Positions 1 through 48,689 of a stretch of 48,689 nt of DNA are shown piece after piece. The stretch lies in the NCBI GenBank assembly GCA_949388605.1, contig CASKJV010000014.1, forward strand, positions 1-48,689, in the 5' to 3' direction. The position numbers and the translations under genes were made by a program. Each line of letters starts with the position of its first letter. Position 1 is the stretch's first letter. This DNA comes from an uncultured Clostridia bacterium (lineage in GTDB: Bacteria; Bacillota; Clostridia; TANB77; CAG-508). The notes beneath the pieces are model-generated. The model worked only from the letters and a program-made list of their open reading frames with translations. It had not been told where the DNA came from and did no database searches.

Positions 1-174
1 ATTACTTATATTTTTTGATAAAGTTTTATAAATATGGTGTGCCCAGAGGGACTCGGCGAGCCGCGTCCTAAAAATGATTCACTGAATCATTTTTGCCTTC
101 GGCACGTCCTTTTCGAGTCCCTTTTTATTTTTATAATGTTATTACTTATATTTTTTGATAAAGTTTTATAAATA

Positions 175-195
<21 letters not shown>
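1..195. repeat. Direct repeat of tRNA 3' end plus flank (1-55 = 141-195)
   Basis: Bases 1-55 are identical to bases 141-195. On the minus strand the unit is the last part of the tRNA-Arg gene (from the T-loop through CCA) plus about 34 bases of its 3' flank. The left copy begins at the window edge, so the unit may be longer. The 85 bases between the copies hold a GC-rich stem-loop element. The layout resembles an element inserted at a tRNA 3' end that duplicated its target, or an attachment-site scar; no integrase is visible. Confidence 0.85.
48..121. repeat. GC-rich palindromic stem-loop element beside tRNA
   Basis: Outer arms GGGACTCG (48-55) and CGAGTCCC (114-121) enclose a perfect inner palindrome of about 12 bp per arm (AAAATGATTCA and its complement, about 80-104). 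GC-rich stretches (GGCGAGCCGCGTCC; GCCTTCGGCACGTCC) lie on either side of the inner palindrome. The GC content is far above that of the surrounding AT-rich DNA. This looks like a REP/MITE-like or tRNA-derived repeat. Its outer arm is the tRNA T-arm sequence itself. No protein is encoded. Confidence 0.6.
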
Positions 196-250
<55 letters not shown>

Positions 251-263
251 ATTAATATTTTAT

Positions 264-292
264 ATTATATTAGAATTCTTTATTAAAATCAA
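264..292 (-). promoter_or_regulatory. Promoter of tRNA-Arg
   Basis: On the minus strand TTGATT (287-292), a 17-base spacer and TATAAT (264-269) lie just upstream of the tRNA 5' end at 250. Confidence 0.65.
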
Positions 293-409
293 GTGATTAA
301 TTATTCTATTTTACACTAAGCTTTATTTTTTTAGTAACTCTATTTGTACAACTAAAAACTTTTTCTCCATTTTCTTAAAGAATTACAAAATATATTTAAA
401 TACATTCTC

Positions 410-556
410 TTTACTCTGTATAACTTATTAGATACACTTATTCTTGTTACGCATAAATTATATGTATAAATTAGAAATTTTACGACTAGGAAATATACAA
501 AATTGACCGAATGCTTTATATTATTGTATTTGCTAGGAAATTTTCTATAATATAAA
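410..556. repeat. Degenerate intergenic repeat, copy A
   Basis: This non-coding stretch shares ordered motifs with copies at about 1.85, 5.5, 43.4 and 45.9 kb: CTCTGTATAACTTATTA, a CGACTAGGAAAT-like block, and a CAAAATTGACCGAATGCTTTATATTAT block. It ends in a hairpin with arms TTTATATTAT (515-524) and ATAATATAAA (547-556). I see no ORF in 251-596 apart from this repeat, the tRNA promoter and the terminator. Confidence 0.55.
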
Positions 557-558
557 AT

Positions 559-586
559 GCTCTGTGCTACAAAAGTAGCACAGAGC
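559..586 (-). terminator. Hairpin terminator after DUF4097 gene
   Basis: A perfect 12-bp stem (GCTCTGTGCTAC/GTAGCACAGAGC) with a 4-base loop sits 10 bases past the stop of the minus-strand gene ending at 597. It is followed on that strand by ATTTTATATT, a weak U tract. Confidence 0.7.
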
Positions 587-596
587 TAAAATTATT

Positions 597-1619
597 TTAT
601 AAATCGCCTATTTCTATACCTCCTGTTGTTGTTTCTATTATCAGTTCCGCATTGTACTTGCCATTATATGAACAGTCAACATCTACATAACCGTTACGTG
701 TTTTAGGTGATATTTGAAGCGTTTTTATATTATTCAGTTCTACGTTTACGTCTCCTGATCTTGTAGAAATCCTAAGTGATATATCGTCAAGTGCATCAAT
801 TTCCGCATCAACATCACCTGTTGTTGTTTCTATAACTGCTTTTTTTAGTATAGCTGATGTATAAATATCTCCTGAACTTGTTTTGATATTAAATTCTTCA
901 GCGGAAACGTTATTACTTATATCAACATCTCCAGTCGTTGTTTCTATAAAAATATCCTTTCTGACTTCAAAATGGTCAAGTTCTACATCTCCTGATGATG
1001 ACTTTACTTTTATAGAATCAGCTGACCCTCCATCTATTGTAATACATCCAGAAACGGTTTCTACAGCAATGTCTTTTTTTACGCTTGTAAAACAAATATC
1101 TACATCGCTTGAACTTGATTTTATATTAAGAGATGCAAGTGAAGATTTTTCTACTTCTATATCTCCTGTAGTAGCCGAGATTCTGGCCTCTTCTAATATA
1201 GTAGAATCATGGATAGAAACATCTCCAGAACTTGTTTTTACATCAATATAGTTTGATGTAATTTTTCTAATATCCATATCAGATGAAGTTGAGTTGATAT
1301 CAATTCCATTCAATTTTTTCTCTTTGGGGATTGAAATATCCAGTGTGATTGAACTGTTAATAAGGTGTCCTGTAAAGTCTAAATCAATCTGCAATGTTCC
1401 TTTAATGAGCTCAGTATTAAATGTAATCTCTCCTTTAATATAACCAATACCATGTAAATATACTTCAATATCAGTGGAATCTGATTGGATGAAATTAACA
1501 TTTATACTGGATGTGTTAATTACTAACTTATTAACTTCATCTAATCTGCCAAACTTCCGCTTATCATCCAAAACCTTTCTTTCTAACTGTCTTCCTTTCT
1601 TTTTTCCGAAAATAAACAT
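597..1619 (-). CDS. DUF4097-family beta-strand repeat protein
   Basis: This 340-residue protein has repeated short strands of the form [TS]-[TS]-[TS]-G-D-[VI]-[DEY] (for example TTGDVDI, SSGDVEL, SSGDV) spaced about 20 residues apart across residues 100-340. That spacing is typical of the DUF4097 right-handed beta-solenoid family. The N-terminus (MFIFGKKKGRQLER) is basic. It has no signal peptide or membrane segment, so a cytoplasmic or membrane-associated location is likely. The start is fixed by AGGAGG seven bases upstream. A promoter lies at 1715-1743 and a hairpin terminator follows, so it is a single-gene unit. DUF4097 proteins are often annotated as putative adhesins, but the molecular role is unknown. 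Family assignment is fairly sure; function is not. Confidence 0.8.
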   Translation of the reverse strand: MFIFGKKKGRQLERKVLDDKRKFGRLDEVNKLVINTSSINVNFIQSDSTDIEVYLHGIGYIKGEITFNTELIKGTLQIDLDFTGHLINSSITLDISIPKEKKLNGIDINSTSSDMDIRKITSNYIDVKTSSGDVSIHDSTILEEARISATTGDIEVEKSSLASLNIKSSSSDVDICFTSVKKDIAVETVSGCITIDGGSADSIKVKSSSGDVELDHFEVRKDIFIETTTGDVDISNNVSAEEFNIKTSSGDIYTSAILKKAVIETTTGDVDAEIDALDDISLRISTRSGDVNVELNNIKTLQISPKTRNGYVDVDCSYNGKYNAELIIETTTGGIEIGDL

Positions 1620-1714
1620 AATTTTTCCTCCTATTCATTGTTTAAATTTGAATGTAACATCATAGCAAAAATCATTGCTAACATAGGGTTTTATAAATTC
1701 TTCATATGTTTTTT

Positions 1715-1743
1715 ATTATAACATAGTTTTTCTAGACTTTCAA
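1715..1743 (-). promoter_or_regulatory. Promoter of DUF4097 gene
   Basis: TTGAAA (1738-1743), 17 bases, TATAAT (1715-1720) on the minus strand, about 95 bases upstream of the ATG at 1619. This near-consensus form recurs through the window. Confidence 0.7.
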
Positions 1744-1822
1744 GTTTTATGTAAAGTTTTAATATAAACATATTTTAAGTTTCGTAAGCTAAAATAACTT
1801 TTTTTATAATTAACAATTTTTT

Positions 1823-1897
1823 CATATACAAATTTATGCAAAGTTGGAAGAAGGCTTTATATAATGAAAATTTCTGAGCAACTTTCTATTATATAAA
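1823..1897. repeat. Degenerate intergenic repeat, copy B (3' part)
   Basis: This is a short copy of the intergenic repeat family. It has a GCAAAGTTGGAAGAAGGCTTTATATAAT block and a terminal hairpin with arms TTTATATAAT (1856-1865) and ATTATATAAA (1888-1897). The gap 1620-1981 otherwise holds only the DUF4097 promoter and the terminator of the next gene. Confidence 0.5.
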
Positions 1898-1902
1898 AGT
1901 AT

Positions 1903-1933
1903 AATGCAGACTATCTTATAGATAATCTGCATT
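1903..1933 (-). terminator. Hairpin terminator after MBL-fold gene
   Basis: Stem AATGCAGA-c-TATCT pairs with AGATA-a-TCTGCATT, about 13 pairs with one mismatch and a 3-base loop. It lies about 50 bases beyond the stop of the minus-strand gene at 1982. Confidence 0.6.
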
Positions 1934-1981
1934 AACTTTATCTCAAATTTTACATTCTACGATTTTAAAATTAAACTTTAA

Positions 1982-2680
1982 CTAATCAACTGTTACTACT
2001 TCGACACCTGGAATGTTTTGAACAATTTCTTCAGCTGATAAAATATCATCTAAATGCATAAGATATACTTTTATTCCTCTTTGAGTAAGTGAAATAAATT
2101 CATCTAAAATATCTTTCAATTTTAAGTGAACTTTTCCATAATATACAGATGTATCAACATATAATATGGAATTATCTGTTAAATATGGCAAATATGGTTC
2201 TAATGTAGATGTATCACCTGTGTAAATGATATTTTTATCATTTATATAAAATCTGTAACCATAGCATTTTCCCTGTAGTTCTGCAACATGTTCTGTTTGT
2301 ATAGCATTTACAACCCAGTCTTTATTTCTTAGTAAATTGGACTCAATAATTTTATACCATGGGTGTTTGCATCCTTCTATTCGAAGTAACATAGAAATAT
2401 CATCTGATACCAAAGATGATGGAACTACAATATTGACGGATTTTCCAAGCACAAAATATGCATATTGTATAAATAATCCGAGTCCTCCAATATGGTCTCC
2501 ATGTGTGTGAGTAATAAAAATGTACAGTTCTTCATAGTTTAATAAATCCATATGTTTCAACTTATTATAGGTTGAAACTGGGCAGTCAATTATGACCATT
2601 TCCTGGTTCTCAGTGGTAAAACAGGCAGATGTATGCTCATCAGAAAATCCCGAGCCTCTACCAAAAAATCTCAATTCCAT
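1982..2680 (-). CDS. MBL-fold metallo-hydrolase
   Basis: This is a 232-residue metallo-beta-lactamase-fold hydrolase. The metal-binding motif HTHGDHIGGLG (HxHxDH) is at about residues 57-67, after the beta-strand YIFIT. A second ligand His is in QTEHVAEL, a ligand Asp in YTGDTSTL (about 155), and a terminal His in YLMHLDD. The N-terminus MELRFFGRGSG resembles RNase Z/ElaC-like and phosphodiesterase-like members of the fold. The substrate cannot be told from sequence. Start: ATG with AAAGGAG about 10 bases upstream. It is cytoplasmic, with no signal or membrane segment. It has its own promoter (2759-2787) and terminator, so it is not in the secretion operon. Confidence 0.85.
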   Translation of the reverse strand: MELRFFGRGSGFSDEHTSACFTTENQEMVIIDCPVSTYNKLKHMDLLNYEELYIFITHTHGDHIGGLGLFIQYAYFVLGKSVNIVVPSSLVSDDISMLLRIEGCKHPWYKIIESNLLRNKDWVVNAIQTEHVAELQGKCYGYRFYINDKNIIYTGDTSTLEPYLPYLTDNSILYVDTSVYYGKVHLKLKDILDEFISLTQRGIKVYLMHLDDILSAEEIVQNIPGVEVVTVD

Positions 2681-2758
2681 AGTAGTAAATCTCCTTTCTG
2701 CTTTTTGAAATATTTGGTTATCACTGTTTCTTATTACACAATTAAATTAGCACTATAT

Positions 2759-2787
2759 ATTTTATCATAAGCTATTAATATTTTCAA
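2759..2787 (-). promoter_or_regulatory. Promoter of MBL-fold gene
   Basis: TTGAAA (2782-2787), 17 bases, TAAAAT (2759-2764) on the minus strand, about 80 bases upstream of the ATG at 2680. Confidence 0.6.
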
Positions 2788-2844
2788 GAACATTACTACG
2801 CTCTATAATTTAGCAAGATTCATATAAGTATTTTATATAACATA

Positions 2845-2882
2845 AACCAGAATTCTTAAAAAATTTTTCAAAAATTCTGGTT
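2845..2882 (-). terminator. Probable terminator after the 3' end of the secretion locus
   Basis: Arms AACCAGAATT (2845-2854) and AATTCTGGTT (2873-2882) flank an A/T-rich loop. It lies 75 bases past the stop of the minus-strand gene at 2957. The U tract is weak. Confidence 0.5.
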
Positions 2883-2956
2883 CATTTCATATTTTTTGTT
2901 CTTTTAAAAATATATAATCATATTTAAAATCATGTAGTTTAATACATGGAAATTTA

Positions 2957-3787
2957 TTATTTACCTGATACTTTTATGAAGTTATATTTCGAATCGTCTG
3001 TATTTAAAACTTTCATTGTATATCCATTATAAATTCCGCCATCTTCATCTGATAAATCAACTTCTAAATCAACTTTACAAGCAAAATCTTCATTATAATT
3101 ATTGGTTAAATGAATTGTGAAAGAAATTGTAGGCTTTATTTCCTCTAAATCTATATTTGCGCTTTTTAAAATATTTCCATCAAAAGTGATTGATCCATTT
3201 GTGCTATTTACTTCACACCCTGTTAATATATTTTTATTTATATATCCTAAAGATATAGGATTTGAGCAATCTGTAAAGAAAATATTATCATCATAATTTT
3301 GTTCTGCATCTTCAACATTAGAATTAGAAATTTTAAATAAAATACCATCATCTTTATAATTCTGCAATTCAACAAATTTACCACAATTAAACGGATTTTT
3401 ATAGTTAATAACTTTTGTTCCATTATTTGAAGGTGTTGAAACTTTTATATTATCTATATACATTTCATTTATAGTATTTTCAGCAGTAATAGCTTCACTT
3501 TTTTTAGTATTATCTATATATATTTCTATATCTGTAAACTGACTTATATCAATATCTTTTAAAAGTTCATTACTATTATCTATTGCATTTGCACTACTAT
3601 ATAAAATAATTTTTCCTATTTTAAAAACTGGTTCTTTATTTTCCTCAACAAATTTTTCAGAACTTTCAGCATAAAGTTGTTTTTGTAGCTCAATACTATA
3701 TATATTTTTGTATGCAAAAAATACTAAAATTGCTATTACTATTTCAATAAAGATAAGAAATTTTATATTCAATGAAAATTTTTTCAA
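2957..3787 (-). CDS. Membrane-anchored protein of unknown function
   Basis: 276 residues: a short basic N-terminus, one membrane segment at about residues 8-26 (LNIKFLIFIEIVIAILVFFAY), then an extracytoplasmic region rich in Asn, Asp and Ile with predicted beta character. I recognise no family. The start codon is TTG (3785-3787), preceded by AAGGAAG at good spacing; no in-frame ATG near it fits better. It follows the SH3b-glucosaminidase gene by 25 bases and is probably its co-transcribed partner from the promoter at 5267-5295. By position it may be an envelope component of the secretion apparatus, but no motif proves that. Confidence 0.7.
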   Translation of the reverse strand: MKKFSLNIKFLIFIEIVIAILVFFAYKNIYSIELQKQLYAESSEKFVEENKEPVFKIGKIILYSSANAIDNSNELLKDIDISQFTDIEIYIDNTKKSEAITAENTINEMYIDNIKVSTPSNNGTKVINYKNPFNCGKFVELQNYKDDGILFKISNSNVEDAEQNYDDNIFFTDCSNPISLGYINKNILTGCEVNSTNGSITFDGNILKSANIDLEEIKPTISFTIHLTNNYNEDFACKVDLEVDLSDEDGGIYNGYTMKVLNTDDSKYNFIKVSGK

Positions 3788-3812
3788 AACTCTTTTCTTC
3801 CTTCTTTCAATT

Positions 3813-5123
3813 TTATAAATCTTTATATAAAGATTCCATTATAGAATATACTCTATTTGACCAATTAGAATCACTAGCATATCTGACATTTACTCCTGCT
3901 ATTGTAGCTCCATTATAATAACTTCCAACTGCTGTTTCACCGTCATATATTCCTGTTCCAGGTTCATTAATATAATATTTTGCTAATACTTTGCCTACCA
4001 TATCTATACCATATTGATAACTTTCAAAAGTGTAAGATGATGTAAACGCAGATGAATCATAAGATCCATATCCAAATAAGTTTTTCTTTTGTTTTGCTAT
4101 ATTAGACATTCCCCAATTACTTTCATGTATGCCCATTGAGGCTAAGAATAATCCATTTACATTGTATTTTTGTTCTGCTTCATAGAAAAATTCTGCACAA
4201 TTTTGAATTATTTTATCTCTATCTTCACGGTGGTTAGAAAGCACTCTTATAAAATCATCTTTTGTAAGTCCACTAGGTCTATTTACTTGCATTGTAGGAT
4301 TCACACCAATCAAAATTCTTTTCTTTCTGCTCAATTCTTCTATTTCTGGAGTAAGATTTTTGGAAGTAATGAATTCATTTTTAACATAACCTTCTAAACC
4401 ATCTACTGTTACACAACTCCAAGCATCTTCTGTTGATAAAATTTTAATATCGATGTATTGATAAATCATACAAATTGTATCTTCTTCATTATTAGGTGTT
4501 TTATACATAGTTACATCTTCTGTAGTATATAAAGTATCACCAATATGAGCTTGTAAGTTTGATAAAAATTCAGAAGTTCCTTTTTCTATTATTTCTGTAA
4601 CTGGCTCTGTTTTTCTTATTTCACTAATTATATTTTCGTCTATTAGTTCACTATTTTCAAAAGTTTTTATAACAGTTTGATCTAAATACCCTATTTTTCC
4701 TATTTGCACAACCTTTTCTTCATTTAGAGGAAGCTGATTATTTTCTACATATGTTGTTTCATATGGAATTTGAAGTTCTGAAGTAACTATTTCTTTAGTT
4801 GTTAATGAACTAATATTATTTGAAATTATTTCCATTATTTCAATTGGATAATCATTTTGTTCATATTTAGCAATAGCAACTTTTTCTTCTTCTGAAGTTG
4901 CAAATATGTAATTACTATGTATTAATAAATAGAACATAATAACAAATAAAATACCTAATATTGCACCTATACTATTAAACTTTTTGTCAATAACATATAC
5001 TTTATTAAATTTTATATTTTCTTTTGGTATATTAATTGTTTTAGGTTTAGCTCGTCCACACCTAATATCTTGTACTTCTTTAAAAAGCTCTGAAAGTGAT
5101 TTTTCAGTATTAAATTGATTCAT
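3813..5123 (-). CDS. Membrane-anchored SH3b-glucosaminidase (wall hydrolase, VirB1-like role)
   Basis: This 436-residue protein has a cytoplasmic N-terminal segment of about 50 residues and a membrane segment at about 52-75 (IGAILGILFVIMFYLLIH). A low-complexity linker leads to a bacterial SH3 domain (about 195-252, ending GLEGYVKNEFI). A C-terminal glucosaminidase-family domain (about 290-436) contains FLASMGIHESNWGMS, with the likely catalytic Glu at about 334, and KKNLFGYG. Such enzymes cleave peptidoglycan glycan strands, and T4SS need one to cross the wall. The start ATG has AAAGGAGG at ideal spacing. It has its own promoter and a structured leader of about 135 bases. The match to the LytG/FlgJ-type fold is good; assignment to the secretion machine is by context. 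Confidence 0.85.
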   Translation of the reverse strand: MNQFNTEKSLSELFKEVQDIRCGRAKPKTINIPKENIKFNKVYVIDKKFNSIGAILGILFVIMFYLLIHSNYIFATSEEEKVAIAKYEQNDYPIEIMEIISNNISSLTTKEIVTSELQIPYETTYVENNQLPLNEEKVVQIGKIGYLDQTVIKTFENSELIDENIISEIRKTEPVTEIIEKGTSEFLSNLQAHIGDTLYTTEDVTMYKTPNNEEDTICMIYQYIDIKILSTEDAWSCVTVDGLEGYVKNEFITSKNLTPEIEELSRKKRILIGVNPTMQVNRPSGLTKDDFIRVLSNHREDRDKIIQNCAEFFYEAEQKYNVNGLFLASMGIHESNWGMSNIAKQKKNLFGYGSYDSSAFTSSYTFESYQYGIDMVGKVLAKYYINEPGTGIYDGETAVGSYYNGATIAGVNVRYASDSNWSNRVYSIMESLYKDL

Positions 5124-5260
5124 TATTAACTTCCTCCTTTCTAAAAAATTTTCTAAATGGGCAAAGCCACATAATCTTCTATAATTATCTTCTGAGGAAA
5201 CTCATCATTATTGATGAATGACTTTCCCAAGAATATTAAAATGTAATCATCCTATTATTC
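5124..5260 (-). promoter_or_regulatory. Structured 5' leader of wall-hydrolase gene
   Basis: On the minus strand the leader contains a long hairpin: GGAAA...TCATCA, loop ATAA, TGATGA...TTTCC (about 5192-5225). A second segment is rich in AGAAGAT repeats, and a short GGC-TTT-GCC hairpin at about 5158-5167 lies ahead of the AAAGGAGG site. This could be a regulatory leader. It matches no riboswitch consensus I can recall. Confidence 0.4.
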
Positions 5261-5266
5261 AATAAT

Positions 5267-5295
5267 ATTGTATAATATTTGAATTTCCATATCAA
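5267..5295 (-). promoter_or_regulatory. Promoter of wall-hydrolase gene
   Basis: TTGATA (5290-5295), 17 bases, TACAAT (5267-5272) on the minus strand. This gives a leader of about 135 bases before the ATG at 5123. Confidence 0.55.
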
Positions 5296-5365
5296 TAGTT
5301 TTTTCTGGAAATTCAGTTACAATTTGGTTACAAATTCAGAACAAAATAAATTTGATAAAAACTCA

Positions 5366-5395
5366 TTGAAAAGAATAATCTGAAAGTGTTATAAT
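5366..5395 (+). promoter_or_regulatory. Promoter toward the ABC ATPase
   Basis: TTGAAA (5366-5371), 18 bases, TATAAT (5390-5395) on the plus strand. Transcription would run through the repeat at 5402-5697 before reaching the ATG at 5712. Confidence 0.55.
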
Positions 5396-5401
5396 AATTT
5401 T

Positions 5402-5697
5402 TAGAACAAAAGAGGCACTTTTAATATTCTCAGACTTTTTAAATATATTTAAGTGGCTCGTCTTTCCTCTGTATAAATTATCTCTACGTCATTACCATTC
5501 TTAGAGCTAAGAAATGTTCGATGCGCATAACTTATTAACTGCGTTTATTCTAAACTATACATAACTTATCTGTACGAATTAAAAATTCTGCAACTAAGAA
5601 ATCTAATTTACTTCGTTTCGTACAACTAAAAAATGCGCAAATTTTGCCAAAGGCTTTATATTATAGGAGTCGCAAAGTAATTTCTTATAATATAAAA
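5402..5697. repeat. Degenerate intergenic repeat, copy C (longest)
   Basis: The first 58 bases (5404-5461) match 43383-43440 at about 52 of 58 positions. The middle carries CTCTGTATAA, ACATAACTTATCTGTA and CAACTAAGAAAT blocks seen in copies A and E. The end has GCAAATTTTGCCAAAGGCTT and a hairpin with arms TTTATATTATA (5655-5665) and TATAATATAAA (5686-5696). Together with the leader and two promoters it explains the whole gap 5124-5711; I see no coding sequence in it. Confidence 0.65.
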
Positions 5698-5711
5698 GGG
5701 AGTTGTGATAA

Positions 5712-6414
5712 ATGTCTTATATAGAATTTGTAAATGTTGAAAAAGAATATAAAATGGGTGAAGTTAGTATAAAGGCTCTTGATCATACAAATTTTTCTAT
5801 TGAAAAAGGTGAATTGGTTGTAATTGTAGGTCCTAGTGGTGCTCGGAAAAACCACAGCTTTAAACATTCTAGGAGGAATGGATACTGCTTCTTCTGGAAA
5901 AGTTATTGTTGATGGAAAAAGAATTGATAAATTAAATAATAGAAATTTAATAAAATATAGAAGAGAAGATATAGGATTTGTTTTTCAATTTTATAATTTA
6001 GTTCAAAATTTGACAGCACTTGAAAATGTAGAATTAGCAACTCAAATATGTAAAAATTCTTTAGATCCCAAAGAGGTTTTAGATAAGGTAGGCTTAAAAA
6101 ATAGAATGAAAAATTTTCCATCACAACTTTCTGGAGGAGAGCAACAAAGAGTCGCTATTAGTAGAGCAATTGCTAAAAATCCAAAATTGTTATTATGTGA
6201 TGAACCAACTGGTGCACTAGATTATAATACTGGTAAACAAATTTTGAAATTATTACAAGATACTTGTAGAAAAGAAAATATGACAGTCATAATTATTACA
6301 CATAATTCTGCTATTGCACCTATGGCAGATAAAATAATATATTTTAAAAATGGTACTGCTGAAAATATAAAAATAAATGACAATCCAATTTCAATTGAAA
6401 ATATAGAATGGTAG
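5712..6414 (+). pseudogene. ABC transporter ATPase, MacB/LolD type, frameshifted in Walker A
   Basis: The two frames together encode about 233 residues of an ABC ATPase of the MacB/FtsE/LolD class. The N-terminal part (MSYIEFVNVEKEYKMG...) runs to GPSGA. An extra C at 5844 then breaks the Walker A motif; without it the sequence reads GPSGAGKTTALNILGG. The downstream frame keeps the Q-loop (FVFQFYNL), signature [14 protein letters not shown], Walker [13 protein letters not shown] and switch His (IITHN). GGGAG lies upstream of the ATG. The usual FtsX-type permease partner is absent on both sides. The gene runs opposite to the secretion genes and splits them, as an inserted cassette would. It is either a true one-base inactivation or a sequencing error; the rest of the frame shows no decay. 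Confidence 0.85.
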
Positions 6415-6440
6415 TGATGATTAACATCACTACCTTTTTT
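6410..6440 (+). terminator. Strong terminator after ABC ATPase
   Basis: A 10-bp perfect stem GGTAGTGATG/CATCACTACC with a 5-base loop is followed by TTTTTT. The ABC stop codon lies inside the left arm. The right arm also contains the stop of the opposing small gene at 6430. Confidence 0.85.
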
Positions 6441-6606
6441 CTGGTTTATTTTTATTGTTTGTTTTTTTATTTGTCTTAAAATATTCATATATAAAACCAC
6501 CTTCATTAAACCAACCTGAACGTCGTATTAAGAATATCCAAAAACCAATAAATACAACAAGTCCAACCATTATATTCAATATAACTTTAATCCAAAATTC
6601 ATTCAT
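6430..6606 (-). CDS. Small single-pass membrane protein (58 aa)
   Basis: On the minus strand ATG (6604-6606) opens a 58-codon frame. It has a clean membrane segment (IKVILNIMVGLVVFIGFWIF), then RRSGWFNEGGFIYEYF and a Lys/Asn-rich hydrophilic tail. That layout is unlikely to be chance. It lies 170 bases downstream of the anchored protein at 6776 in the same orientation, so it may be the last gene of the secretion operon. No good ribosome binding site precedes the ATG. A lone AAAGGAG at about 6656-6662 has no usable start after it. No family is recognised. Confidence 0.45.
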   Translation of the reverse strand: MNEFWIKVILNIMVGLVVFIGFWIFLIRRSGWFNEGGFIYEYFKTNKKTNNKNKPEKR

Positions 6607-6775
6607 ATTACATATTATCCAATTACATAATTAATTTTTATAGTATTTGGATAGTCTCCTTTCAAATTTTTAAATATCTATTTGACACTTACCATTCAAC
6701 TTTATATCAAAATTCAATATATTTTATAAGTAACAAATTGTAAAAAATACAAGCTAATAAAAATATATTACTATG

Positions 6776-7747
6776 TTATTTAACTACATTTACAGTCATA
6801 CTAAATTTTGAAATTGCATTATCTATTTCAGATTGTATAGTTTCTTCTGGCACATCTTCAACTCCAGAATACTTTTCCATAACTCTTATTGAAGAAAATA
6901 ATAAACTTTGTGAAATATCTCCATCATCTACAAATTTAGGAAATTCAAATTTTAAAGTTATTTCGCTTAATGGTTCTAAAATAATTTTTTCTATAGAAGC
7001 ATTTTTTCTTGTTTCATTTGGTAATACAAGTTCTACTTCATTATCTTCAGCTCCATCTGCTATTACAATTTTATAATTTGATCTATTAGTAAATTTAACT
7101 TCATAAATTTCAGAACTATAATTTACTAATTTACCTACAACATCAACTTTCAAATATTCATTTTCTGATATACTTTTTATATCTGTATGATAAATATAAT
7201 CACCAATGTTCATTTTTATTTCACCATCTTCTTCATAAAAAGATATTTTTTCAGAGGTATATGAATATGTTGAATTTGTTAGTCCAGTTGCTAAAAGATC
7301 ATCAGTATAATTAATTTTATAAATATACATTCTGATGCCGTTATTTTTTATATTTGAGTAATCTTGAATAGAATATTTCTTTGGTGTAGGCATCTTTACC
7401 AAAACATGATTCATCAAATTTACTACACTATTATTTAATTCATATTTTTGACAATCTTCAGACAACATATCATATGCCATCTGATAATTGCCTTCATTAC
7501 AATAACCGATATATTCTTCAAGCATTTCTTCTATTCTATTATTCATAGATACAGAAACAGAAGAAGAAGAATCTATAACTGAACTACGAACGTCATATGT
7601 AGTAATAGGCTCTGGTTTAACTGTTTTATTTGCCATAAAATAATTTATTATAAATATAGTAAACCAAACCGAAAATATTGCTAATATCAAATATTTATAT
7701 TTTCTGAACCAACGTCTAGCTTTTAATCTAATTTCTGTAAATCTCAT
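6776..7747 (-). CDS. Membrane-anchored protein, VirB8-like topology
   Basis: 323 residues: a basic cytoplasmic N-terminus (RLKARRWFRKYKY), one membrane segment at about 18-38 (YLILAIFSVWFTIFIINYF), a Ser-rich stalk, then an extracytoplasmic domain. The domain starts MLEEYIGYCNEGNYQMAYDML, an NTF2-like opening helix pattern, and continues as beta-rich sequence. One short anchor plus an NTF2-like domain is the build of VirB8/TcpC proteins of T4SS; the sequence alone does not prove homology. It is 15 bases from the next upstream gene, which has the same build, so the two probably act as a pair. It is the penultimate gene of the operon, followed by a possible 58-residue membrane protein at 6430. 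Confidence 0.75.
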   Translation of the reverse strand: MRFTEIRLKARRWFRKYKYLILAIFSVWFTIFIINYFMANKTVKPEPITTYDVRSSVIDSSSSVSVSMNNRIEEMLEEYIGYCNEGNYQMAYDMLSEDCQKYELNNSVVNLMNHVLVKMPTPKKYSIQDYSNIKNNGIRMYIYKINYTDDLLATGLTNSTYSYTSEKISFYEEDGEIKMNIGDYIYHTDIKSISENEYLKVDVVGKLVNYSSEIYEVKFTNRSNYKIVIADGAEDNEVELVLPNETRKNASIEKIILEPLSEITLKFEFPKFVDDGDISQSLLFSSIRVMEKYSGVEDVPEETIQSEIDNAISKFSMTVNVVK

Positions 7748-7762
7748 ATTTAAATTCCTTTC

Positions 7763-8278
7763 TTATATAACTGAAAATGACATTACAAAATCATTTAAAT
7801 CATTCTCCTGAACAACAAAATTCATTTCTATTCCTGAATTCTTACCATCAAGAGGATCAGACATTGTTATCCATAAAATATAACAATCACCATTTCTTTC
7901 AAAGTTTGTATGATCTAAAGAAAGAATTTGGGGAAATTTATTCTCAGCATATTCTTCAAAACTACTTAATGTAGGAAAATAATTCTTTTTAAATGTATTG
8001 TAAAGCTTATTATAAGCTTTTTCATATTCTTTATCTTCAATATCTTGTACAAAAGAAGATACATAGTATTCTATTCTTTCTCTTTCTCCCATTGAAGATA
8101 ACTCGCTTACCTGCATTTCATCAATTTCTTTTTCAACCACTACAGCAATTTCTTCATCTGTTAAATTACTATAATCTGTTGATTTAGTTTTTCTGTTACC
8201 AATAAAAATAAGTACTATAACAATTATAATCCCTACTGCAATTATTATGGCTGGCCTATTATCATTTTTTACTTTCAT
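7763..8278 (-). CDS. Small membrane-anchored NTF2-like-type protein
   Basis: 171 residues with a membrane segment at about 9-26 (AIIIAVGIIIVIVLIFIG), an acidic linker, and an extracytoplasmic domain. The domain contains FVQDIEDKEYEKAYNKLYN, a helix pattern typical of NTF2-like/DUF4878-type domains, followed by strands ending FVMSFSVI. Architecture and position resemble the neighbouring 323-residue protein, so both are candidate VirB8-like parts of the secretion channel. No defining motif is present and the family call is an inference. The start ATG follows AAAGG. It lies 40 bases downstream of the frameshifted VirB6-like gene. Confidence 0.7.
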   Translation of the reverse strand: MKVKNDNRPAIIIAVGIIIVIVLIFIGNRKTKSTDYSNLTDEEIAVVVEKEIDEMQVSELSSMGERERIEYYVSSFVQDIEDKEYEKAYNKLYNTFKKNYFPTLSSFEEYAENKFPQILSLDHTNFERNGDCYILWITMSDPLDGKNSGIEMNFVVQENDLNDFVMSFSVI

Positions 8279-8318
8279 AATTGTTTACCTTTCTTTATTA
8301 AATTTATTATTTTCCTGT

Positions 8319-10881
8319 TCATTTTTTATTATCTAAATAATTCAAATGTGAAACTTCATTTAAAAATGCTGTTTTAACATTAGAATCAAATTTTTCGGTT
8401 CTTCTTCCTAAAGCTTCATCATTGTCTGCCGCTTTATCTGCTCCCTGACAACGGAAATTAATTTGTTGATCTATAACTGAAAGTTGTAATTTATTAATTA
8501 AGTCTGTCATTTCAGCAGATTCTCCATTAACATGTTCTACACCAATCATTCCCATTAATTGATTAGCAGACATTCCTGAATGCAAAATAGAATCTTTCTC
8601 TATACTATCTCTAAGAAAATTAGAAAGTTCTCTAGAATCTATCATATCTTGTTCTGATAATTCTCCATCACTTGAATCTTCTCCAAGCCTACGTTTGGCA
8701 AGTATCTCTTGAATTAATTTTTCAATTTCTTTTGTTTTTCCTTTAATATCTTGTTTACCTACACTATTTTTTCTAGCCTCATATCTAACAGTAGCCTTAT
8801 CTTTACTATAAAAATTCTTTAATTCATTTTCTAAATCTGTAATTTCTTTTTTCTTTGCATCTATATCATTTTTATAATCTTTTTCTATATCTTTAGCTGA
8901 TTTTCCAGATTCTATCTTTTCTGTAACACTGCCATCTTTATCTAAAGCTTCTGCTTGTCGTCTCATTTGTTCTTCTCTTTGTCTTAATTTCTTAGCAGCT
9001 ACTTCTTTTTGATGTGCATCTTTTTCTAATCCACTATATTTCTTAGAACCTTTTTTCAATCCTTGCATTTGTTTTCTATTTTCACTAGCTTCTTGTTCTA
9101 ATTTTTGTGCCTTATTGCCAAATGTTTCTGCAGCTTTATATTTATCAATAGCTGGTTGTGCATTATTTAATGATTTTTCTGCTGAATCAAGTGCTCCTTT
9201 AGCATGTCCCAGTTGCGTTTGAGTTTTTTCATGTTCTAACTTTTCAGATTCTACTTGATTACTAATAGCTTCATTTTCATTTCTTTGTGAAGAAGAGTCA
9301 AATAATGTATCTGTTCCTTTTGCCATTCCAGAACCATATCCAATTGCAGACAATGCATCTGTATCACCTGTAGCATATGTAGCCGCAAATGTAGCCATAG
9401 CTGCTGCAGTAGATAACGCTTGTCTTCTTGCCATATTTGCTAAACGACCTGGTGTGCTATTTTTAAATTTTCTACCTAAAGTTTTAGCTCCATTTATTTT
9501 TGCACCAATTTTACTGTTATTAAATTTTTCTCGTCTTCTTTCTTTTCTTTCTGCTTTTTTGGTATCATGTTTTTCTATACCACTAGCTAACTTACCTATA
9601 GCTTTTCCTATACCTTTATCTCCTCCAAGCAAACCTTGAAGTTTTGGAGCATCTTGCAAAAAGTGTTGTTTTACATTTCCTCCAAAGGCGCCTACCTTTG
9701 TAACTCCTCTTTTTACTCCAGTTGCAACTTTAGTAGTATTTTTAGCTACAGCAATAGCAGCAACAGCACCAGCTGCCATAGCAGTTTTACTATTATCATC
9801 TTGGAAACCAAATATTTTTCTTACAACTTTTTCACCATCATTTACAAATTTTATACATAAAATTGCCATAATTCCTGCTGCTATCTCATTATAAGAATAA
9901 TCAGAGTTTCCTTGAGAAACTAAAGCAAATGCAATAGAAATAAATGAATAATATATTATACAATGAAATGGTTGAATTAAAATTGTATATACAAATTCTT
10001 TTAACCATGATTCCAATGCTTGTGCTTTTCCATCTCCCATTTTATCTATTGAATATGTAACTGTTATTAATGGAGAAATTACTAATAAAAAACCTACTTT
10101 TAGCATACGGTTAATATATGCAATTAAGAAAAATAACGTTTGAAAAACAATCCCAATATAAACTATAAATGCTGCGTTTGCTGCCATACCACCACCAACA
10201 AGTGCTTTATAAAATAGTTTTTCTATTGTTTCTTCTTCATTATTATCACTCACACTGCCATATGCAACTTCAATTGCATGTACTATAGAATTATTGCACT
10301 GAATAGTAAAAATTGCTATATAATGCATAACAAATATAAGAGCTAATCCGTACTGCCCAATCAAATAACATTTTTTTGTATTTTGCTTTTTCATCAGCAA
10401 CAGAAGCTATTGCCATTCTTATACCAACATATATTAAGATTACTAATAATATTGCTGTTGCCAAAAGTCTTAATATATAATACCAAGTTGCAATAGTAGT
10501 TCTAAAAGAATATACAAATTTATCATTTTGAAGTCCTTCTAGGTTAAATACATTTACATCTAAAAGTTTATATTTATTAAAAAATATTTTATAAGGTGTA
10601 ATGTTGTTATTAACTCTTCCATTTGTTCCTTCAATTTTAGCTACAATTCCAACAGCACTATTGACTACGGAAATTAAGGCTGTTGCAATAAATTTAGGTA
10701 CCCATACAACAATAGATATTATTCCAGAAGATAAACTAACAAGAGCATCTAGTACTTTTGTATTTAGACCTAATTCTTCACCATCAGCGGCATAGGAAAT
10801 AGTACTGTTTGAAAATGGAAATTCAAACAATATAATTAGTAATATAAAAATTATTAATATTTTGTTCATAATTTTCTTCAA
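8319..10881 (-). pseudogene. VirB6/TrbL-like membrane protein 1, one-base frameshift
   Basis: Two frames (10291-10881 and 8319-10400) are one gene. The first gives a signal-like N-terminus, the shared motif LLDVNVFNLE and a pilin-like hairpin (VGIRMAIASVADEKAKYKK, then MLFDWAV). The second resumes at GLALIFVMHYIAIFT and continues with SPLITVTYSIDKMGDG, QPFHCIIYYSF and a Lys/Glu-rich coiled-coil tail of about 480 residues. Aligning to the paralogue at 10897 shows that one extra base at 10350 (C in coding sense, before GGA) causes the break; removing it restores perfect register. The start is TTG at 10879-10881 with GGAGG at good spacing. It is either a recent inactivation or an assembly error. 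Three intact paralogues sit beside it. Confidence 0.82.
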
Positions 10882-10896
10882 TATTATTTCCTCCGC

Positions 10897-13698
10897 TTAT
10901 TTTGTTTTCATTTTAGATTTTACATAATCTAAAGCTTGATTTTTAGCTTTTACTTCATAAAGATTTGACATTATTTCTTTTTCTTTTTCTTTCATTTTAT
11001 AATCAGTATATCCGCTTGTTCCTGCATCAATTTTTTTCTGTTCAGCTTCAAATGATTTTTGTGCAGTTTCTGCATTTCTAAATTCAGTTTCTATTTGAGA
11101 TTTTAATCTGCTTAATTCTACCTGATCACCTTTTTCTGCAGCTTTTTGAATTTCACGTAATTGTTTATCTAATTCTTTTGATATATCCTTTTTAACTTCA
11201 GCAAGTATTTCTCTTGATACATCTTCACTTAGACTTTTTTGCATTTTCATTTGCATTGCAACAGTTGAATCCGCAATATCTTTTTCAAAGTTTTTAAAAT
11301 TATCGTTTATTTCATTAACTGTTTTGTCTAATTCAGCTTTTCCAGTTGAATCATCTAAATCAATTCTTGCATTATCTGTAAATTCATTATCTACTATACT
11401 ATATGAAGATTTATTAAATGCTCTATATGCTCCCATAGTTTCAGCAATAAAGCTTTCTGCTGACATACCAGCTGCTTGAGACTGTTCATAACTGTTATAT
11501 ATAATTTTTTCATTTTCCAAGTCACTCATTAACATTGTAGCATTATTAATTCCAGCCAAGTTTGAATTCATATTAATTTGACTTTTTCCTAAGCTATTAT
11601 ATTGTTCAATATTATTTTTAACTATATCTGATGGTCTAATATTATTTCCTTTTAATGCATTACTTCTAAGTTCTTTATGTATTTTGTTAGCATATTTTTT
11701 GGTTGATCCTCCATCCATACCTAATTTGCTTAATTGATTTTGAATTTCTGAAATTAAATCCTTCATCATTTCAGAACCATCTTGATAATCTGTTCCATCT
11801 GACTGAATAACTTTTCTTAATGCATTTTCTTTTTCTTCTGGATTTTTTCCGCTTAAAGCAGATACACTCTGTAAAGTATTATTTACTAAAGTTTTATTTG
11901 AATTTGATAATAATTCTTTTGTAACACCATATGTAGCAGCTCCAGCCATAACAGAATCTGAAAAACCTTTTCCATTTCCAAATAATGAAACTCCCATAAG
12001 AACTCCAGAAGCCACACTTGTATATGCACTTGCTGCATTTTTAAGATCCTTGATTGTATCTAATTGACCAATTGCTTTTGCAGTAGCACGAGCTCTTCTT
12101 ACACCTGTAATTATTGGACGATCTCTTTCATCTTTTCTTAATTTCTCATCTTCTAATTTTTCTTTTCTTAAAGTAGCCATAGCTAAAGTATGACTCATTC
12201 CAGAGTTTTTAAGCGAATCATATTTAGCTCTATCTTTATCGTTTAGTTTATCTCTAGACATAGTTGATTTATAATCAGAATAAGCTGCATCTCCAGCTAA
12301 TTTACCATATACTTTTTTACCTAATTTATCTGCTTTTTTCTGAACCTGTTTTGCCATTGCTTCATCTTTTAATTCTGCATAAGTTTTATTTCTTGTACCT
12401 ACAACATCCATAACAGTATTTCCGTTTGCATCTTTTACTTCATTTCCATTAGCATCTGTTCTTGCTTGTTTAACTTCTGATTTATTTCCACCACTTAACA
12501 TGGCTCCTATAACCATAGCATCAGTTTTTGCATGATTTACAAGATTTGCACCTCTTGTTGCTAGATTTTTAGCTCCAGTAACTCCATTTTTAAGAGATCT
12601 ACCTATATTTCTAGATTGTGATAATGCCATTGCAGACATTGCCATACCTGCTGCAACCGAAGTTTTGGAATTATCATCTTCAAAATGGAATATTTTTCTG
12701 ACTATTTTTTCAGCTTCTTGTACGAACCTTATACATATTATTGCTAATATAGCTTCTGCTAAACCTGTGTCTGTATTAGGGTTAGTTAATAAATTAATAG
12801 CTGTAGAAGCCATTATTATATATATAACACAATGAAATGGTTGAATTAAAACTGTAAATACAAACTCTTTTAGCCATGTACCTAATGCTTGTGCTTTTCC
12901 ATCTCCCATTTTATCTATTGAATATGTTAAAGTTATTAATGGTGAAATTACAATTAAGAATGACACTTTTAGCATACGGTTAATATAGGATATAAGTAAC
13001 CCTATTGTTTGAATTACTAATATTGCATATACTGCAGCTGCACCAATTCCACTTGGTCCAAATTTATAAGCATCTTGTCCTATTTTTTCGACAGCATCAG
13101 AAATATCTGTACTGCCTGCAACAGCCTTCATTGTATTAACTAATGCAGTATTTACATTAAAAGTAAATATTATAATATAATGTAATACAAATATAATGGC
13201 AATACTTGCTACCCAATCTACAAGCATTTTATTATATCTGGCTTTATCTGATGCAATTGTTGTTAAAGCCATTCGTATACCAACATATACTAAAATTGCC
13301 AACAATATTGCACAAGCTATCATTCTTAAAACATAATACCATGTAGCTACTCCTGTTCTTATTTGACCAACTATAGTACTATCTGCATCTTGTAAATCAA
13401 AGACATTTATATCAACAAGTTTTACATCATTAAATAATATATTAAAAGGAGTTAGTATGGTCTTGTTGACCGAAGCAGAATTTGAACCATCTATATAAGC
13501 TACTCCTGCTGTTACAAGATTTATTGCAGCACCAATCCATCTTGCTAATAATTGAAATGGATATGCAAAAATTCCAACCAATCCTTCACCTATTGTTTCA
13601 AGAATATCTCCTGCATAGCTTTTATTGGCAAATATAAAACAATTAATTGTAAGAAATATTAAAATTAGTATTAATATTTTTTTCAAAACTTTTTTCAT
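10897..13698 (-). CDS. VirB6/TrbL-like membrane protein 2 with coiled-coil tail
   Basis: 933 residues. The N-terminus is signal-like (about 1-29). An extracytoplasmic part contains KLVDINVFDLQ. A membrane hairpin follows, with the charged turn VGIRMALTTIASDKARYNK then MLVDW, and further membrane spans carry SPLITLTYSIDKMGDGKAQAL and QPFHCVIYII. From about residue 350 there is a hydrophilic Ala/Lys/Glu-rich tail of roughly 580 residues with strong heptad character near the C-terminus. VirB6/TrbL proteins are inner-membrane channel parts of T4SS, and extended C-terminal domains occur in some families. It is 28 bases from the 1414-residue paralogue upstream and 15 from the frameshifted paralogue downstream. 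The family call is by architecture plus shared motifs and operon. Confidence 0.82.
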   Translation of the reverse strand: MKKVLKKILILILIFLTINCFIFANKSYAGDILETIGEGLVGIFAYPFQLLARWIGAAINLVTAGVAYIDGSNSASVNKTILTPFNILFNDVKLVDINVFDLQDADSTIVGQIRTGVATWYYVLRMIACAILLAILVYVGIRMALTTIASDKARYNKMLVDWVASIAIIFVLHYIIIFTFNVNTALVNTMKAVAGSTDISDAVEKIGQDAYKFGPSGIGAAAVYAILVIQTIGLLISYINRMLKVSFLIVISPLITLTYSIDKMGDGKAQALGTWLKEFVFTVLIQPFHCVIYIIMASTAINLLTNPNTDTGLAEAILAIICIRFVQEAEKIVRKIFHFEDDNSKTSVAAGMAMSAMALSQSRNIGRSLKNGVTGAKNLATRGANLVNHAKTDAMVIGAMLSGGNKSEVKQARTDANGNEVKDANGNTVMDVVGTRNKTYAELKDEAMAKQVQKKADKLGKKVYGKLAGDAAYSDYKSTMSRDKLNDKDRAKYDSLKNSGMSHTLAMATLRKEKLEDEKLRKDERDRPIITGVRRARATAKAIGQLDTIKDLKNAASAYTSVASGVLMGVSLFGNGKGFSDSVMAGAATYGVTKELLSNSNKTLVNNTLQSVSALSGKNPEEKENALRKVIQSDGTDYQDGSEMMKDLISEIQNQLSKLGMDGGSTKKYANKIHKELRSNALKGNNIRPSDIVKNNIEQYNSLGKSQINMNSNLAGINNATMLMSDLENEKIIYNSYEQSQAAGMSAESFIAETMGAYRAFNKSSYSIVDNEFTDNARIDLDDSTGKAELDKTVNEINDNFKNFEKDIADSTVAMQMKMQKSLSEDVSREILAEVKKDISKELDKQLREIQKAAEKGDQVELSRLKSQIETEFRNAETAQKSFEAEQKKIDAGTSGYTDYKMKEKEKEIMSNLYEVKAKNQALDYVKSKMKTK

Positions 13699-13726
13699 TT
13701 ACTCTCCTCACCTACTTTCCTTACAA

Positions 13727-16700
13727 TTATTTCTTTTTTAATTCTTCTAAAACTTCTTTTGTAGCTTTATTTGAATCCTGTACAGGACCTACAGAATTTA
13801 AAGTGTGTTCAGCTTCATCAACTTTAGTTGTAAAGTTTTGAATTTGTTTTTCAATACTTTGTTTTCTTTTATTATAAATATCTTTTGAACTTTGTTTTTC
13901 TGCTTCATTTTTTAAATCATATTCAGCATCTAATTTCACATTATCTAACACAGCTTGCAATTTATTTGATCTTGCTTCACTTAATTCTCTTTTAGCACTA
14001 AGATATTTATTATTTGTTTTTTTAATAAATTTAGAACCATTAGTTAAAGTCTCATCAGCATACCTATTTATTTCTTGCAAATTTTCTTGCATATTTGTTA
14101 TACTCATTAAAGATTCTAGTATCGCATCTTTAGATATATGGTCTAAATTTTTCGTTGCTTCTTTTGCTTGTTTTAATTTTTCTTTTGATGTCATCATTTT
14201 TACAGTTGCTCCATTACTATCTTTCATTGCATCTTTTGATAAGAGATCAACTGTTTCTGCAATATTTCTTTTTGCTTTTCTTTTCAAAAATTCTTTACCA
14301 TGTTGTCTAGTATTTTTTGATAACTTAGAAAGACCTCCTTGGTTTGTTATTCTGTCTTGTACTGCTGTTGGATCTAATCCAATTTGAGCATTTAAAATAT
14401 TATTCATTCTTCCTTTTGCTTTATTATCTTTTGTATTTACACTTAAATTGCCATTTGATTGATTGGCTAATAACGTACCAATTGCACTCTTATATCTTTT
14501 ATCTTCAAATCTATAAAATGTACTATCTATTACAGTTTTGTTTTTCTTTTTATCTTTAGAATTATATTGTGGATTTATTGCTAATTTGCCTTCTACTTTT
14601 TGAAGAATTTCTTCTTGATTAAGTGTAGACATATCTACATTTCCATCTTTTGAAGCTGATTTTGTAGCTACTTCGATTATAGATTCTTTTACTGCATCAA
14701 ATTCAGTACTATTTAATTCTATTTTTTTTGCCATTTCAGATTTAACTGCATTATTTGCTGCTGAAGCTTTATCTTTTATAGAGCTTTTTAATCCAGACAT
14801 ACCGTTTTTAAATAAAATATCTGCATTTGCATTGTTGCCTATTAAACCAGAAGATGACAATTCTGAAGAAACTTCTTTTATTATTTGATTTATAGCAGAT
14901 TCGTCATTAATATCAAATACTTCTGTTTTTTCAAGTTTTTCCATTACTCTTGAGGTAACAGCGTTATCTATTTTTTTATTAATTAACTTAATTTCACTTT
15001 CTGTAAGTTCTCTTTTTACAGTTACTTTGTTTCCATTTTCATCTGTTTGTTCTTCTTCTATTTTAGCTAAATTATTTTTACTAATATCTATGTCTTTTCC
15101 TTCTGCATGTGCCATCTCTTCTAGTAACATAGCTACACCTAAATCATCTAATTTATCTATGTTATCTTCAACATTTTTCATAATTCTTGCTTGTTTAACT
15201 TTTCCATTAGTAATTTCTTGTGCTGAAATTAACTCGTTAGCTTCATCTGTAAAATCAGTCATTTGATCTTTTATTTGTTTGAAATGATGTTTATCAACAA
15301 TATCCCAAGCAGAATTTCCATTAGGATAAGTTTTTAATTTTTGATTGCCCAATGTAGAAGCTCTAGATAAGTCATTTTTTAAATTGTCATATAAGCTAGG
15401 ATGTTTTAATTTTACATTTTGTCTTACTAGAGAATCTAGTTCTTTATGAGCTTGTTGTACAACATTATCTCTCATATTAGTTAATGCTGGTGTATTAAAA
15501 CTACCAAATCTGAATCTTTTTGGTAATTTACTTCCTGTAGCAAGTTTTAAACATTTAAGTCTACCTGGACTACCTGCTACTGGTTTTTTAAATTTTTTCA
15601 TCATACTACCTGTAGCAACGGCTCCTCCACTAAGCATTCCCATACCTATTGCTGGATGAGCAACTAAATTTCCCATACCAAAGAACATTGAGGCCATACC
15701 ACCAATTCCTTTTACAGTAGGCATAACTACTTGTTCTTTAAATATTTTCTTATCTTTATCTGTAAATCCTAATAACTTAGATGCACCTAATTGTGTATAT
15801 GCTGCATTTGAGTTATCTTTTACATATTTTCCTTTTTTAGGGTCATATTTATATGATCCAAATATTACTCCCGCTTTTGGAACATGTTTAAGCTTTCCAT
15901 CTTTGCCCATTTTTAAATCGAAATAGTTATCCATACTAAATAAGTTTTGTAAATGTCCAGCCATAACAGCTCCAACAGATACACTTTCTGGAGCAATTTC
16001 TCTATATCTCTGTAATCTTCTATTAGCTTCTATTACGTTATATATATTATCTTGATTTTGTGGATCATTTTGGAATTCAGATTTTGCCACTTCTAAATCT
16101 TCTTCTAAAGCTTGTTCACCTGTATTTAATAATTCTTCATCTTCATTTTTGGCAGTAGTTGTTCCTGAAGCTCCTACTCCAGCTCCTGAAGAACTTCCTG
16201 AATCTGATGAACTTCCAGAAACAGTACTACTTCCAGTAGTAGTTGTATTTTCAGAAGATTCACTATTTGCATTATCAGAATTTCCATTTTCGTTTGTACG
16301 ATTTGATATAGCATTTGCAACTGCAGATCCTCCCATTAATGCTGCAGCTGCTCCTATTTTTCCTGCTGTTTTTGCTATAGTCCTTGTTGGAGCTGTAATT
16401 GCTTTAGCAAGTGGTTTAGCACCTATAGCCATACCTTTCATTGCATTCATGTTGTTTTTGAAAGTTTCCCTATCTCCTGCTGTTGCTGTTGATCCTAGTA
16501 ATCCTTTATTGCCTGGATCTAAATTAAATATTCTTCTAAATATACCTTCTGCTTTTAACGAGAAATTCATTAATATTAATGCAACTATAATTCCTGAAAC
16601 TGATTCTAATGTAAATTTTAATGCTTGAGAAATGAATATTGCATAAATTAAAGCATGTACAACTTGAATTAGTAAATTTAATAAATATTCAGATAACCAG

Positions 16701-17971
16701 CTCTTTAAAGAACTTGACTTTCCTGATAATGCTTTTTGCAAGGCATACGAAACACCTAGTCCAGGAGCCATTATTGTTAAAACAGCTAAAGTTAAGAATC
16801 TTTTTATATATACTATTGTGTATTTAACAGCCATAAAAACTAATGCCATATACATTATCATTCCTGATAATCCAACTGTCATTTTAATATCATATGCTCT
16901 TGTTCTAATTTCTTCATAAACATCTATTTCAATATCTTGATTACTAACTTCTACTTTTCTATTATTGTTATTTTTAGTATCAGCTAATTGTGCTAAATGT
17001 ACTTTATTGACTGCATCTGCTGAAGTTCTAATAGTATCTACAAGAATTTCATTTACTGTAATTGCAAAATACATAATATAATGCATTGTAAAAATTAATA
17101 TTATTCCTGTTACCCAATCAACTAACATTCTTTTATATGTAGCTTTATCTGATGCAACAGTAGAAATTGCCATTTTTATACCAATACCTACCAAAACTAC
17201 ACACATAGCTGCAACAGCTAACAATCTTATTATGTAATACCATACTGCAATTAATGATTTTAATTGTACTATTATTGGATCATTTGCAACCATTAATTCA
17301 GCATATTTTTCACATCCTTCACATCCATTACATCCACAATTTCCATAGCATTTTATTCCATTATTTTCTACTTTAGTTTTAGTTAGATTTCCACAACACT
17401 TTAATACCGATTCCCCACATTTTTTACACTTTAATTGTTGACCAGTTGGAGAAATAAGTACTTTTTTTGATACAATATTTCCATCTTTATCTTTTTCTTT
17501 TATTGTTTTCTTATATAAAGTAGAATAATCTGTATTAAAGAAATTAACATCTAAAGCAGGAACCATATTATATACAATTGACTGAATAGTTACATTGTTT
17601 GTTGAATTACTTAAAGAAGTTAAATCTGTGGCATTAACATCTTCCCCTGCTAAATTTACTCCAGATGTAGTTTCTAATGCCCAAGTTAACAGCTTTTCAG
17701 CTAATGCTGTATATCCTACAAAACACATTCTTATTCCCATTGTAATTATTCCTAATAAGAAATCGGCTAATGCAGAAAGCATATCTAACATCCAAGAGAA
17801 TATATTTTTTGTTGGCACATAAGTACCTTTTGTAGTACCTGCATAATAAAATTCACCTTCTCCAATTGTTAGCTTTGCATATGAATTTGGCGCAACAGAA
17901 GAACTTATTATAATAGATATTATAATAATCATTATAATTATTCTCTTAAATAATGTTCTTACTTGTGTCAT
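13727..17971 (-). CDS. VirB6/TrbL-like membrane protein 3, giant, with Cys-rich insert
   Basis: 1414 residues, the largest of four paralogues. Order: signal-like N-terminus, hydrophobic segment, motif ALDVNFFNTDY, and a nine-Cys insert at about 178-220 (CKKCGESVLKCCG ... CYGNCGCNGCEGCEKY). Then comes VWYYIIRLLAV and the pilin-like hairpin with turn IGIKMAISTVASDKATYKR. The membrane domain runs to about residue 500 (APGLGVSYALQKALSGKSSSLKSW in two pieces; QVVHALIYAIF), followed by a Ser/Gly/Thr-rich linker. The remaining 850 or so residues are hydrophilic and strongly helical. The Cys insert falls exactly between segments that are adjacent in the other paralogues and looks like a metal site or disulfide knot. 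The start ATG has AAAGG upstream. It probably forms or lines the channel, with the tail as a long scaffold. Confidence 0.82.
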   Translation of the reverse strand: MTQVRTLFKRIIIMIIIISIIISSSVAPNSYAKLTIGEGEFYYAGTTKGTYVPTKNIFSWMLDMLSALADFLLGIITMGIRMCFVGYTALAEKLLTWALETTSGVNLAGEDVNATDLTSLSNSTNNVTIQSIVYNMVPALDVNFFNTDYSTLYKKTIKEKDKDGNIVSKKVLISPTGQQLKCKKCGESVLKCCGNLTKTKVENNGIKCYGNCGCNGCEGCEKYAELMVANDPIIVQLKSLIAVWYYIIRLLAVAAMCVVLVGIGIKMAISTVASDKATYKRMLVDWVTGIILIFTMHYIMYFAITVNEILVDTIRTSADAVNKVHLAQLADTKNNNNRKVEVSNQDIEIDVYEEIRTRAYDIKMTVGLSGMIMYMALVFMAVKYTIVYIKRFLTLAVLTIMAPGLGVSYALQKALSGKSSSLKSWLSEYLLNLLIQVVHALIYAIFISQALKFTLESVSGIIVALILMNFSLKAEGIFRRIFNLDPGNKGLLGSTATAGDRETFKNNMNAMKGMAIGAKPLAKAITAPTRTIAKTAGKIGAAAALMGGSAVANAISNRTNENGNSDNANSESSENTTTTGSSTVSGSSSDSGSSSGAGVGASGTTTAKNEDEELLNTGEQALEEDLEVAKSEFQNDPQNQDNIYNVIEANRRLQRYREIAPESVSVGAVMAGHLQNLFSMDNYFDLKMGKDGKLKHVPKAGVIFGSYKYDPKKGKYVKDNSNAAYTQLGASKLLGFTDKDKKIFKEQVVMPTVKGIGGMASMFFGMGNLVAHPAIGMGMLSGGAVATGSMMKKFKKPVAGSPGRLKCLKLATGSKLPKRFRFGSFNTPALTNMRDNVVQQAHKELDSLVRQNVKLKHPSLYDNLKNDLSRASTLGNQKLKTYPNGNSAWDIVDKHHFKQIKDQMTDFTDEANELISAQEITNGKVKQARIMKNVEDNIDKLDDLGVAMLLEEMAHAEGKDIDISKNNLAKIEEEQTDENGNKVTVKRELTESEIKLINKKIDNAVTSRVMEKLEKTEVFDINDESAINQIIKEVSSELSSSGLIGNNANADILFKNGMSGLKSSIKDKASAANNAVKSEMAKKIELNSTEFDAVKESIIEVATKSASKDGNVDMSTLNQEEILQKVEGKLAINPQYNSKDKKKNKTVIDSTFYRFEDKRYKSAIGTLLANQSNGNLSVNTKDNKAKGRMNNILNAQIGLDPTAVQDRITNQGGLSKLSKNTRQHGKEFLKRKAKRNIAETVDLLSKDAMKDSNGATVKMMTSKEKLKQAKEATKNLDHISKDAILESLMSITNMQENLQEINRYADETLTNGSKFIKKTNNKYLSAKRELSEARSNKLQAVLDNVKLDAEYDLKNEAEKQSSKDIYNKRKQSIEKQIQNFTTKVDEAEHTLNSVGPVQDSNKATKEVLEELKKK

Positions 17972-17987
17972 TTTTTATCCTTTCTTA

Positions 17988-19514
17988 CTATATTGCTAAA
18001 CTTGTATTATCATAATATAGTATTCCATTTTCATATCCTTTAATGATGAAGTCATCTTTACCTTCATATATTCTTGTTACAATACCATTTTGCAAATTAT
18101 ATGAATATATTCCTTTTCCTTTTTTAGAATATATAAAATTATCATTTGAAATCCATAAATATGAATCTATACTGTCATTTAATTCTCTATTTGGAGCTTG
18201 CTTATCTATTGAAATAAATTTCATACTGTAAATGCATTCATTACTATCTATTTCTGGATAACAATAGTATTTTAAGCTTTCTCCAATTATTTGTTTTGTT
18301 TTATCATCTAAAGTTTCTAAATATTCGTCTGAACGTTTTTTTTCTGTATTTGTTTTATTTACTCTTTGACATTCTACTTCAAATACAGCATCTGTTTGTA
18401 ATCTTGCAACAAAATTTGTATTTTCTAAATATCTGCCAACTTTAGACAAATTACTCCTAATATTATTATACAACAAAATTCCGTCTGTGTCATCATAATT
18501 TATCTTAATTTCAATACCTTTTAAAGGATATGATAAATATACAGAGGTTGTCGTATATTCATATTCTGAGTAATCTTTCCACATATAAGTTAACTGATTC
18601 ATAAATTCTAATAAATCTATCTTAGAATTTATATATTCATCAGCTAATTTGAAGAAATCATCTGTATCTTCATTTTGTATTCTATATACAGAAATTTCAT
18701 TTTCAGAGAAAAATACATATATTTTTTCTCCTTTATAACCAATTATACTATTTTCATCATCTTTAAATGTTGGTTTTCCTAATTCTGATTCTACTGATTT
18801 TAAGCTTATCCCTGGAAATAAATTATTAATAACATTTCCATTATAGTTTTTATCAAAGATGATATTATAAATCTTATTTTGTATTGTTCTTACTTTTATT
18901 CCACTATTAAAATATATCTGATATTCATTATATATACTATCTCTAGTTCCGAAATAATCTTTATTATCCCAATTTTCATCTGTGATTCGTTGTAATACTT
19001 CTGATGTTATTTGAAAATTAGTTGTTTTAAACTCTTTATATGTTTTCATACTAATTTGAGAATCCATGTATATAAAATAATCTTCAATATCATTTATTAT
19101 TATAGAAGATACTTTTCCATTATTACATATAACTTTTACTGTAATGTTATTTTCTTTGTCAATCATTTTAAAATTATTATAATATATAACTTTGGCAACA
19201 TCATTTATTAAGCTATTATAATATTTTTCATTACTATTATCATTTTCATCATATGGTAATTTGCAAAACTTTAGATATATATCTAAATTAAAATTATCCT
19301 CTTTACTTTCTTCTTCTGAAATATAAGTAGATTTATAATATTCAATTACTTCTTTTACATTTGTAAGATTATCATATGATAATTCAACATTATTTTCTGT
19401 TTCTTTCATAATATTTGATAATATAATACTTAAAATAAGCAACAGAAAAATCGCAACACTTAAAACTATTATTTTTACCTTATAGTTATTATTGCGATTT
19501 TCTAAATTTTTCAT
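17988..19514 (-). CDS. Anchored extracytoplasmic protein, paralogue of downstream neighbour's partner
   Basis: 508 residues: a basic N-terminus, one membrane segment at about 13-33 (VKIIVLSVAIFLLLILSIIL), and a large extracytoplasmic region. Residues about 45-155 align with the gene at 19525: both show V-K/A-EVIEYYKS/EVIEISKS, LDIYLKF/KIYLKF, YDENDNSNEKYYNSLI/YDDNGNSNESYFNKLI and a later IIINDIEDYF/IIINGTENYF. The C-terminus (FIYSKKGKGIYSYNL, GILYYDNTSLAI) reads like one or two beta-propeller strands. No named family is recognised. It sits between two VirB6-like genes, so it is probably a structural subunit of the secretion apparatus. Confidence 0.75.
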   Translation of the reverse strand: MKNLENRNNNYKVKIIVLSVAIFLLLILSIILSNIMKETENNVELSYDNLTNVKEVIEYYKSTYISEEESKEDNFNLDIYLKFCKLPYDENDNSNEKYYNSLINDVAKVIYYNNFKMIDKENNITVKVICNNGKVSSIIINDIEDYFIYMDSQISMKTYKEFKTTNFQITSEVLQRITDENWDNKDYFGTRDSIYNEYQIYFNSGIKVRTIQNKIYNIIFDKNYNGNVINNLFPGISLKSVESELGKPTFKDDENSIIGYKGEKIYVFFSENEISVYRIQNEDTDDFFKLADEYINSKIDLLEFMNQLTYMWKDYSEYEYTTTSVYLSYPLKGIEIKINYDDTDGILLYNNIRSNLSKVGRYLENTNFVARLQTDAVFEVECQRVNKTNTEKKRSDEYLETLDDKTKQIIGESLKYYCYPEIDSNECIYSMKFISIDKQAPNRELNDSIDSYLWISNDNFIYSKKGKGIYSYNLQNGIVTRIYEGKDDFIIKGYENGILYYDNTSLAI

Positions 19515-19524
19515 TTATAACTCC

Positions 19525-20679
19525 TTATCTATTATTTCTTCTTTCCTTCTCTATTTTTTCAACAGAATCTTCATTTGCTTTTAAAGTAATTAATCCTTTT
19601 TCTACATATTCTCTAGTTGTATCTGTAAAATGGTAATTACTATATAAAACAATTCCTTTTGGATTGTTTTCTTCAATATTAATTTCAAATCCTCTATTTG
19701 AATACATTATATGAGCCTTTCCTATTTCTGGATCATATTCACAATAATCATAGTATTTCAAACCTTTTTGTAGAGAATTAACAAATTGATCTAAATCTTT
19801 ACTTTCTAAATACTCTGTTAAATATTTTTCAAATTTAGTTTCATCATCATATGTGTACCCATATACTGAAACTTCATCATCATAGAAAAAATAATAATAA
19901 TCTTTTGTTAAATAACCTAAATAATTTTCATTCAAACTTCCGAAAACATTATCTGGATATAATTCTAATATTTGTTTTAATGGTGTTTTCATGTTGACAT
20001 TTACAATAATATCATCGTCATATTTCTCTGTAAAAATAATATTTCTTACTGTTTTTATTAAAGTAGTTCTAAATCGAAATTTATCATCATTATACGATAT
20101 GTATCCATTTTCTAAAACTTTTTCATCTATTAACACATCTCTTAGTAAACCTGGGCTCATATCTCTTGCTACTAACCCAATTAAAATTTCATTTTTTGTG
20201 TACATTACAGTTTTATCAGCTATCGAAACGTTTCTTACATCTGCATAATTTTTTCCATTTACTTGTTTAAAATAATTTTCTGTTCCATTTATTATTATTG
20301 TATATTTGTTATCATTTTCTAAATATTTTATATAAATATTTATATTTTTAGTTTCATCAATTAAATTAAAACTTCTATTTTTATATAAAGGTTTTAATTC
20401 ATCTATTAATTTATTAAAGTAACTTTCGTTACTGTTTCCATTATCATCATACAAATTTTCACTAAATTTTAAATATATTTTATTATCTTCTTCTTTTAAA
20501 AATTCAGATTTTGAAATTTCTATAACTTCTTTAGCACTTTCTGGCTCTTCATTTTTTATTGAAGCTACCTGAGAATTATTAGATGATATTTTTATTAAAT
20601 AAATCATGAAAACTAATGTAAAGAAGAATAATATTATTAAAAATAAAATAATTGCTTTTAATAAATTTCTATTTTTCAA
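19525..20679 (-). CDS. Anchored extracytoplasmic protein, shorter paralogue
   Basis: 384 residues with a membrane segment at about 9-30 (AIILFLIILFFFTLVFMIYL) and an extracytoplasmic region. It shares with the 508-residue neighbour the blocks KIYLKF, YDDNGNSNESYFNKLI, FNLIDETKNINIYIKY and IIINGTENYF, and later LDQFVNSLQKGLKYYDYCEY against LLEFMNQLTYMWKDYSEYEY. It lacks the last 100 or so residues of that paralogue. The two lie in tandem 10 bases apart, as from a duplication. Function is unknown; inclusion in the secretion operon (4 bases from the VirB6-like gene upstream) suggests an envelope subunit. Confidence 0.75.
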   Translation of the reverse strand: MKNRNLLKAIILFLIILFFFTLVFMIYLIKISSNNSQVASIKNEEPESAKEVIEISKSEFLKEEDNKIYLKFSENLYDDNGNSNESYFNKLIDELKPLYKNRSFNLIDETKNINIYIKYLENDNKYTIIINGTENYFKQVNGKNYADVRNVSIADKTVMYTKNEILIGLVARDMSPGLLRDVLIDEKVLENGYISYNDDKFRFRTTLIKTVRNIIFTEKYDDDIIVNVNMKTPLKQILELYPDNVFGSLNENYLGYLTKDYYYFFYDDEVSVYGYTYDDETKFEKYLTEYLESKDLDQFVNSLQKGLKYYDYCEYDPEIGKAHIMYSNRGFEINIEENNPKGIVLYSNYHFTDTTREYVEKGLITLKANEDSVEKIEKERRNNR

Positions 20680-20683
20680 ATTA

Positions 20684-21913
20684 TTATCCTTTCTTCATAA
20701 ATTTATTTACTCCTCTTAAAGTTACAGATCCTTTCATATCGAATATAACTTTAACCATTCTCTCTGCTTGACCCATTGCAAATAATAATGCAAGAGCTAA
20801 TAATGGTGAAGATGTTGCTATAGCATTTGCTGAGAATATAAATACTAAATATATTACTGCATGTAATGGTTGAATAAAAACATTTAGAATAAATTCTTTA
20901 ATCCACATATTAAATGCTTGAGCTTGCCCATCTCCAACTTTATCTATTGAATATGTAATTGTTATTATTGGTGAAATAATAATTAAGAATCCTACCATTA
21001 ATACCCTTTTTAAATATAACCATAAAAATTTTAATTCGTTAAATAGTAAAATCCAATATATAATTGACCACATGGCCAACCCTAATCCACTTTCTTGAGT
21101 AATAGTTCCAAATATTTTGGCACGAACAGTATTTTCAAAAACTCCATATGTTCCAGTTGATCCTGGAACTGTCTTACCTATTAAGGAACATCTTATATTA
21201 TAAAATACTTCTGTTATACTTTCTCCAACATTAAATAGTAGACTCATTATATATGGCATTAAAAACAAAATTACAATACTCTCCACCCAACTTAGAAGCA
21301 TTTTTTTATATTTGGCTTGCTCTGTGGCTACACTGGAAATTGCCATTCTAATACCAATATAAATTAGTATAACTGCACTTATTGCTAATGCTAAAATCCT
21401 ACATATGTAATAACTAGTTACAATACTCTCTTTAATTTTTGTATTGTTGGCATCAGCAACAATTGTTTGATTTCCAACTTTATAATTATCAGTATTAAAA
21501 TAGTTTATATTAAATAAAGCAACTCTATTAAATACTGTTTTATCTATTGAGAACCAAAATGATTCACCATTTGTACCTGTTGATGAAAATCCTCCTGCAC
21601 TAGGATTATTAGCAATATGGCTTATTAAAACATCTACTTGCAAAAATATAATGTTTACTAATCGTGATAGTGCACCTAATAAAGTTCCTACTATTGACCC
21701 ACCATAGCTACTTGATTGTGTACTTTTACCATTAACAGTTCCACTACCTTCCATTTCGGCTGCACCTTTAGTAACTTCATTTGTATCAACTGGTTCAGCA
21801 TATGCATTTTGTGTTGCAGAAGTTGATCCTTCTTCTCCATAGACTGTATAATTGCAAAATATGAAATTAAATATTAATAGCATAAGCAATATGCTAGTTA
21901 AAACTTTTTTCAT
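20684..21913 (-). CDS. VirB6/TrbL-like membrane protein 4 (short form)
   Basis: 409 residues: a signal-like N-terminus (about 1-27), a Ser/Gly/Thr-rich extracytoplasmic stretch, motif LFNINYFNTDNYKV, and a membrane hairpin with turn IGIRMAISSVATEQAKYKK then MLLSWVESI. Further spans follow with SPIITITYSIDKVGDGQAQAF and QPLHAVIYLVF. It ends soon after the membrane domain (RGVNKFMKKG). It is thus the only one of four paralogues without the long hydrophilic tail, close to the core shared by all. It follows the VirB4-like ATPase gene by 14 bases, matching the VirB4-VirB6 order common in conjugation operons. Confidence 0.85.
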   Translation of the reverse strand: MKKVLTSILLMLLIFNFIFCNYTVYGEEGSTSATQNAYAEPVDTNEVTKGAAEMEGSGTVNGKSTQSSSYGGSIVGTLLGALSRLVNIIFLQVDVLISHIANNPSAGGFSSTGTNGESFWFSIDKTVFNRVALFNINYFNTDNYKVGNQTIVADANNTKIKESIVTSYYICRILALAISAVILIYIGIRMAISSVATEQAKYKKMLLSWVESIVILFLMPYIMSLLFNVGESITEVFYNIRCSLIGKTVPGSTGTYGVFENTVRAKIFGTITQESGLGLAMWSIIYWILLFNELKFLWLYLKRVLMVGFLIIISPIITITYSIDKVGDGQAQAFNMWIKEFILNVFIQPLHAVIYLVFIFSANAIATSSPLLALALLFAMGQAERMVKVIFDMKGSVTLRGVNKFMKKG

Positions 21914-21927
21914 TTATTATCCTCTTT

Positions 21928-23919
21928 TTAGTTTCCCTCTACTTCTCTTCTTGCCTTTTCTAAAGCTGCTTGTTTTGAAAGGTTTGTTTCAACAAATTCA
22001 AATTCTTTCTTAGTTGGTTGAATTCCTATAATTGCTGAATCTCCACCAACTTTCAGTAAACCTTCACCTCTGTTACAAGTAATTAAAAATCCAGCTTCAC
22101 CTTCACTCAATTTAAATACTTCTTTTAAATATTGAATTTCTGATTTATCTTGTGCTAAGAATAATTTAGTTTCTGATGAAGTTAAAACTGCTTGAACTTC
22201 TTGCTTTTCATAAAAATCTTGGAATTTTTGTGAAATAACTGCTAAAGAAACATTTCTTTTTCTAGCACGTCTAGCCATTGTATTCAAAAAATCAACAGCT
22301 TCTGGATATGGAAGCAACATCCAAGCTTCATCAACAAGAACTCTCTTTTTAGAAGCTTTTGATTTATCTTCACTATTTTTCTTTACATATTTTTCCCAAA
22401 CCCAAGAAAGCATAACTTGTTGTGCTAATGGTCTTGCAAATCTTTCTTCCAGTTGGGAAATATCTATATTAATGAATGGTAAACCATCTAATAATTCAAA
22501 AGTTGATTGACCATCAAAATATGCCATTTGTCCTTGATATTCTCTAACATATTGTTTCATAACTTTTACTAAATAACTGTAATGGAAACGATAATCTGGG
22601 TTATCATTTTCTTCTGCTTTTCTTTGAATTCTTTTAAACCACGAACCAATAGTAGGCATTTGCTTTTTAGTTCTTCCTAAATAATTATTAGTAATATCTA
22701 TTTGTCCACCATTTTCATCTCTAGTATACAAACTTTCAACATTGTTTGTAATACCCAAAGCTGCATATTCTTCAGCAACAGCTTCAGAAATGATTTGTTT
22801 TGTAAGTTCATTTACTTCTTGACTTCTTGTACTACCTCTAGCCATTGTTAATAATGAGTTTGTAACGTCTTCAACTTTATTTTCAACACTTAATACAGTT
22901 CTTTCTCTACCTGTTATTTCATCTTTTACATTTTCTGGTTCTATATCAAATAAATTTATAACAGTTTTTGAATTTGGACTTAAAGTAACATTTACCCCAC
23001 CAAGTGCCTCAGCAACAACTGAGTATTCACCTTCAGCATCTAGTGCTAAACTTTCAATTCCCATAAGTACTGCTGAACGAGCTGTTAAAGTTTTAATTGT
23101 AACAGATTTACCAGCACCAGACTTACCAAATATAACCATATTATAATTTGTAAGTTTTGAACTAAAATTATCATATAATATTGGTAATCCTGTTTGTTTA
23201 TTAAATCCTAAAGGAATACCATTTTCATGTCCTACATCTGAAGTGAAAAATGGGAATACTGTAGACATAGCTCTTCTATCAAAAGTATGAGATTTTGTCA
23301 TTTTATTATCACAATATGGCATATTACTTCTAAGTGCTTCATCTTGCATTGCCCAACAAGGTTTAATATCTATTAAGTTTTTAGACATTTCGTTTGATAA
23401 TAATTCTGTGTATCTTTCTAATTCATCCATACTATATGCAAATATAGTAGCAATAATAGATGAATCAAATAATTTATTAAATCCAGCAGCAATAGAATCA
23501 CGAAGTTCTTCTGCTTCTTCTTTCTTTTGTGCTATAACTCTTTCTCTGTTTATATCACCTCTATCTAAGGCAACAATTCTTTCAGATTCCAATTCGTTAA
23601 TTGTTCTGTTTAAGTCTGTTTGTGAAGAAGCTTCACTAACAGGATTTATAAAAACAGAAACATTTATATCTCCAAATGTATACATTCCTCTTAAAAACTC
23701 GGGAAAAGTACACATTCTAGGCAAGTTCGCAACTTGCATGCTTCTTGCATATCTTGTTCTTGTTGAAGCTATTTCAATATGATTTGTATAACTTGCATCT
23801 ATTCCACCTGGTGCAATTAAATCTTTTAATCCTGTTTTATTTTTTTCTAGAACACTAACTTCTTCTTTTTCAATGTGTTCTAATTCATTAGTAGTTACTT
23901 GTTTTTTACTTCCAAACAT
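21928..23919 (-). CDS. VirB4-like T4SS ATPase
   Basis: 663 residues of a VirB4/TrbE-type ATPase, the motor that powers assembly and secretion at the inner face of the membrane. Walker A (FGKSGAGKSVTIKT) is at about 262-275 and Walker B (RVLVDEAWMLLP) at about 522-533. The block MARRARKRNVSLAVISQKFQDF and the late motif SSETKLFLAQDKSE are typical VirB4/HerA-FtsK signatures. The N-terminal 200 residues are the usual alpha/beta module, here lacking the membrane-proximal part, which is encoded by the preceding gene. It is intact with all ATPase motifs. No VirD4- or VirB11-type ATPase accompanies it in the window. Confidence 0.93.
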   Translation of the reverse strand: MFGSKKQVTTNELEHIEKEEVSVLEKNKTGLKDLIAPGGIDASYTNHIEIASTRTRYARSMQVANLPRMCTFPEFLRGMYTFGDINVSVFINPVSEASSQTDLNRTINELESERIVALDRGDINRERVIAQKKEEAEELRDSIAAGFNKLFDSSIIATIFAYSMDELERYTELLSNEMSKNLIDIKPCWAMQDEALRSNMPYCDNKMTKSHTFDRRAMSTVFPFFTSDVGHENGIPLGFNKQTGLPILYDNFSSKLTNYNMVIFGKSGAGKSVTIKTLTARSAVLMGIESLALDAEGEYSVVAEALGGVNVTLSPNSKTVINLFDIEPENVKDEITGRERTVLSVENKVEDVTNSLLTMARGSTRSQEVNELTKQIISEAVAEEYAALGITNNVESLYTRDENGGQIDITNNYLGRTKKQMPTIGSWFKRIQRKAEENDNPDYRFHYSYLVKVMKQYVREYQGQMAYFDGQSTFELLDGLPFINIDISQLEERFARPLAQQVMLSWVWEKYVKKNSEDKSKASKKRVLVDEAWMLLPYPEAVDFLNTMARRARKRNVSLAVISQKFQDFYEKQEVQAVLTSSETKLFLAQDKSEIQYLKEVFKLSEGEAGFLITCNRGEGLLKVGGDSAIIGIQPTKKEFEFVETNLSKQAALEKARREVEGN

Positions 23920-23940
23920 CTCTTATCCTCCTCTTTTTCT

Positions 23941-25221
23941 TTAGTTTTCCATCCTTCTCTTCTTAACTATCTTTTTTCTAACAACCGGATTAGTTTGTGA
24001 AGATTTTTTTCCTTCTTCTAGTTTAGGAGTTTGTTTTGGTTTTTGAATTTCATTTTCTTTTCTGCTATTTTCAATTTCGTCTTTTGCTAATTTATAAACC
24101 CTCTTATCTAATTGGTTTTTATATGTATCTAATAATTCACTAGCTTTTTGTTTTATTTTTTCTTCTTTATTAATTTGTAGTTCTAATTCTTCAATTTGTT
24201 TCCTCTTATCAGCTTTTAATATACTGTCTGTAGCCATATCTATAGCAGCTAAACTAATTTCTTGATCTAATTTTTCCTGTTTTTTCTTTAATACATCTTT
24301 TCCTGTACTATATAATGCATCATATTGTGCATCTAAAGCTTTTGAAAGCTGTAATAATTCAGATTCGTCTCTGTTATATGCAACATATAATAATTCAGCT
24401 AATTCTTCGGAATCTAATATTGAACTAGTTATTTGAGAATTTGCTAAACTGCTTGATATATTTTGACATCTAGTATAAAGTTCAGAAAAACACATGTTGT
24501 AAATTTCTTCTTTAGAAAATTTATCAAGTCCTCCTCCTATTTCAGCTGAATAATAAGAAACAACAACATAAGTTCTTTGTTGTAAAACATTTTTATTAGA
24601 GCTTAATTTTTCAACATAGTCAGTAATACTAATTCCATATTCTAATATATTAAGTTTTCTTCTTCTTTCAAACTCTAATTTTTCTTTTAAAGCTCTATTT
24701 CCTTGAGCTTTTGCTTGAGCAATTTTAGCATTTAGTTTATCGATTTCAATAGTTAAATTGTCTACTCTAACTTTATAATCTTCAATTATATCTCTTAAGT
24801 TTAATGTTCTACTTTGAATATATAGTTGTATTGGAAATCTTAAAGTATTTAAAAATTGAACAAAACCTTCTTCAACAGAAATTTTTTCTTGTTCAGACAT
24901 TAAATCATAATTAACACCATTACATTGTAAAACCATTATGTATTGTGTTCCTTTTTTTCTAACAATCATATTATCAACAATTTCGTCAAACTCCATGAAA
25001 TCAAAAATTGATTCTCTAGTTAAGTTTGTTGTAAATTTACCATAGTTTTGTTCTACTTTTTTCTTTTCTGCTTCTTCATCCTCAATTTGAGTTTCAGTTT
25101 GCACTGGTTTTTTTGGATTTTTTGGTTTCATTAAATAAATGTAAAATACTATTAATAAAACCATTATTATCATTATTAAGAAAATGCCTAATTGTAGTAA
25201 AGGAATAATTTCACCTGACAT
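23941..25221 (-). CDS. VirB4-partner protein (TraC-like N-terminal module, membrane anchored)
   Basis: 426 residues: a membrane segment at about 7-30 (LLQLGIFLIMIIMVLLIVFY), a linker, then a domain at about 68-160 with ESIFDFMEFDEIVDNMIVRK, VLQCNGVNYDLMSEQEK and EGFVQFLNTLRFPIQLYIQ. That pattern is seen at the N-terminus of Gram-positive conjugation VirB4/TraC proteins. Residues 160-200 and 300-400 are coiled coil, and the C-terminus is very basic (RKKIVKKRRMEN). It ends 21 bases before the ATPase gene and begins directly after the PrgI stop (TAA-ATG). It probably anchors the ATPase to the membrane, as two genes in place of one VirB4. The domain match is good; the split-VirB4 reading is inference. 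Confidence 0.75.
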   Translation of the reverse strand: MSGEIIPLLQLGIFLIMIIMVLLIVFYIYLMKPKNPKKPVQTETQIEDEEAEKKKVEQNYGKFTTNLTRESIFDFMEFDEIVDNMIVRKKGTQYIMVLQCNGVNYDLMSEQEKISVEEGFVQFLNTLRFPIQLYIQSRTLNLRDIIEDYKVRVDNLTIEIDKLNAKIAQAKAQGNRALKEKLEFERRRKLNILEYGISITDYVEKLSSNKNVLQQRTYVVVSYYSAEIGGGLDKFSKEEIYNMCFSELYTRCQNISSSLANSQITSSILDSEELAELLYVAYNRDESELLQLSKALDAQYDALYSTGKDVLKKKQEKLDQEISLAAIDMATDSILKADKRKQIEELELQINKEEKIKQKASELLDTYKNQLDKRVYKLAKDEIENSRKENEIQKPKQTPKLEEGKKSSQTNPVVRKKIVKKRRMEN

Positions 25222-25557
25222 TTACTTTTCCTCCTTTGTGTATGTATACATTTTTCTATTTTTTTTAAATTTCATGTATCTCATTATTATTTCACCTATA
25301 GGCTCTCCACCTATTCTTTTTGTAATTGGGAACATAACAATTGTTGGAATTTTTAATGCTCCAAATGCATAGCCTAAAAAAGCAAAAAACGCCATAATTC
25401 CTAATCCTATTGAGGTCATATTAAGACTTTTAAATAGTAAAAAGAATAACGATCCAATCATTGCTCCAATTGCAGTTGTAATAAGTGATTTTACTGTAAA
25501 AATATATAGTATTCTAGACTCTCCTCTATAATTACGAGGTATTTGATAAGTTCCCAT
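25222..25557 (-). CDS. PrgI family protein (VirB3-like)
   Basis: 111 residues. The N-terminus MGTYQIPRNY is a PrgI-family feature. Two adjacent membrane segments follow at about 24-43 and 50-72, then a cytoplasmic PTIVMFPITKRIGGEPI and a basic tail. PrgI/VirB3-like proteins sit in the membrane beside VirB4. The order pilin, PrgI, VirB4 here is the standard Gram-positive T4SS order. AGGAGG precedes the ATG at ideal spacing. The stop abuts the next ATG, suggesting coupled translation. Confidence 0.88.
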   Translation of the reverse strand: MGTYQIPRNYRGESRILYIFTVKSLITTAIGAMIGSLFFLLFKSLNMTSIGLGIMAFFAFLGYAFGALKIPTIVMFPITKRIGGEPIGEIIMRYMKFKKNRKMYTYTKEEK

Positions 25558-25578
25558 AATTACTCCTCCTATCTTTTA

Positions 25579-25974
25579 TTAAAATGTCATTGCTATTCCA
25601 ACTACTAATTTCCAAATAGCATATGCTCCAAAAATAACGGCACCTGATACAATAACTCCTATTAATTGTGTTTTTAATTTAGCTTGTGCTTCTGGACCAG
25701 CTGTTAAATATTTTATTCCCATATATGTAACAACAGCAACCATAACACCAGCTCCAATAGTAGTTAATACACTTCCTATTTCTCCTATTTCTCCTACTGC
25801 CTTATCAATATCTATATTGCTAGCACCTTGTTCACCATTTGTTATAAATCCTTTTGCTTGTTCTTGCATTTTTTTTAAATTTGCTGCATCTACGCTATAA
25901 CTATTAACATTAATTATAAAACATATAAACATTAAAAAAATTATTTTACTGAACAATTTTATATATCTATTCAT
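25579..25974 (-). CDS. VirB2/TrbC-like pilin-type protein 8 (divergent)
   Basis: 131 residues from the ATG at 25974. That start is chosen because AAAGGAGG lies 5 bases upstream; an in-frame TTG seven codons earlier sits ahead of that site. Signal peptide to about 30 (VNSYSVDAA), then two membrane segments (about 65-90 and 101-125) joined by the turn MGIKYLTAGPEAQAKLKTQ. The turn departs from the KAD-x-KK form of the array pilins. It is also separated from them by a terminator and its own promoter, and it leads the PrgI-VirB4-VirB6 operon. It may be a structural or minor subunit of the core complex and not a bulk pilin. Confidence 0.82.
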   Translation of the reverse strand: MNRYIKLFSKIIFLMFICFIINVNSYSVDAANLKKMQEQAKGFITNGEQGASNIDIDKAVGEIGEIGSVLTTIGAGVMVAVVTYMGIKYLTAGPEAQAKLKTQLIGVIVSGAVIFGAYAIWKLVVGIAMTF

Positions 25975-26012
25975 CTTTTCCTCCTTTGTATCCAATTATA
26001 CCATTTATATTA

Positions 26013-26041
26013 ATTATACTTAAATGTCATTTTTTTTTCAA
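26013..26041 (-). promoter_or_regulatory. Promoter of the core secretion operon
   Basis: TTGAAA (26036-26041), 17 bases, TATAAT (26013-26018) on the minus strand, about 40 bases before the ATG at 25974. A second TATAAT-like box nearer the gene (about 25992-25997) has no matching -35 at normal distance. Confidence 0.68.
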
Positions 26042-26082
26042 TAATTTTATCGAATATTTGATATTTTTAACATAAATGTAAT

Positions 26083-26120
26083 AAAAAAAGAAGAAAACAC
26101 ATTTTTATTGCTTTCTTCTT
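26083..26120 (-). terminator. Terminator closing the pilin array
   Basis: A 9-bp stem AAGAAGAAA (26088-26096)/TTTCTTCTT (26112-26120) is followed on the minus strand by a run of seven T. It lies about 25 bases after the stop of the pilin gene at 26146. Confidence 0.6.
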
Positions 26121-26145
26121 ACATTTTAACATTTACTATCTATTT

Positions 26146-26541
26146 TTATATATTTGAAAATACTTTTGTTGAAAAATCCATAACAGTCGCAACTATATTA
26201 ACTCCTGCAAATAATAATGCACATCCAATTATTATTGGCATTATTGATTTTTTTACATCTGCTTTATCTGCTGGACTTGCTAAAATATATTTAATTCCAA
26301 GTATTGTAACAACAATTACTGATATACCTGTACCAGCAAATTGTAATAAACCAATTACACTATTGATTCCTCCAATAATTCCATCTTGTCCAGCTGATGC
26401 ATCTGGAGTAGACACATCTTTCATATTTTTAGATTTCAAAAGTGAGTTCATTGTTGTTCCTGCTGCAAATGTTTTATTACAATAAATCACAAAACTAGAT
26501 AATATCATTATTACTAATACTAATACCATCTTTTTCTTCAT
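26146..26541 (-). CDS. VirB2/TrbC-like pilin-type protein 7
   Basis: 131 residues: a signal peptide (about 1-27, cleavage near TFAAG), a variable Gly/Ser/Asp-rich mature N-terminus, then two membrane segments. The charged turn between them, LGIKYILASPADKADVKK, is diagnostic of this pilin set. VirB2/TrbC pilins polymerise into the T4SS pilus or line the channel. It is the last gene of the five-pilin array and is followed by a terminator. The second membrane segment (IMPIIIGCALLFAGVNIVATV) differs from the VYVVGALVLFGA form of the others, so it may have a distinct place in the structure. Confidence 0.85.
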   Translation of the reverse strand: MKKKMVLVLVIMILSSFVIYCNKTFAAGTTMNSLLKSKNMKDVSTPDASAGQDGIIGGINSVIGLLQFAGTGISVIVVTILGIKYILASPADKADVKKSIMPIIIGCALLFAGVNIVATVMDFSTKVFSNI

Positions 26542-26567
26542 GTTATTATCACCTACTTACTTTTTAT

Positions 26568-26942
26568 TTAAAATGATGCATCAACAATCTCTTTAATGAT
26601 TGAAATTAAAGCTGTTGCTCCAAATAAAATAAATGCACCAATTACATAATTTATAGCATATTTTTTCATATCTGCCCTATCTCCTGCTGAAGATAGCATA
26701 TATTTGCATGCAATTACAATAATGATTATTATAGCAATTGCTGCAGCTACAGTTCTTATAATAGATAAGGCTGTTCCTATTATTTTTGCTGTAGTATTTG
26801 TTGCATCAGTAACTTTAGAAACATCTCCACCAAAAGTAGTAGAAACGTTAAAAGTAGCTTGACTTGTTACCCCAAAGTTTGTACTAATAAGCAAAAATAA
26901 TAATATAAAATTGGTTAATACTATTAATACTTTTTTTAACAT
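26568..26942 (-). CDS. VirB2/TrbC-like pilin-type protein 6
   Basis: 124 residues with a signal peptide to about residue 28, a short Thr/Val-rich mature start (STTFGGDVSKVTDATN), and two membrane segments around the turn ACKYMLSSAGDRADMKK. The turn uses SSAGDRAD in place of AAPGDKAD, a sub-type shared only with the gene at 26959, so the two are closest relatives. The start ATG has a weak AAAT-rich upstream and lies 16 bases after the preceding stop, suggesting coupling. Role as for the other array pilins. Confidence 0.85.
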   Translation of the reverse strand: MLKKVLIVLTNFILLFLLISTNFGVTSQATFNVSTTFGGDVSKVTDATNTTAKIIGTALSIIRTVAAAIAIIIIIVIACKYMLSSAGDRADMKKYAINYVIGAFILFGATALISIIKEIVDASF

Positions 26943-26958
26943 TCTCTATTTTACCTTT

Positions 26959-27363
26959 CTATGATTCTAGTACTTGGGTTGTAAAACTATTAATCATTCC
27001 TAATATACCAACTGCTCCAAATAGTACTAGTGCCCCAACTACATAAACAATTGCATGTTTTTTTATATCTGCTCTATCTCCTGCTGAGGATAACATATAT
27101 TTCATCGCAAGTATTAATAACATTGCGACAGCTATTGCCATACCAACTGTTCTTAAAATAGAAACTATTGTGTTTGCAGATTTATTAGCTACATTTGAAA
27201 AATTAGTTTGAACATTATTCCCATCAAAAACTGTTCCTGCTTTTGTTAGTCCAGCTTCTTGAAATCCAGATTTTGCTGCATTCACACTATTTAATGTAAT
27301 ACTAGAAAATAATATTATCATAAAGATAATTAGTACTATTTTTAAAATTATTTTTCTTGTCAT
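26959..27363 (-). CDS. VirB2/TrbC-like pilin-type protein 5
   Basis: 134 residues: a signal peptide to about 29 (VNAA), a mature region of about 35 residues, and two membrane segments around LAMKYMLSSAGDRADIKK. The second segment (VYVVGALVLFGAVGIL) is nearly identical to that of the gene at 27384 while their mature N-termini differ. The conserved part is therefore the assembly hairpin and the variable part would face outward or the lumen. It is the third gene of the array, with a 20-base gap to the gene upstream. Confidence 0.87.
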   Translation of the reverse strand: MTRKIILKIVLIIFMIILFSSITLNSVNAAKSGFQEAGLTKAGTVFDGNNVQTNFSNVANKSANTIVSILRTVGMAIAVAMLLILAMKYMLSSAGDRADIKKHAIVYVVGALVLFGAVGILGMINSFTTQVLES

Positions 27364-27383
27364 AATACATCACCCACTTTTAA

Positions 27384-27773
27384 TTATCCAATATTAACAG
27401 AAAATTTACTAATAATTCCTAATATACCCACTGCTCCAAATAGAACCAACGCTCCTACTACATAACCAATAGATGCCTTTTTTATATCTGCTTTTTCTCC
27501 AGGTGCTGCTGACATATATTTTATTGCAATAACTAATAGCATAGTTACAGCGATACACATACCAACGATTCTTATAATAGCAATAGCCGAATTCATAACC
27601 TTTCTAACTTTTCCACTAGTTTCACTAGAATCATTCCATGTACTATCTTGGTTTGTAATTAAAGAACTCATTTTATTTTTGTATGTTGCATTTGTTCTAC
27701 AAGGCAACAAAATTGAAATTGAAATTATTAATAATAAAATTAAACTAATAGCATTTTTTAAATTAATTTTCAT
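27384..27773 (-). CDS. VirB2/TrbC-like pilin-type protein 4
   Basis: 129 residues: a signal peptide (about 1-29), mature start TYKNKMSSLITNQDSTWNDSS, and two membrane segments joined by IAIKYMSAAPGEKADIKK. The turn is of the AAPGEKAD type shared with the genes at 27802, 28350 and 41024. AAAGGAG precedes the ATG. It is the second gene of the array transcribed from 28229-28257. Confidence 0.87.
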   Translation of the reverse strand: MKINLKNAISLILLLIISISILLPCRTNATYKNKMSSLITNQDSTWNDSSETSGKVRKVMNSAIAIIRIVGMCIAVTMLLVIAIKYMSAAPGEKADIKKASIGYVVGALVLFGAVGILGIISKFSVNIG

Positions 27774-27801
27774 ATTTTTTCTCCTTTCATATTACAAGAT
27801 T

Positions 27802-28191
27802 TTATCCAAAAACTCCTGAAAAATTTTGAAGAATAGTTAGAATTCCTGTAACAGAGAACATTATAACTGCTCCAACAACATATGGAATAGCATGTTTTTT
27901 AATATCTGCTTTTTCGCTAGGAGCTGCCATCATATATTTCATTGCTAAAACACTTATCATAATTATTGCTACTCCAGCACAGATAACTCTAGTAACAGTT
28001 ACAATAGCACCTGCTATATTGGTAACAGATGTAACTGCATTACTAGCATTAGCATCTGCATCAGCACCTGCTATAGTGTTTATTTCACCCATCATATTAT
28101 ATTTTGTTGCATTTACATTGTAATTAATATAAATAGCCAAAATGGCTAACATTATTAATGTAATATACAAAATTTTTTTAAGAATTTTCAT
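27802..28191 (-). CDS. VirB2/TrbC-like pilin-type protein 3 (first of array)
   Basis: 129 residues: a signal peptide to about 27, an Ala/Asp-rich mature start (INTIAGADADANASNAV), and two membrane segments joined by LAMKYMMAAPSEKADIKK. AGGAGG lies 5 bases before the ATG, the strongest site in the array, and a near-consensus promoter lies 40 bases upstream. This gene is therefore probably the most highly expressed of the array and a candidate main subunit alongside the stand-alone pilins at 28350 and 41024. Confidence 0.87.
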   Translation of the reverse strand: MKILKKILYITLIMLAILAIYINYNVNATKYNMMGEINTIAGADADANASNAVTSVTNIAGAIVTVTRVICAGVAIIMISVLAMKYMMAAPSEKADIKKHAIPYVVGAVIMFSVTGILTILQNFSGVFG

Positions 28192-28228
28192 TTTTTCCTC
28201 CTAAACACGTTTTTATCTATTTACTCAT

Positions 28229-28257
28229 ATTATAACATTTTTCGATAATACTTTCAA
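28229..28257 (-). promoter_or_regulatory. Promoter of the five-pilin array
   Basis: TTGAAA (28252-28257), 17 bases, TATAAT (28229-28234) on the minus strand. Confidence 0.72.
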
Positions 28258-28295
28258 TATTTTTATATTAACCTATAATTTTCTATTTGTAAATA

Positions 28296-28340
28296 AAAAA
28301 ATAAAAAAGAGTATTGAAAAATTATATATATCAATACTCT
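28296..28340 (-). terminator. Terminator of stand-alone pilin gene
   Basis: A perfect 10-bp stem AGAGTATTGA (28308-28317)/TCAATACTCT (28331-28340) is followed on the minus strand by an A/T run read as TTTTTTATTTTTT. It separates the pilin at 28350 from the array promoter. Confidence 0.8.
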
Positions 28341-28349
28341 AAAACTTAA

Positions 28350-28739
28350 TTATTCATTATTAATGTTTTTTGTCGCAAATTTTCTTATTATTGCAAGGAT
28401 TCCTGAACCTGAAAACAATATGATAGCTCCAACTATATATACTGTTGCGCTTTTTTTAATATCCGCTTTATCTCCTGGAGCAGCCGACATATATTTAATT
28501 GCTAATACTATTATCATTATAACAGCAACTCCTGAAGCAACAACTTGTATAATTGTTAATAAGGATTGAACAATTTTTAACATACTTTTTCCAGTTCCCG
28601 AATTATCCTTTGCATCTTTTAATATAAAATCCGGATCTATTGTTGAATAAGAAGCAGATGAAATTATATTATATGTATAAATAAGAAATATAGACAATAA
28701 TAAAATTATTAAAGCTTTTTTTAGTATTTTTTTATTCAT
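28350..28739 (-). CDS. VirB2/TrbC-like pilin-type protein 2 (stand-alone unit)
   Basis: 129 residues from the ATG at 28739. This start is chosen because AAGGAG lies 7 bases upstream; a longer in-frame reading would begin before the promoter-proximal region. Signal peptide to about 28, mature start TIDPDFILKDAKDNSGTGK, and two membrane segments joined by LAIKYMSAAPGDKADIKK. It ends AIIRKFATKNINNE. It has its own promoter (28774-28802) and a strong terminator, so its level can be set apart from the array. It is most like the pilin at 41024. Confidence 0.87.
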   Translation of the reverse strand: MNKKILKKALIILLLSIFLIYTYNIISSASYSTIDPDFILKDAKDNSGTGKSMLKIVQSLLTIIQVVASGVAVIMIIVLAIKYMSAAPGDKADIKKSATVYIVGAIILFSGSGILAIIRKFATKNINNE

Positions 28740-28773
28740 ATACATTCTCCTTATATTTGGTTCTCTTTTATTC

Positions 28774-28802
28774 ATTGTATATCTTTTTTCGTTTTTTGTA
28801 AA
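28774..28802 (-). promoter_or_regulatory. Promoter of stand-alone pilin (28350)
   Basis: TTTACA (28797-28802), 17 bases, TACAAT (28774-28779) on the minus strand, about 35 bases before the ATG at 28739. Confidence 0.62.
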
Positions 28803-28849
28803 CATCTATTTTTCAATAATTAAGTATTAAAATTCTAAATCTATTAAAA

Positions 28850-29779
28850 TTAAAAATTAATTCTTTTTTCTTCAATTACTAATGGTCTGTGTTTTACTCT
28901 TTCATTAATTGCCATTATATATTCTCCTAAAAACCCTATAAAAAATAGTTGAATTGCTCCTAAAAAGAATGTTCCTATTAGCATTGGGGCTAAACCAGCA
29001 CTAAATCTATCCCAATATAATAGTTTTAAGACAAGATATACTACACCTATTATAAAACTAAGAATTGAAACTATAATTCCTCCAAAAGTTGCTAAGCGCA
29101 AACCAAATTTTGTATATGAAGTAAAACTAAGCATTGCATAATCAAATAATGTATATAAATTGTTTTTTGTTTTACCACTTTTTCTCTTTCTTTGAGTATA
29201 TTTAATTTCTTTTCTTTCATATCCTAACTCTGCAACAATTCCTCTAAAAAATGGTGTAGGATCGTCTAAATTTCTTAATATATCTATAAATTCTTTATCA
29301 TATAGCCCAAAACCAGTAAATTGTTCTATTTGTGAAACTTCTGATATCTTTTTTAATAATTTATAATAACATTTTCTAAAAAAATATATAATTGGATTTT
29401 CTTTACTTTTAGATTTTATTCCAACTACAATTTTATAACCATTTTCCCACTCTTTTACAAATTTAGGTATCATTTCAACTGGATCTTGAAAATCAGCACA
29501 CATAGATATAGTACAATCACCAGTTGTTTGCAGTAATCCATAATATGGTGATTTATATTGCCCAAAATTTCTAACATTAAATATCGCTTTTATATTTTTA
29601 TTATTTTTACACATTTCACTTAAAATTAATCTTGTTTTGTCTGTTGAATGATTATCTATAAATACTATTTCATATGTATATGTTTTTAATTTTTCCATTT
29701 CTTTTATAATTGCTTGTGCAATTTCTTTAATATTTCCCTCTTCATTATAGCAAGGAATTAAAACACTTATTTTTTTCAT
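28850..29779 (-). CDS. Polyprenyl-phosphate glycosyltransferase (GT2, GtrB/ArnC-like)
   Basis: 309 residues. The GT2 catalytic domain (1-220) opens ISVLIPCYNEEGNI and has FIDNHSTDKT and the metal-binding region MCADFQDP. The RKRKSGKTKNNLY segment before the membrane is typical of the DPM1/GtrB group. Two C-terminal membrane segments follow (about 232-255 and 262-290). This architecture transfers one sugar from an NDP-sugar to undecaprenyl phosphate on the cytoplasmic side. As the last gene of the sugar operon, with a GT-C-like protein at its head, it suggests an extracytoplasmic single-sugar decoration system. The donor is unknown; the CDP-deoxysugar made by the operon is the natural candidate. 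Confidence 0.88.
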   Translation of the reverse strand: MKKISVLIPCYNEEGNIKEIAQAIIKEMEKLKTYTYEIVFIDNHSTDKTRLILSEMCKNNKNIKAIFNVRNFGQYKSPYYGLLQTTGDCTISMCADFQDPVEMIPKFVKEWENGYKIVVGIKSKSKENPIIYFFRKCYYKLLKKISEVSQIEQFTGFGLYDKEFIDILRNLDDPTPFFRGIVAELGYERKEIKYTQRKRKSGKTKNNLYTLFDYAMLSFTSYTKFGLRLATFGGIIVSILSFIIGVVYLVLKLLYWDRFSAGLAPMLIGTFFLGAIQLFFIGFLGEYIMAINERVKHRPLVIEEKRINF

Positions 29780-29804
29780 ACTTAATAATATAACTTTTCC
29801 TTTC

Positions 29805-31001
29805 TTATAAATTATATAATTTTATAATTTTATTTTTAGGTATAATATTTTCAATCGAATTACATATAGCTTTTTCCGATGAATATGAAGATATAATTAT
29901 TTTATCAACAATTCCTAATTCTATATCTTCTTTTTTAAAATTTGAAATTTTAATATTCAAAATTTCTTTTCCTTGTTTTTTTACATCAGAATCGTAAATT
30001 CGAACTATATTTTTATTTTTTAAATTAGTCATTGCTAGTAATCTTGATGTATGATTTCCTGCTCCCCATATAGCAAGTTTCTCATCATCTTTAATTTCAT
30101 CTATTTTTTTTCTAATTTCATTTAATATATTTTCAGAGTCTTCTATATATCTTCTTACATTATCTATAGTATTATCTATTATTTTTTTCTTCTCATATTT
30201 AATATTTTCATCATCTATTTTCCATAAAGTCATTATTGCTGGTGTACCAGCTGCAACATAGCAATTTAAATAAAATTCTATACGTGCATTTATTAAATGA
30301 AATCCTGATTTATACATAAGATTTTGTAATGATGCAAAAGTAAAATAATTAACATGTTCATCGGAAAACATTCCAAAATTTTCATCACTAAATTTATAAT
30401 CAAATGTTGGAACATCTATAAAAATATATTTATTTGCAAATTTTTTCACTTTTTCTATAAATTCCATTGGATTTACAATGTGTTCAAGAATATGAGAAAG
30501 AAAAATCAAATCAAATTTATCTTGTACTTTTTTTTCTTTTAAATAATTTTCAAATGTATCTGCATATATTTCTATATCATAATTTTTTTTTGAAGTTTCC
30601 TTATTATAATTAGATGGTTCTATTCCAAAAACCTTTTTTCCTTCTTTTTTATATAAACTTAAGTTATACCCTGAAGCTGCTCCAATTTCAAAAACAGAAT
30701 TTATTTTTTCTTTACAATTTTCTTCTATAAAATGTTTCTGAATATTACTTCTTATAACATAATCTTGCTTTTCTATAAAGTTAATCTTTTCTTCATCAAA
30801 TTCGTATTTTGATAAATATTTATATCTTTTTTCTAAATCATCTCCTGAAAATGGATTTGCATTAAATAAAAAACTACAATTTGAACAATATCCAATCTTT
30901 TCTTCATAATAATCTTTCATTCCTATTAATCCACAAAAAGGAATTTTATATATAATATCTATATTTTTTCCACAAATTGAACATTTTTTTATTTCATTCA
31001 T
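29805..31001 (-). CDS. SAM-dependent C-methyltransferase-like protein with zinc-binding N-terminus
   Basis: 398 residues from the ATG at 31001 (GGAG 7 bases upstream; an in-frame GTG four codons earlier overlaps that site). The N-terminal Cys region (CSICG, CSNCSFLF) matches the zinc-binding domain of NDP-hexose C-methyltransferases. A Rossmann SAM domain has VFEIGAASGYNLSLYK and LIFLSHILEHIVNP. The C-terminal part (LAIWGAGNHTSRLLAMT) is the third domain of that family. TylC3-like enzymes put a methyl on a ketosugar carbon. In this operon the substrate would be a CDP-4-keto-deoxyhexose or a product of it. Domain order is convincing; substrate is inferred. Confidence 0.82.
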   Translation of the reverse strand: MNEIKKCSICGKNIDIIYKIPFCGLIGMKDYYEEKIGYCSNCSFLFNANPFSGDDLEKRYKYLSKYEFDEEKINFIEKQDYVIRSNIQKHFIEENCKEKINSVFEIGAASGYNLSLYKKEGKKVFGIEPSNYNKETSKKNYDIEIYADTFENYLKEKKVQDKFDLIFLSHILEHIVNPMEFIEKVKKFANKYIFIDVPTFDYKFSDENFGMFSDEHVNYFTFASLQNLMYKSGFHLINARIEFYLNCYVAAGTPAIMTLWKIDDENIKYEKKKIIDNTIDNVRRYIEDSENILNEIRKKIDEIKDDEKLAIWGAGNHTSRLLAMTNLKNKNIVRIYDSDVKKQGKEILNIKISNFKKEDIELGIVDKIIISSYSSEKAICNSIENIIPKNKIIKLYNL

Positions 31002-31019
31002 TATATTCTCCACATTAAA

Positions 31020-31934
31020 TTAATACTTATTTTTATACCACTCTATTGTTTCTTCTATTCCTTTTTGAAAACCAATTTTAGGTTCAAATCCTGTATCATT
31101 TATTAATTCAGTTATATCTACTGATAAATTCATAACTTGCTTTTCACTATATGGAATTTTTCCAAAATTTAAATGTATATCTGAATTAATAGCAGTTTTT
31201 ATAATTTCTATAAATTCATATAATTTTTTAGTTTTTCCATTTGCAATACAATAAACTTTATTATTTATTCCTTTTTCTCCAAGTAAAAATAGTGCTTCTA
31301 TTGCATCTTTAGAATATAAATAATTCCAATTTTGTTCTCCTAATGTATAATCTGGTGACATTCCGTTTAACATCTCTCTTATACTTGTCATTATCATTGT
31401 ATTTTCACCATCATATGGACCATAAACACTAAATACTCTTGTCCAAATATGTTTTATTTCAAGACTATTTGCAAGTTCTCTACTTTTAATTCCTGCTAGT
31501 AATTTTGCTTTTCCATATTCTGTTTCTGGATTAGTTTCTGTTTTGGAATTAATTATGCCATCAACTCTACCATATTCAGCTTGAGAACCAGCACCTATAA
31601 ATGTATTACATCCCAGTCTTTTAGCCAATTTAACTGCATCTAATGTATATTCTACATTTAATTCTTGTTTTTCTATTTGATTTCTATCATTTCCAAATGT
31701 CCCATCCCATCCAAAATGATAAAAAACATCATATTTTGACTCTTTAATTTCAAGGTTCTTTAAATTTTCTAAATTGCATTCAATAATTTTAAGATTTTTA
31801 TTTTCTTTTAGATTTTTCCTTCTTTTGGAGTTCTCCCTAATAATTGCTAATACTTCAATATCTTTCGAAAGTAAATATTCAATAAGAGTAACTCCAATCA
31901 TTCCTGTTGCACCTGTTACAACTACTTTTTTCAT
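31020..31934 (-). CDS. NAD-dependent epimerase/dehydratase (extended SDR)
   Basis: 304 residues from the ATG at 31934. An in-frame TTG four codons earlier overlaps the preceding stop, but GAGG is best placed for the ATG. The Rossmann motif is KVVVTGATGMIGVTLIEYL, with the SDR catalytic TEYGKAK (YxxxK) at about 145 and AGSQAEYG before it. NDP-sugar 4-epimerases, reductases and dehydratases share this form. In a yersiniose-type pathway a reductase is needed after the ThDP enzyme, and this is a candidate; that is inference from context. Confidence 0.85.
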   Translation of the reverse strand: MKKVVVTGATGMIGVTLIEYLLSKDIEVLAIIRENSKRRKNLKENKNLKIIECNLENLKNLEIKESKYDVFYHFGWDGTFGNDRNQIEKQELNVEYTLDAVKLAKRLGCNTFIGAGSQAEYGRVDGIINSKTETNPETEYGKAKLLAGIKSRELANSLEIKHIWTRVFSVYGPYDGENTMIMTSIREMLNGMSPDYTLGEQNWNYLYSKDAIEALFLLGEKGINNKVYCIANGKTKKLYEFIEIIKTAINSDIHLNFGKIPYSEKQVMNLSVDITELINDTGFEPKIGFQKGIEETIEWYKNKY

Positions 31935-31942
31935 ATAATACC

Positions 31943-32605
31943 TCAATTTACAATATAATCATATATATCTTTAGCTTCTTTTGCAACAAATTTTACAATT
32001 TCACTATTTTTATCTTCTTCTTTTCCTTGTCCCCATTCAACAAAAATAGCATCAATTCCTGCATTTTCAGCAGTTTTTACATCACTTAGCCCATCACCAA
32101 TATACACTGCATCTTTTTTATCTAGATTTGTATATTTTAAAATATCATAAACAGCTGTTGGATTAGGTTTTGAAGGATAATCGTTTACATAGCCAATAAT
32201 TTTTTCAAATTTTATATCATAGAAAAATTTCTTACATAATTCTTCTGTTAGAATTTGTTTTTTATTTGTATTTATTGCAAGTAGAATTCTTTTATCCTGT
32301 AGTTTTTTTAATAATTCTATTATTCCATCATATGGTTTTGTGTTTTCTTTTTTACAATTTAAATATAAGTTTGAATAATATTGTTTTATATCATTTATAT
32401 TTTTCTTTGTTGATATTTTGGTTTGATTATACTTTAATAATTTTTCAATTACAATTTCCAAATTTCCACCAACAAAATTATTATATAATTCTATTGGATG
32501 TGCATTATATCCAAATTTTTCAAGACTTTTATTAAAGCAAATTGCAACATCAGTTATAGTATTCATTAATGTTCCATCAAAATCAAATATACATATTTTT
32601 TTCAT
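31943..32605 (-). CDS. HAD-family phosphatase (PGP/Gph-like)
   Basis: 220 residues with HAD motif I DFDGTLMNT (8-16), a helical cap, motif II INTNKK (about 113), motif III Lys in PSKPNP, and motif IV IGDGLSDVKTAENAG (about 170). It resembles phosphoglycolate phosphatase-like enzymes; the substrate is unknown. Its TGA stop overlaps the ribosome binding region of the SDR gene downstream, so the two are translationally coupled. It lies in the sugar operon and may remove phosphate from a sugar intermediate or clear a side product. Confidence 0.85.
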   Translation of the reverse strand: MKKICIFDFDGTLMNTITDVAICFNKSLEKFGYNAHPIELYNNFVGGNLEIVIEKLLKYNQTKISTKKNINDIKQYYSNLYLNCKKENTKPYDGIIELLKKLQDKRILLAINTNKKQILTEELCKKFFYDIKFEKIIGYVNDYPSKPNPTAVYDILKYTNLDKKDAVYIGDGLSDVKTAENAGIDAIFVEWGQGKEEDKNSEIVKFVAKEAKDIYDYIVN

Positions 32606-32649
32606 ATTATTTCACTCAATTCTTTATATATCTAAGTTAATTTAATTAA

Positions 32650-34464
32650 TTAATTAATCTTAGACACTTCTTTTTTTATAGTTTCATATTCATCTTGCGG
32701 TAAAAACGGAAACATATCGTCAAGTTCTGGCGATTGCATAGTTCCATCTGGTAAAACTTTTGAAGAAAGCTTTGGCTCAAAATTTTGGTTTTCGTCTAAA
32801 ATAACTTCACAAATAATTGGACCTTCTACATTTAGAACTTCTGCTATTTGGCTATTAATATTTTGAATATTATCTATTCTTTTAAATTTTACTCCATAAG
32901 CATATGCAATTTTTCCCATATCTGGAAAACTAATTCCGTTTTCTTTGCAAACTCCCACTAATGGTGGATTAAATAAATTATTTTGTGTTTGTCTTATTGA
33001 ATGATATCCATTATTATTTAAAATAAATATTTTCAAATTTAAATTATTATGTACTACAGTTTGTAACTCTTGAATATTCATTTGAAAACTTCCATCTCCA
33101 TCTAAGCAAACTACTCTATCTCCTTTGGAAGCAACTGTAGCGCCTATTGATGCAGGAAATCCATATCCCATAGCTGCACATCCTGAATTAGTAAATAATC
33201 TTTGACCTTCTTTTATCTTTGCTCCTTGAAATCCTATTACGCATGCACTACCGTTTCCAACAATAATTTTATCATTTTCTTGTAATTCATCAAATAATTT
33301 ATCTATAAATACATATGGATTTACTGAAGTAGTTTTTTTATAATACTTTTCAAGTACTACTGGATATTTAGTATTTATATTCCTGCACCAATTTAACCAT
33401 TTTATATGTGTTTCATTTCCTTGATAATCCACTTTTAATAATGAGTTAATTACATCTCTTAAATTTGCATGAATAGGCATGTCAACTGATATTGTAGGTT
33501 TTTTTAATTCATTTTCATCTATATCTATAATTATTTTATATGCATTTTTAGCAAAACTTTTATAATTATAACTAATCATTCTTATATTTAATCTACATCC
33601 AATTGAAATTAATAAATCACTATTTTGTACAACAAAGTTTCCACCTCTTGTCCCGACAGTTCCTGGTTTTCCAACAAATAATGGATTATCGTCTGTAAGA
33701 ACATCATGTGCATTCCAAGCAGTTACTACTGGGATTTTCAATTTTTCTATTAATTTTACAAATTCATTATGACTATTAGCTAATCTAATTCCTGTCCCTG
33801 CTAAAATTACTGGTCTCTTAGATGTTCTTATCTTTTCTAAAATTAAATTAGTATACTTTTCATCATATATTGGATTTTCTTTTTCTTCTAATCCCTCTTC
33901 AATAGGATTAAATTCTTTTAAATTATCGATTTCTATAATTGCAGATTGTACATCTATTGGAATGTCCAACCATACTGGCCCTGGTCTACCATTTGTTGCT
34001 AAATATAAAGCTTTTTCTAAATGATATCTTATATTTTCTGGAGTCTTTACCATAACTGAATATTTAGTCATAGTTGACACACAATCTACTATATTGAATT
34101 CTTGATCTCCTAATTGTCTTAATTTAACATCAGTAAAGGCTATTGTAGTTTCTCTTTTAACTTGTCCAGAAATTACAAACATTGGTATAGAATCAACCCA
34201 AGCTCCATATACTCCTGTAATTGCATTAGTTCCACCAGGTCCAGTTGTAACGCATACTGCTGATAGCTTATTAGTTAATCTTGTATATCCTTCTGCTGCA
34301 ATACTACAAGCTTGTTCATGATGATTATATACACAATTTAGTCCAGTTTTATGTCCAAAACTATCATTTAAATGCATTGCTCCTCCACCAGTTACTGTGA
34401 ACATATCCACTATTCCATTATCTACCAAAAAATTGGCAACATAATCTGATAATTTAATTTTCAT
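32650..34464 (-). CDS. ThDP-dependent acetolactate synthase-like enzyme (YerE-type candidate)
   Basis: 604 residues. The N-terminal Pyr domain has the activating Glu in YNHHEQACSIAAEGY (about 50) and GPGGTNAITG. The middle domain (about 190-330) contains PVILAGTGIRLA. The C-terminal PP domain has the ThDP/Mg motif GDGSFQMN (about 456) followed by ILNNNGYHS. The family makes two-carbon additions from pyruvate. Beside RfbF/G/H genes, such enzymes (YerE of yersiniose synthesis) attach an acetyl branch to C4 of a CDP-3,6-dideoxy-4-ketosugar. Ordinary acetolactate synthase is possible but unlikely here: no small subunit or ilv genes are present and all neighbours are sugar genes. A gap of 117 bases upstream breaks the tight operon spacing. 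Confidence 0.82.
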   Translation of the reverse strand: MKIKLSDYVANFLVDNGIVDMFTVTGGGAMHLNDSFGHKTGLNCVYNHHEQACSIAAEGYTRLTNKLSAVCVTTGPGGTNAITGVYGAWVDSIPMFVISGQVKRETTIAFTDVKLRQLGDQEFNIVDCVSTMTKYSVMVKTPENIRYHLEKALYLATNGRPGPVWLDIPIDVQSAIIEIDNLKEFNPIEEGLEEKENPIYDEKYTNLILEKIRTSKRPVILAGTGIRLANSHNEFVKLIEKLKIPVVTAWNAHDVLTDDNPLFVGKPGTVGTRGGNFVVQNSDLLISIGCRLNIRMISYNYKSFAKNAYKIIIDIDENELKKPTISVDMPIHANLRDVINSLLKVDYQGNETHIKWLNWCRNINTKYPVVLEKYYKKTTSVNPYVFIDKLFDELQENDKIIVGNGSACVIGFQGAKIKEGQRLFTNSGCAAMGYGFPASIGATVASKGDRVVCLDGDGSFQMNIQELQTVVHNNLNLKIFILNNNGYHSIRQTQNNLFNPPLVGVCKENGISFPDMGKIAYAYGVKFKRIDNIQNINSQIAEVLNVEGPIICEVILDENQNFEPKLSSKVLPDGTMQSPELDDMFPFLPQDEYETIKKEVSKIN

Positions 34465-34582
34465 TTTTAATATTATACTAGAGTTCTCTAATACATTCCT
34501 TTAATATATTTAGGTTTTTTATATAAGGTTTTACCTATAAACCAAATAATATATAAATATAATATTTTTTCTTTAAAATTTG

Positions 34583-35212
34583 TTATTTTACTCTCTCAAT
34601 AAAATCTCTTGCCATTTCTGTTGTTTTTTCATAATCTCCATTCTTAGCTGGATTTATAATTTCTCCACCAACTCCAATTGCAATAGCTCCATTTTTAATC
34701 CACTTATCCGAATCTTCTAATGAAATATTTCCTGTCGGAATAATTTGAATATATGGAAACGGTCCTCTAAATACTTTTATAATTTCTGGACCATAAGCAT
34801 TTCTTGGAAATAATTTTACAATATCTGCACCATGTTCCATAGCATTATTTGCTTCTGTTGGTGTGGCAATTCCAGGTATCATTAGTACTCTATATCTATT
34901 ACATAGTTTCATTAAATCTTTATTAAAAATAGGGCTTACTATAAATTCTGCTCCTGCACTTATTACAAATCTTGCTGTTTCTGCATCTAATACAGTTCCA
35001 GCTCCAATTACAACATCTGTATTCTTGTATTTTTGGGCTAAGTTTTCTATTATTCTAATAGCATTTGGAACTGTCATTGTTATTTCAATTAAATGTACTC
35101 CTCCTGCAACTACTGCACTAACTATTTTCTCTATCTCTTCTTCATTTTCACTTCTCACTACAGAAATAACCTTTTCATTTTTTATTTTTTGAATTATATC
35201 TATCTTATCCAT
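34583..35212 (-). CDS. KDPG/KHG-type aldolase (class I, pyruvate-forming)
   Basis: 209 residues, the normal length for KDPG/KHG aldolase. The catalytic Glu is in LIEITMTVP (about 43) and the Schiff-base Lys is in DIVKLFPRNAYGP (about 130), with GAGTVLD and IPTGNISLED also present. It cleaves 2-keto-3-deoxy sugar acids to pyruvate plus an aldehyde, or runs in reverse. No KDG kinase or uronate genes are near. Its place in the sugar operon suggests either pyruvate supply to the ThDP enzyme or a pyruvate-based chain extension. Fold and active site are sure; physiological role is not. Confidence 0.9.
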   Translation of the reverse strand: MDKIDIIQKIKNEKVISVVRSENEEEIEKIVSAVVAGGVHLIEITMTVPNAIRIIENLAQKYKNTDVVIGAGTVLDAETARFVISAGAEFIVSPIFNKDLMKLCNRYRVLMIPGIATPTEANNAMEHGADIVKLFPRNAYGPEIIKVFRGPFPYIQIIPTGNISLEDSDKWIKNGAIAIGVGGEIINPAKNGDYEKTTEMARDFIERVK

Positions 35213-35234
35213 ATTTACCTCCTATATATTTAGT

Positions 35235-36089
35235 TTAAATACAATATATTACTGTATCTGCTTCATTTATACCATGTTGTCTTAAGTAAATTTTATACTC
35301 TGGAATAAGTTTATGTATATATTCTATGATATCTATCATATCGTTATCACTATGATAAATGCATATTGCTAATTTAGGTTTATTTTTCAATATTATATTT
35401 TCTGCTCCTTTTAAGCATTCTAACTCTGAACCTTCTATATCCATTTTTATAAATGTGGATTTTTCGCATTCTTTAACACTATCTAAATTAACTACTTTAA
35501 TAGTATTATTTCCCTCATCACAAATTGATGAGCCACCTCGGTTTCCTGAATTAAATTTTAATGTTCCATTTTTTATCCATGTTCCATAAGGAAAACAATA
35601 AATTCTTTCATATTTCTTTGCAAATTTTTTTAACTTTTCAAAATTATATTTATCTGGTTCAAAAGCAACAATTCCATCATAATTATAATTACTTTCTAGT
35701 AAAAACTTTTCTACTGTGTCACCAATATATGCTCCACAATCTATAAAAGTTTCATTACTATTTAACTTAATTATATCTGTAGGAAAATATATATTTTCAA
35801 AATTATAACATGGGAAATCTTTTCTTTTTCTTTTACATCTATATAATATCATTTTTTTGTAAATCTCTTTTGATTCTTCATCTTCCAAAATATTTATATT
35901 TTTTTCTATTCTTTCTTTATTTTCGTTAAAAAATTTTTTTCTTTTTTCTAAATAATCTTTACTGCAAATTCTGTAAACAAAATCTCCAATACCTATTTCT
36001 ATAGCAAAATATATTAGTTTTCTTGTAATTATATTTTTTTCGCATTTATCAAAAACTTTATTAAAAATACTATTTCTTAGTCCATTCAT
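35235..36089 (-). CDS. FkbM-family methyltransferase
   Basis: 284 residues. After a Lys-rich N-terminal region of about 100 residues comes a FkbM-type SAM domain: ETFIDCGAYIGDTVEKF, IVAFEPDKYNFEKLKKF and FIKMDIEGSELECLKGAENI, then ICIYHSDNDMIDI. These enzymes usually O-methylate sugars or lipids in surface-glycan clusters. Start ATG at 36089. It is 22 bases upstream of the aldolase gene in the same operon. The acceptor is probably the cluster's deoxysugar or its glycoside. Confidence 0.85.
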   Translation of the reverse strand: MNGLRNSIFNKVFDKCEKNIITRKLIYFAIEIGIGDFVYRICSKDYLEKRKKFFNENKERIEKNINILEDEESKEIYKKMILYRCKRKRKDFPCYNFENIYFPTDIIKLNSNETFIDCGAYIGDTVEKFLLESNYNYDGIVAFEPDKYNFEKLKKFAKKYERIYCFPYGTWIKNGTLKFNSGNRGGSSICDEGNNTIKVVNLDSVKECEKSTFIKMDIEGSELECLKGAENIILKNKPKLAICIYHSDNDMIDIIEYIHKLIPEYKIYLRQHGINEADTVIYCI

Positions 36090-36126
36090 GCTTTCTCAAT
36101 ACTCCATTTCTTCATATAAAGAAAAT

Positions 36127-37464
36127 CTACATTGTACATTTTTTTATTTTTTCTATCATATAATCTATCATTCCATCTGTCATTCCTGGATAAACACCTA
36201 TCCAAAAACTATTATTCATTATAATATCTGTATTTTTTAATTCTCCTACTACTCTATATCCAGATTTATTTTCTCTCATTTCATTAAAGCAAGGATGCTT
36301 GATAATATTTCCAGCGAATAAATTACGAGTTTGTATTCCGCAGTTTTCTAGTGATTTAACAACTTTATTTCTGTTTACTCCTTCTTTACACGTAATTAGA
36401 AATCCAAACCAACTTGGAATAGAATTTTCTGTTGCCTCTGGCAAAGTTAATTTATCAGCACAATCTTTTAATTCCTCTTTTAATCTATTAAAATTTTCTT
36501 GTCTTCTTTTTGAAAAATATTCTATTTTTTCAAATTGTGCACATCCTATTGCAGCTTGCATATCTGTTGCTTTTAAATTATATCCGAAATGTGAATATAC
36601 ATATTTATGGTCATATCCTACTGGCAGTTCTCCAAATTGACCATCAAATCTATGTCCACACAAATTGTCTACTCCTGATGGACAACTACATTCTCTGCCC
36701 CAGTCTCTAAAAGAACGCATTATTTTATGTAATAATGTATTGTTTGTATATACAGCTCCACCTTCTCCCATCGTCATATGGTGTGGTGGATAAAAGCTTG
36801 AAGTCCCAATATCTCCAATAGTTCCTGTAAATTTTTCTTCTCCATTAATTATATATTTACTTCCCAATGCATCACAATTATCTTCTATTAACCATAAATT
36901 ATTTTTATCACAGAATTCTTTTACTTTTTTTAAATTAAAAGGGTTTCCTAAAGTATGAGCAATCATAACTGCTTTTGTTTTATCTGATAGCGCTTTTTCT
37001 AGCATATTACAGTTAATATTATACTCTGGAATTGTAACATCTACAAAAACTGGTATTGCACCATACTGTACTATTGGTGAAATTGTCGTAGGAAAACCTG
37101 TAGCAACTGTGATTACTTCGTCACCACGTTTAATTGATCTTTCTTTTAGAAGTGGTGAGGTTAAACTCATAAATGCTATTAAGTTTGCAGAAGATCCTGA
37201 ATTAACTAAACTACAATATTTTACATTTAAAAATTCGGCAAATTTTTCTTCAAATTCTTTAGTATATCTTCCTGATGTAAGCCAAAATTCTAAAGAACTA
37301 TCTACTAAATTAACCATTTCTGATGAATCATATACTCTAGATGAATATGCAATTTTATCTCCATCTTTAAATTCTTTTTTTACATTATGATATTTATTAC
37401 AATATTCTTTTACTATATCTAATATTTCACTTCTTGCTTCTTGTTCTGATTTATTTTCAAACAT
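36127..37464 (-). CDS. rfbH: CDP-6-deoxy-D-xylo-4-hexulose-3-dehydrase (E1, RfbH)
   Basis: 445 residues from the third of three in-frame ATGs, which has AGGAG at 7 bases; the TAG of rfbG overlaps that site. It has an aminotransferase-like fold. The usual PLP Lys is replaced by His in SSFYPPHHMTMGEGG (about 226), and a Cys cluster CSCPSGVDNLC (CxCx7C, about 255-265) with an upstream Cys in EDNCDALG marks the iron-sulfur, PMP-dependent C3 dehydrase E1. It removes the C3 hydroxyl of CDP-4-keto-6-deoxyglucose and needs a reductase partner (E3), which is not in the window. All diagnostic residues are present. Confidence 0.95.
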   Translation of the reverse strand: MFENKSEQEARSEILDIVKEYCNKYHNVKKEFKDGDKIAYSSRVYDSSEMVNLVDSSLEFWLTSGRYTKEFEEKFAEFLNVKYCSLVNSGSSANLIAFMSLTSPLLKERSIKRGDEVITVATGFPTTISPIVQYGAIPVFVDVTIPEYNINCNMLEKALSDKTKAVMIAHTLGNPFNLKKVKEFCDKNNLWLIEDNCDALGSKYIINGEEKFTGTIGDIGTSSFYPPHHMTMGEGGAVYTNNTLLHKIMRSFRDWGRECSCPSGVDNLCGHRFDGQFGELPVGYDHKYVYSHFGYNLKATDMQAAIGCAQFEKIEYFSKRRQENFNRLKEELKDCADKLTLPEATENSIPSWFGFLITCKEGVNRNKVVKSLENCGIQTRNLFAGNIIKHPCFNEMRENKSGYRVVGELKNTDIIMNNSFWIGVYPGMTDGMIDYMIEKIKKCTM

Positions 37465-37474
37465 CATCATTCTC

Positions 37475-38515
37475 CTATTGATTCAAATACTCTCTAATTT
37501 GTTTTTGCATACATTCTTCTAACTTTTCTTTATTACACTTTTCAAATTCAACAATTTTCTCAACAGTTTTTTCTATATTCCAAATAGGATTCCAATTAAA
37601 TCTTTTCTTTATTTCTTCACAATTTAGTTTTAAATAATTACTTTCAAATGGCCCATTATCGGTTTGATTTATATAGTTAATATTTTTCCATTTATTACAA
37701 AATAGCTCAACCAGCACTTCAGTTCTTACAATATTTTCTTCATTAGGTCCTATATTATAGTTTCCAATATATCTTTCATCACTATATTGCTTTTCAACAA
37801 TCATTAAATATGCAAACAAAGCTTCTAAAACATGTTGATATGGCCTTACTGAATTAGGATTTCTGATTATTATGTCTTTATTTTCTTTTGCAAATTTTAC
37901 ACAATCTGGTATAATCCTATCTTGTGCTATATCCCCACCACCAATAACATTTCCAGCTCTAGCAGTAGAAATTCTAACTCTATTATCTGAAAAATATGAC
38001 TTTTTATAAGAATCTGTAACTAATTCTGAACAAGATTTGCTGTTTGAGTATGGGTCATATCCATTAAGTCTATCTGTCTCTCTATAAGCACAATCTGTTT
38101 CTTTATTTTCATACACTTTATCTGTTGTTACATTTAAAAATGATTTTACACAATTACTTGTTCTTATACACTCTAGTATATTAACAGTTCCAATAACATT
38201 AGTTTCATAAGTATACACTGGCATTTCATATGCTTTTCTAACTATTGGTTGTGCTGCTAAATGTATTACTATCTCTGGATTAAACTCATTAAATTCCTTT
38301 TTCAAATTTTCTAAATTTCTAATATCTCCATAAACTGAATCCATTTTTCTAGCTAAATTGATTTTTTTAAACAAAGAATCTTCTTCTGGTTTTAATGCAT
38401 ACCCTTTTACAATAGCACCTATATCAATTAAAATTTTGCACAACCACGTTCCTTTAAAACCTGTATGTCCAGTTATAAAAATCTTTTTATCTTTAAAAAA
38501 CTCTAAATTTACCAT
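37475..38515 (-). CDS. rfbG: CDP-glucose 4,6-dehydratase (RfbG)
   Basis: 346 residues from the ATG at 38515, five bases after the rfbF stop. A longer frame starting inside rfbF is less likely. SDR fold with KIFITGHTGFKGTWLCK at the N-terminus, VTTDKVYENKE, catalytic YDPYSNSKSCSE (YxxxK, about 150) and RAGNVIGGGD. It converts CDP-glucose to CDP-4-keto-6-deoxyglucose, the substrate of RfbH. Family assignment is firm because rfbF and rfbH flank it in the classical order. Confidence 0.95.
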   Translation of the reverse strand: MVNLEFFKDKKIFITGHTGFKGTWLCKILIDIGAIVKGYALKPEEDSLFKKINLARKMDSVYGDIRNLENLKKEFNEFNPEIVIHLAAQPIVRKAYEMPVYTYETNVIGTVNILECIRTSNCVKSFLNVTTDKVYENKETDCAYRETDRLNGYDPYSNSKSCSELVTDSYKKSYFSDNRVRISTARAGNVIGGGDIAQDRIIPDCVKFAKENKDIIIRNPNSVRPYQHVLEALFAYLMIVEKQYSDERYIGNYNIGPNEENIVRTEVLVELFCNKWKNINYINQTDNGPFESNYLKLNCEEIKKRFNWNPIWNIEKTVEKIVEFEKCNKEKLEECMQKQIREYLNQ

Positions 38516-38519
38516 AATT

Positions 38520-39299
38520 TTAATCTTTCCATCTTTTCCATTTTGCATTTCCAGAATTCCACATTTCTTCTAATTGTCTTTTATCTCTTTGTGTATCCAT
38601 TCCAAACCAAAAACCTTTATGATTATATGCTGAAAGTTCTCCTTTTTTAGCCAATTTTGTTAAAACTTCTTCAAGCATTATATTATCAGAGTCCTCTGGT
38701 AAAAAATCGAATATCTCTGGATTAAACACCATATATCCTGAATTTATTAAGCTTCCATCTTGAGACTTTTTTTCTCTAAATTCTGTAACATTGTTATTTT
38801 CGTCAACATCTATAACTCCAAATCTTTGTCCAAAATAATATGAAGTTATTGTTGCAACTTTTCCATGCGACTTATGAAATTCTAATAATTCTTTTATATT
38901 TATATCACTTACACCATCACCATATGTAACAAAAAAAGGCTCATTTTTTACATATTCTTTTATTCTTTTTATTCTTCCTGCTGTTAAAGTATTTATCCCT
39001 GTGTCTACAAGTGTCACTTTCCAATTTTCACAATTATTACTATGTGTTATCATTTTATTTTCTTTAAAATCAAATGTAACATCTGATGTATGTAAATAAT
39101 AATCGTTAAAATATTCTTTAATTTTATATCCTTTATATCCTAAGCAAATAACAAATTCTTCTACTCCATAATAAGAATATTCTTTCATTATATGCCATAA
39201 AATTGGCTGTTCTCCTATTTCTATCATTGGTTTAGGTTTTAAATATGATTCTTCTGAAATTCTTGTTCCCAAACCACCTGCTAAAATTACACTTTTCAT
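38520..39299 (-). CDS. rfbF: Glucose-1-phosphate cytidylyltransferase (RfbF)
   Basis: 259 residues, full length. It has the nucleotidyltransferase signature LAGGLGTRISEESYLKPKPM at the N-terminus, FVTYGDGVSDI (metal-binding GDG) at about 105, and SGYMVFNPEIFDFL. It makes CDP-glucose from glucose-1-phosphate and CTP, the entry step of the CDP-dideoxysugar route. It is the first sugar-nucleotide gene of the operon, 15 bases after the GT-C-like gene. Confidence 0.96.
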   Translation of the reverse strand: MKSVILAGGLGTRISEESYLKPKPMIEIGEQPILWHIMKEYSYYGVEEFVICLGYKGYKIKEYFNDYYLHTSDVTFDFKENKMITHSNNCENWKVTLVDTGINTLTAGRIKRIKEYVKNEPFFVTYGDGVSDINIKELLEFHKSHGKVATITSYYFGQRFGVIDVDENNNVTEFREKKSQDGSLINSGYMVFNPEIFDFLPEDSDNIMLEEVLTKLAKKGELSAYNHKGFWFGMDTQRDKRQLEEMWNSGNAKWKRWKD

Positions 39300-39313
39300 T
39301 ATTATTCTTCCTT

Positions 39314-40849
39314 TTACTTTGCTATATATTTAAAAAATATTGAATTTTCTTTTGGATTTTTAGTTACAAAATTTGATGAAACATCTTCTAAATTTGAGTA
39401 TGTTTTTGTTTTATCGTATACTAAATTAATTTTTCCAGTTTGAGCTATACAATAAAATGCTCTACCATATTCACATATTGGAGTTACTAATCCAATACAT
39501 AAGACAATAGTTAATAATATTACTTCCACAGCTTTTTCTTTCTTATTTTTACTTATATTTAAATATTCTCTAACAATCAATAAATTTATAATAAGTATTA
39601 ATGGTATTGATACTCTCATTGAGAAATCATATTCATACCCTAATTGAAATAAAGGAATTATTAGTAATGAAATCATTATTGTATAAAATAATGGATTTTT
39701 CTTATGAGTTTTAAATAAAAATAATCCATATATGCCAATTTCTAAAAACCAAAAAATGAAAAGTTTTAATAATTCAAATGGAGTAATCAGTTCTAACATA
39801 AATGAAAATCCTCCACCATCTGAATTTCCAGAAGTTGATGCATTTCCAGAATAAAAACAAGCATATATTGGTAATATTGAAATAAGTGCTAAAATGTTTT
39901 GCATTGAAAATACATCTTTTACAAATTTTACTTTTTCTTTATTTTTTATTGAATTTATTAAAAATTTTATACCATTACATGCAAATATTATTACAAGTCC
40001 TATAAAAGGTAATGGGGCAAAAGGTAAAGCCAATAAAATTAAAACTAAATAATTGTTAACTCTTTTTTCTTCTAAAAACATTAAAGTTATAATCCAAATT
40101 GGTATGCTTTGGTTAAATACCCAAAACAATTGAGTAATCATAGAACTAAACTGATATACTACAGCCCACCACTCTAAATGTATTCTATTTAAAAATACAC
40201 TAAATGTTCCAAATATTGACATTCCTAAAATATCTAGTCCACTAAAAAATAAAAAAATAAATATTGCTTTACATATACTTTTCTTTTCTTTTAGTCTTAA
40301 TATTTTAATTAACCATAAAACAGCTAATAATACTCCAATAGAATTCCATATAAGCAACGCTATATTACCTATATAAAAAGAATATTCTATTGCTGTATAA
40401 TTTATAATTTTAGTTATTGTATTAGGAATCAATTTATTTATAATATTTGCTATAAAAACAATTGATTTTCCAATAATACTTGGTACCATCCATTGCCCAA
40501 TATAATATGTAAGTGCAGAATTGGATTGTTCGTAATATACTGGCCAATCTAATTTTATTAGGTCTCTAAAAATAGCATTTCTTGCATCCCAATCTGGACT
40601 TTGATAAAATACTCCTCCATGTCCTGCTGTTATACATATTAGTACTACAAATAACAAAATTGGTAATATATATTTTGAATTTATTATTTCTGTATTCTCT
40701 TTTGATTTATTATATAATAATTTTAAAATTACTAATAAACATATTGTTATTGGTATAGAAAATACAATTTTTATCCACCCCATAATGAATATTATTACAG
40801 GTATTATTAAATATAAATATGAAATTAATTTTAATTTTCTATCTGTCAT
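39314..40849 (-). CDS. Polytopic GT-C-like membrane protein
   Basis: 511 residues with roughly 12 membrane segments. The first large extracytoplasmic loop contains GGVFYQSPDWDARNAIFRD, with an acidic DWD motif of the kind that holds the catalytic Asp in GT-C glycosyltransferases; the Wzy polymerase alternative is less likely. A short C-terminal soluble tail follows the last span. It is the first gene of the sugar operon, with GAGG upstream of the ATG and a near-consensus promoter 43 bases away. It is the probable extracytoplasmic transferase using the lipid-linked sugar made by the GT2 at 28850. The fold class is fairly likely; the acceptor is unknown. Confidence 0.7.
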   Translation of the reverse strand: MTDRKLKLISYLYLIIPVIIFIMGWIKIVFSIPITICLLVILKLLYNKSKENTEIINSKYILPILLFVVLICITAGHGGVFYQSPDWDARNAIFRDLIKLDWPVYYEQSNSALTYYIGQWMVPSIIGKSIVFIANIINKLIPNTITKIINYTAIEYSFYIGNIALLIWNSIGVLLAVLWLIKILRLKEKKSICKAIFIFLFFSGLDILGMSIFGTFSVFLNRIHLEWWAVVYQFSSMITQLFWVFNQSIPIWIITLMFLEEKRVNNYLVLILLALPFAPLPFIGLVIIFACNGIKFLINSIKNKEKVKFVKDVFSMQNILALISILPIYACFYSGNASTSGNSDGGGFSFMLELITPFELLKLFIFWFLEIGIYGLFLFKTHKKNPLFYTIMISLLIIPLFQLGYEYDFSMRVSIPLILIINLLIVREYLNISKNKKEKAVEVILLTIVLCIGLVTPICEYGRAFYCIAQTGKINLVYDKTKTYSNLEDVSSNFVTKNPKENSIFFKYIAK

Positions 40850-40891
40850 TTATGCAACCTCAATATATTTATAATTCATTCAATTGCAAAC

Positions 40892-40933
40892 ATTATATAA
40901 AGAAAATATCCTTTTGTAAATAGCAAAAGGATA
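40892..40933 (-). promoter_or_regulatory. Promoter of the sugar operon with overlapping inverted repeat
   Basis: TTTACA (40915-40920), 17 bases, TATAAT (40892-40897) on the minus strand. A perfect 10-bp inverted repeat, TATCCTTTTG (40907-40916)/CAAAAGGATA (40924-40933), has the -35 box in its 7-base centre. It could be an operator. Because TTTTCTTT follows it on the minus strand, it could also be a second terminator for the pilin upstream. Confidence 0.65.
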
Positions 40934-40965
40934 CAATTTGACATTTGTTCAGTTCATTTTTATAC

Positions 40966-40999
40966 AAAAAAGAAATACAGTAAACTGCATTTCTTTTTT
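40966..40999 (-). terminator. Terminator of stand-alone pilin (41024)
   Basis: A long stem AAAAAAGAAAT-a-CAGT/ACTG-c-ATTTCTTTTTT, with A and T tracts at both ends so it can act in either direction. It lies 25 bases past the pilin stop. Confidence 0.78.
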
Positions 41000-41023
41000 A
41001 ACTTATTTTGAATTGTATTATTG

Positions 41024-41422
41024 TTATTCATCAGCGTGAACATTACCTGCAAAGTTTCTAACAATACTTATGATACCTGTAGCAGCAAATAATACAACTG
41101 CACCAACTATATATACTACAGCATGTTTTTTAATTTCAGCTTTATCGCTAGGAGCTGCTGAAATATATTTAATAGCTAAAATTATTAACATAATTACAGC
41201 TACACCAGAACCAACAACTTGTACAACTGTTAAAAGTGAACCAATAATTCTATTAACACTTGCAGCTGCTCCTGAATTATCTACTGCACCATTTTTTACA
41301 TAGTCTTCATTGATTTGATTGAAAGAAACTGATTGTGCTGCAAATACAGTTGAATTAAGTATTGTTACTGTCATAATTGCGATTAAAAGTAATGCAACTA
41401 CTTTTATTACATTTCTTTTCAT
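41024..41422 (-). CDS. VirB2/TrbC-like pilin-type protein 1 (stand-alone, probably major)
   Basis: 132 residues: a signal peptide to about 29 (TVFAAQ), mature start SVSFNQINEDYVKNGAVDNSG, and two membrane segments joined by LAIKYISAAPSDKAEIKK. The second segment reads VYIVGAVVLFAATGII. It ends FAGNVHADE. AAAGGAGG stands at ideal spacing and a TTGAAA-17-TATAAT promoter and strong terminator bracket it. It has the best expression signals of all eight pilins. It sits upstream of the sugar operon, 12.3 kb from the nearest other pilin. Confidence 0.87.
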   Translation of the reverse strand: MKRNVIKVVALLLIAIMTVTILNSTVFAAQSVSFNQINEDYVKNGAVDNSGAAASVNRIIGSLLTVVQVVGSGVAVIMLIILAIKYISAAPSDKAEIKKHAVVYIVGAVVLFAATGIISIVRNFAGNVHADE

Positions 41423-41458
41423 AATAAAATCCTCCTTTTATTTACCATACTTAAATAT

Positions 41459-41487
41459 ATTATATACTTTTTTTAGTTTTTTTTCAA
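41459..41487 (-). promoter_or_regulatory. Promoter of stand-alone pilin (41024)
   Basis: TTGAAA (41482-41487), 17 bases, TATAAT (41459-41464) on the minus strand, about 35 bases before the ATG at 41422. Confidence 0.72.
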
Positions 41488-41669
41488 CATTTTTTAGTAT
41501 ATTTTATCAATTAAATTAATATTAACATATATTTTTTCCTTTGTAAACACTTTTTGTTTTATTTTGTTATTCAAAATTTTTCGAATTAAGTCTTTATTTT
41601 TGATAATCACTCTTTTTATTTTATATCCATATTTTTTAATTATTTTATATTTTTTGAATTATATAATCA

Positions 41670-41698
41670 TTTACTTCTAAAAATATAGATGATATAAT
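41670..41698 (+). promoter_or_regulatory. Promoter of the GT-C-like gene at 41745
   Basis: TTTACT (41670-41675), 17 bases, TATAAT (41693-41698) on the plus strand. The gap 41423-41744 holds this promoter, the divergent pilin promoter and a translation-initiation hairpin; nothing else is seen. Confidence 0.6.
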
Positions 41699-41720
41699 TT
41701 TACAAAATATACTATAAAAA

Positions 41721-41744
41721 GGAGGATGTTAGTTTTACTAACAA
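41721..41744 (+). promoter_or_regulatory. Ribosome site with hairpin between SD and start
   Basis: GGAGG (41721-41725) lies 19 bases from the ATG at 41745, too far for normal use. A hairpin GTTAG-TTTTA-CTAAC (41728-41742) fills the gap and, if folded, leaves an effective spacing of 4 bases. An ATG right after GGAGG is out of frame and too close. Confidence 0.45.
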
Positions 41745-43376
41745 ATGTTTATGAAAAATTTCTCAAAAAAAACACTTATCGTTTTTTCAATAATTATTGC
41801 AATTTTTATAATTGGAATAGTACCAAAAGAATTTCAAAATGATACTTTTTTTAACATATCAATTGGAAAATATATATTAGAAAATGGAATTGACATGCAA
41901 GAGCATTGGGCATTTACAGAAGGATTGACTTATACTTTTTCTCATTGGGCTTTCGATATTCTAACTTATTTAATTTATAATGTATTTAATTTTACAGGAA
42001 TTTACAATTTTACAATAATTCTGTCTATTTTAACTTATATTACCTTATTTTACTGTTTGTATAAAAGAAGTAATAAACCATTAATTTCATTAGTATTAGT
42101 TTTATTATTTTCATATTATTTAAGAAATTCTCTTACAGCGCGTTCACAAATAATTTCTTTCATTTGCTTTATTATTGAAATATATTGTATTGAACAATTT
42201 ATAGATACTAATAAAAAAAGATACGCTATTATATTATTAATTCTATCAATATTAATTGCTAATTTTCATGCTGCGACTTGGCCATTGTTCTTAATACTAT
42301 TTATGCCTTATTTAGGTGCGGCATTTTTTAACTTCTTTAGTCCAAAAAACCTTTTTAAAAAATTTATAAAACGTGATGAAGAGAAATTAAAAAATTTGCC
42401 TAAAGATTCTAAAAAATATAATTACTATAAACAAGATCTTGAAATTTATACTAGACTTCAAAAAAAGGAAGAAAATAAGAAAAGTTTAAAAATTGTAATA
42501 AAAGAAATCTATAATACTCAAAATTTAGTTATTCTTTTAATAATTATTGCTTTTTCAGGTTTACTAACACCAATACATGGAACACCCTATACTTATATAA
42601 TAAAATCTATGATTGGATACAGTAATTTTGAAGATGTTAAATCAATGGCATATATCGCAGAAATGCAGCCCATAGTTCCTATAGCTCATGAATCTATGAT
42701 ATTTTTCGCTCTTATATTTTTAGCATTTTTAATCTTTTTTCCTACAAAGATTAAACTTGAACATCTTTTTCTCTTTTTAGGTTTACTATACATGACTTTA
42801 TCTAGTGTAAGATATTTATATCTTCTTGTACCTTTAGGATGTTATATATTATGTGATCTAATTTCACAAACTTCAGATATATATTTAGAAAAAGAAATGC
42901 CTATATTAGAAAAAATACTTGTTCATCCTATTTCAATAATAATTTGTACTATTATCACTTGTATTTTTACAGCACATAACCTAAAATCTACCGAAGACAT
43001 TAAACTTGTTAATGAAGAATTATATCCTACTAATGCTGTTAACTATATAAAAGAAAATTTAGATTATAAAAATATACGAATTTATAATTCTTATGATTTT
43101 GGAAGCTATTTAATGCTTAATGATATACCTGTTTTTATCGATTCTAGACTAGATGTCTATTGCAGTGAATTTAATAATACTGATATTTTTTATGATTTTA
43201 TAAATGTATGTAATGGAAATGTTCATTATGATGAAATATTTGAAAAATATAATTTTACTCATATTTTATTATATGATGATGAAATAATTAATATATATAT
43301 CAAAAAAGATTCTAATTATAATTTAATTTATGAAGATGATAATTTTTCATTATATGAGAGAAAATCACATTCTTAA
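41745..43376 (+). CDS. Polytopic GT-C-like glycosyltransferase candidate
   Basis: 543 residues with about ten membrane segments. The first extracytoplasmic loop carries FQNDTFFNISIGKYILENG with an Asp at about residue 34 where GT-C enzymes keep the catalytic acid, followed by AFTEGLTYTFSHWAFDIL. A cytoplasmic Lys-rich loop lies at about 200-245. The C-terminal extracytoplasmic domain contains YNSYDFGSYLMLNDIPVFID and SRLDVY, a pattern common in such membrane proteins. A second ATG two codons in (41751) is possible. It is divergent from the pilin at 41024, and its own promoter is present. It is a possible second transferase for surface or pilin glycosylation; substrate unknown. Confidence 0.7.
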   Translation: MFMKNFSKKTLIVFSIIIAIFIIGIVPKEFQNDTFFNISIGKYILENGIDMQEHWAFTEGLTYTFSHWAFDILTYLIYNVFNFTGIYNFTIILSILTYITLFYCLYKRSNKPLISLVLVLLFSYYLRNSLTARSQIISFICFIIEIYCIEQFIDTNKKRYAIILLILSILIANFHAATWPLFLILFMPYLGAAFFNFFSPKNLFKKFIKRDEEKLKNLPKDSKKYNYYKQDLEIYTRLQKKEENKKSLKIVIKEIYNTQNLVILLIIIAFSGLLTPIHGTPYTYIIKSMIGYSNFEDVKSMAYIAEMQPIVPIAHESMIFFALIFLAFLIFFPTKIKLEHLFLFLGLLYMTLSSVRYLYLLVPLGCYILCDLISQTSDIYLEKEMPILEKILVHPISIIICTIITCIFTAHNLKSTEDIKLVNEELYPTNAVNYIKENLDYKNIRIYNSYDFGSYLMLNDIPVFIDSRLDVYCSEFNNTDIFYDFINVCNGNVHYDEIFEKYNFTHILLYDDEIINIYIKKDSNYNLIYEDDNFSLYERKSHS

Positions 43377-43539
43377 TTTATAGAATAAAAGAGCCACTTT
43401 TAATACTCTCAGACATTTTAAATATATTTAAGTGTTTCGTATTTGTTCATGCGCTAAAATTATAAAATCATTTTGTGTGCAATACTTTCTGAAATATTTC
43501 TATAATAAGAATTGCTTAACGATTTTCCATAATATAAGC
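43377..43539. repeat. Degenerate intergenic repeat, copy D
   Basis: Bases 43383-43440 match the start of copy C at about 90 percent identity (shared core TTTTAAATATATTTAAGTG). The end has GCAATACTTTCTGAAATATTTCTATAAT and a degenerate terminal hairpin closing at ATAATATAAGC. It lies between convergent genes. Confidence 0.62.
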
Positions 43540-43543
43540 AAAA

Positions 43544-43575
43544 CTACCAAACTTTTTTAAAATTTGGTAGTTTTT
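43544..43575. terminator. Bidirectional terminator between convergent genes
   Basis: An 8-bp stem CTACCAAA (43544-43551)/TTTGGTAG (43563-43570) is followed by TTTTT on the plus strand. On the minus strand TTTTGC follows it, close after the ArsC-family stop at 43594. Confidence 0.65.
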
Positions 43576-43593
43576 ATATGTATAAGGATTTTA

Positions 43594-43953
43594 TTATTGT
43601 TTTAGTTTTTCTTTCCATTCATCTTCTTTAAAACCAACTAAAACCTTATTTCTTTTTACAAGTATTGGCCTTTTTATTAACATTCCATTACTAGCAAGTA
43701 ATCTTATTTTTTCTTCATCAGAAGATTTTTTTAATTCTTCTTTTAAATTCATACTTCTATATAACATTCCACTGCTATTAAAAAATTTACTAACAGGCAA
43801 TCCACTATTTTCAATAATTTCTTTTAATTCCTCATAAGTTGGTGTTTCTGTAACAATATGTCTTTCTGTATATTTTATTTCATTTTCATCTAAAAATTTT
43901 TTTGCTTTTTGACATGTAGAACATTTTGGATAATTTATAAATACATATTTCAT
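43594..43953 (-). CDS. ArsC/Spx-family thioredoxin-fold protein
   Basis: 119 residues, typical of the ArsC/Spx/YffB family. Near the N-terminus NYPKCSTCQKAKKFLDEN has a CxxC redox pair (Cys11, Cys14). Further on come FNSSGMLYRSMNLKEEL and the conserved MLIKRPILVKRNKVLVGFKEDEW. The arsenate-reductase-type RP motif is present (KRPIL). A regulator of the Spx type usually lacks this annotation context, so a thiol reductase is the safer reading. Start ATG with AGGAG upstream. It stands alone, and no ars genes are near. Confidence 0.85.
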   Translation of the reverse strand: MKYVFINYPKCSTCQKAKKFLDENEIKYTERHIVTETPTYEELKEIIENSGLPVSKFFNSSGMLYRSMNLKEELKKSSDEEKIRLLASNGMLIKRPILVKRNKVLVGFKEDEWKEKLKQ

Positions 43954-44281
43954 TATAAGTACTCTCCTATTTTTAATATTGGTTTTATTATGTTTATTAA
44001 ACGCTTTATAATTGTATCACATATTTATGTAAATTTCTACATTTTTTGCTAAATTTGTAAAATTTGATTTTTTATGTATTTTTTCACAACATATTAACAA
44101 ATACTATTGCTAAATACAAATTCATTTACTGCATCTTAAATTATTTAATATGTTTTCCCTAGTTTTATAACAATATGTGGATATATTAATTCAAATATTT
44201 TATATATTTTTTATTTTACTATTCATATTTCAGATTAAAAAACCAAAAAATGTTCATAATACTAATAATTGGAGGTAATTT
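43954..44281. other. Intergenic region between divergent genes
   Basis: This is very AT-rich. It must hold the promoters of the ArsC-family gene (minus) and the FAD-Rieske gene (plus), but I see no pair of boxes good enough to place. GGAGG at 44272-44276 is the ribosome site for the gene at 44282. No ORF or clear hairpin was found. Confidence 0.5.
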
Positions 44282-45793
44282 ATGAGCTCATATTGGTTAA
44301 ATTCAGTAAAAGACAAACCATCTTTTACTACATTAAATAAAAATATATCAACTGATGTTTGTATTGTTGGAGCTGGAATTTTCGGTTTAACTTGTGGTTA
44401 CTATTTATCAAAGCAAGGTTTTAAAGTAGTAATTTTAGACAAAAATGATATTTGTCAAAAGGTCTCTGGTCATACTACTGCCAAAATAACTAGTCAGCAT
44501 AATCTAATTTACAAATATTTAGTAGATTCGCTTGGAATTAAATATGCAAAGCAATATCTGGATGCCAATCAAGAAGCTATTTCTAATATAAAAAATATTA
44601 TTGATAATGAAAATATTGATTGTGATTTTGAAATTCAAGATAGCTATATTTATACAACTAATGAAAATGAAGTTAATGAAATACAACTCGAGAATAAAAC
44701 TGTAAATACTCTTGGTTTAAATAGTGAATTTGTTACAACTTCTGCCCTTCCTTTTAAAATTAAGGGTGCTATCAAATTTCCTAATCAAGCACAATTTAAT
44801 CCGTTGAAATATGCTGTTGGACTAGCAAATGCAATAACTAAAAATTCTGGAGAAATTTATACTAATACAGCAGTTTATGATATAAAAAAAAATGGACACG
44901 AATTTTTAACACACACACAAGATAATTGTATATCTTCGAAATATATCATTCTTGCATCACATTATCCTTTTATTAATGCTCCTGGATATTATTTTTTGAA
45001 GATGTATCAGTCAACTTCATATTTAATTGCTGTTGATATTGGAGATAAAACTTTTAATGGAATGTATATTAATCCCCAGTCTCCTATTTTTTCATATAGA
45101 TTTGCTAATTATAATGACAAAAAAGTTTTATTAGTTGGAGGAGCGGATCATAAAACTGGAAGTAAAATTGATTTATCTAATGCATATTCAATATTAGAAA
45201 ATGAAGTTAAAAAATTTTATCCAAAAAGTACTGTACTTTATAGATGGAACACACAAGATTGCATAACACTAGATAAAATTCCTTATATAGGTGAATTTTC
45301 AAATTTAATGTCTAATATGTATATTGGTACTGGTTTTAATAAATGGGGAATGACTTCTTCAAATGTAGCTGCAAATATTATTGTAGATAATATTTCTGGA
45401 AAGACAAACAAATTTGAAGATGTATTTAAGTCTACTAGATTTCATCCTATAAAAAATAGTGAAGAATTTGGTAATATGATAAAAGAAACAACAAATTCTC
45501 TTATTATTAATAAATTTAAAGTTCCTCAACAACGTTTAAAAAGCATACAACATGATAGTGGCGTTGTTTTAGAAATTGATAATGAAAAAATAGGAATTTA
45601 CAAAGATAAAGATGGCAAATTATTTGCTGTAAAGCCCATTTGTACACATCTAGGTTGTCTTTTAAGCTGGAATAATATTGATAAAACTTGGGATTGCCCT
45701 TGTCATGGTTCTAGATTTGATTATATGGGTAAAAATCTTTATAATCCTGCTATTAAAGATTTAGAAATTATAGAAATTGATTGTACTAATTAA
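44282..45793 (+). CDS. FAD-dependent oxidoreductase with C-terminal Rieske domain
   Basis: 503 residues. The N-terminal DAO-type FAD domain opens DVCIVGAGIFGLTCGYYLS (about 26-44) and continues with LDKNDICQKVSGHTTAKIT, the flavin-binding pattern of the glycine-oxidase-like group. It closes with MYIGTGFNKWGMTSSNVAA. A Rieske [2Fe-2S] domain (about 425-503) has CTHLGC (about 453) and CPCHGSRFD (about 472), giving both Cys-His pairs. The fusion passes electrons from an amine or similar substrate through FAD to the cluster, or the reverse. Start ATG with GGAGG at 6 bases. It is single, with no operon partner, and followed by a repeat and a strong terminator. The substrate is unknown. Confidence 0.92.
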   Translation: MSSYWLNSVKDKPSFTTLNKNISTDVCIVGAGIFGLTCGYYLSKQGFKVVILDKNDICQKVSGHTTAKITSQHNLIYKYLVDSLGIKYAKQYLDANQEAISNIKNIIDNENIDCDFEIQDSYIYTTNENEVNEIQLENKTVNTLGLNSEFVTTSALPFKIKGAIKFPNQAQFNPLKYAVGLANAITKNSGEIYTNTAVYDIKKNGHEFLTHTQDNCISSKYIILASHYPFINAPGYYFLKMYQSTSYLIAVDIGDKTFNGMYINPQSPIFSYRFANYNDKKVLLVGGADHKTGSKIDLSNAYSILENEVKKFYPKSTVLYRWNTQDCITLDKIPYIGEFSNLMSNMYIGTGFNKWGMTSSNVAANIIVDNISGKTNKFEDVFKSTRFHPIKNSEEFGNMIKETTNSLIINKFKVPQQRLKSIQHDSGVVLEIDNEKIGIYKDKDGKLFAVKPICTHLGCLLSWNNIDKTWDCPCHGSRFDYMGKNLYNPAIKDLEIIEIDCTN

Positions 45794-45816
45794 CATATTT
45801 ATATTAATTTAAAATA

Positions 45817-45971
45817 AACAAAGAGCCACGTTTAACATCATGTGACTTTTTAGCTAATTTTTTCTATGTATAACTTATCTGTAATTTACTTTGCTTCATA
45901 CAGCTAAGAAATATGCAATATTTGCCGAATGACTTCTATAATAGGAATTTCAAATAAATTTCCTATTATAA
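45817..45971. repeat. Degenerate intergenic repeat, copy E
   Basis: Shares AAAGAGCCACTTTTAA-like, TATGTATAACTTATCTGTA and GCAATATTTGCCGAATGACTT blocks with copies A, C and D. It has the cleanest terminal hairpin: TATAATAGGAA (45937-45947) pairs with TTCCTATTATA (45960-45970). Confidence 0.62.
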
Positions 45972-45974
45972 ATC

Positions 45975-46007
45975 AAAAGAAGATTCACATATTATGAATC
46001 TTCTTTT
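45975..46007. terminator. Bidirectional terminator between convergent genes
   Basis: A 13-bp perfect stem AAAAGAAGATTCA/TGAATCTTCTTTT with a 7-base loop serves the FAD-Rieske gene (plus) and the MucBP protein gene (minus). Confidence 0.85.
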
Positions 46008-46035
46008 ATATTATAAATATTTACATATTTAATTT

Positions 46036-48689
46036 TTATTTAAGTCTTCTACCTCTTCTTTTATTATTTTGTTTTTTTGATGAGTTATTTTGTATTATGA
46101 TTTGGCAAAGATTTAATGTTATTATTATTAAAATTGTTTCTATTGATATAGTAAAAATTGTATCTCCAGTTTTTGGTGTTGAGTTTCCAGTTGATGAATT
46201 ATATTTACCACTATTATTACTATTGTTAGAATTATTAGTAAAGTTATTATTATTATTACTATTTCCATTGTTGTTATTATTAGCATTATTATTATTGTTA
46301 GTATCATTGTTACTATTATAATTGTTATTATCTGCAATGCTTCCATTATTACCACTTCCTGATGGCTCTTGTGGCTCATTAGGAGTAATTGGTTTTATTG
46401 CTTCATAATAATATTTTACAACTATATTTGTGTTTCCAAGTATTCCTTCCTTATTTGTTGGAATTTTATTTTCTAATAACTTATATCCTTCAATTTCTTT
46501 GCTTTCGGTATAATATCTTTCTCCTTCATGTCCTACTATTATTATATCTTCTTGTATTTTCTTTCCTGTTTTTAATTCTATGTATTCTATACTTACTTCT
46601 ACTTTTCTTATATAATAATATTTAATTTCTATCTTTTCTATTGTCATTTTTCCTTCTGCATTTTCTGGAAGTTTATCTTCTACTAAGTCATATCCTTTGA
46701 ATTCTTTTGCTTTTGTACTATATTCATCACCTTCATAACCTTGATACTTTGTTTCTCTTTCAATTAGTTGTCCTGTTATTATATCTATATGTTTTTCTAC
46801 TACTCCACCTGATTTATGTAGATAATAATATGTAACAATTATTTCTGTTTCTACTATTCCGTCTTCATCTTCTGTTACTTTCATAGTACCTTTTGCATTC
46901 TCTGGAATCTCTTCTTTTACTAGCTCATATCCTTCGAATTTCTTTTCTTCTGTATAATAGTAATCATCTTCATGACCATAGATATATTCTGTAGAAGAAT
47001 CTCCTGTATTTTCTAATATACTTTTTCCAGTAAATTTATCAATATATTCTACTTTTACACTAGTTTTTCTAATATAATAATATTTTACTTCTATTGGCTC
47101 TACTGTCATCATTCCATTAGCATTTTCAGGAATCTCCTCTTGAACTAAATCGTATCCTTCAAAAACTTTTTCTTTTATACTATAATTATCTTCTTCATGT
47201 CCTTCATGTCTTGTTTCTGGTTCTAATTGTTTTCCTGTTTTTACATCTATATGTTTTTCTACTACTTCTGCTTTATGAATATAATAGTATTTTACTTCTA
47301 TTACTTCTACTGACATTACACCTTCACTATTTTCTGGTAGTTTTTCTTCAACAAGGTCATATCCTTCAAATTCTTTTGGTGATGTTTTATAAGTAGTTCC
47401 TTCATTTCCTTCATATTTTGTTTCAGGTTCTAATAATTCTCCTGTTTTTATATCTATATGTTTTTCTATTACACCATCAGATATCTTTTCATAATAATAA
47501 CTTAATATTATTTCTTCCTCTGTTAATATTATTGTGTCATATTCTAATGGTTCAACTAAAACATATCCTTCAAAGTCTTGTGATTTAGCTGTATATTCTT
47601 CTCCTACTATTCCATTATATTCTACTGAATCTATTGTTTCTTGCGTGTTTTTATCTATATAATTTACTGTTACTTTTGCATTTTTGGCATATACATATAC
47701 TTTTTCTTGTATTTCTTCTGTATATGTTCCTGTCATAAGTTCTGGTCTTTCTACTATTGTATATCCTGGAATTTCTTTTTCATCTAGCTTCACATCAAAT
47801 TGATCAAATACTTTTCCTGTTTTAACAATTTTATCTGAAATTTCTTCTTTTGTGTCTCTATCAATATATTTTACTTCTACTTGTGCATTTTTTCTTATAT
47901 AATAAACTTTTATTATTGTTCCTGTTTTTACCTCATTTGGCAATTCAGATATTTCTGTTTTTACTTCTTCAGAATCAATTATCTCTACTTGTTCTAATTT
48001 CTCAAGTATAGTGCTTTCATATTTATCAGTTATATTTATTTCTGTTTTGTTTACTGAAATAATATCTGGTAATAATTTTTGCACTCTTTTAGTTATTATT
48101 TCAGAATCTTCTTCTTTTTTAATTCCATCATAATAATATTCTACTGCATAATTTAATTCTTTTGTTTGTGATTCGTCTATTACATAATATACTTGTATTA
48201 AATTATTATTTGGATTTTCGCTTATTGTTAATGGTAGTCCTACTGTTCCATCTACTAATCCTTCTATTCCAGCTGTTTCTCCCTCTTCTGTTGTTTGTAA
48301 TCTATATCCTGTTATTTTTTTATCTGTATATTCTTCTATTATGCTTCCATATTCTGCTGATTTTGTCTCTGTTTTACTGTTATCTATTTCTCCGTCATAA
48401 TAGTATTCTACTTTATAATTAAAACTGTCTTTTACATAGTATACTTTGATTACATTATTTTCTGGATTTTCGCTTATTGTTAATGGTAGTCCTACCACTC
48501 CATCTACTAATCCTTCTATTCCTTCTGTTTCTCCTTCTTCTGTTGTTTGTAATCTATATCCTGTTATATTTTTATCTGTATATTCTTCTATTATGCTTCC
48601 ATATTCTGCTGATTTTGTTTCTGTTTTACTGTTGTCTATTTCTCCGTCATAATAGTATTCTACTTTATAATTAAAACTGTCTTTTACAT
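46036..48689 (-). CDS. MucBP-repeat surface protein, sortase-anchored, 5' end beyond window
   Basis: About 884 codons are visible and the frame stays open to the window edge, so the true N-terminus is missing. The protein consists of tandem MucBP-type beta repeats of about 65-85 residues. Recurring elements are VEKHIDIKTG, EGYDLVEEKLPEN and VKYYYIRK, and there are two near-identical 84-residue units at the visible N-terminal end. An Asn-rich linker (about residues 750-810 of the visible part) leads to TPKTGD, a membrane segment (IFTISIETILIIITLN) and a basic tail KKQNNKRRGRRLK. That is a cell-wall sorting signal of the xPKTGD form, so it is a cell-wall-linked adhesin-like protein. MucBP repeats bind mucin in some lactobacilli, but the ligand here is unknown. 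Confidence 0.92.
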   Translation of the reverse strand, partial: VKDSFNYKVEYYYDGEIDNSKTETKSAEYGSIIEEYTDKNITGYRLQTTEEGETEGIEGLVDGVVGLPLTISENPENNVIKVYYVKDSFNYKVEYYYDGEIDNSKTETKSAEYGSIIEEYTDKKITGYRLQTTEEGETAGIEGLVDGTVGLPLTISENPNNNLIQVYYVIDESQTKELNYAVEYYYDGIKKEEDSEIITKRVQKLLPDIISVNKTEINITDKYESTILEKLEQVEIIDSEEVKTEISELPNEVKTGTIIKVYYIRKNAQVEVKYIDRDTKEEISDKIVKTGKVFDQFDVKLDEKEIPGYTIVERPELMTGTYTEEIQEKVYVYAKNAKVTVNYIDKNTQETIDSVEYNGIVGEEYTAKSQDFEGYVLVEPLEYDTIILTEEEIILSYYYEKISDGVIEKHIDIKTGELLEPETKYEGNEGTTYKTSPKEFEGYDLVEEKLPENSEGVMSVEVIEVKYYYIHKAEVVEKHIDVKTGKQLEPETRHEGHEEDNYSIKEKVFEGYDLVQEEIPENANGMMTVEPIEVKYYYIRKTSVKVEYIDKFTGKSILENTGDSSTEYIYGHEDDYYYTEEKKFEGYELVKEEIPENAKGTMKVTEDEDGIVETEIIVTYYYLHKSGGVVEKHIDIITGQLIERETKYQGYEGDEYSTKAKEFKGYDLVEDKLPENAEGKMTIEKIEIKYYYIRKVEVSIEYIELKTGKKIQEDIIIVGHEGERYYTESKEIEGYKLLENKIPTNKEGILGNTNIVVKYYYEAIKPITPNEPQEPSGSGNNGSIADNNNYNSNNDTNNNNNANNNNNGNSNNNNNFTNNSNNSNNSGKYNSSTGNSTPKTGDTIFTISIETILIIITLNLCQIIIQNNSSKKQNNKRRGRRLK
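48186..48689. repeat. 252-bp near-identical tandem repeat in the MucBP gene
   Basis: 48186-48437 and 48438-48689 are adjacent copies of an 84-codon unit with only scattered differences. The second copy is cut by the window end, so more copies may follow. Such high DNA identity points to recent expansion or gene conversion. Confidence 0.85.

Follow-up and report, generated by a model that had tools for sequence, protein, structure and literature searches.

The window, the entire 48,689-nt stretch of DNA that we analysed, carries an 11-gene operon (28850–40849) between two tandem VirB2-like pilin genes; the operon, the pilin genes, the T4SS-like genes and the terminator- and promoter-like sites described below lie on the minus strand. 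In operon order, the genes encode a GT-C-like protein, RfbF, RfbG, RfbH, an FkbM-type protein, a KDPG-type aldolase, a YerE-like ThDP enzyme, a HAD phosphatase, an SDR, a C-methyltransferase and a GtrB/ArnC-like GT2. None of the 11 reading frames contains an internal stop, and the intergenic gaps range from −29 to 118 nt.

Seven tandem pilin genes with PF18895/TrbC matches (pil1–pil7; 25579–28805) lie to the left of the operon and one (pil8; 41024–41422; above the PF18895 cut-off) to the right, in agreement with an earlier note on this DNA that had described pilins on both flanks. Every gene named in that note was located where it had been placed. The genome has 10 places matching PF18895 (T4SS_pilin), of which five are above cut-off, and all eight called pilins have three hydrophobic segments each. 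Next to the left array is a T4SS-like machine (6776–25557), composed of a VirB4 ATPase (21928–23919; PF19044), a VirB4 N part (23941–25221; assigned by position and relatives), a PrgI-like protein (profile match below cut-off) and several polytopic proteins that we took as VirB6-like from their hydrophobic segments.

The closest relative found, G161, has a VirB4 that is 96% identical to that of the window, and its last pilin is 67% identical to pil8. The two pilins flanking the operon align best with two adjacent G161 pilins, 118 nt apart, and the window thus holds ∼12 kb extra at this point. The window's own genome (G000) is 97% complete with 6.4% contamination; contamination is not the cause of the arrangement, since one contig holds the operon with pilins on either side.

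A consensus scan placed a terminator-like hairpin (−11.5 kcal/mol) and an overlapping promoter-like TTTACA-17-TATAAT between pil8 and the first operon gene (40892–40934), by itself no proof of function, which would fit separate transcription of the operon. Promoter-like sites were no more frequent than in shuffled sequence. Another such site (28802–28774) falls within the called N-terminus of pil7 (28350–28805), whose start as called may be too far upstream.

Predicted synthesis and transfer of a branched dideoxysugar

RfbF (glucose-1-phosphate cytidylyltransferase; 38520–39299; TIGR02623, 372 bits, cut-off 300), RfbG (CDP-glucose 4,6-dehydratase; 37475–38548; TIGR02622, 410 bits, cut-off 278) and RfbH (E1-type 3-dehydrase; 36127–37470; NF011936, 720 bits, cut-off 423) all scored above curated equivalog cut-offs, and together they would produce CDP-4-keto-3,6-dideoxyglucose. 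RfbH matched the E1 structure 3bcx with 522 bits, and its PPHH aligned with PAHH of E1, in which we take the active-site His to replace the aminotransferase Lys. Three of the four nearby cysteines, presumably Fe-S ligands, are kept and the third is replaced by Val, leaving the Fe-S signature present in part only. No partner reductase, which we take to be E3, was recognised within the operon.

The ThDP-dependent carboligase (32650–34464) is nearer to the YerE-like JanthE (best PDB match, 8rph; 394 bits) than to the best acetolactate synthase among PDB chains (247 bits), and has the motifs HHEQ at residue 48 and GDG at residue 456. Pfam matches supported the other genes named in the earlier note (this enzyme, the SDR, both methyltransferases and GT2), which had missed two: a KDPG/KHG-type aldolase (34583–35212; PF01081; NF005119, 269 bits, cut-off 238) and a phosphoglycolate-phosphatase-like HAD protein (31943–32605; PF13419; NF009695, 130 bits, below the cut-off of 225). 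PF01081 matched in only two of 117 family genomes, G000 included with one copy. The aldolase also occurs in the congeneric cassettes of G124 and G118, and thus in all three cassettes of the genus that bear the GT-C-like gene described below (G000, G118, G124); a HAD homologue is present in the G124 cassette. Because its family is rare in family genomes and recurs in two congeneric cassettes, the aldolase probably supplies a 4-hydroxy-2-oxo acid donor, the kind of substrate that ErwE uses and prefers with CDP-4-keto-3,6-dideoxyglucose (PMC12247030).

In the predicted order of steps, the aldolase with the HAD phosphatase would make the 4-hydroxy-2-oxo acid, and the ThDP enzyme would decarboxylate it and join the resulting acyl group to C4. 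Reduction of the side chain would then fall to the SDR/epimerase-type protein (31020–31946; PF01370), a proposed ketone reducer with homologues in eight of 10 other cassette loci compared. Methyl groups would be added by a sugar C-methyltransferase-like protein (29805–31013; PF13489 above cut-off, C-terminal PF08484 just below) and the FkbM-type methyltransferase (35235–36089; PF05050); neither had a match at E 1e-15 across the 10 other loci, and a separate 38-bit match to the former was seen in G144. Judged from sequence, the enzyme set predicts a CDP-linked 4-C-branched 3,6-dideoxyhexose.

GT2 (28850–29779; PF00535), a proposed polyprenyl-phosphate sugar transferase (GtrB/ArnC/PgfS-like), would load this sugar onto polyprenyl phosphate. 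As the earlier note had reported, two spans lie at its C-terminus; both are hydrophobic, and they begin close to residues 225 and 261. Its best PDB matches are GtrB and ArnC structures (165 bits to GtrB sll0501, 5ekp); its best NCBIfam match, PgfS (NF047588), scored 181 bits, under the equivalog cut-off of 500, placing GT2 outside PgfS as that model defines it. The absence of a flippase, also claimed earlier, holds for the operon but not for the genome, where two GtrA proteins (PF04138, above cut-off) are encoded elsewhere and could flip the lipid-linked sugar.

Transfer to an outside acceptor would fall to GTC1 (39314–40849), the polytopic GT-C-like product of the first operon gene, in which a simple scan marked 13 hydrophobic segments. 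Of the two GT-C-like proteins proposed earlier, neither of which has a Pfam match, GTC1 resembled GT-C structures only weakly: its AF2 model (pLDDT 76) had ALG12 as best Foldseek match (E 0.017), OST, PglB and AftA scored no better than E 0.24, and there was no match at E 0.001. The proposal held up better for GTC2 (41745–43376, plus strand; pLDDT 79), divergent from pil8, whose predicted fold is STT3-like, the top five Foldseek matches all being oligosaccharyltransferase-complex chains (E 1.5e-6 to 6.2e-5). GTC1 adjoins RfbF in G124, G118 and G065, and remoter homologues (27%–36% identity) occur in five genomes without RfbH.

Cassettes and pilus loci in relatives

RfbH was found in 12 of 390 family genomes and lies between pilins in G000 only. 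In seven of them (G001, G024, G062, G065, G118, G124, G144), no pilin or T4SS gene matched in the 15–20 kb fetched around RfbH. RfbH of G004 is ∼7.5 kb beyond the last recognised T4SS gene, that of G040 may be placed likewise across a contig break, and the settings in G059 and G300 were counted neither as near nor as away from pilins. Away from pilins, the congeners G124 and G118 carry nine and seven of the 11 operon genes, respectively, and G124 had no VirB4 match at E 1e-100. VirB4 was not enriched in RfbH-positive genomes (eight of 11 examined, at E 1e-100) relative to the family base rate (91 of 117 by hand count, at E 1e-80 or better). No cassette gene was found in 110 pilus loci of relatives except for a single 37-bit SDR match; in 90 of these loci, at least 2 kb beyond the last pilin could be read. 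The earlier note had stated that pilus glycosylation would be refuted if relatives had the sugar cluster as often without the pilin locus, and the survey largely showed this to be so.

Within the genus, a GT-C gene comes directly after the last pilin in 10 of 27 readable loci (GTC490 family in eight, GTC2 in two), so that some tie between this pilus and glycosyl transfer may exist. GTC490 lies within ∼20 kb of VirB4 for 15 of 23 best copies in the family sample and eight of 18 in the genus; copies outside the seed alignment were linked to VirB4 in two of 10 and none of 10 cases, respectively. Homologues of GTC2 are present in 104 of 117 family genomes and in none of 78 family pilus loci. As for the aldolase–ThDP pairing, G144, a congener, carries a ThDP gene but no aldolase, and identity to the window's ThDP enzyme is 54% in G118 (with aldolase) and 55% in G001 (without).

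A probable relocatable cassette and its alternatives

We favour, at a probability of roughly 60%, the operon being a self-contained, relocatable cassette that decorates the cell surface with one unusual sugar and that came into the gap between two pilin genes. Gene families, gene order, the placement relative to G161 and the occurrence of most of the cassette on its own in congeners are observed; substrates, step order, donor, flipping, acceptor and separate transcription are predictions. The more likely acceptor would be a polymer of the cell wall or a general glycan of the surface, rather than pilin: similar gene sets are sited away from the pilus in close relatives, and the pilus is therefore probably not the main target of decoration. 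Counted for this reading were the equivalog matches of RfbF, RfbG and RfbH, the likeness of RfbH to E1 and of the ThDP enzyme to JanthE, the rare aldolase family and its recurrence beside GTC1, the donor use of ErwE, the GtrB-like GT2, the GtrA proteins elsewhere in the genome, the G124 and G118 cassettes, the comparison with G161, the pilus loci of relatives that lack the cassette, and the promoter-like site after a terminator-like hairpin. Counted against it were the GT-C genes past the last pilin in the genus, the proximity of a related cassette to the T4SS locus in G004 and possibly in G040, GTC2 beside pil8 with a fold most like protein-modifying STT3, the lack of a recognised RfbH partner reductase, the G144 ThDP gene without aldolase together with a G118 enzyme no closer than that of G001, the GTC1 homologues in genomes without RfbH, the weak GTC1 fold match and the frequency of promoter-like sites in shuffles.

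Dedicated pilin glycosylation, in which GTC1 or GTC2 would transfer the lipid-linked branched sugar to the neighbouring T4SS-like pilins, draws on the operon's site between two pilins, the GT-C genes past the last pilin, the linkage of the best GTC490 copies to VirB4, the STT3-like GTC2 and the G004 cassette near a T4SS. We consider it rather unlikely, given that most cassette genes of two congeners are found apart from pilins (and one of the two had no VirB4 match), that RfbH genomes are not pilus-enriched and 110 other pilus loci lack the cassette, that the operon has its own promoter- and terminator-like sites, that widespread GTC2 homologues are absent from the 78 family pilus loci, and that non-seed GTC490 copies are seldom linked. 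The sugar could instead modify another surface protein, as in the pgf operon of Streptococcus mutans, which modifies the surface proteins Cnm and WapA (PMC5856776). A MucBP-repeat protein encoded close by (46036–48498) and exposed T4SS proteins are candidate acceptors, and ORFs adjoin GTC1 in G065 (1472 aa, signal-like start by reading) and G124 (509 aa, prepilin-like start by reading); PgfS is the best NCBIfam match of GT2 but far under its cut-off, and we judge this alternative unlikely.

A degenerate or silent insertion, landed in the pilin array without present function, would suit an operon that, of all the loci read, lies between pilins in just one genome. It is very improbable given the 11 intact, closely spaced frames, the conserved RfbH and ThDP motifs and the presence of two methyltransferase-like genes in addition to those that matched in the 10 other cassette loci. 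More speculatively, and with little expectation that it is right, one might picture a domesticated chromosomal T4SS-type pilus of gut Clostridia whose outer face is decorated by exchangeable sugar modules: GT-C transferases would stand at the head of the tandem pilins in some members of the genus, and different lineages would swap in different branched-dideoxysugar cassettes to vary the pilus surface, here with an erwiniose-like sugar and a dedicated aldolase.

Of the earlier proposals, decoration of the surface by a single branched dideoxysugar is well supported as a prediction, while pilus glycosylation, attractive from one window, fails as a conserved system. If the relocatable-cassette reading is true, YerE/ErwE-type branched dideoxyhexoses occur on the surface of gut Clostridia, hosts that we take to be monoderm and without LPS, and the dedicated KDPG-type aldolase is a candidate source of the donors preferred by ErwE.

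Comparison with known systems

Branched dideoxyhexoses of this type are described mainly from LPS in one review (PMC12247030). The operon shares with yersiniose A and erwiniose synthesis (YerE, ErwE), as presented there, the predicted CDP-4-keto-3,6-dideoxyglucose acceptor, a YerE-like ThDP enzyme and an SDR, a likeness of pathway rather than of Yersinia or Pectobacterium gene contents; it adds the aldolase, HAD, C-methyltransferase and FkbM genes, resides in gut Clostridia and has GtrB-type one-sugar export instead of O-antigen assembly. To the Pgf operon (PMC5856776) it is linked by the best NCBIfam model of GT2, which falls far below the PgfS cut-off, and it differs in the predicted sugar.

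GtrABC-type systems decorate Gram-positive teichoic acids and wall polysaccharides, and in one Gram-positive multi-component system three polymers share the same GtrA-type flippase (PMC8035078). Similar to these, the window's genome combines a GT-A with C-terminal spans as putative polyprenyl-phosphate enzyme (GT2, by PF00535 and the GtrB/ArnC matches), a GtrA-type flippase (by the two PF04138 matches), a candidate GT-C-like protein (GTC1, with its weak fold match) and one predicted sugar; in contrast, the operon carries its own CDP-branched-dideoxyhexose pathway, GtrA is outside it, and GTC1 lacks a Pfam match.

Also close are the family cassettes of G001, G004, G024, G040, G062 and G144, which share RfbF, RfbG, RfbH and the SDR (in two pieces in G024) and have a GT2 70%–73% identical to that of the window. 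They differ in having a GtrII-like GT-C (identified by PF14264 in G001, by likeness to the G001 protein in G040 and G144, and by reading alone for G004, G024 and G062) and, except for G062, GtrA within the cassette (by reading in G024), and in lacking aldolase, HAD and FkbM matches. The place of the ThDP gene in G040 is taken by a pair that reads as transketolase-like, an assignment that Pfam confirmed for the pair of G065.

Gene content and proposed chemistry

The 11-gene, minus-strand operon at 28850–40849 is most likely a cassette that decorates the cell surface with a single branched dideoxyhexose, situated between pilin genes in one genome. It encodes GTC1 (a GT-C-like protein, 39314–40849), RfbF, RfbG, RfbH, FkbM, an aldolase, a ThDP enzyme, an HAD phosphatase, an SDR, a C-methyltransferase and GT2, and a dedicated donor supply within it is probable. 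The genes that the earlier note had named were recovered, with RfbF, RfbG and RfbH all above equivalog cut-offs; its list had left out the HAD phosphatase and the KDPG/KHG aldolase. Together, RfbF, RfbG and RfbH would yield CDP-4-keto-3,6-dideoxyglucose, which PMC12247030 (section 6) gives as the acceptor of YerE and ErwE. The ThDP enzyme matched JanthE (8rph; PMC12188165) at 394 bits versus 247 bits for the best acetolactate synthase, which makes a plain acetolactate synthase unlikely. RfbH matched the E1 structures 3bcx and 3bb8 at 522 and 518 bits and shares with E1 the His-His motif and three of four cysteines; no partner reductase for it was recognised within the operon.

From pyruvate and an aldehyde, KDPG/KHG aldolases form 4-hydroxy-2-oxo acids; the aldolase of the operon probably feeds the ThDP enzyme. 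Its profile, PF01081, was found in two of 117 family genomes (the window genome, G000, where the operon copy is the sole one, and G036). The gene also lies between those for RfbH and the ThDP enzyme in the cassettes of two congeners, G118 and G124, both outside the 117-genome PF01081 sample. A strict link is weakened because the cassette of a third congener, G144, has the ThDP gene and no aldolase, and because ThDP proteins do not group by aldolase presence. An aldolase paired with a YerE-like ThDP enzyme was found neither in the three aldolase mentions of PMC12247030 nor among the literature matches listed.

Position between pilin genes

At lower window coordinates and on the same strand lies a T4SS-like locus (∼6776–28805, minus) with polytopic proteins, a VirB4 ATPase (PF19044 match), a separate protein assigned to the N-terminal part of VirB4, a PrgI-like protein (profile match below cut-off) and seven tandem pilins (pil1–pil7). 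Beyond the operon come an eighth pilin, pil8 (41024–41422), and a divergent GT-C gene, GTC2 (41745–43376). Assembly contamination was rejected, since a single contig (C14, the window) of this 2.1-Mb genome carries the operon with pilins on both sides. The ORFs at 8319–10400 and 10291–10881 overlap and may belong to a single polytopic protein read in two frames; in G161, too, there are several pieces at this place. Near the contig end, 46036–48498 encodes a probable cell-wall adhesin, in which MucBP repeats form seven stretches and a hydrophobic span lies at the C terminus.

The closest relative found was G161, whose VirB4 is 96% identical to that of the window. Nucleotide matches stop near the end of pil8 and restart within pil7, and the two G161 pilins that best match these lie 118 nt apart, with a hairpin and T run, then a promoter-like stretch, between them by our reading. 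In the window, a hairpin follows pil8 and a promoter-like TTTACA-17-TATAAT (40920–40892) lies upstream of GTC1; another promoter-like site (28802–28774) falls within the called start of pil7. This arrangement suggests that the operon may be transcribed independently and that pil7 would start further in than called. Promoter-like consensus matches numbered 139 in the window, where shuffled sequence gave a mean of 132.8; terminator-like sites numbered four, with a shuffled mean of 2.0 (sd 1.5). Between GT2 and pil7 the consensus scan listed no terminator-like site, and transcripts may therefore run on into pil7. Insertion scars were considered and downgraded: a repeat search of each flank by itself returned short, mostly A+T-rich repeats internal to a flank. 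In G029, integrase-like and Mob-like genes (by reading; L044, 7920–10026) lie just beyond ArsC at the pilin flank, suggesting that elements insert here.

Cassette and pilus across genomes

Family samples were drawn from a larger group, and 390 genomes were sampled for RfbH; the relatives are Clostridia MAGs, many gut-derived according to database records. VirB4 was found in 91 of 117 family genomes (E 1e-80 or better; this count and 8/11, 10/27, 15/23 and 8/18 below were made by hand) and, within the genus, in 39 of 53 (E 1e-100 or better). RfbH occurred in eight of 117 and in 12 of 390 in the wider sample. Strong VirB4 was present in eight of the 11 RfbH-positive genomes examined (G300 left out), via a fragment in G024 and with four internal stops in G144, and absent from G001, G065 and G124. 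Set against the overall rate this is no enrichment, and the co-occurrence check named in the earlier note does not favour the pilus reading. As side observations, VirB4 has internal stops or appears as two matches in nine congeners (G144, G146, G153, G139, G155, G134, G160, G127 and G140), as if the system were under loss there.

Among the RfbH-positive placements read (10 of 12; G059 and G300 left out), only the window genome has its cassette between pilins. No pilin or T4SS gene was matched in the 15–20 kb fetched around RfbH in G001, G024, G062, G065, G118, G124 and G144. The G004 cassette is on the downstream side of the T4SS locus, separated from the last recognised T4SS gene by ∼7.5 kb that holds four other ORFs. 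In G040, of the same genus as G004, the cassette and T4SS contigs each end in a homologue of the same flanking gene; these pieces overlap and are 100 and 83% identical to the G004 gene, so the join is not certain. The two genomes perhaps differ in which sugar cassette occupies one shared site near the T4SS (G004:C4, L127 and L275; G040:C36/C6, L274 and L276), with an acetolactate-synthase-type ThDP enzyme in G004 and a transketolase-like pair in G040 (by reading). If the G040 contigs join, the difference looks like surface-type switching.

The congener cassettes speak for the cassette's independence. That of G124 runs GTC1-RfbF-RfbG-RfbH-aldolase-ThDP-HAD-SDR-GT2, with identities to the window of 53, 71, 62, 85, 60, 70, 55, 66 and 73% in that order, in a genome (85% complete) with no VirB4 match at E 1e-100. 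That of G118 has seven of the 11 window genes: GTC1-RfbF-RfbG-RfbH-aldolase-ThDP come first, followed by ORFs that match neither the HAD nor the SDR of the window, and finally by GT2 and a GT-C-like ORF; the VirB4 of G118 is on a different contig. FkbM and the C-methyltransferase had no match at E 1e-15 in the 10 cassette loci compared, the latter giving a 38-bit match in G144.

We fetched 110 pilus loci. A pilin could be recognised in 108; beyond the last pilin, 90 could be read for 2 kb or more and 64 for 10 kb or more. A search at E 1e-4 with the proteins of the window, a design that would miss unrelated sugar genes, found no cassette gene in them except a weak 37-bit SDR match in L086; in the named set of pilus loci the count was 0/80. 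Absence says little for short loci, since the MAG contigs often break off close by (20 of 110 had no pilin or <2 kb beyond the last one). On the VirB4 base rate, the RfbH survey, the congener cassettes and these 110 loci, we rejected a conserved, co-inherited pilus–sugar unit. Glycosylation of the pilus with a branched dideoxysugar, as the earlier note envisaged, is possible, but it found no support as a conserved function.

Candidate acceptors and known systems

Pilin glycosylation by the cassette appears unlikely. In its favour, the first gene beyond the last pilin was a GT-C in 10 of 27 readable genus loci (26 genomes, G152 counted twice; six other loci ended too soon), eight belonging to GTC490, a GT-C-like family of about 490 aa, and two to GTC2, the window included. 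GTC490 matches at E 1e-100 or better lay within about 20 kb of VirB4 in 15 of 23 cases in the family sample and eight of 18 in the genus, counts that are partly circular because most linked copies (13/15 and 8/8) seeded the alignment A1. Without the seeds, linkage falls to 2/10 and 0/10, and so rests on copies found by reading pilus loci. The G004 cassette does not immediately adjoin T4SS genes, for which reason we lowered both this reading and the more doubtful one of a pilus decorated by exchangeable sugar modules, with cassettes swapped between lineages. Modification of another surface protein was moved up from its earlier rating in view of the large ORFs resembling surface proteins next to GTC1 in G065 and G124; it too is improbable. 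These ORFs are candidate acceptors from their sequence: 509 aa with a type IV prepilin-like start in G124 (L283, 3775–5304) and 1472 aa with a signal-like start in G065 (L272, 14680–19098), both by reading.

The GTC490 copies diverge from the last pilin in eight genus loci (L239, L241, L243, L253, L266, L267, L271 and L044) and lie a few genes away in other genera; by Pfam, PMT_2 exceeded the cut-off in one member and another had no match. GTC2 was downgraded as a pilus-specific transferase: homologues occur in 104 of 117 family genomes yet at 0 of 78 family pilus loci examined, and a different contig of the window genome (G000:C30, L278) encodes a further copy. The AF2 model of the window's GTC2 (pLDDT 79) gave oligosaccharyltransferase-complex chains as the top five Foldseek matches (E 1.5e-6 to 6.2e-5). 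The pilus-side copies of G119 and G121 are 56 and 54% identical to the window's, and the other nine aligned copies, the second one of G000 included, 33–40%; those of G000, G119 and G121 are mutually closer than to nine other family copies. In G141 the gene is present as two ORFs. For GTC1 (pLDDT 76), the best Foldseek match was ALG12 (E 0.017), with OST, PglB, AftA and ArnT at E 0.24 or worse among unrelated transporters. GTC1 homologues occur in seven of 117 genomes, of which, besides G000, only G065 has RfbH; GTC1 is therefore not confined to cassettes for this sugar.

Two archaeal conjugation pili show weak peripheral density "consistent with glycosylation", and for the T-pilus no evidence of extensive glycosylation is described (both in PMC9905601). 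The family's chromosomal T4SS-like locus (window; L044–L121, L239–L271) has a split VirB4 and VirB2-like pilins in tandem, eight of them in the window, where no relaxase was noted. Judged by VirB4, it is present in most sampled family genomes, often adjoining genes that read as housekeeping ones; names of neighbour genes such as RadA, MltG, FtsY, Lgt, FtsZ and M16 peptidases come from our reading of sequence. According to PMC12102498, VirB2 pilins are missing from the Gram-positive T4SS classes; this family may be an exception, comparable with Patescibacteria. For the cassette, GT2 matches GtrB of Synechocystis and ArnC (best NCBIfam model PgfS, 181 bits against a cut-off of 500), and GtrA has two matches in the window genome, outside the operon. 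GT2, GTC1 and the GtrA encoded elsewhere fit the multi-component glycosylation scheme described for Gram-positive cell-wall polymers (PMC8035078).
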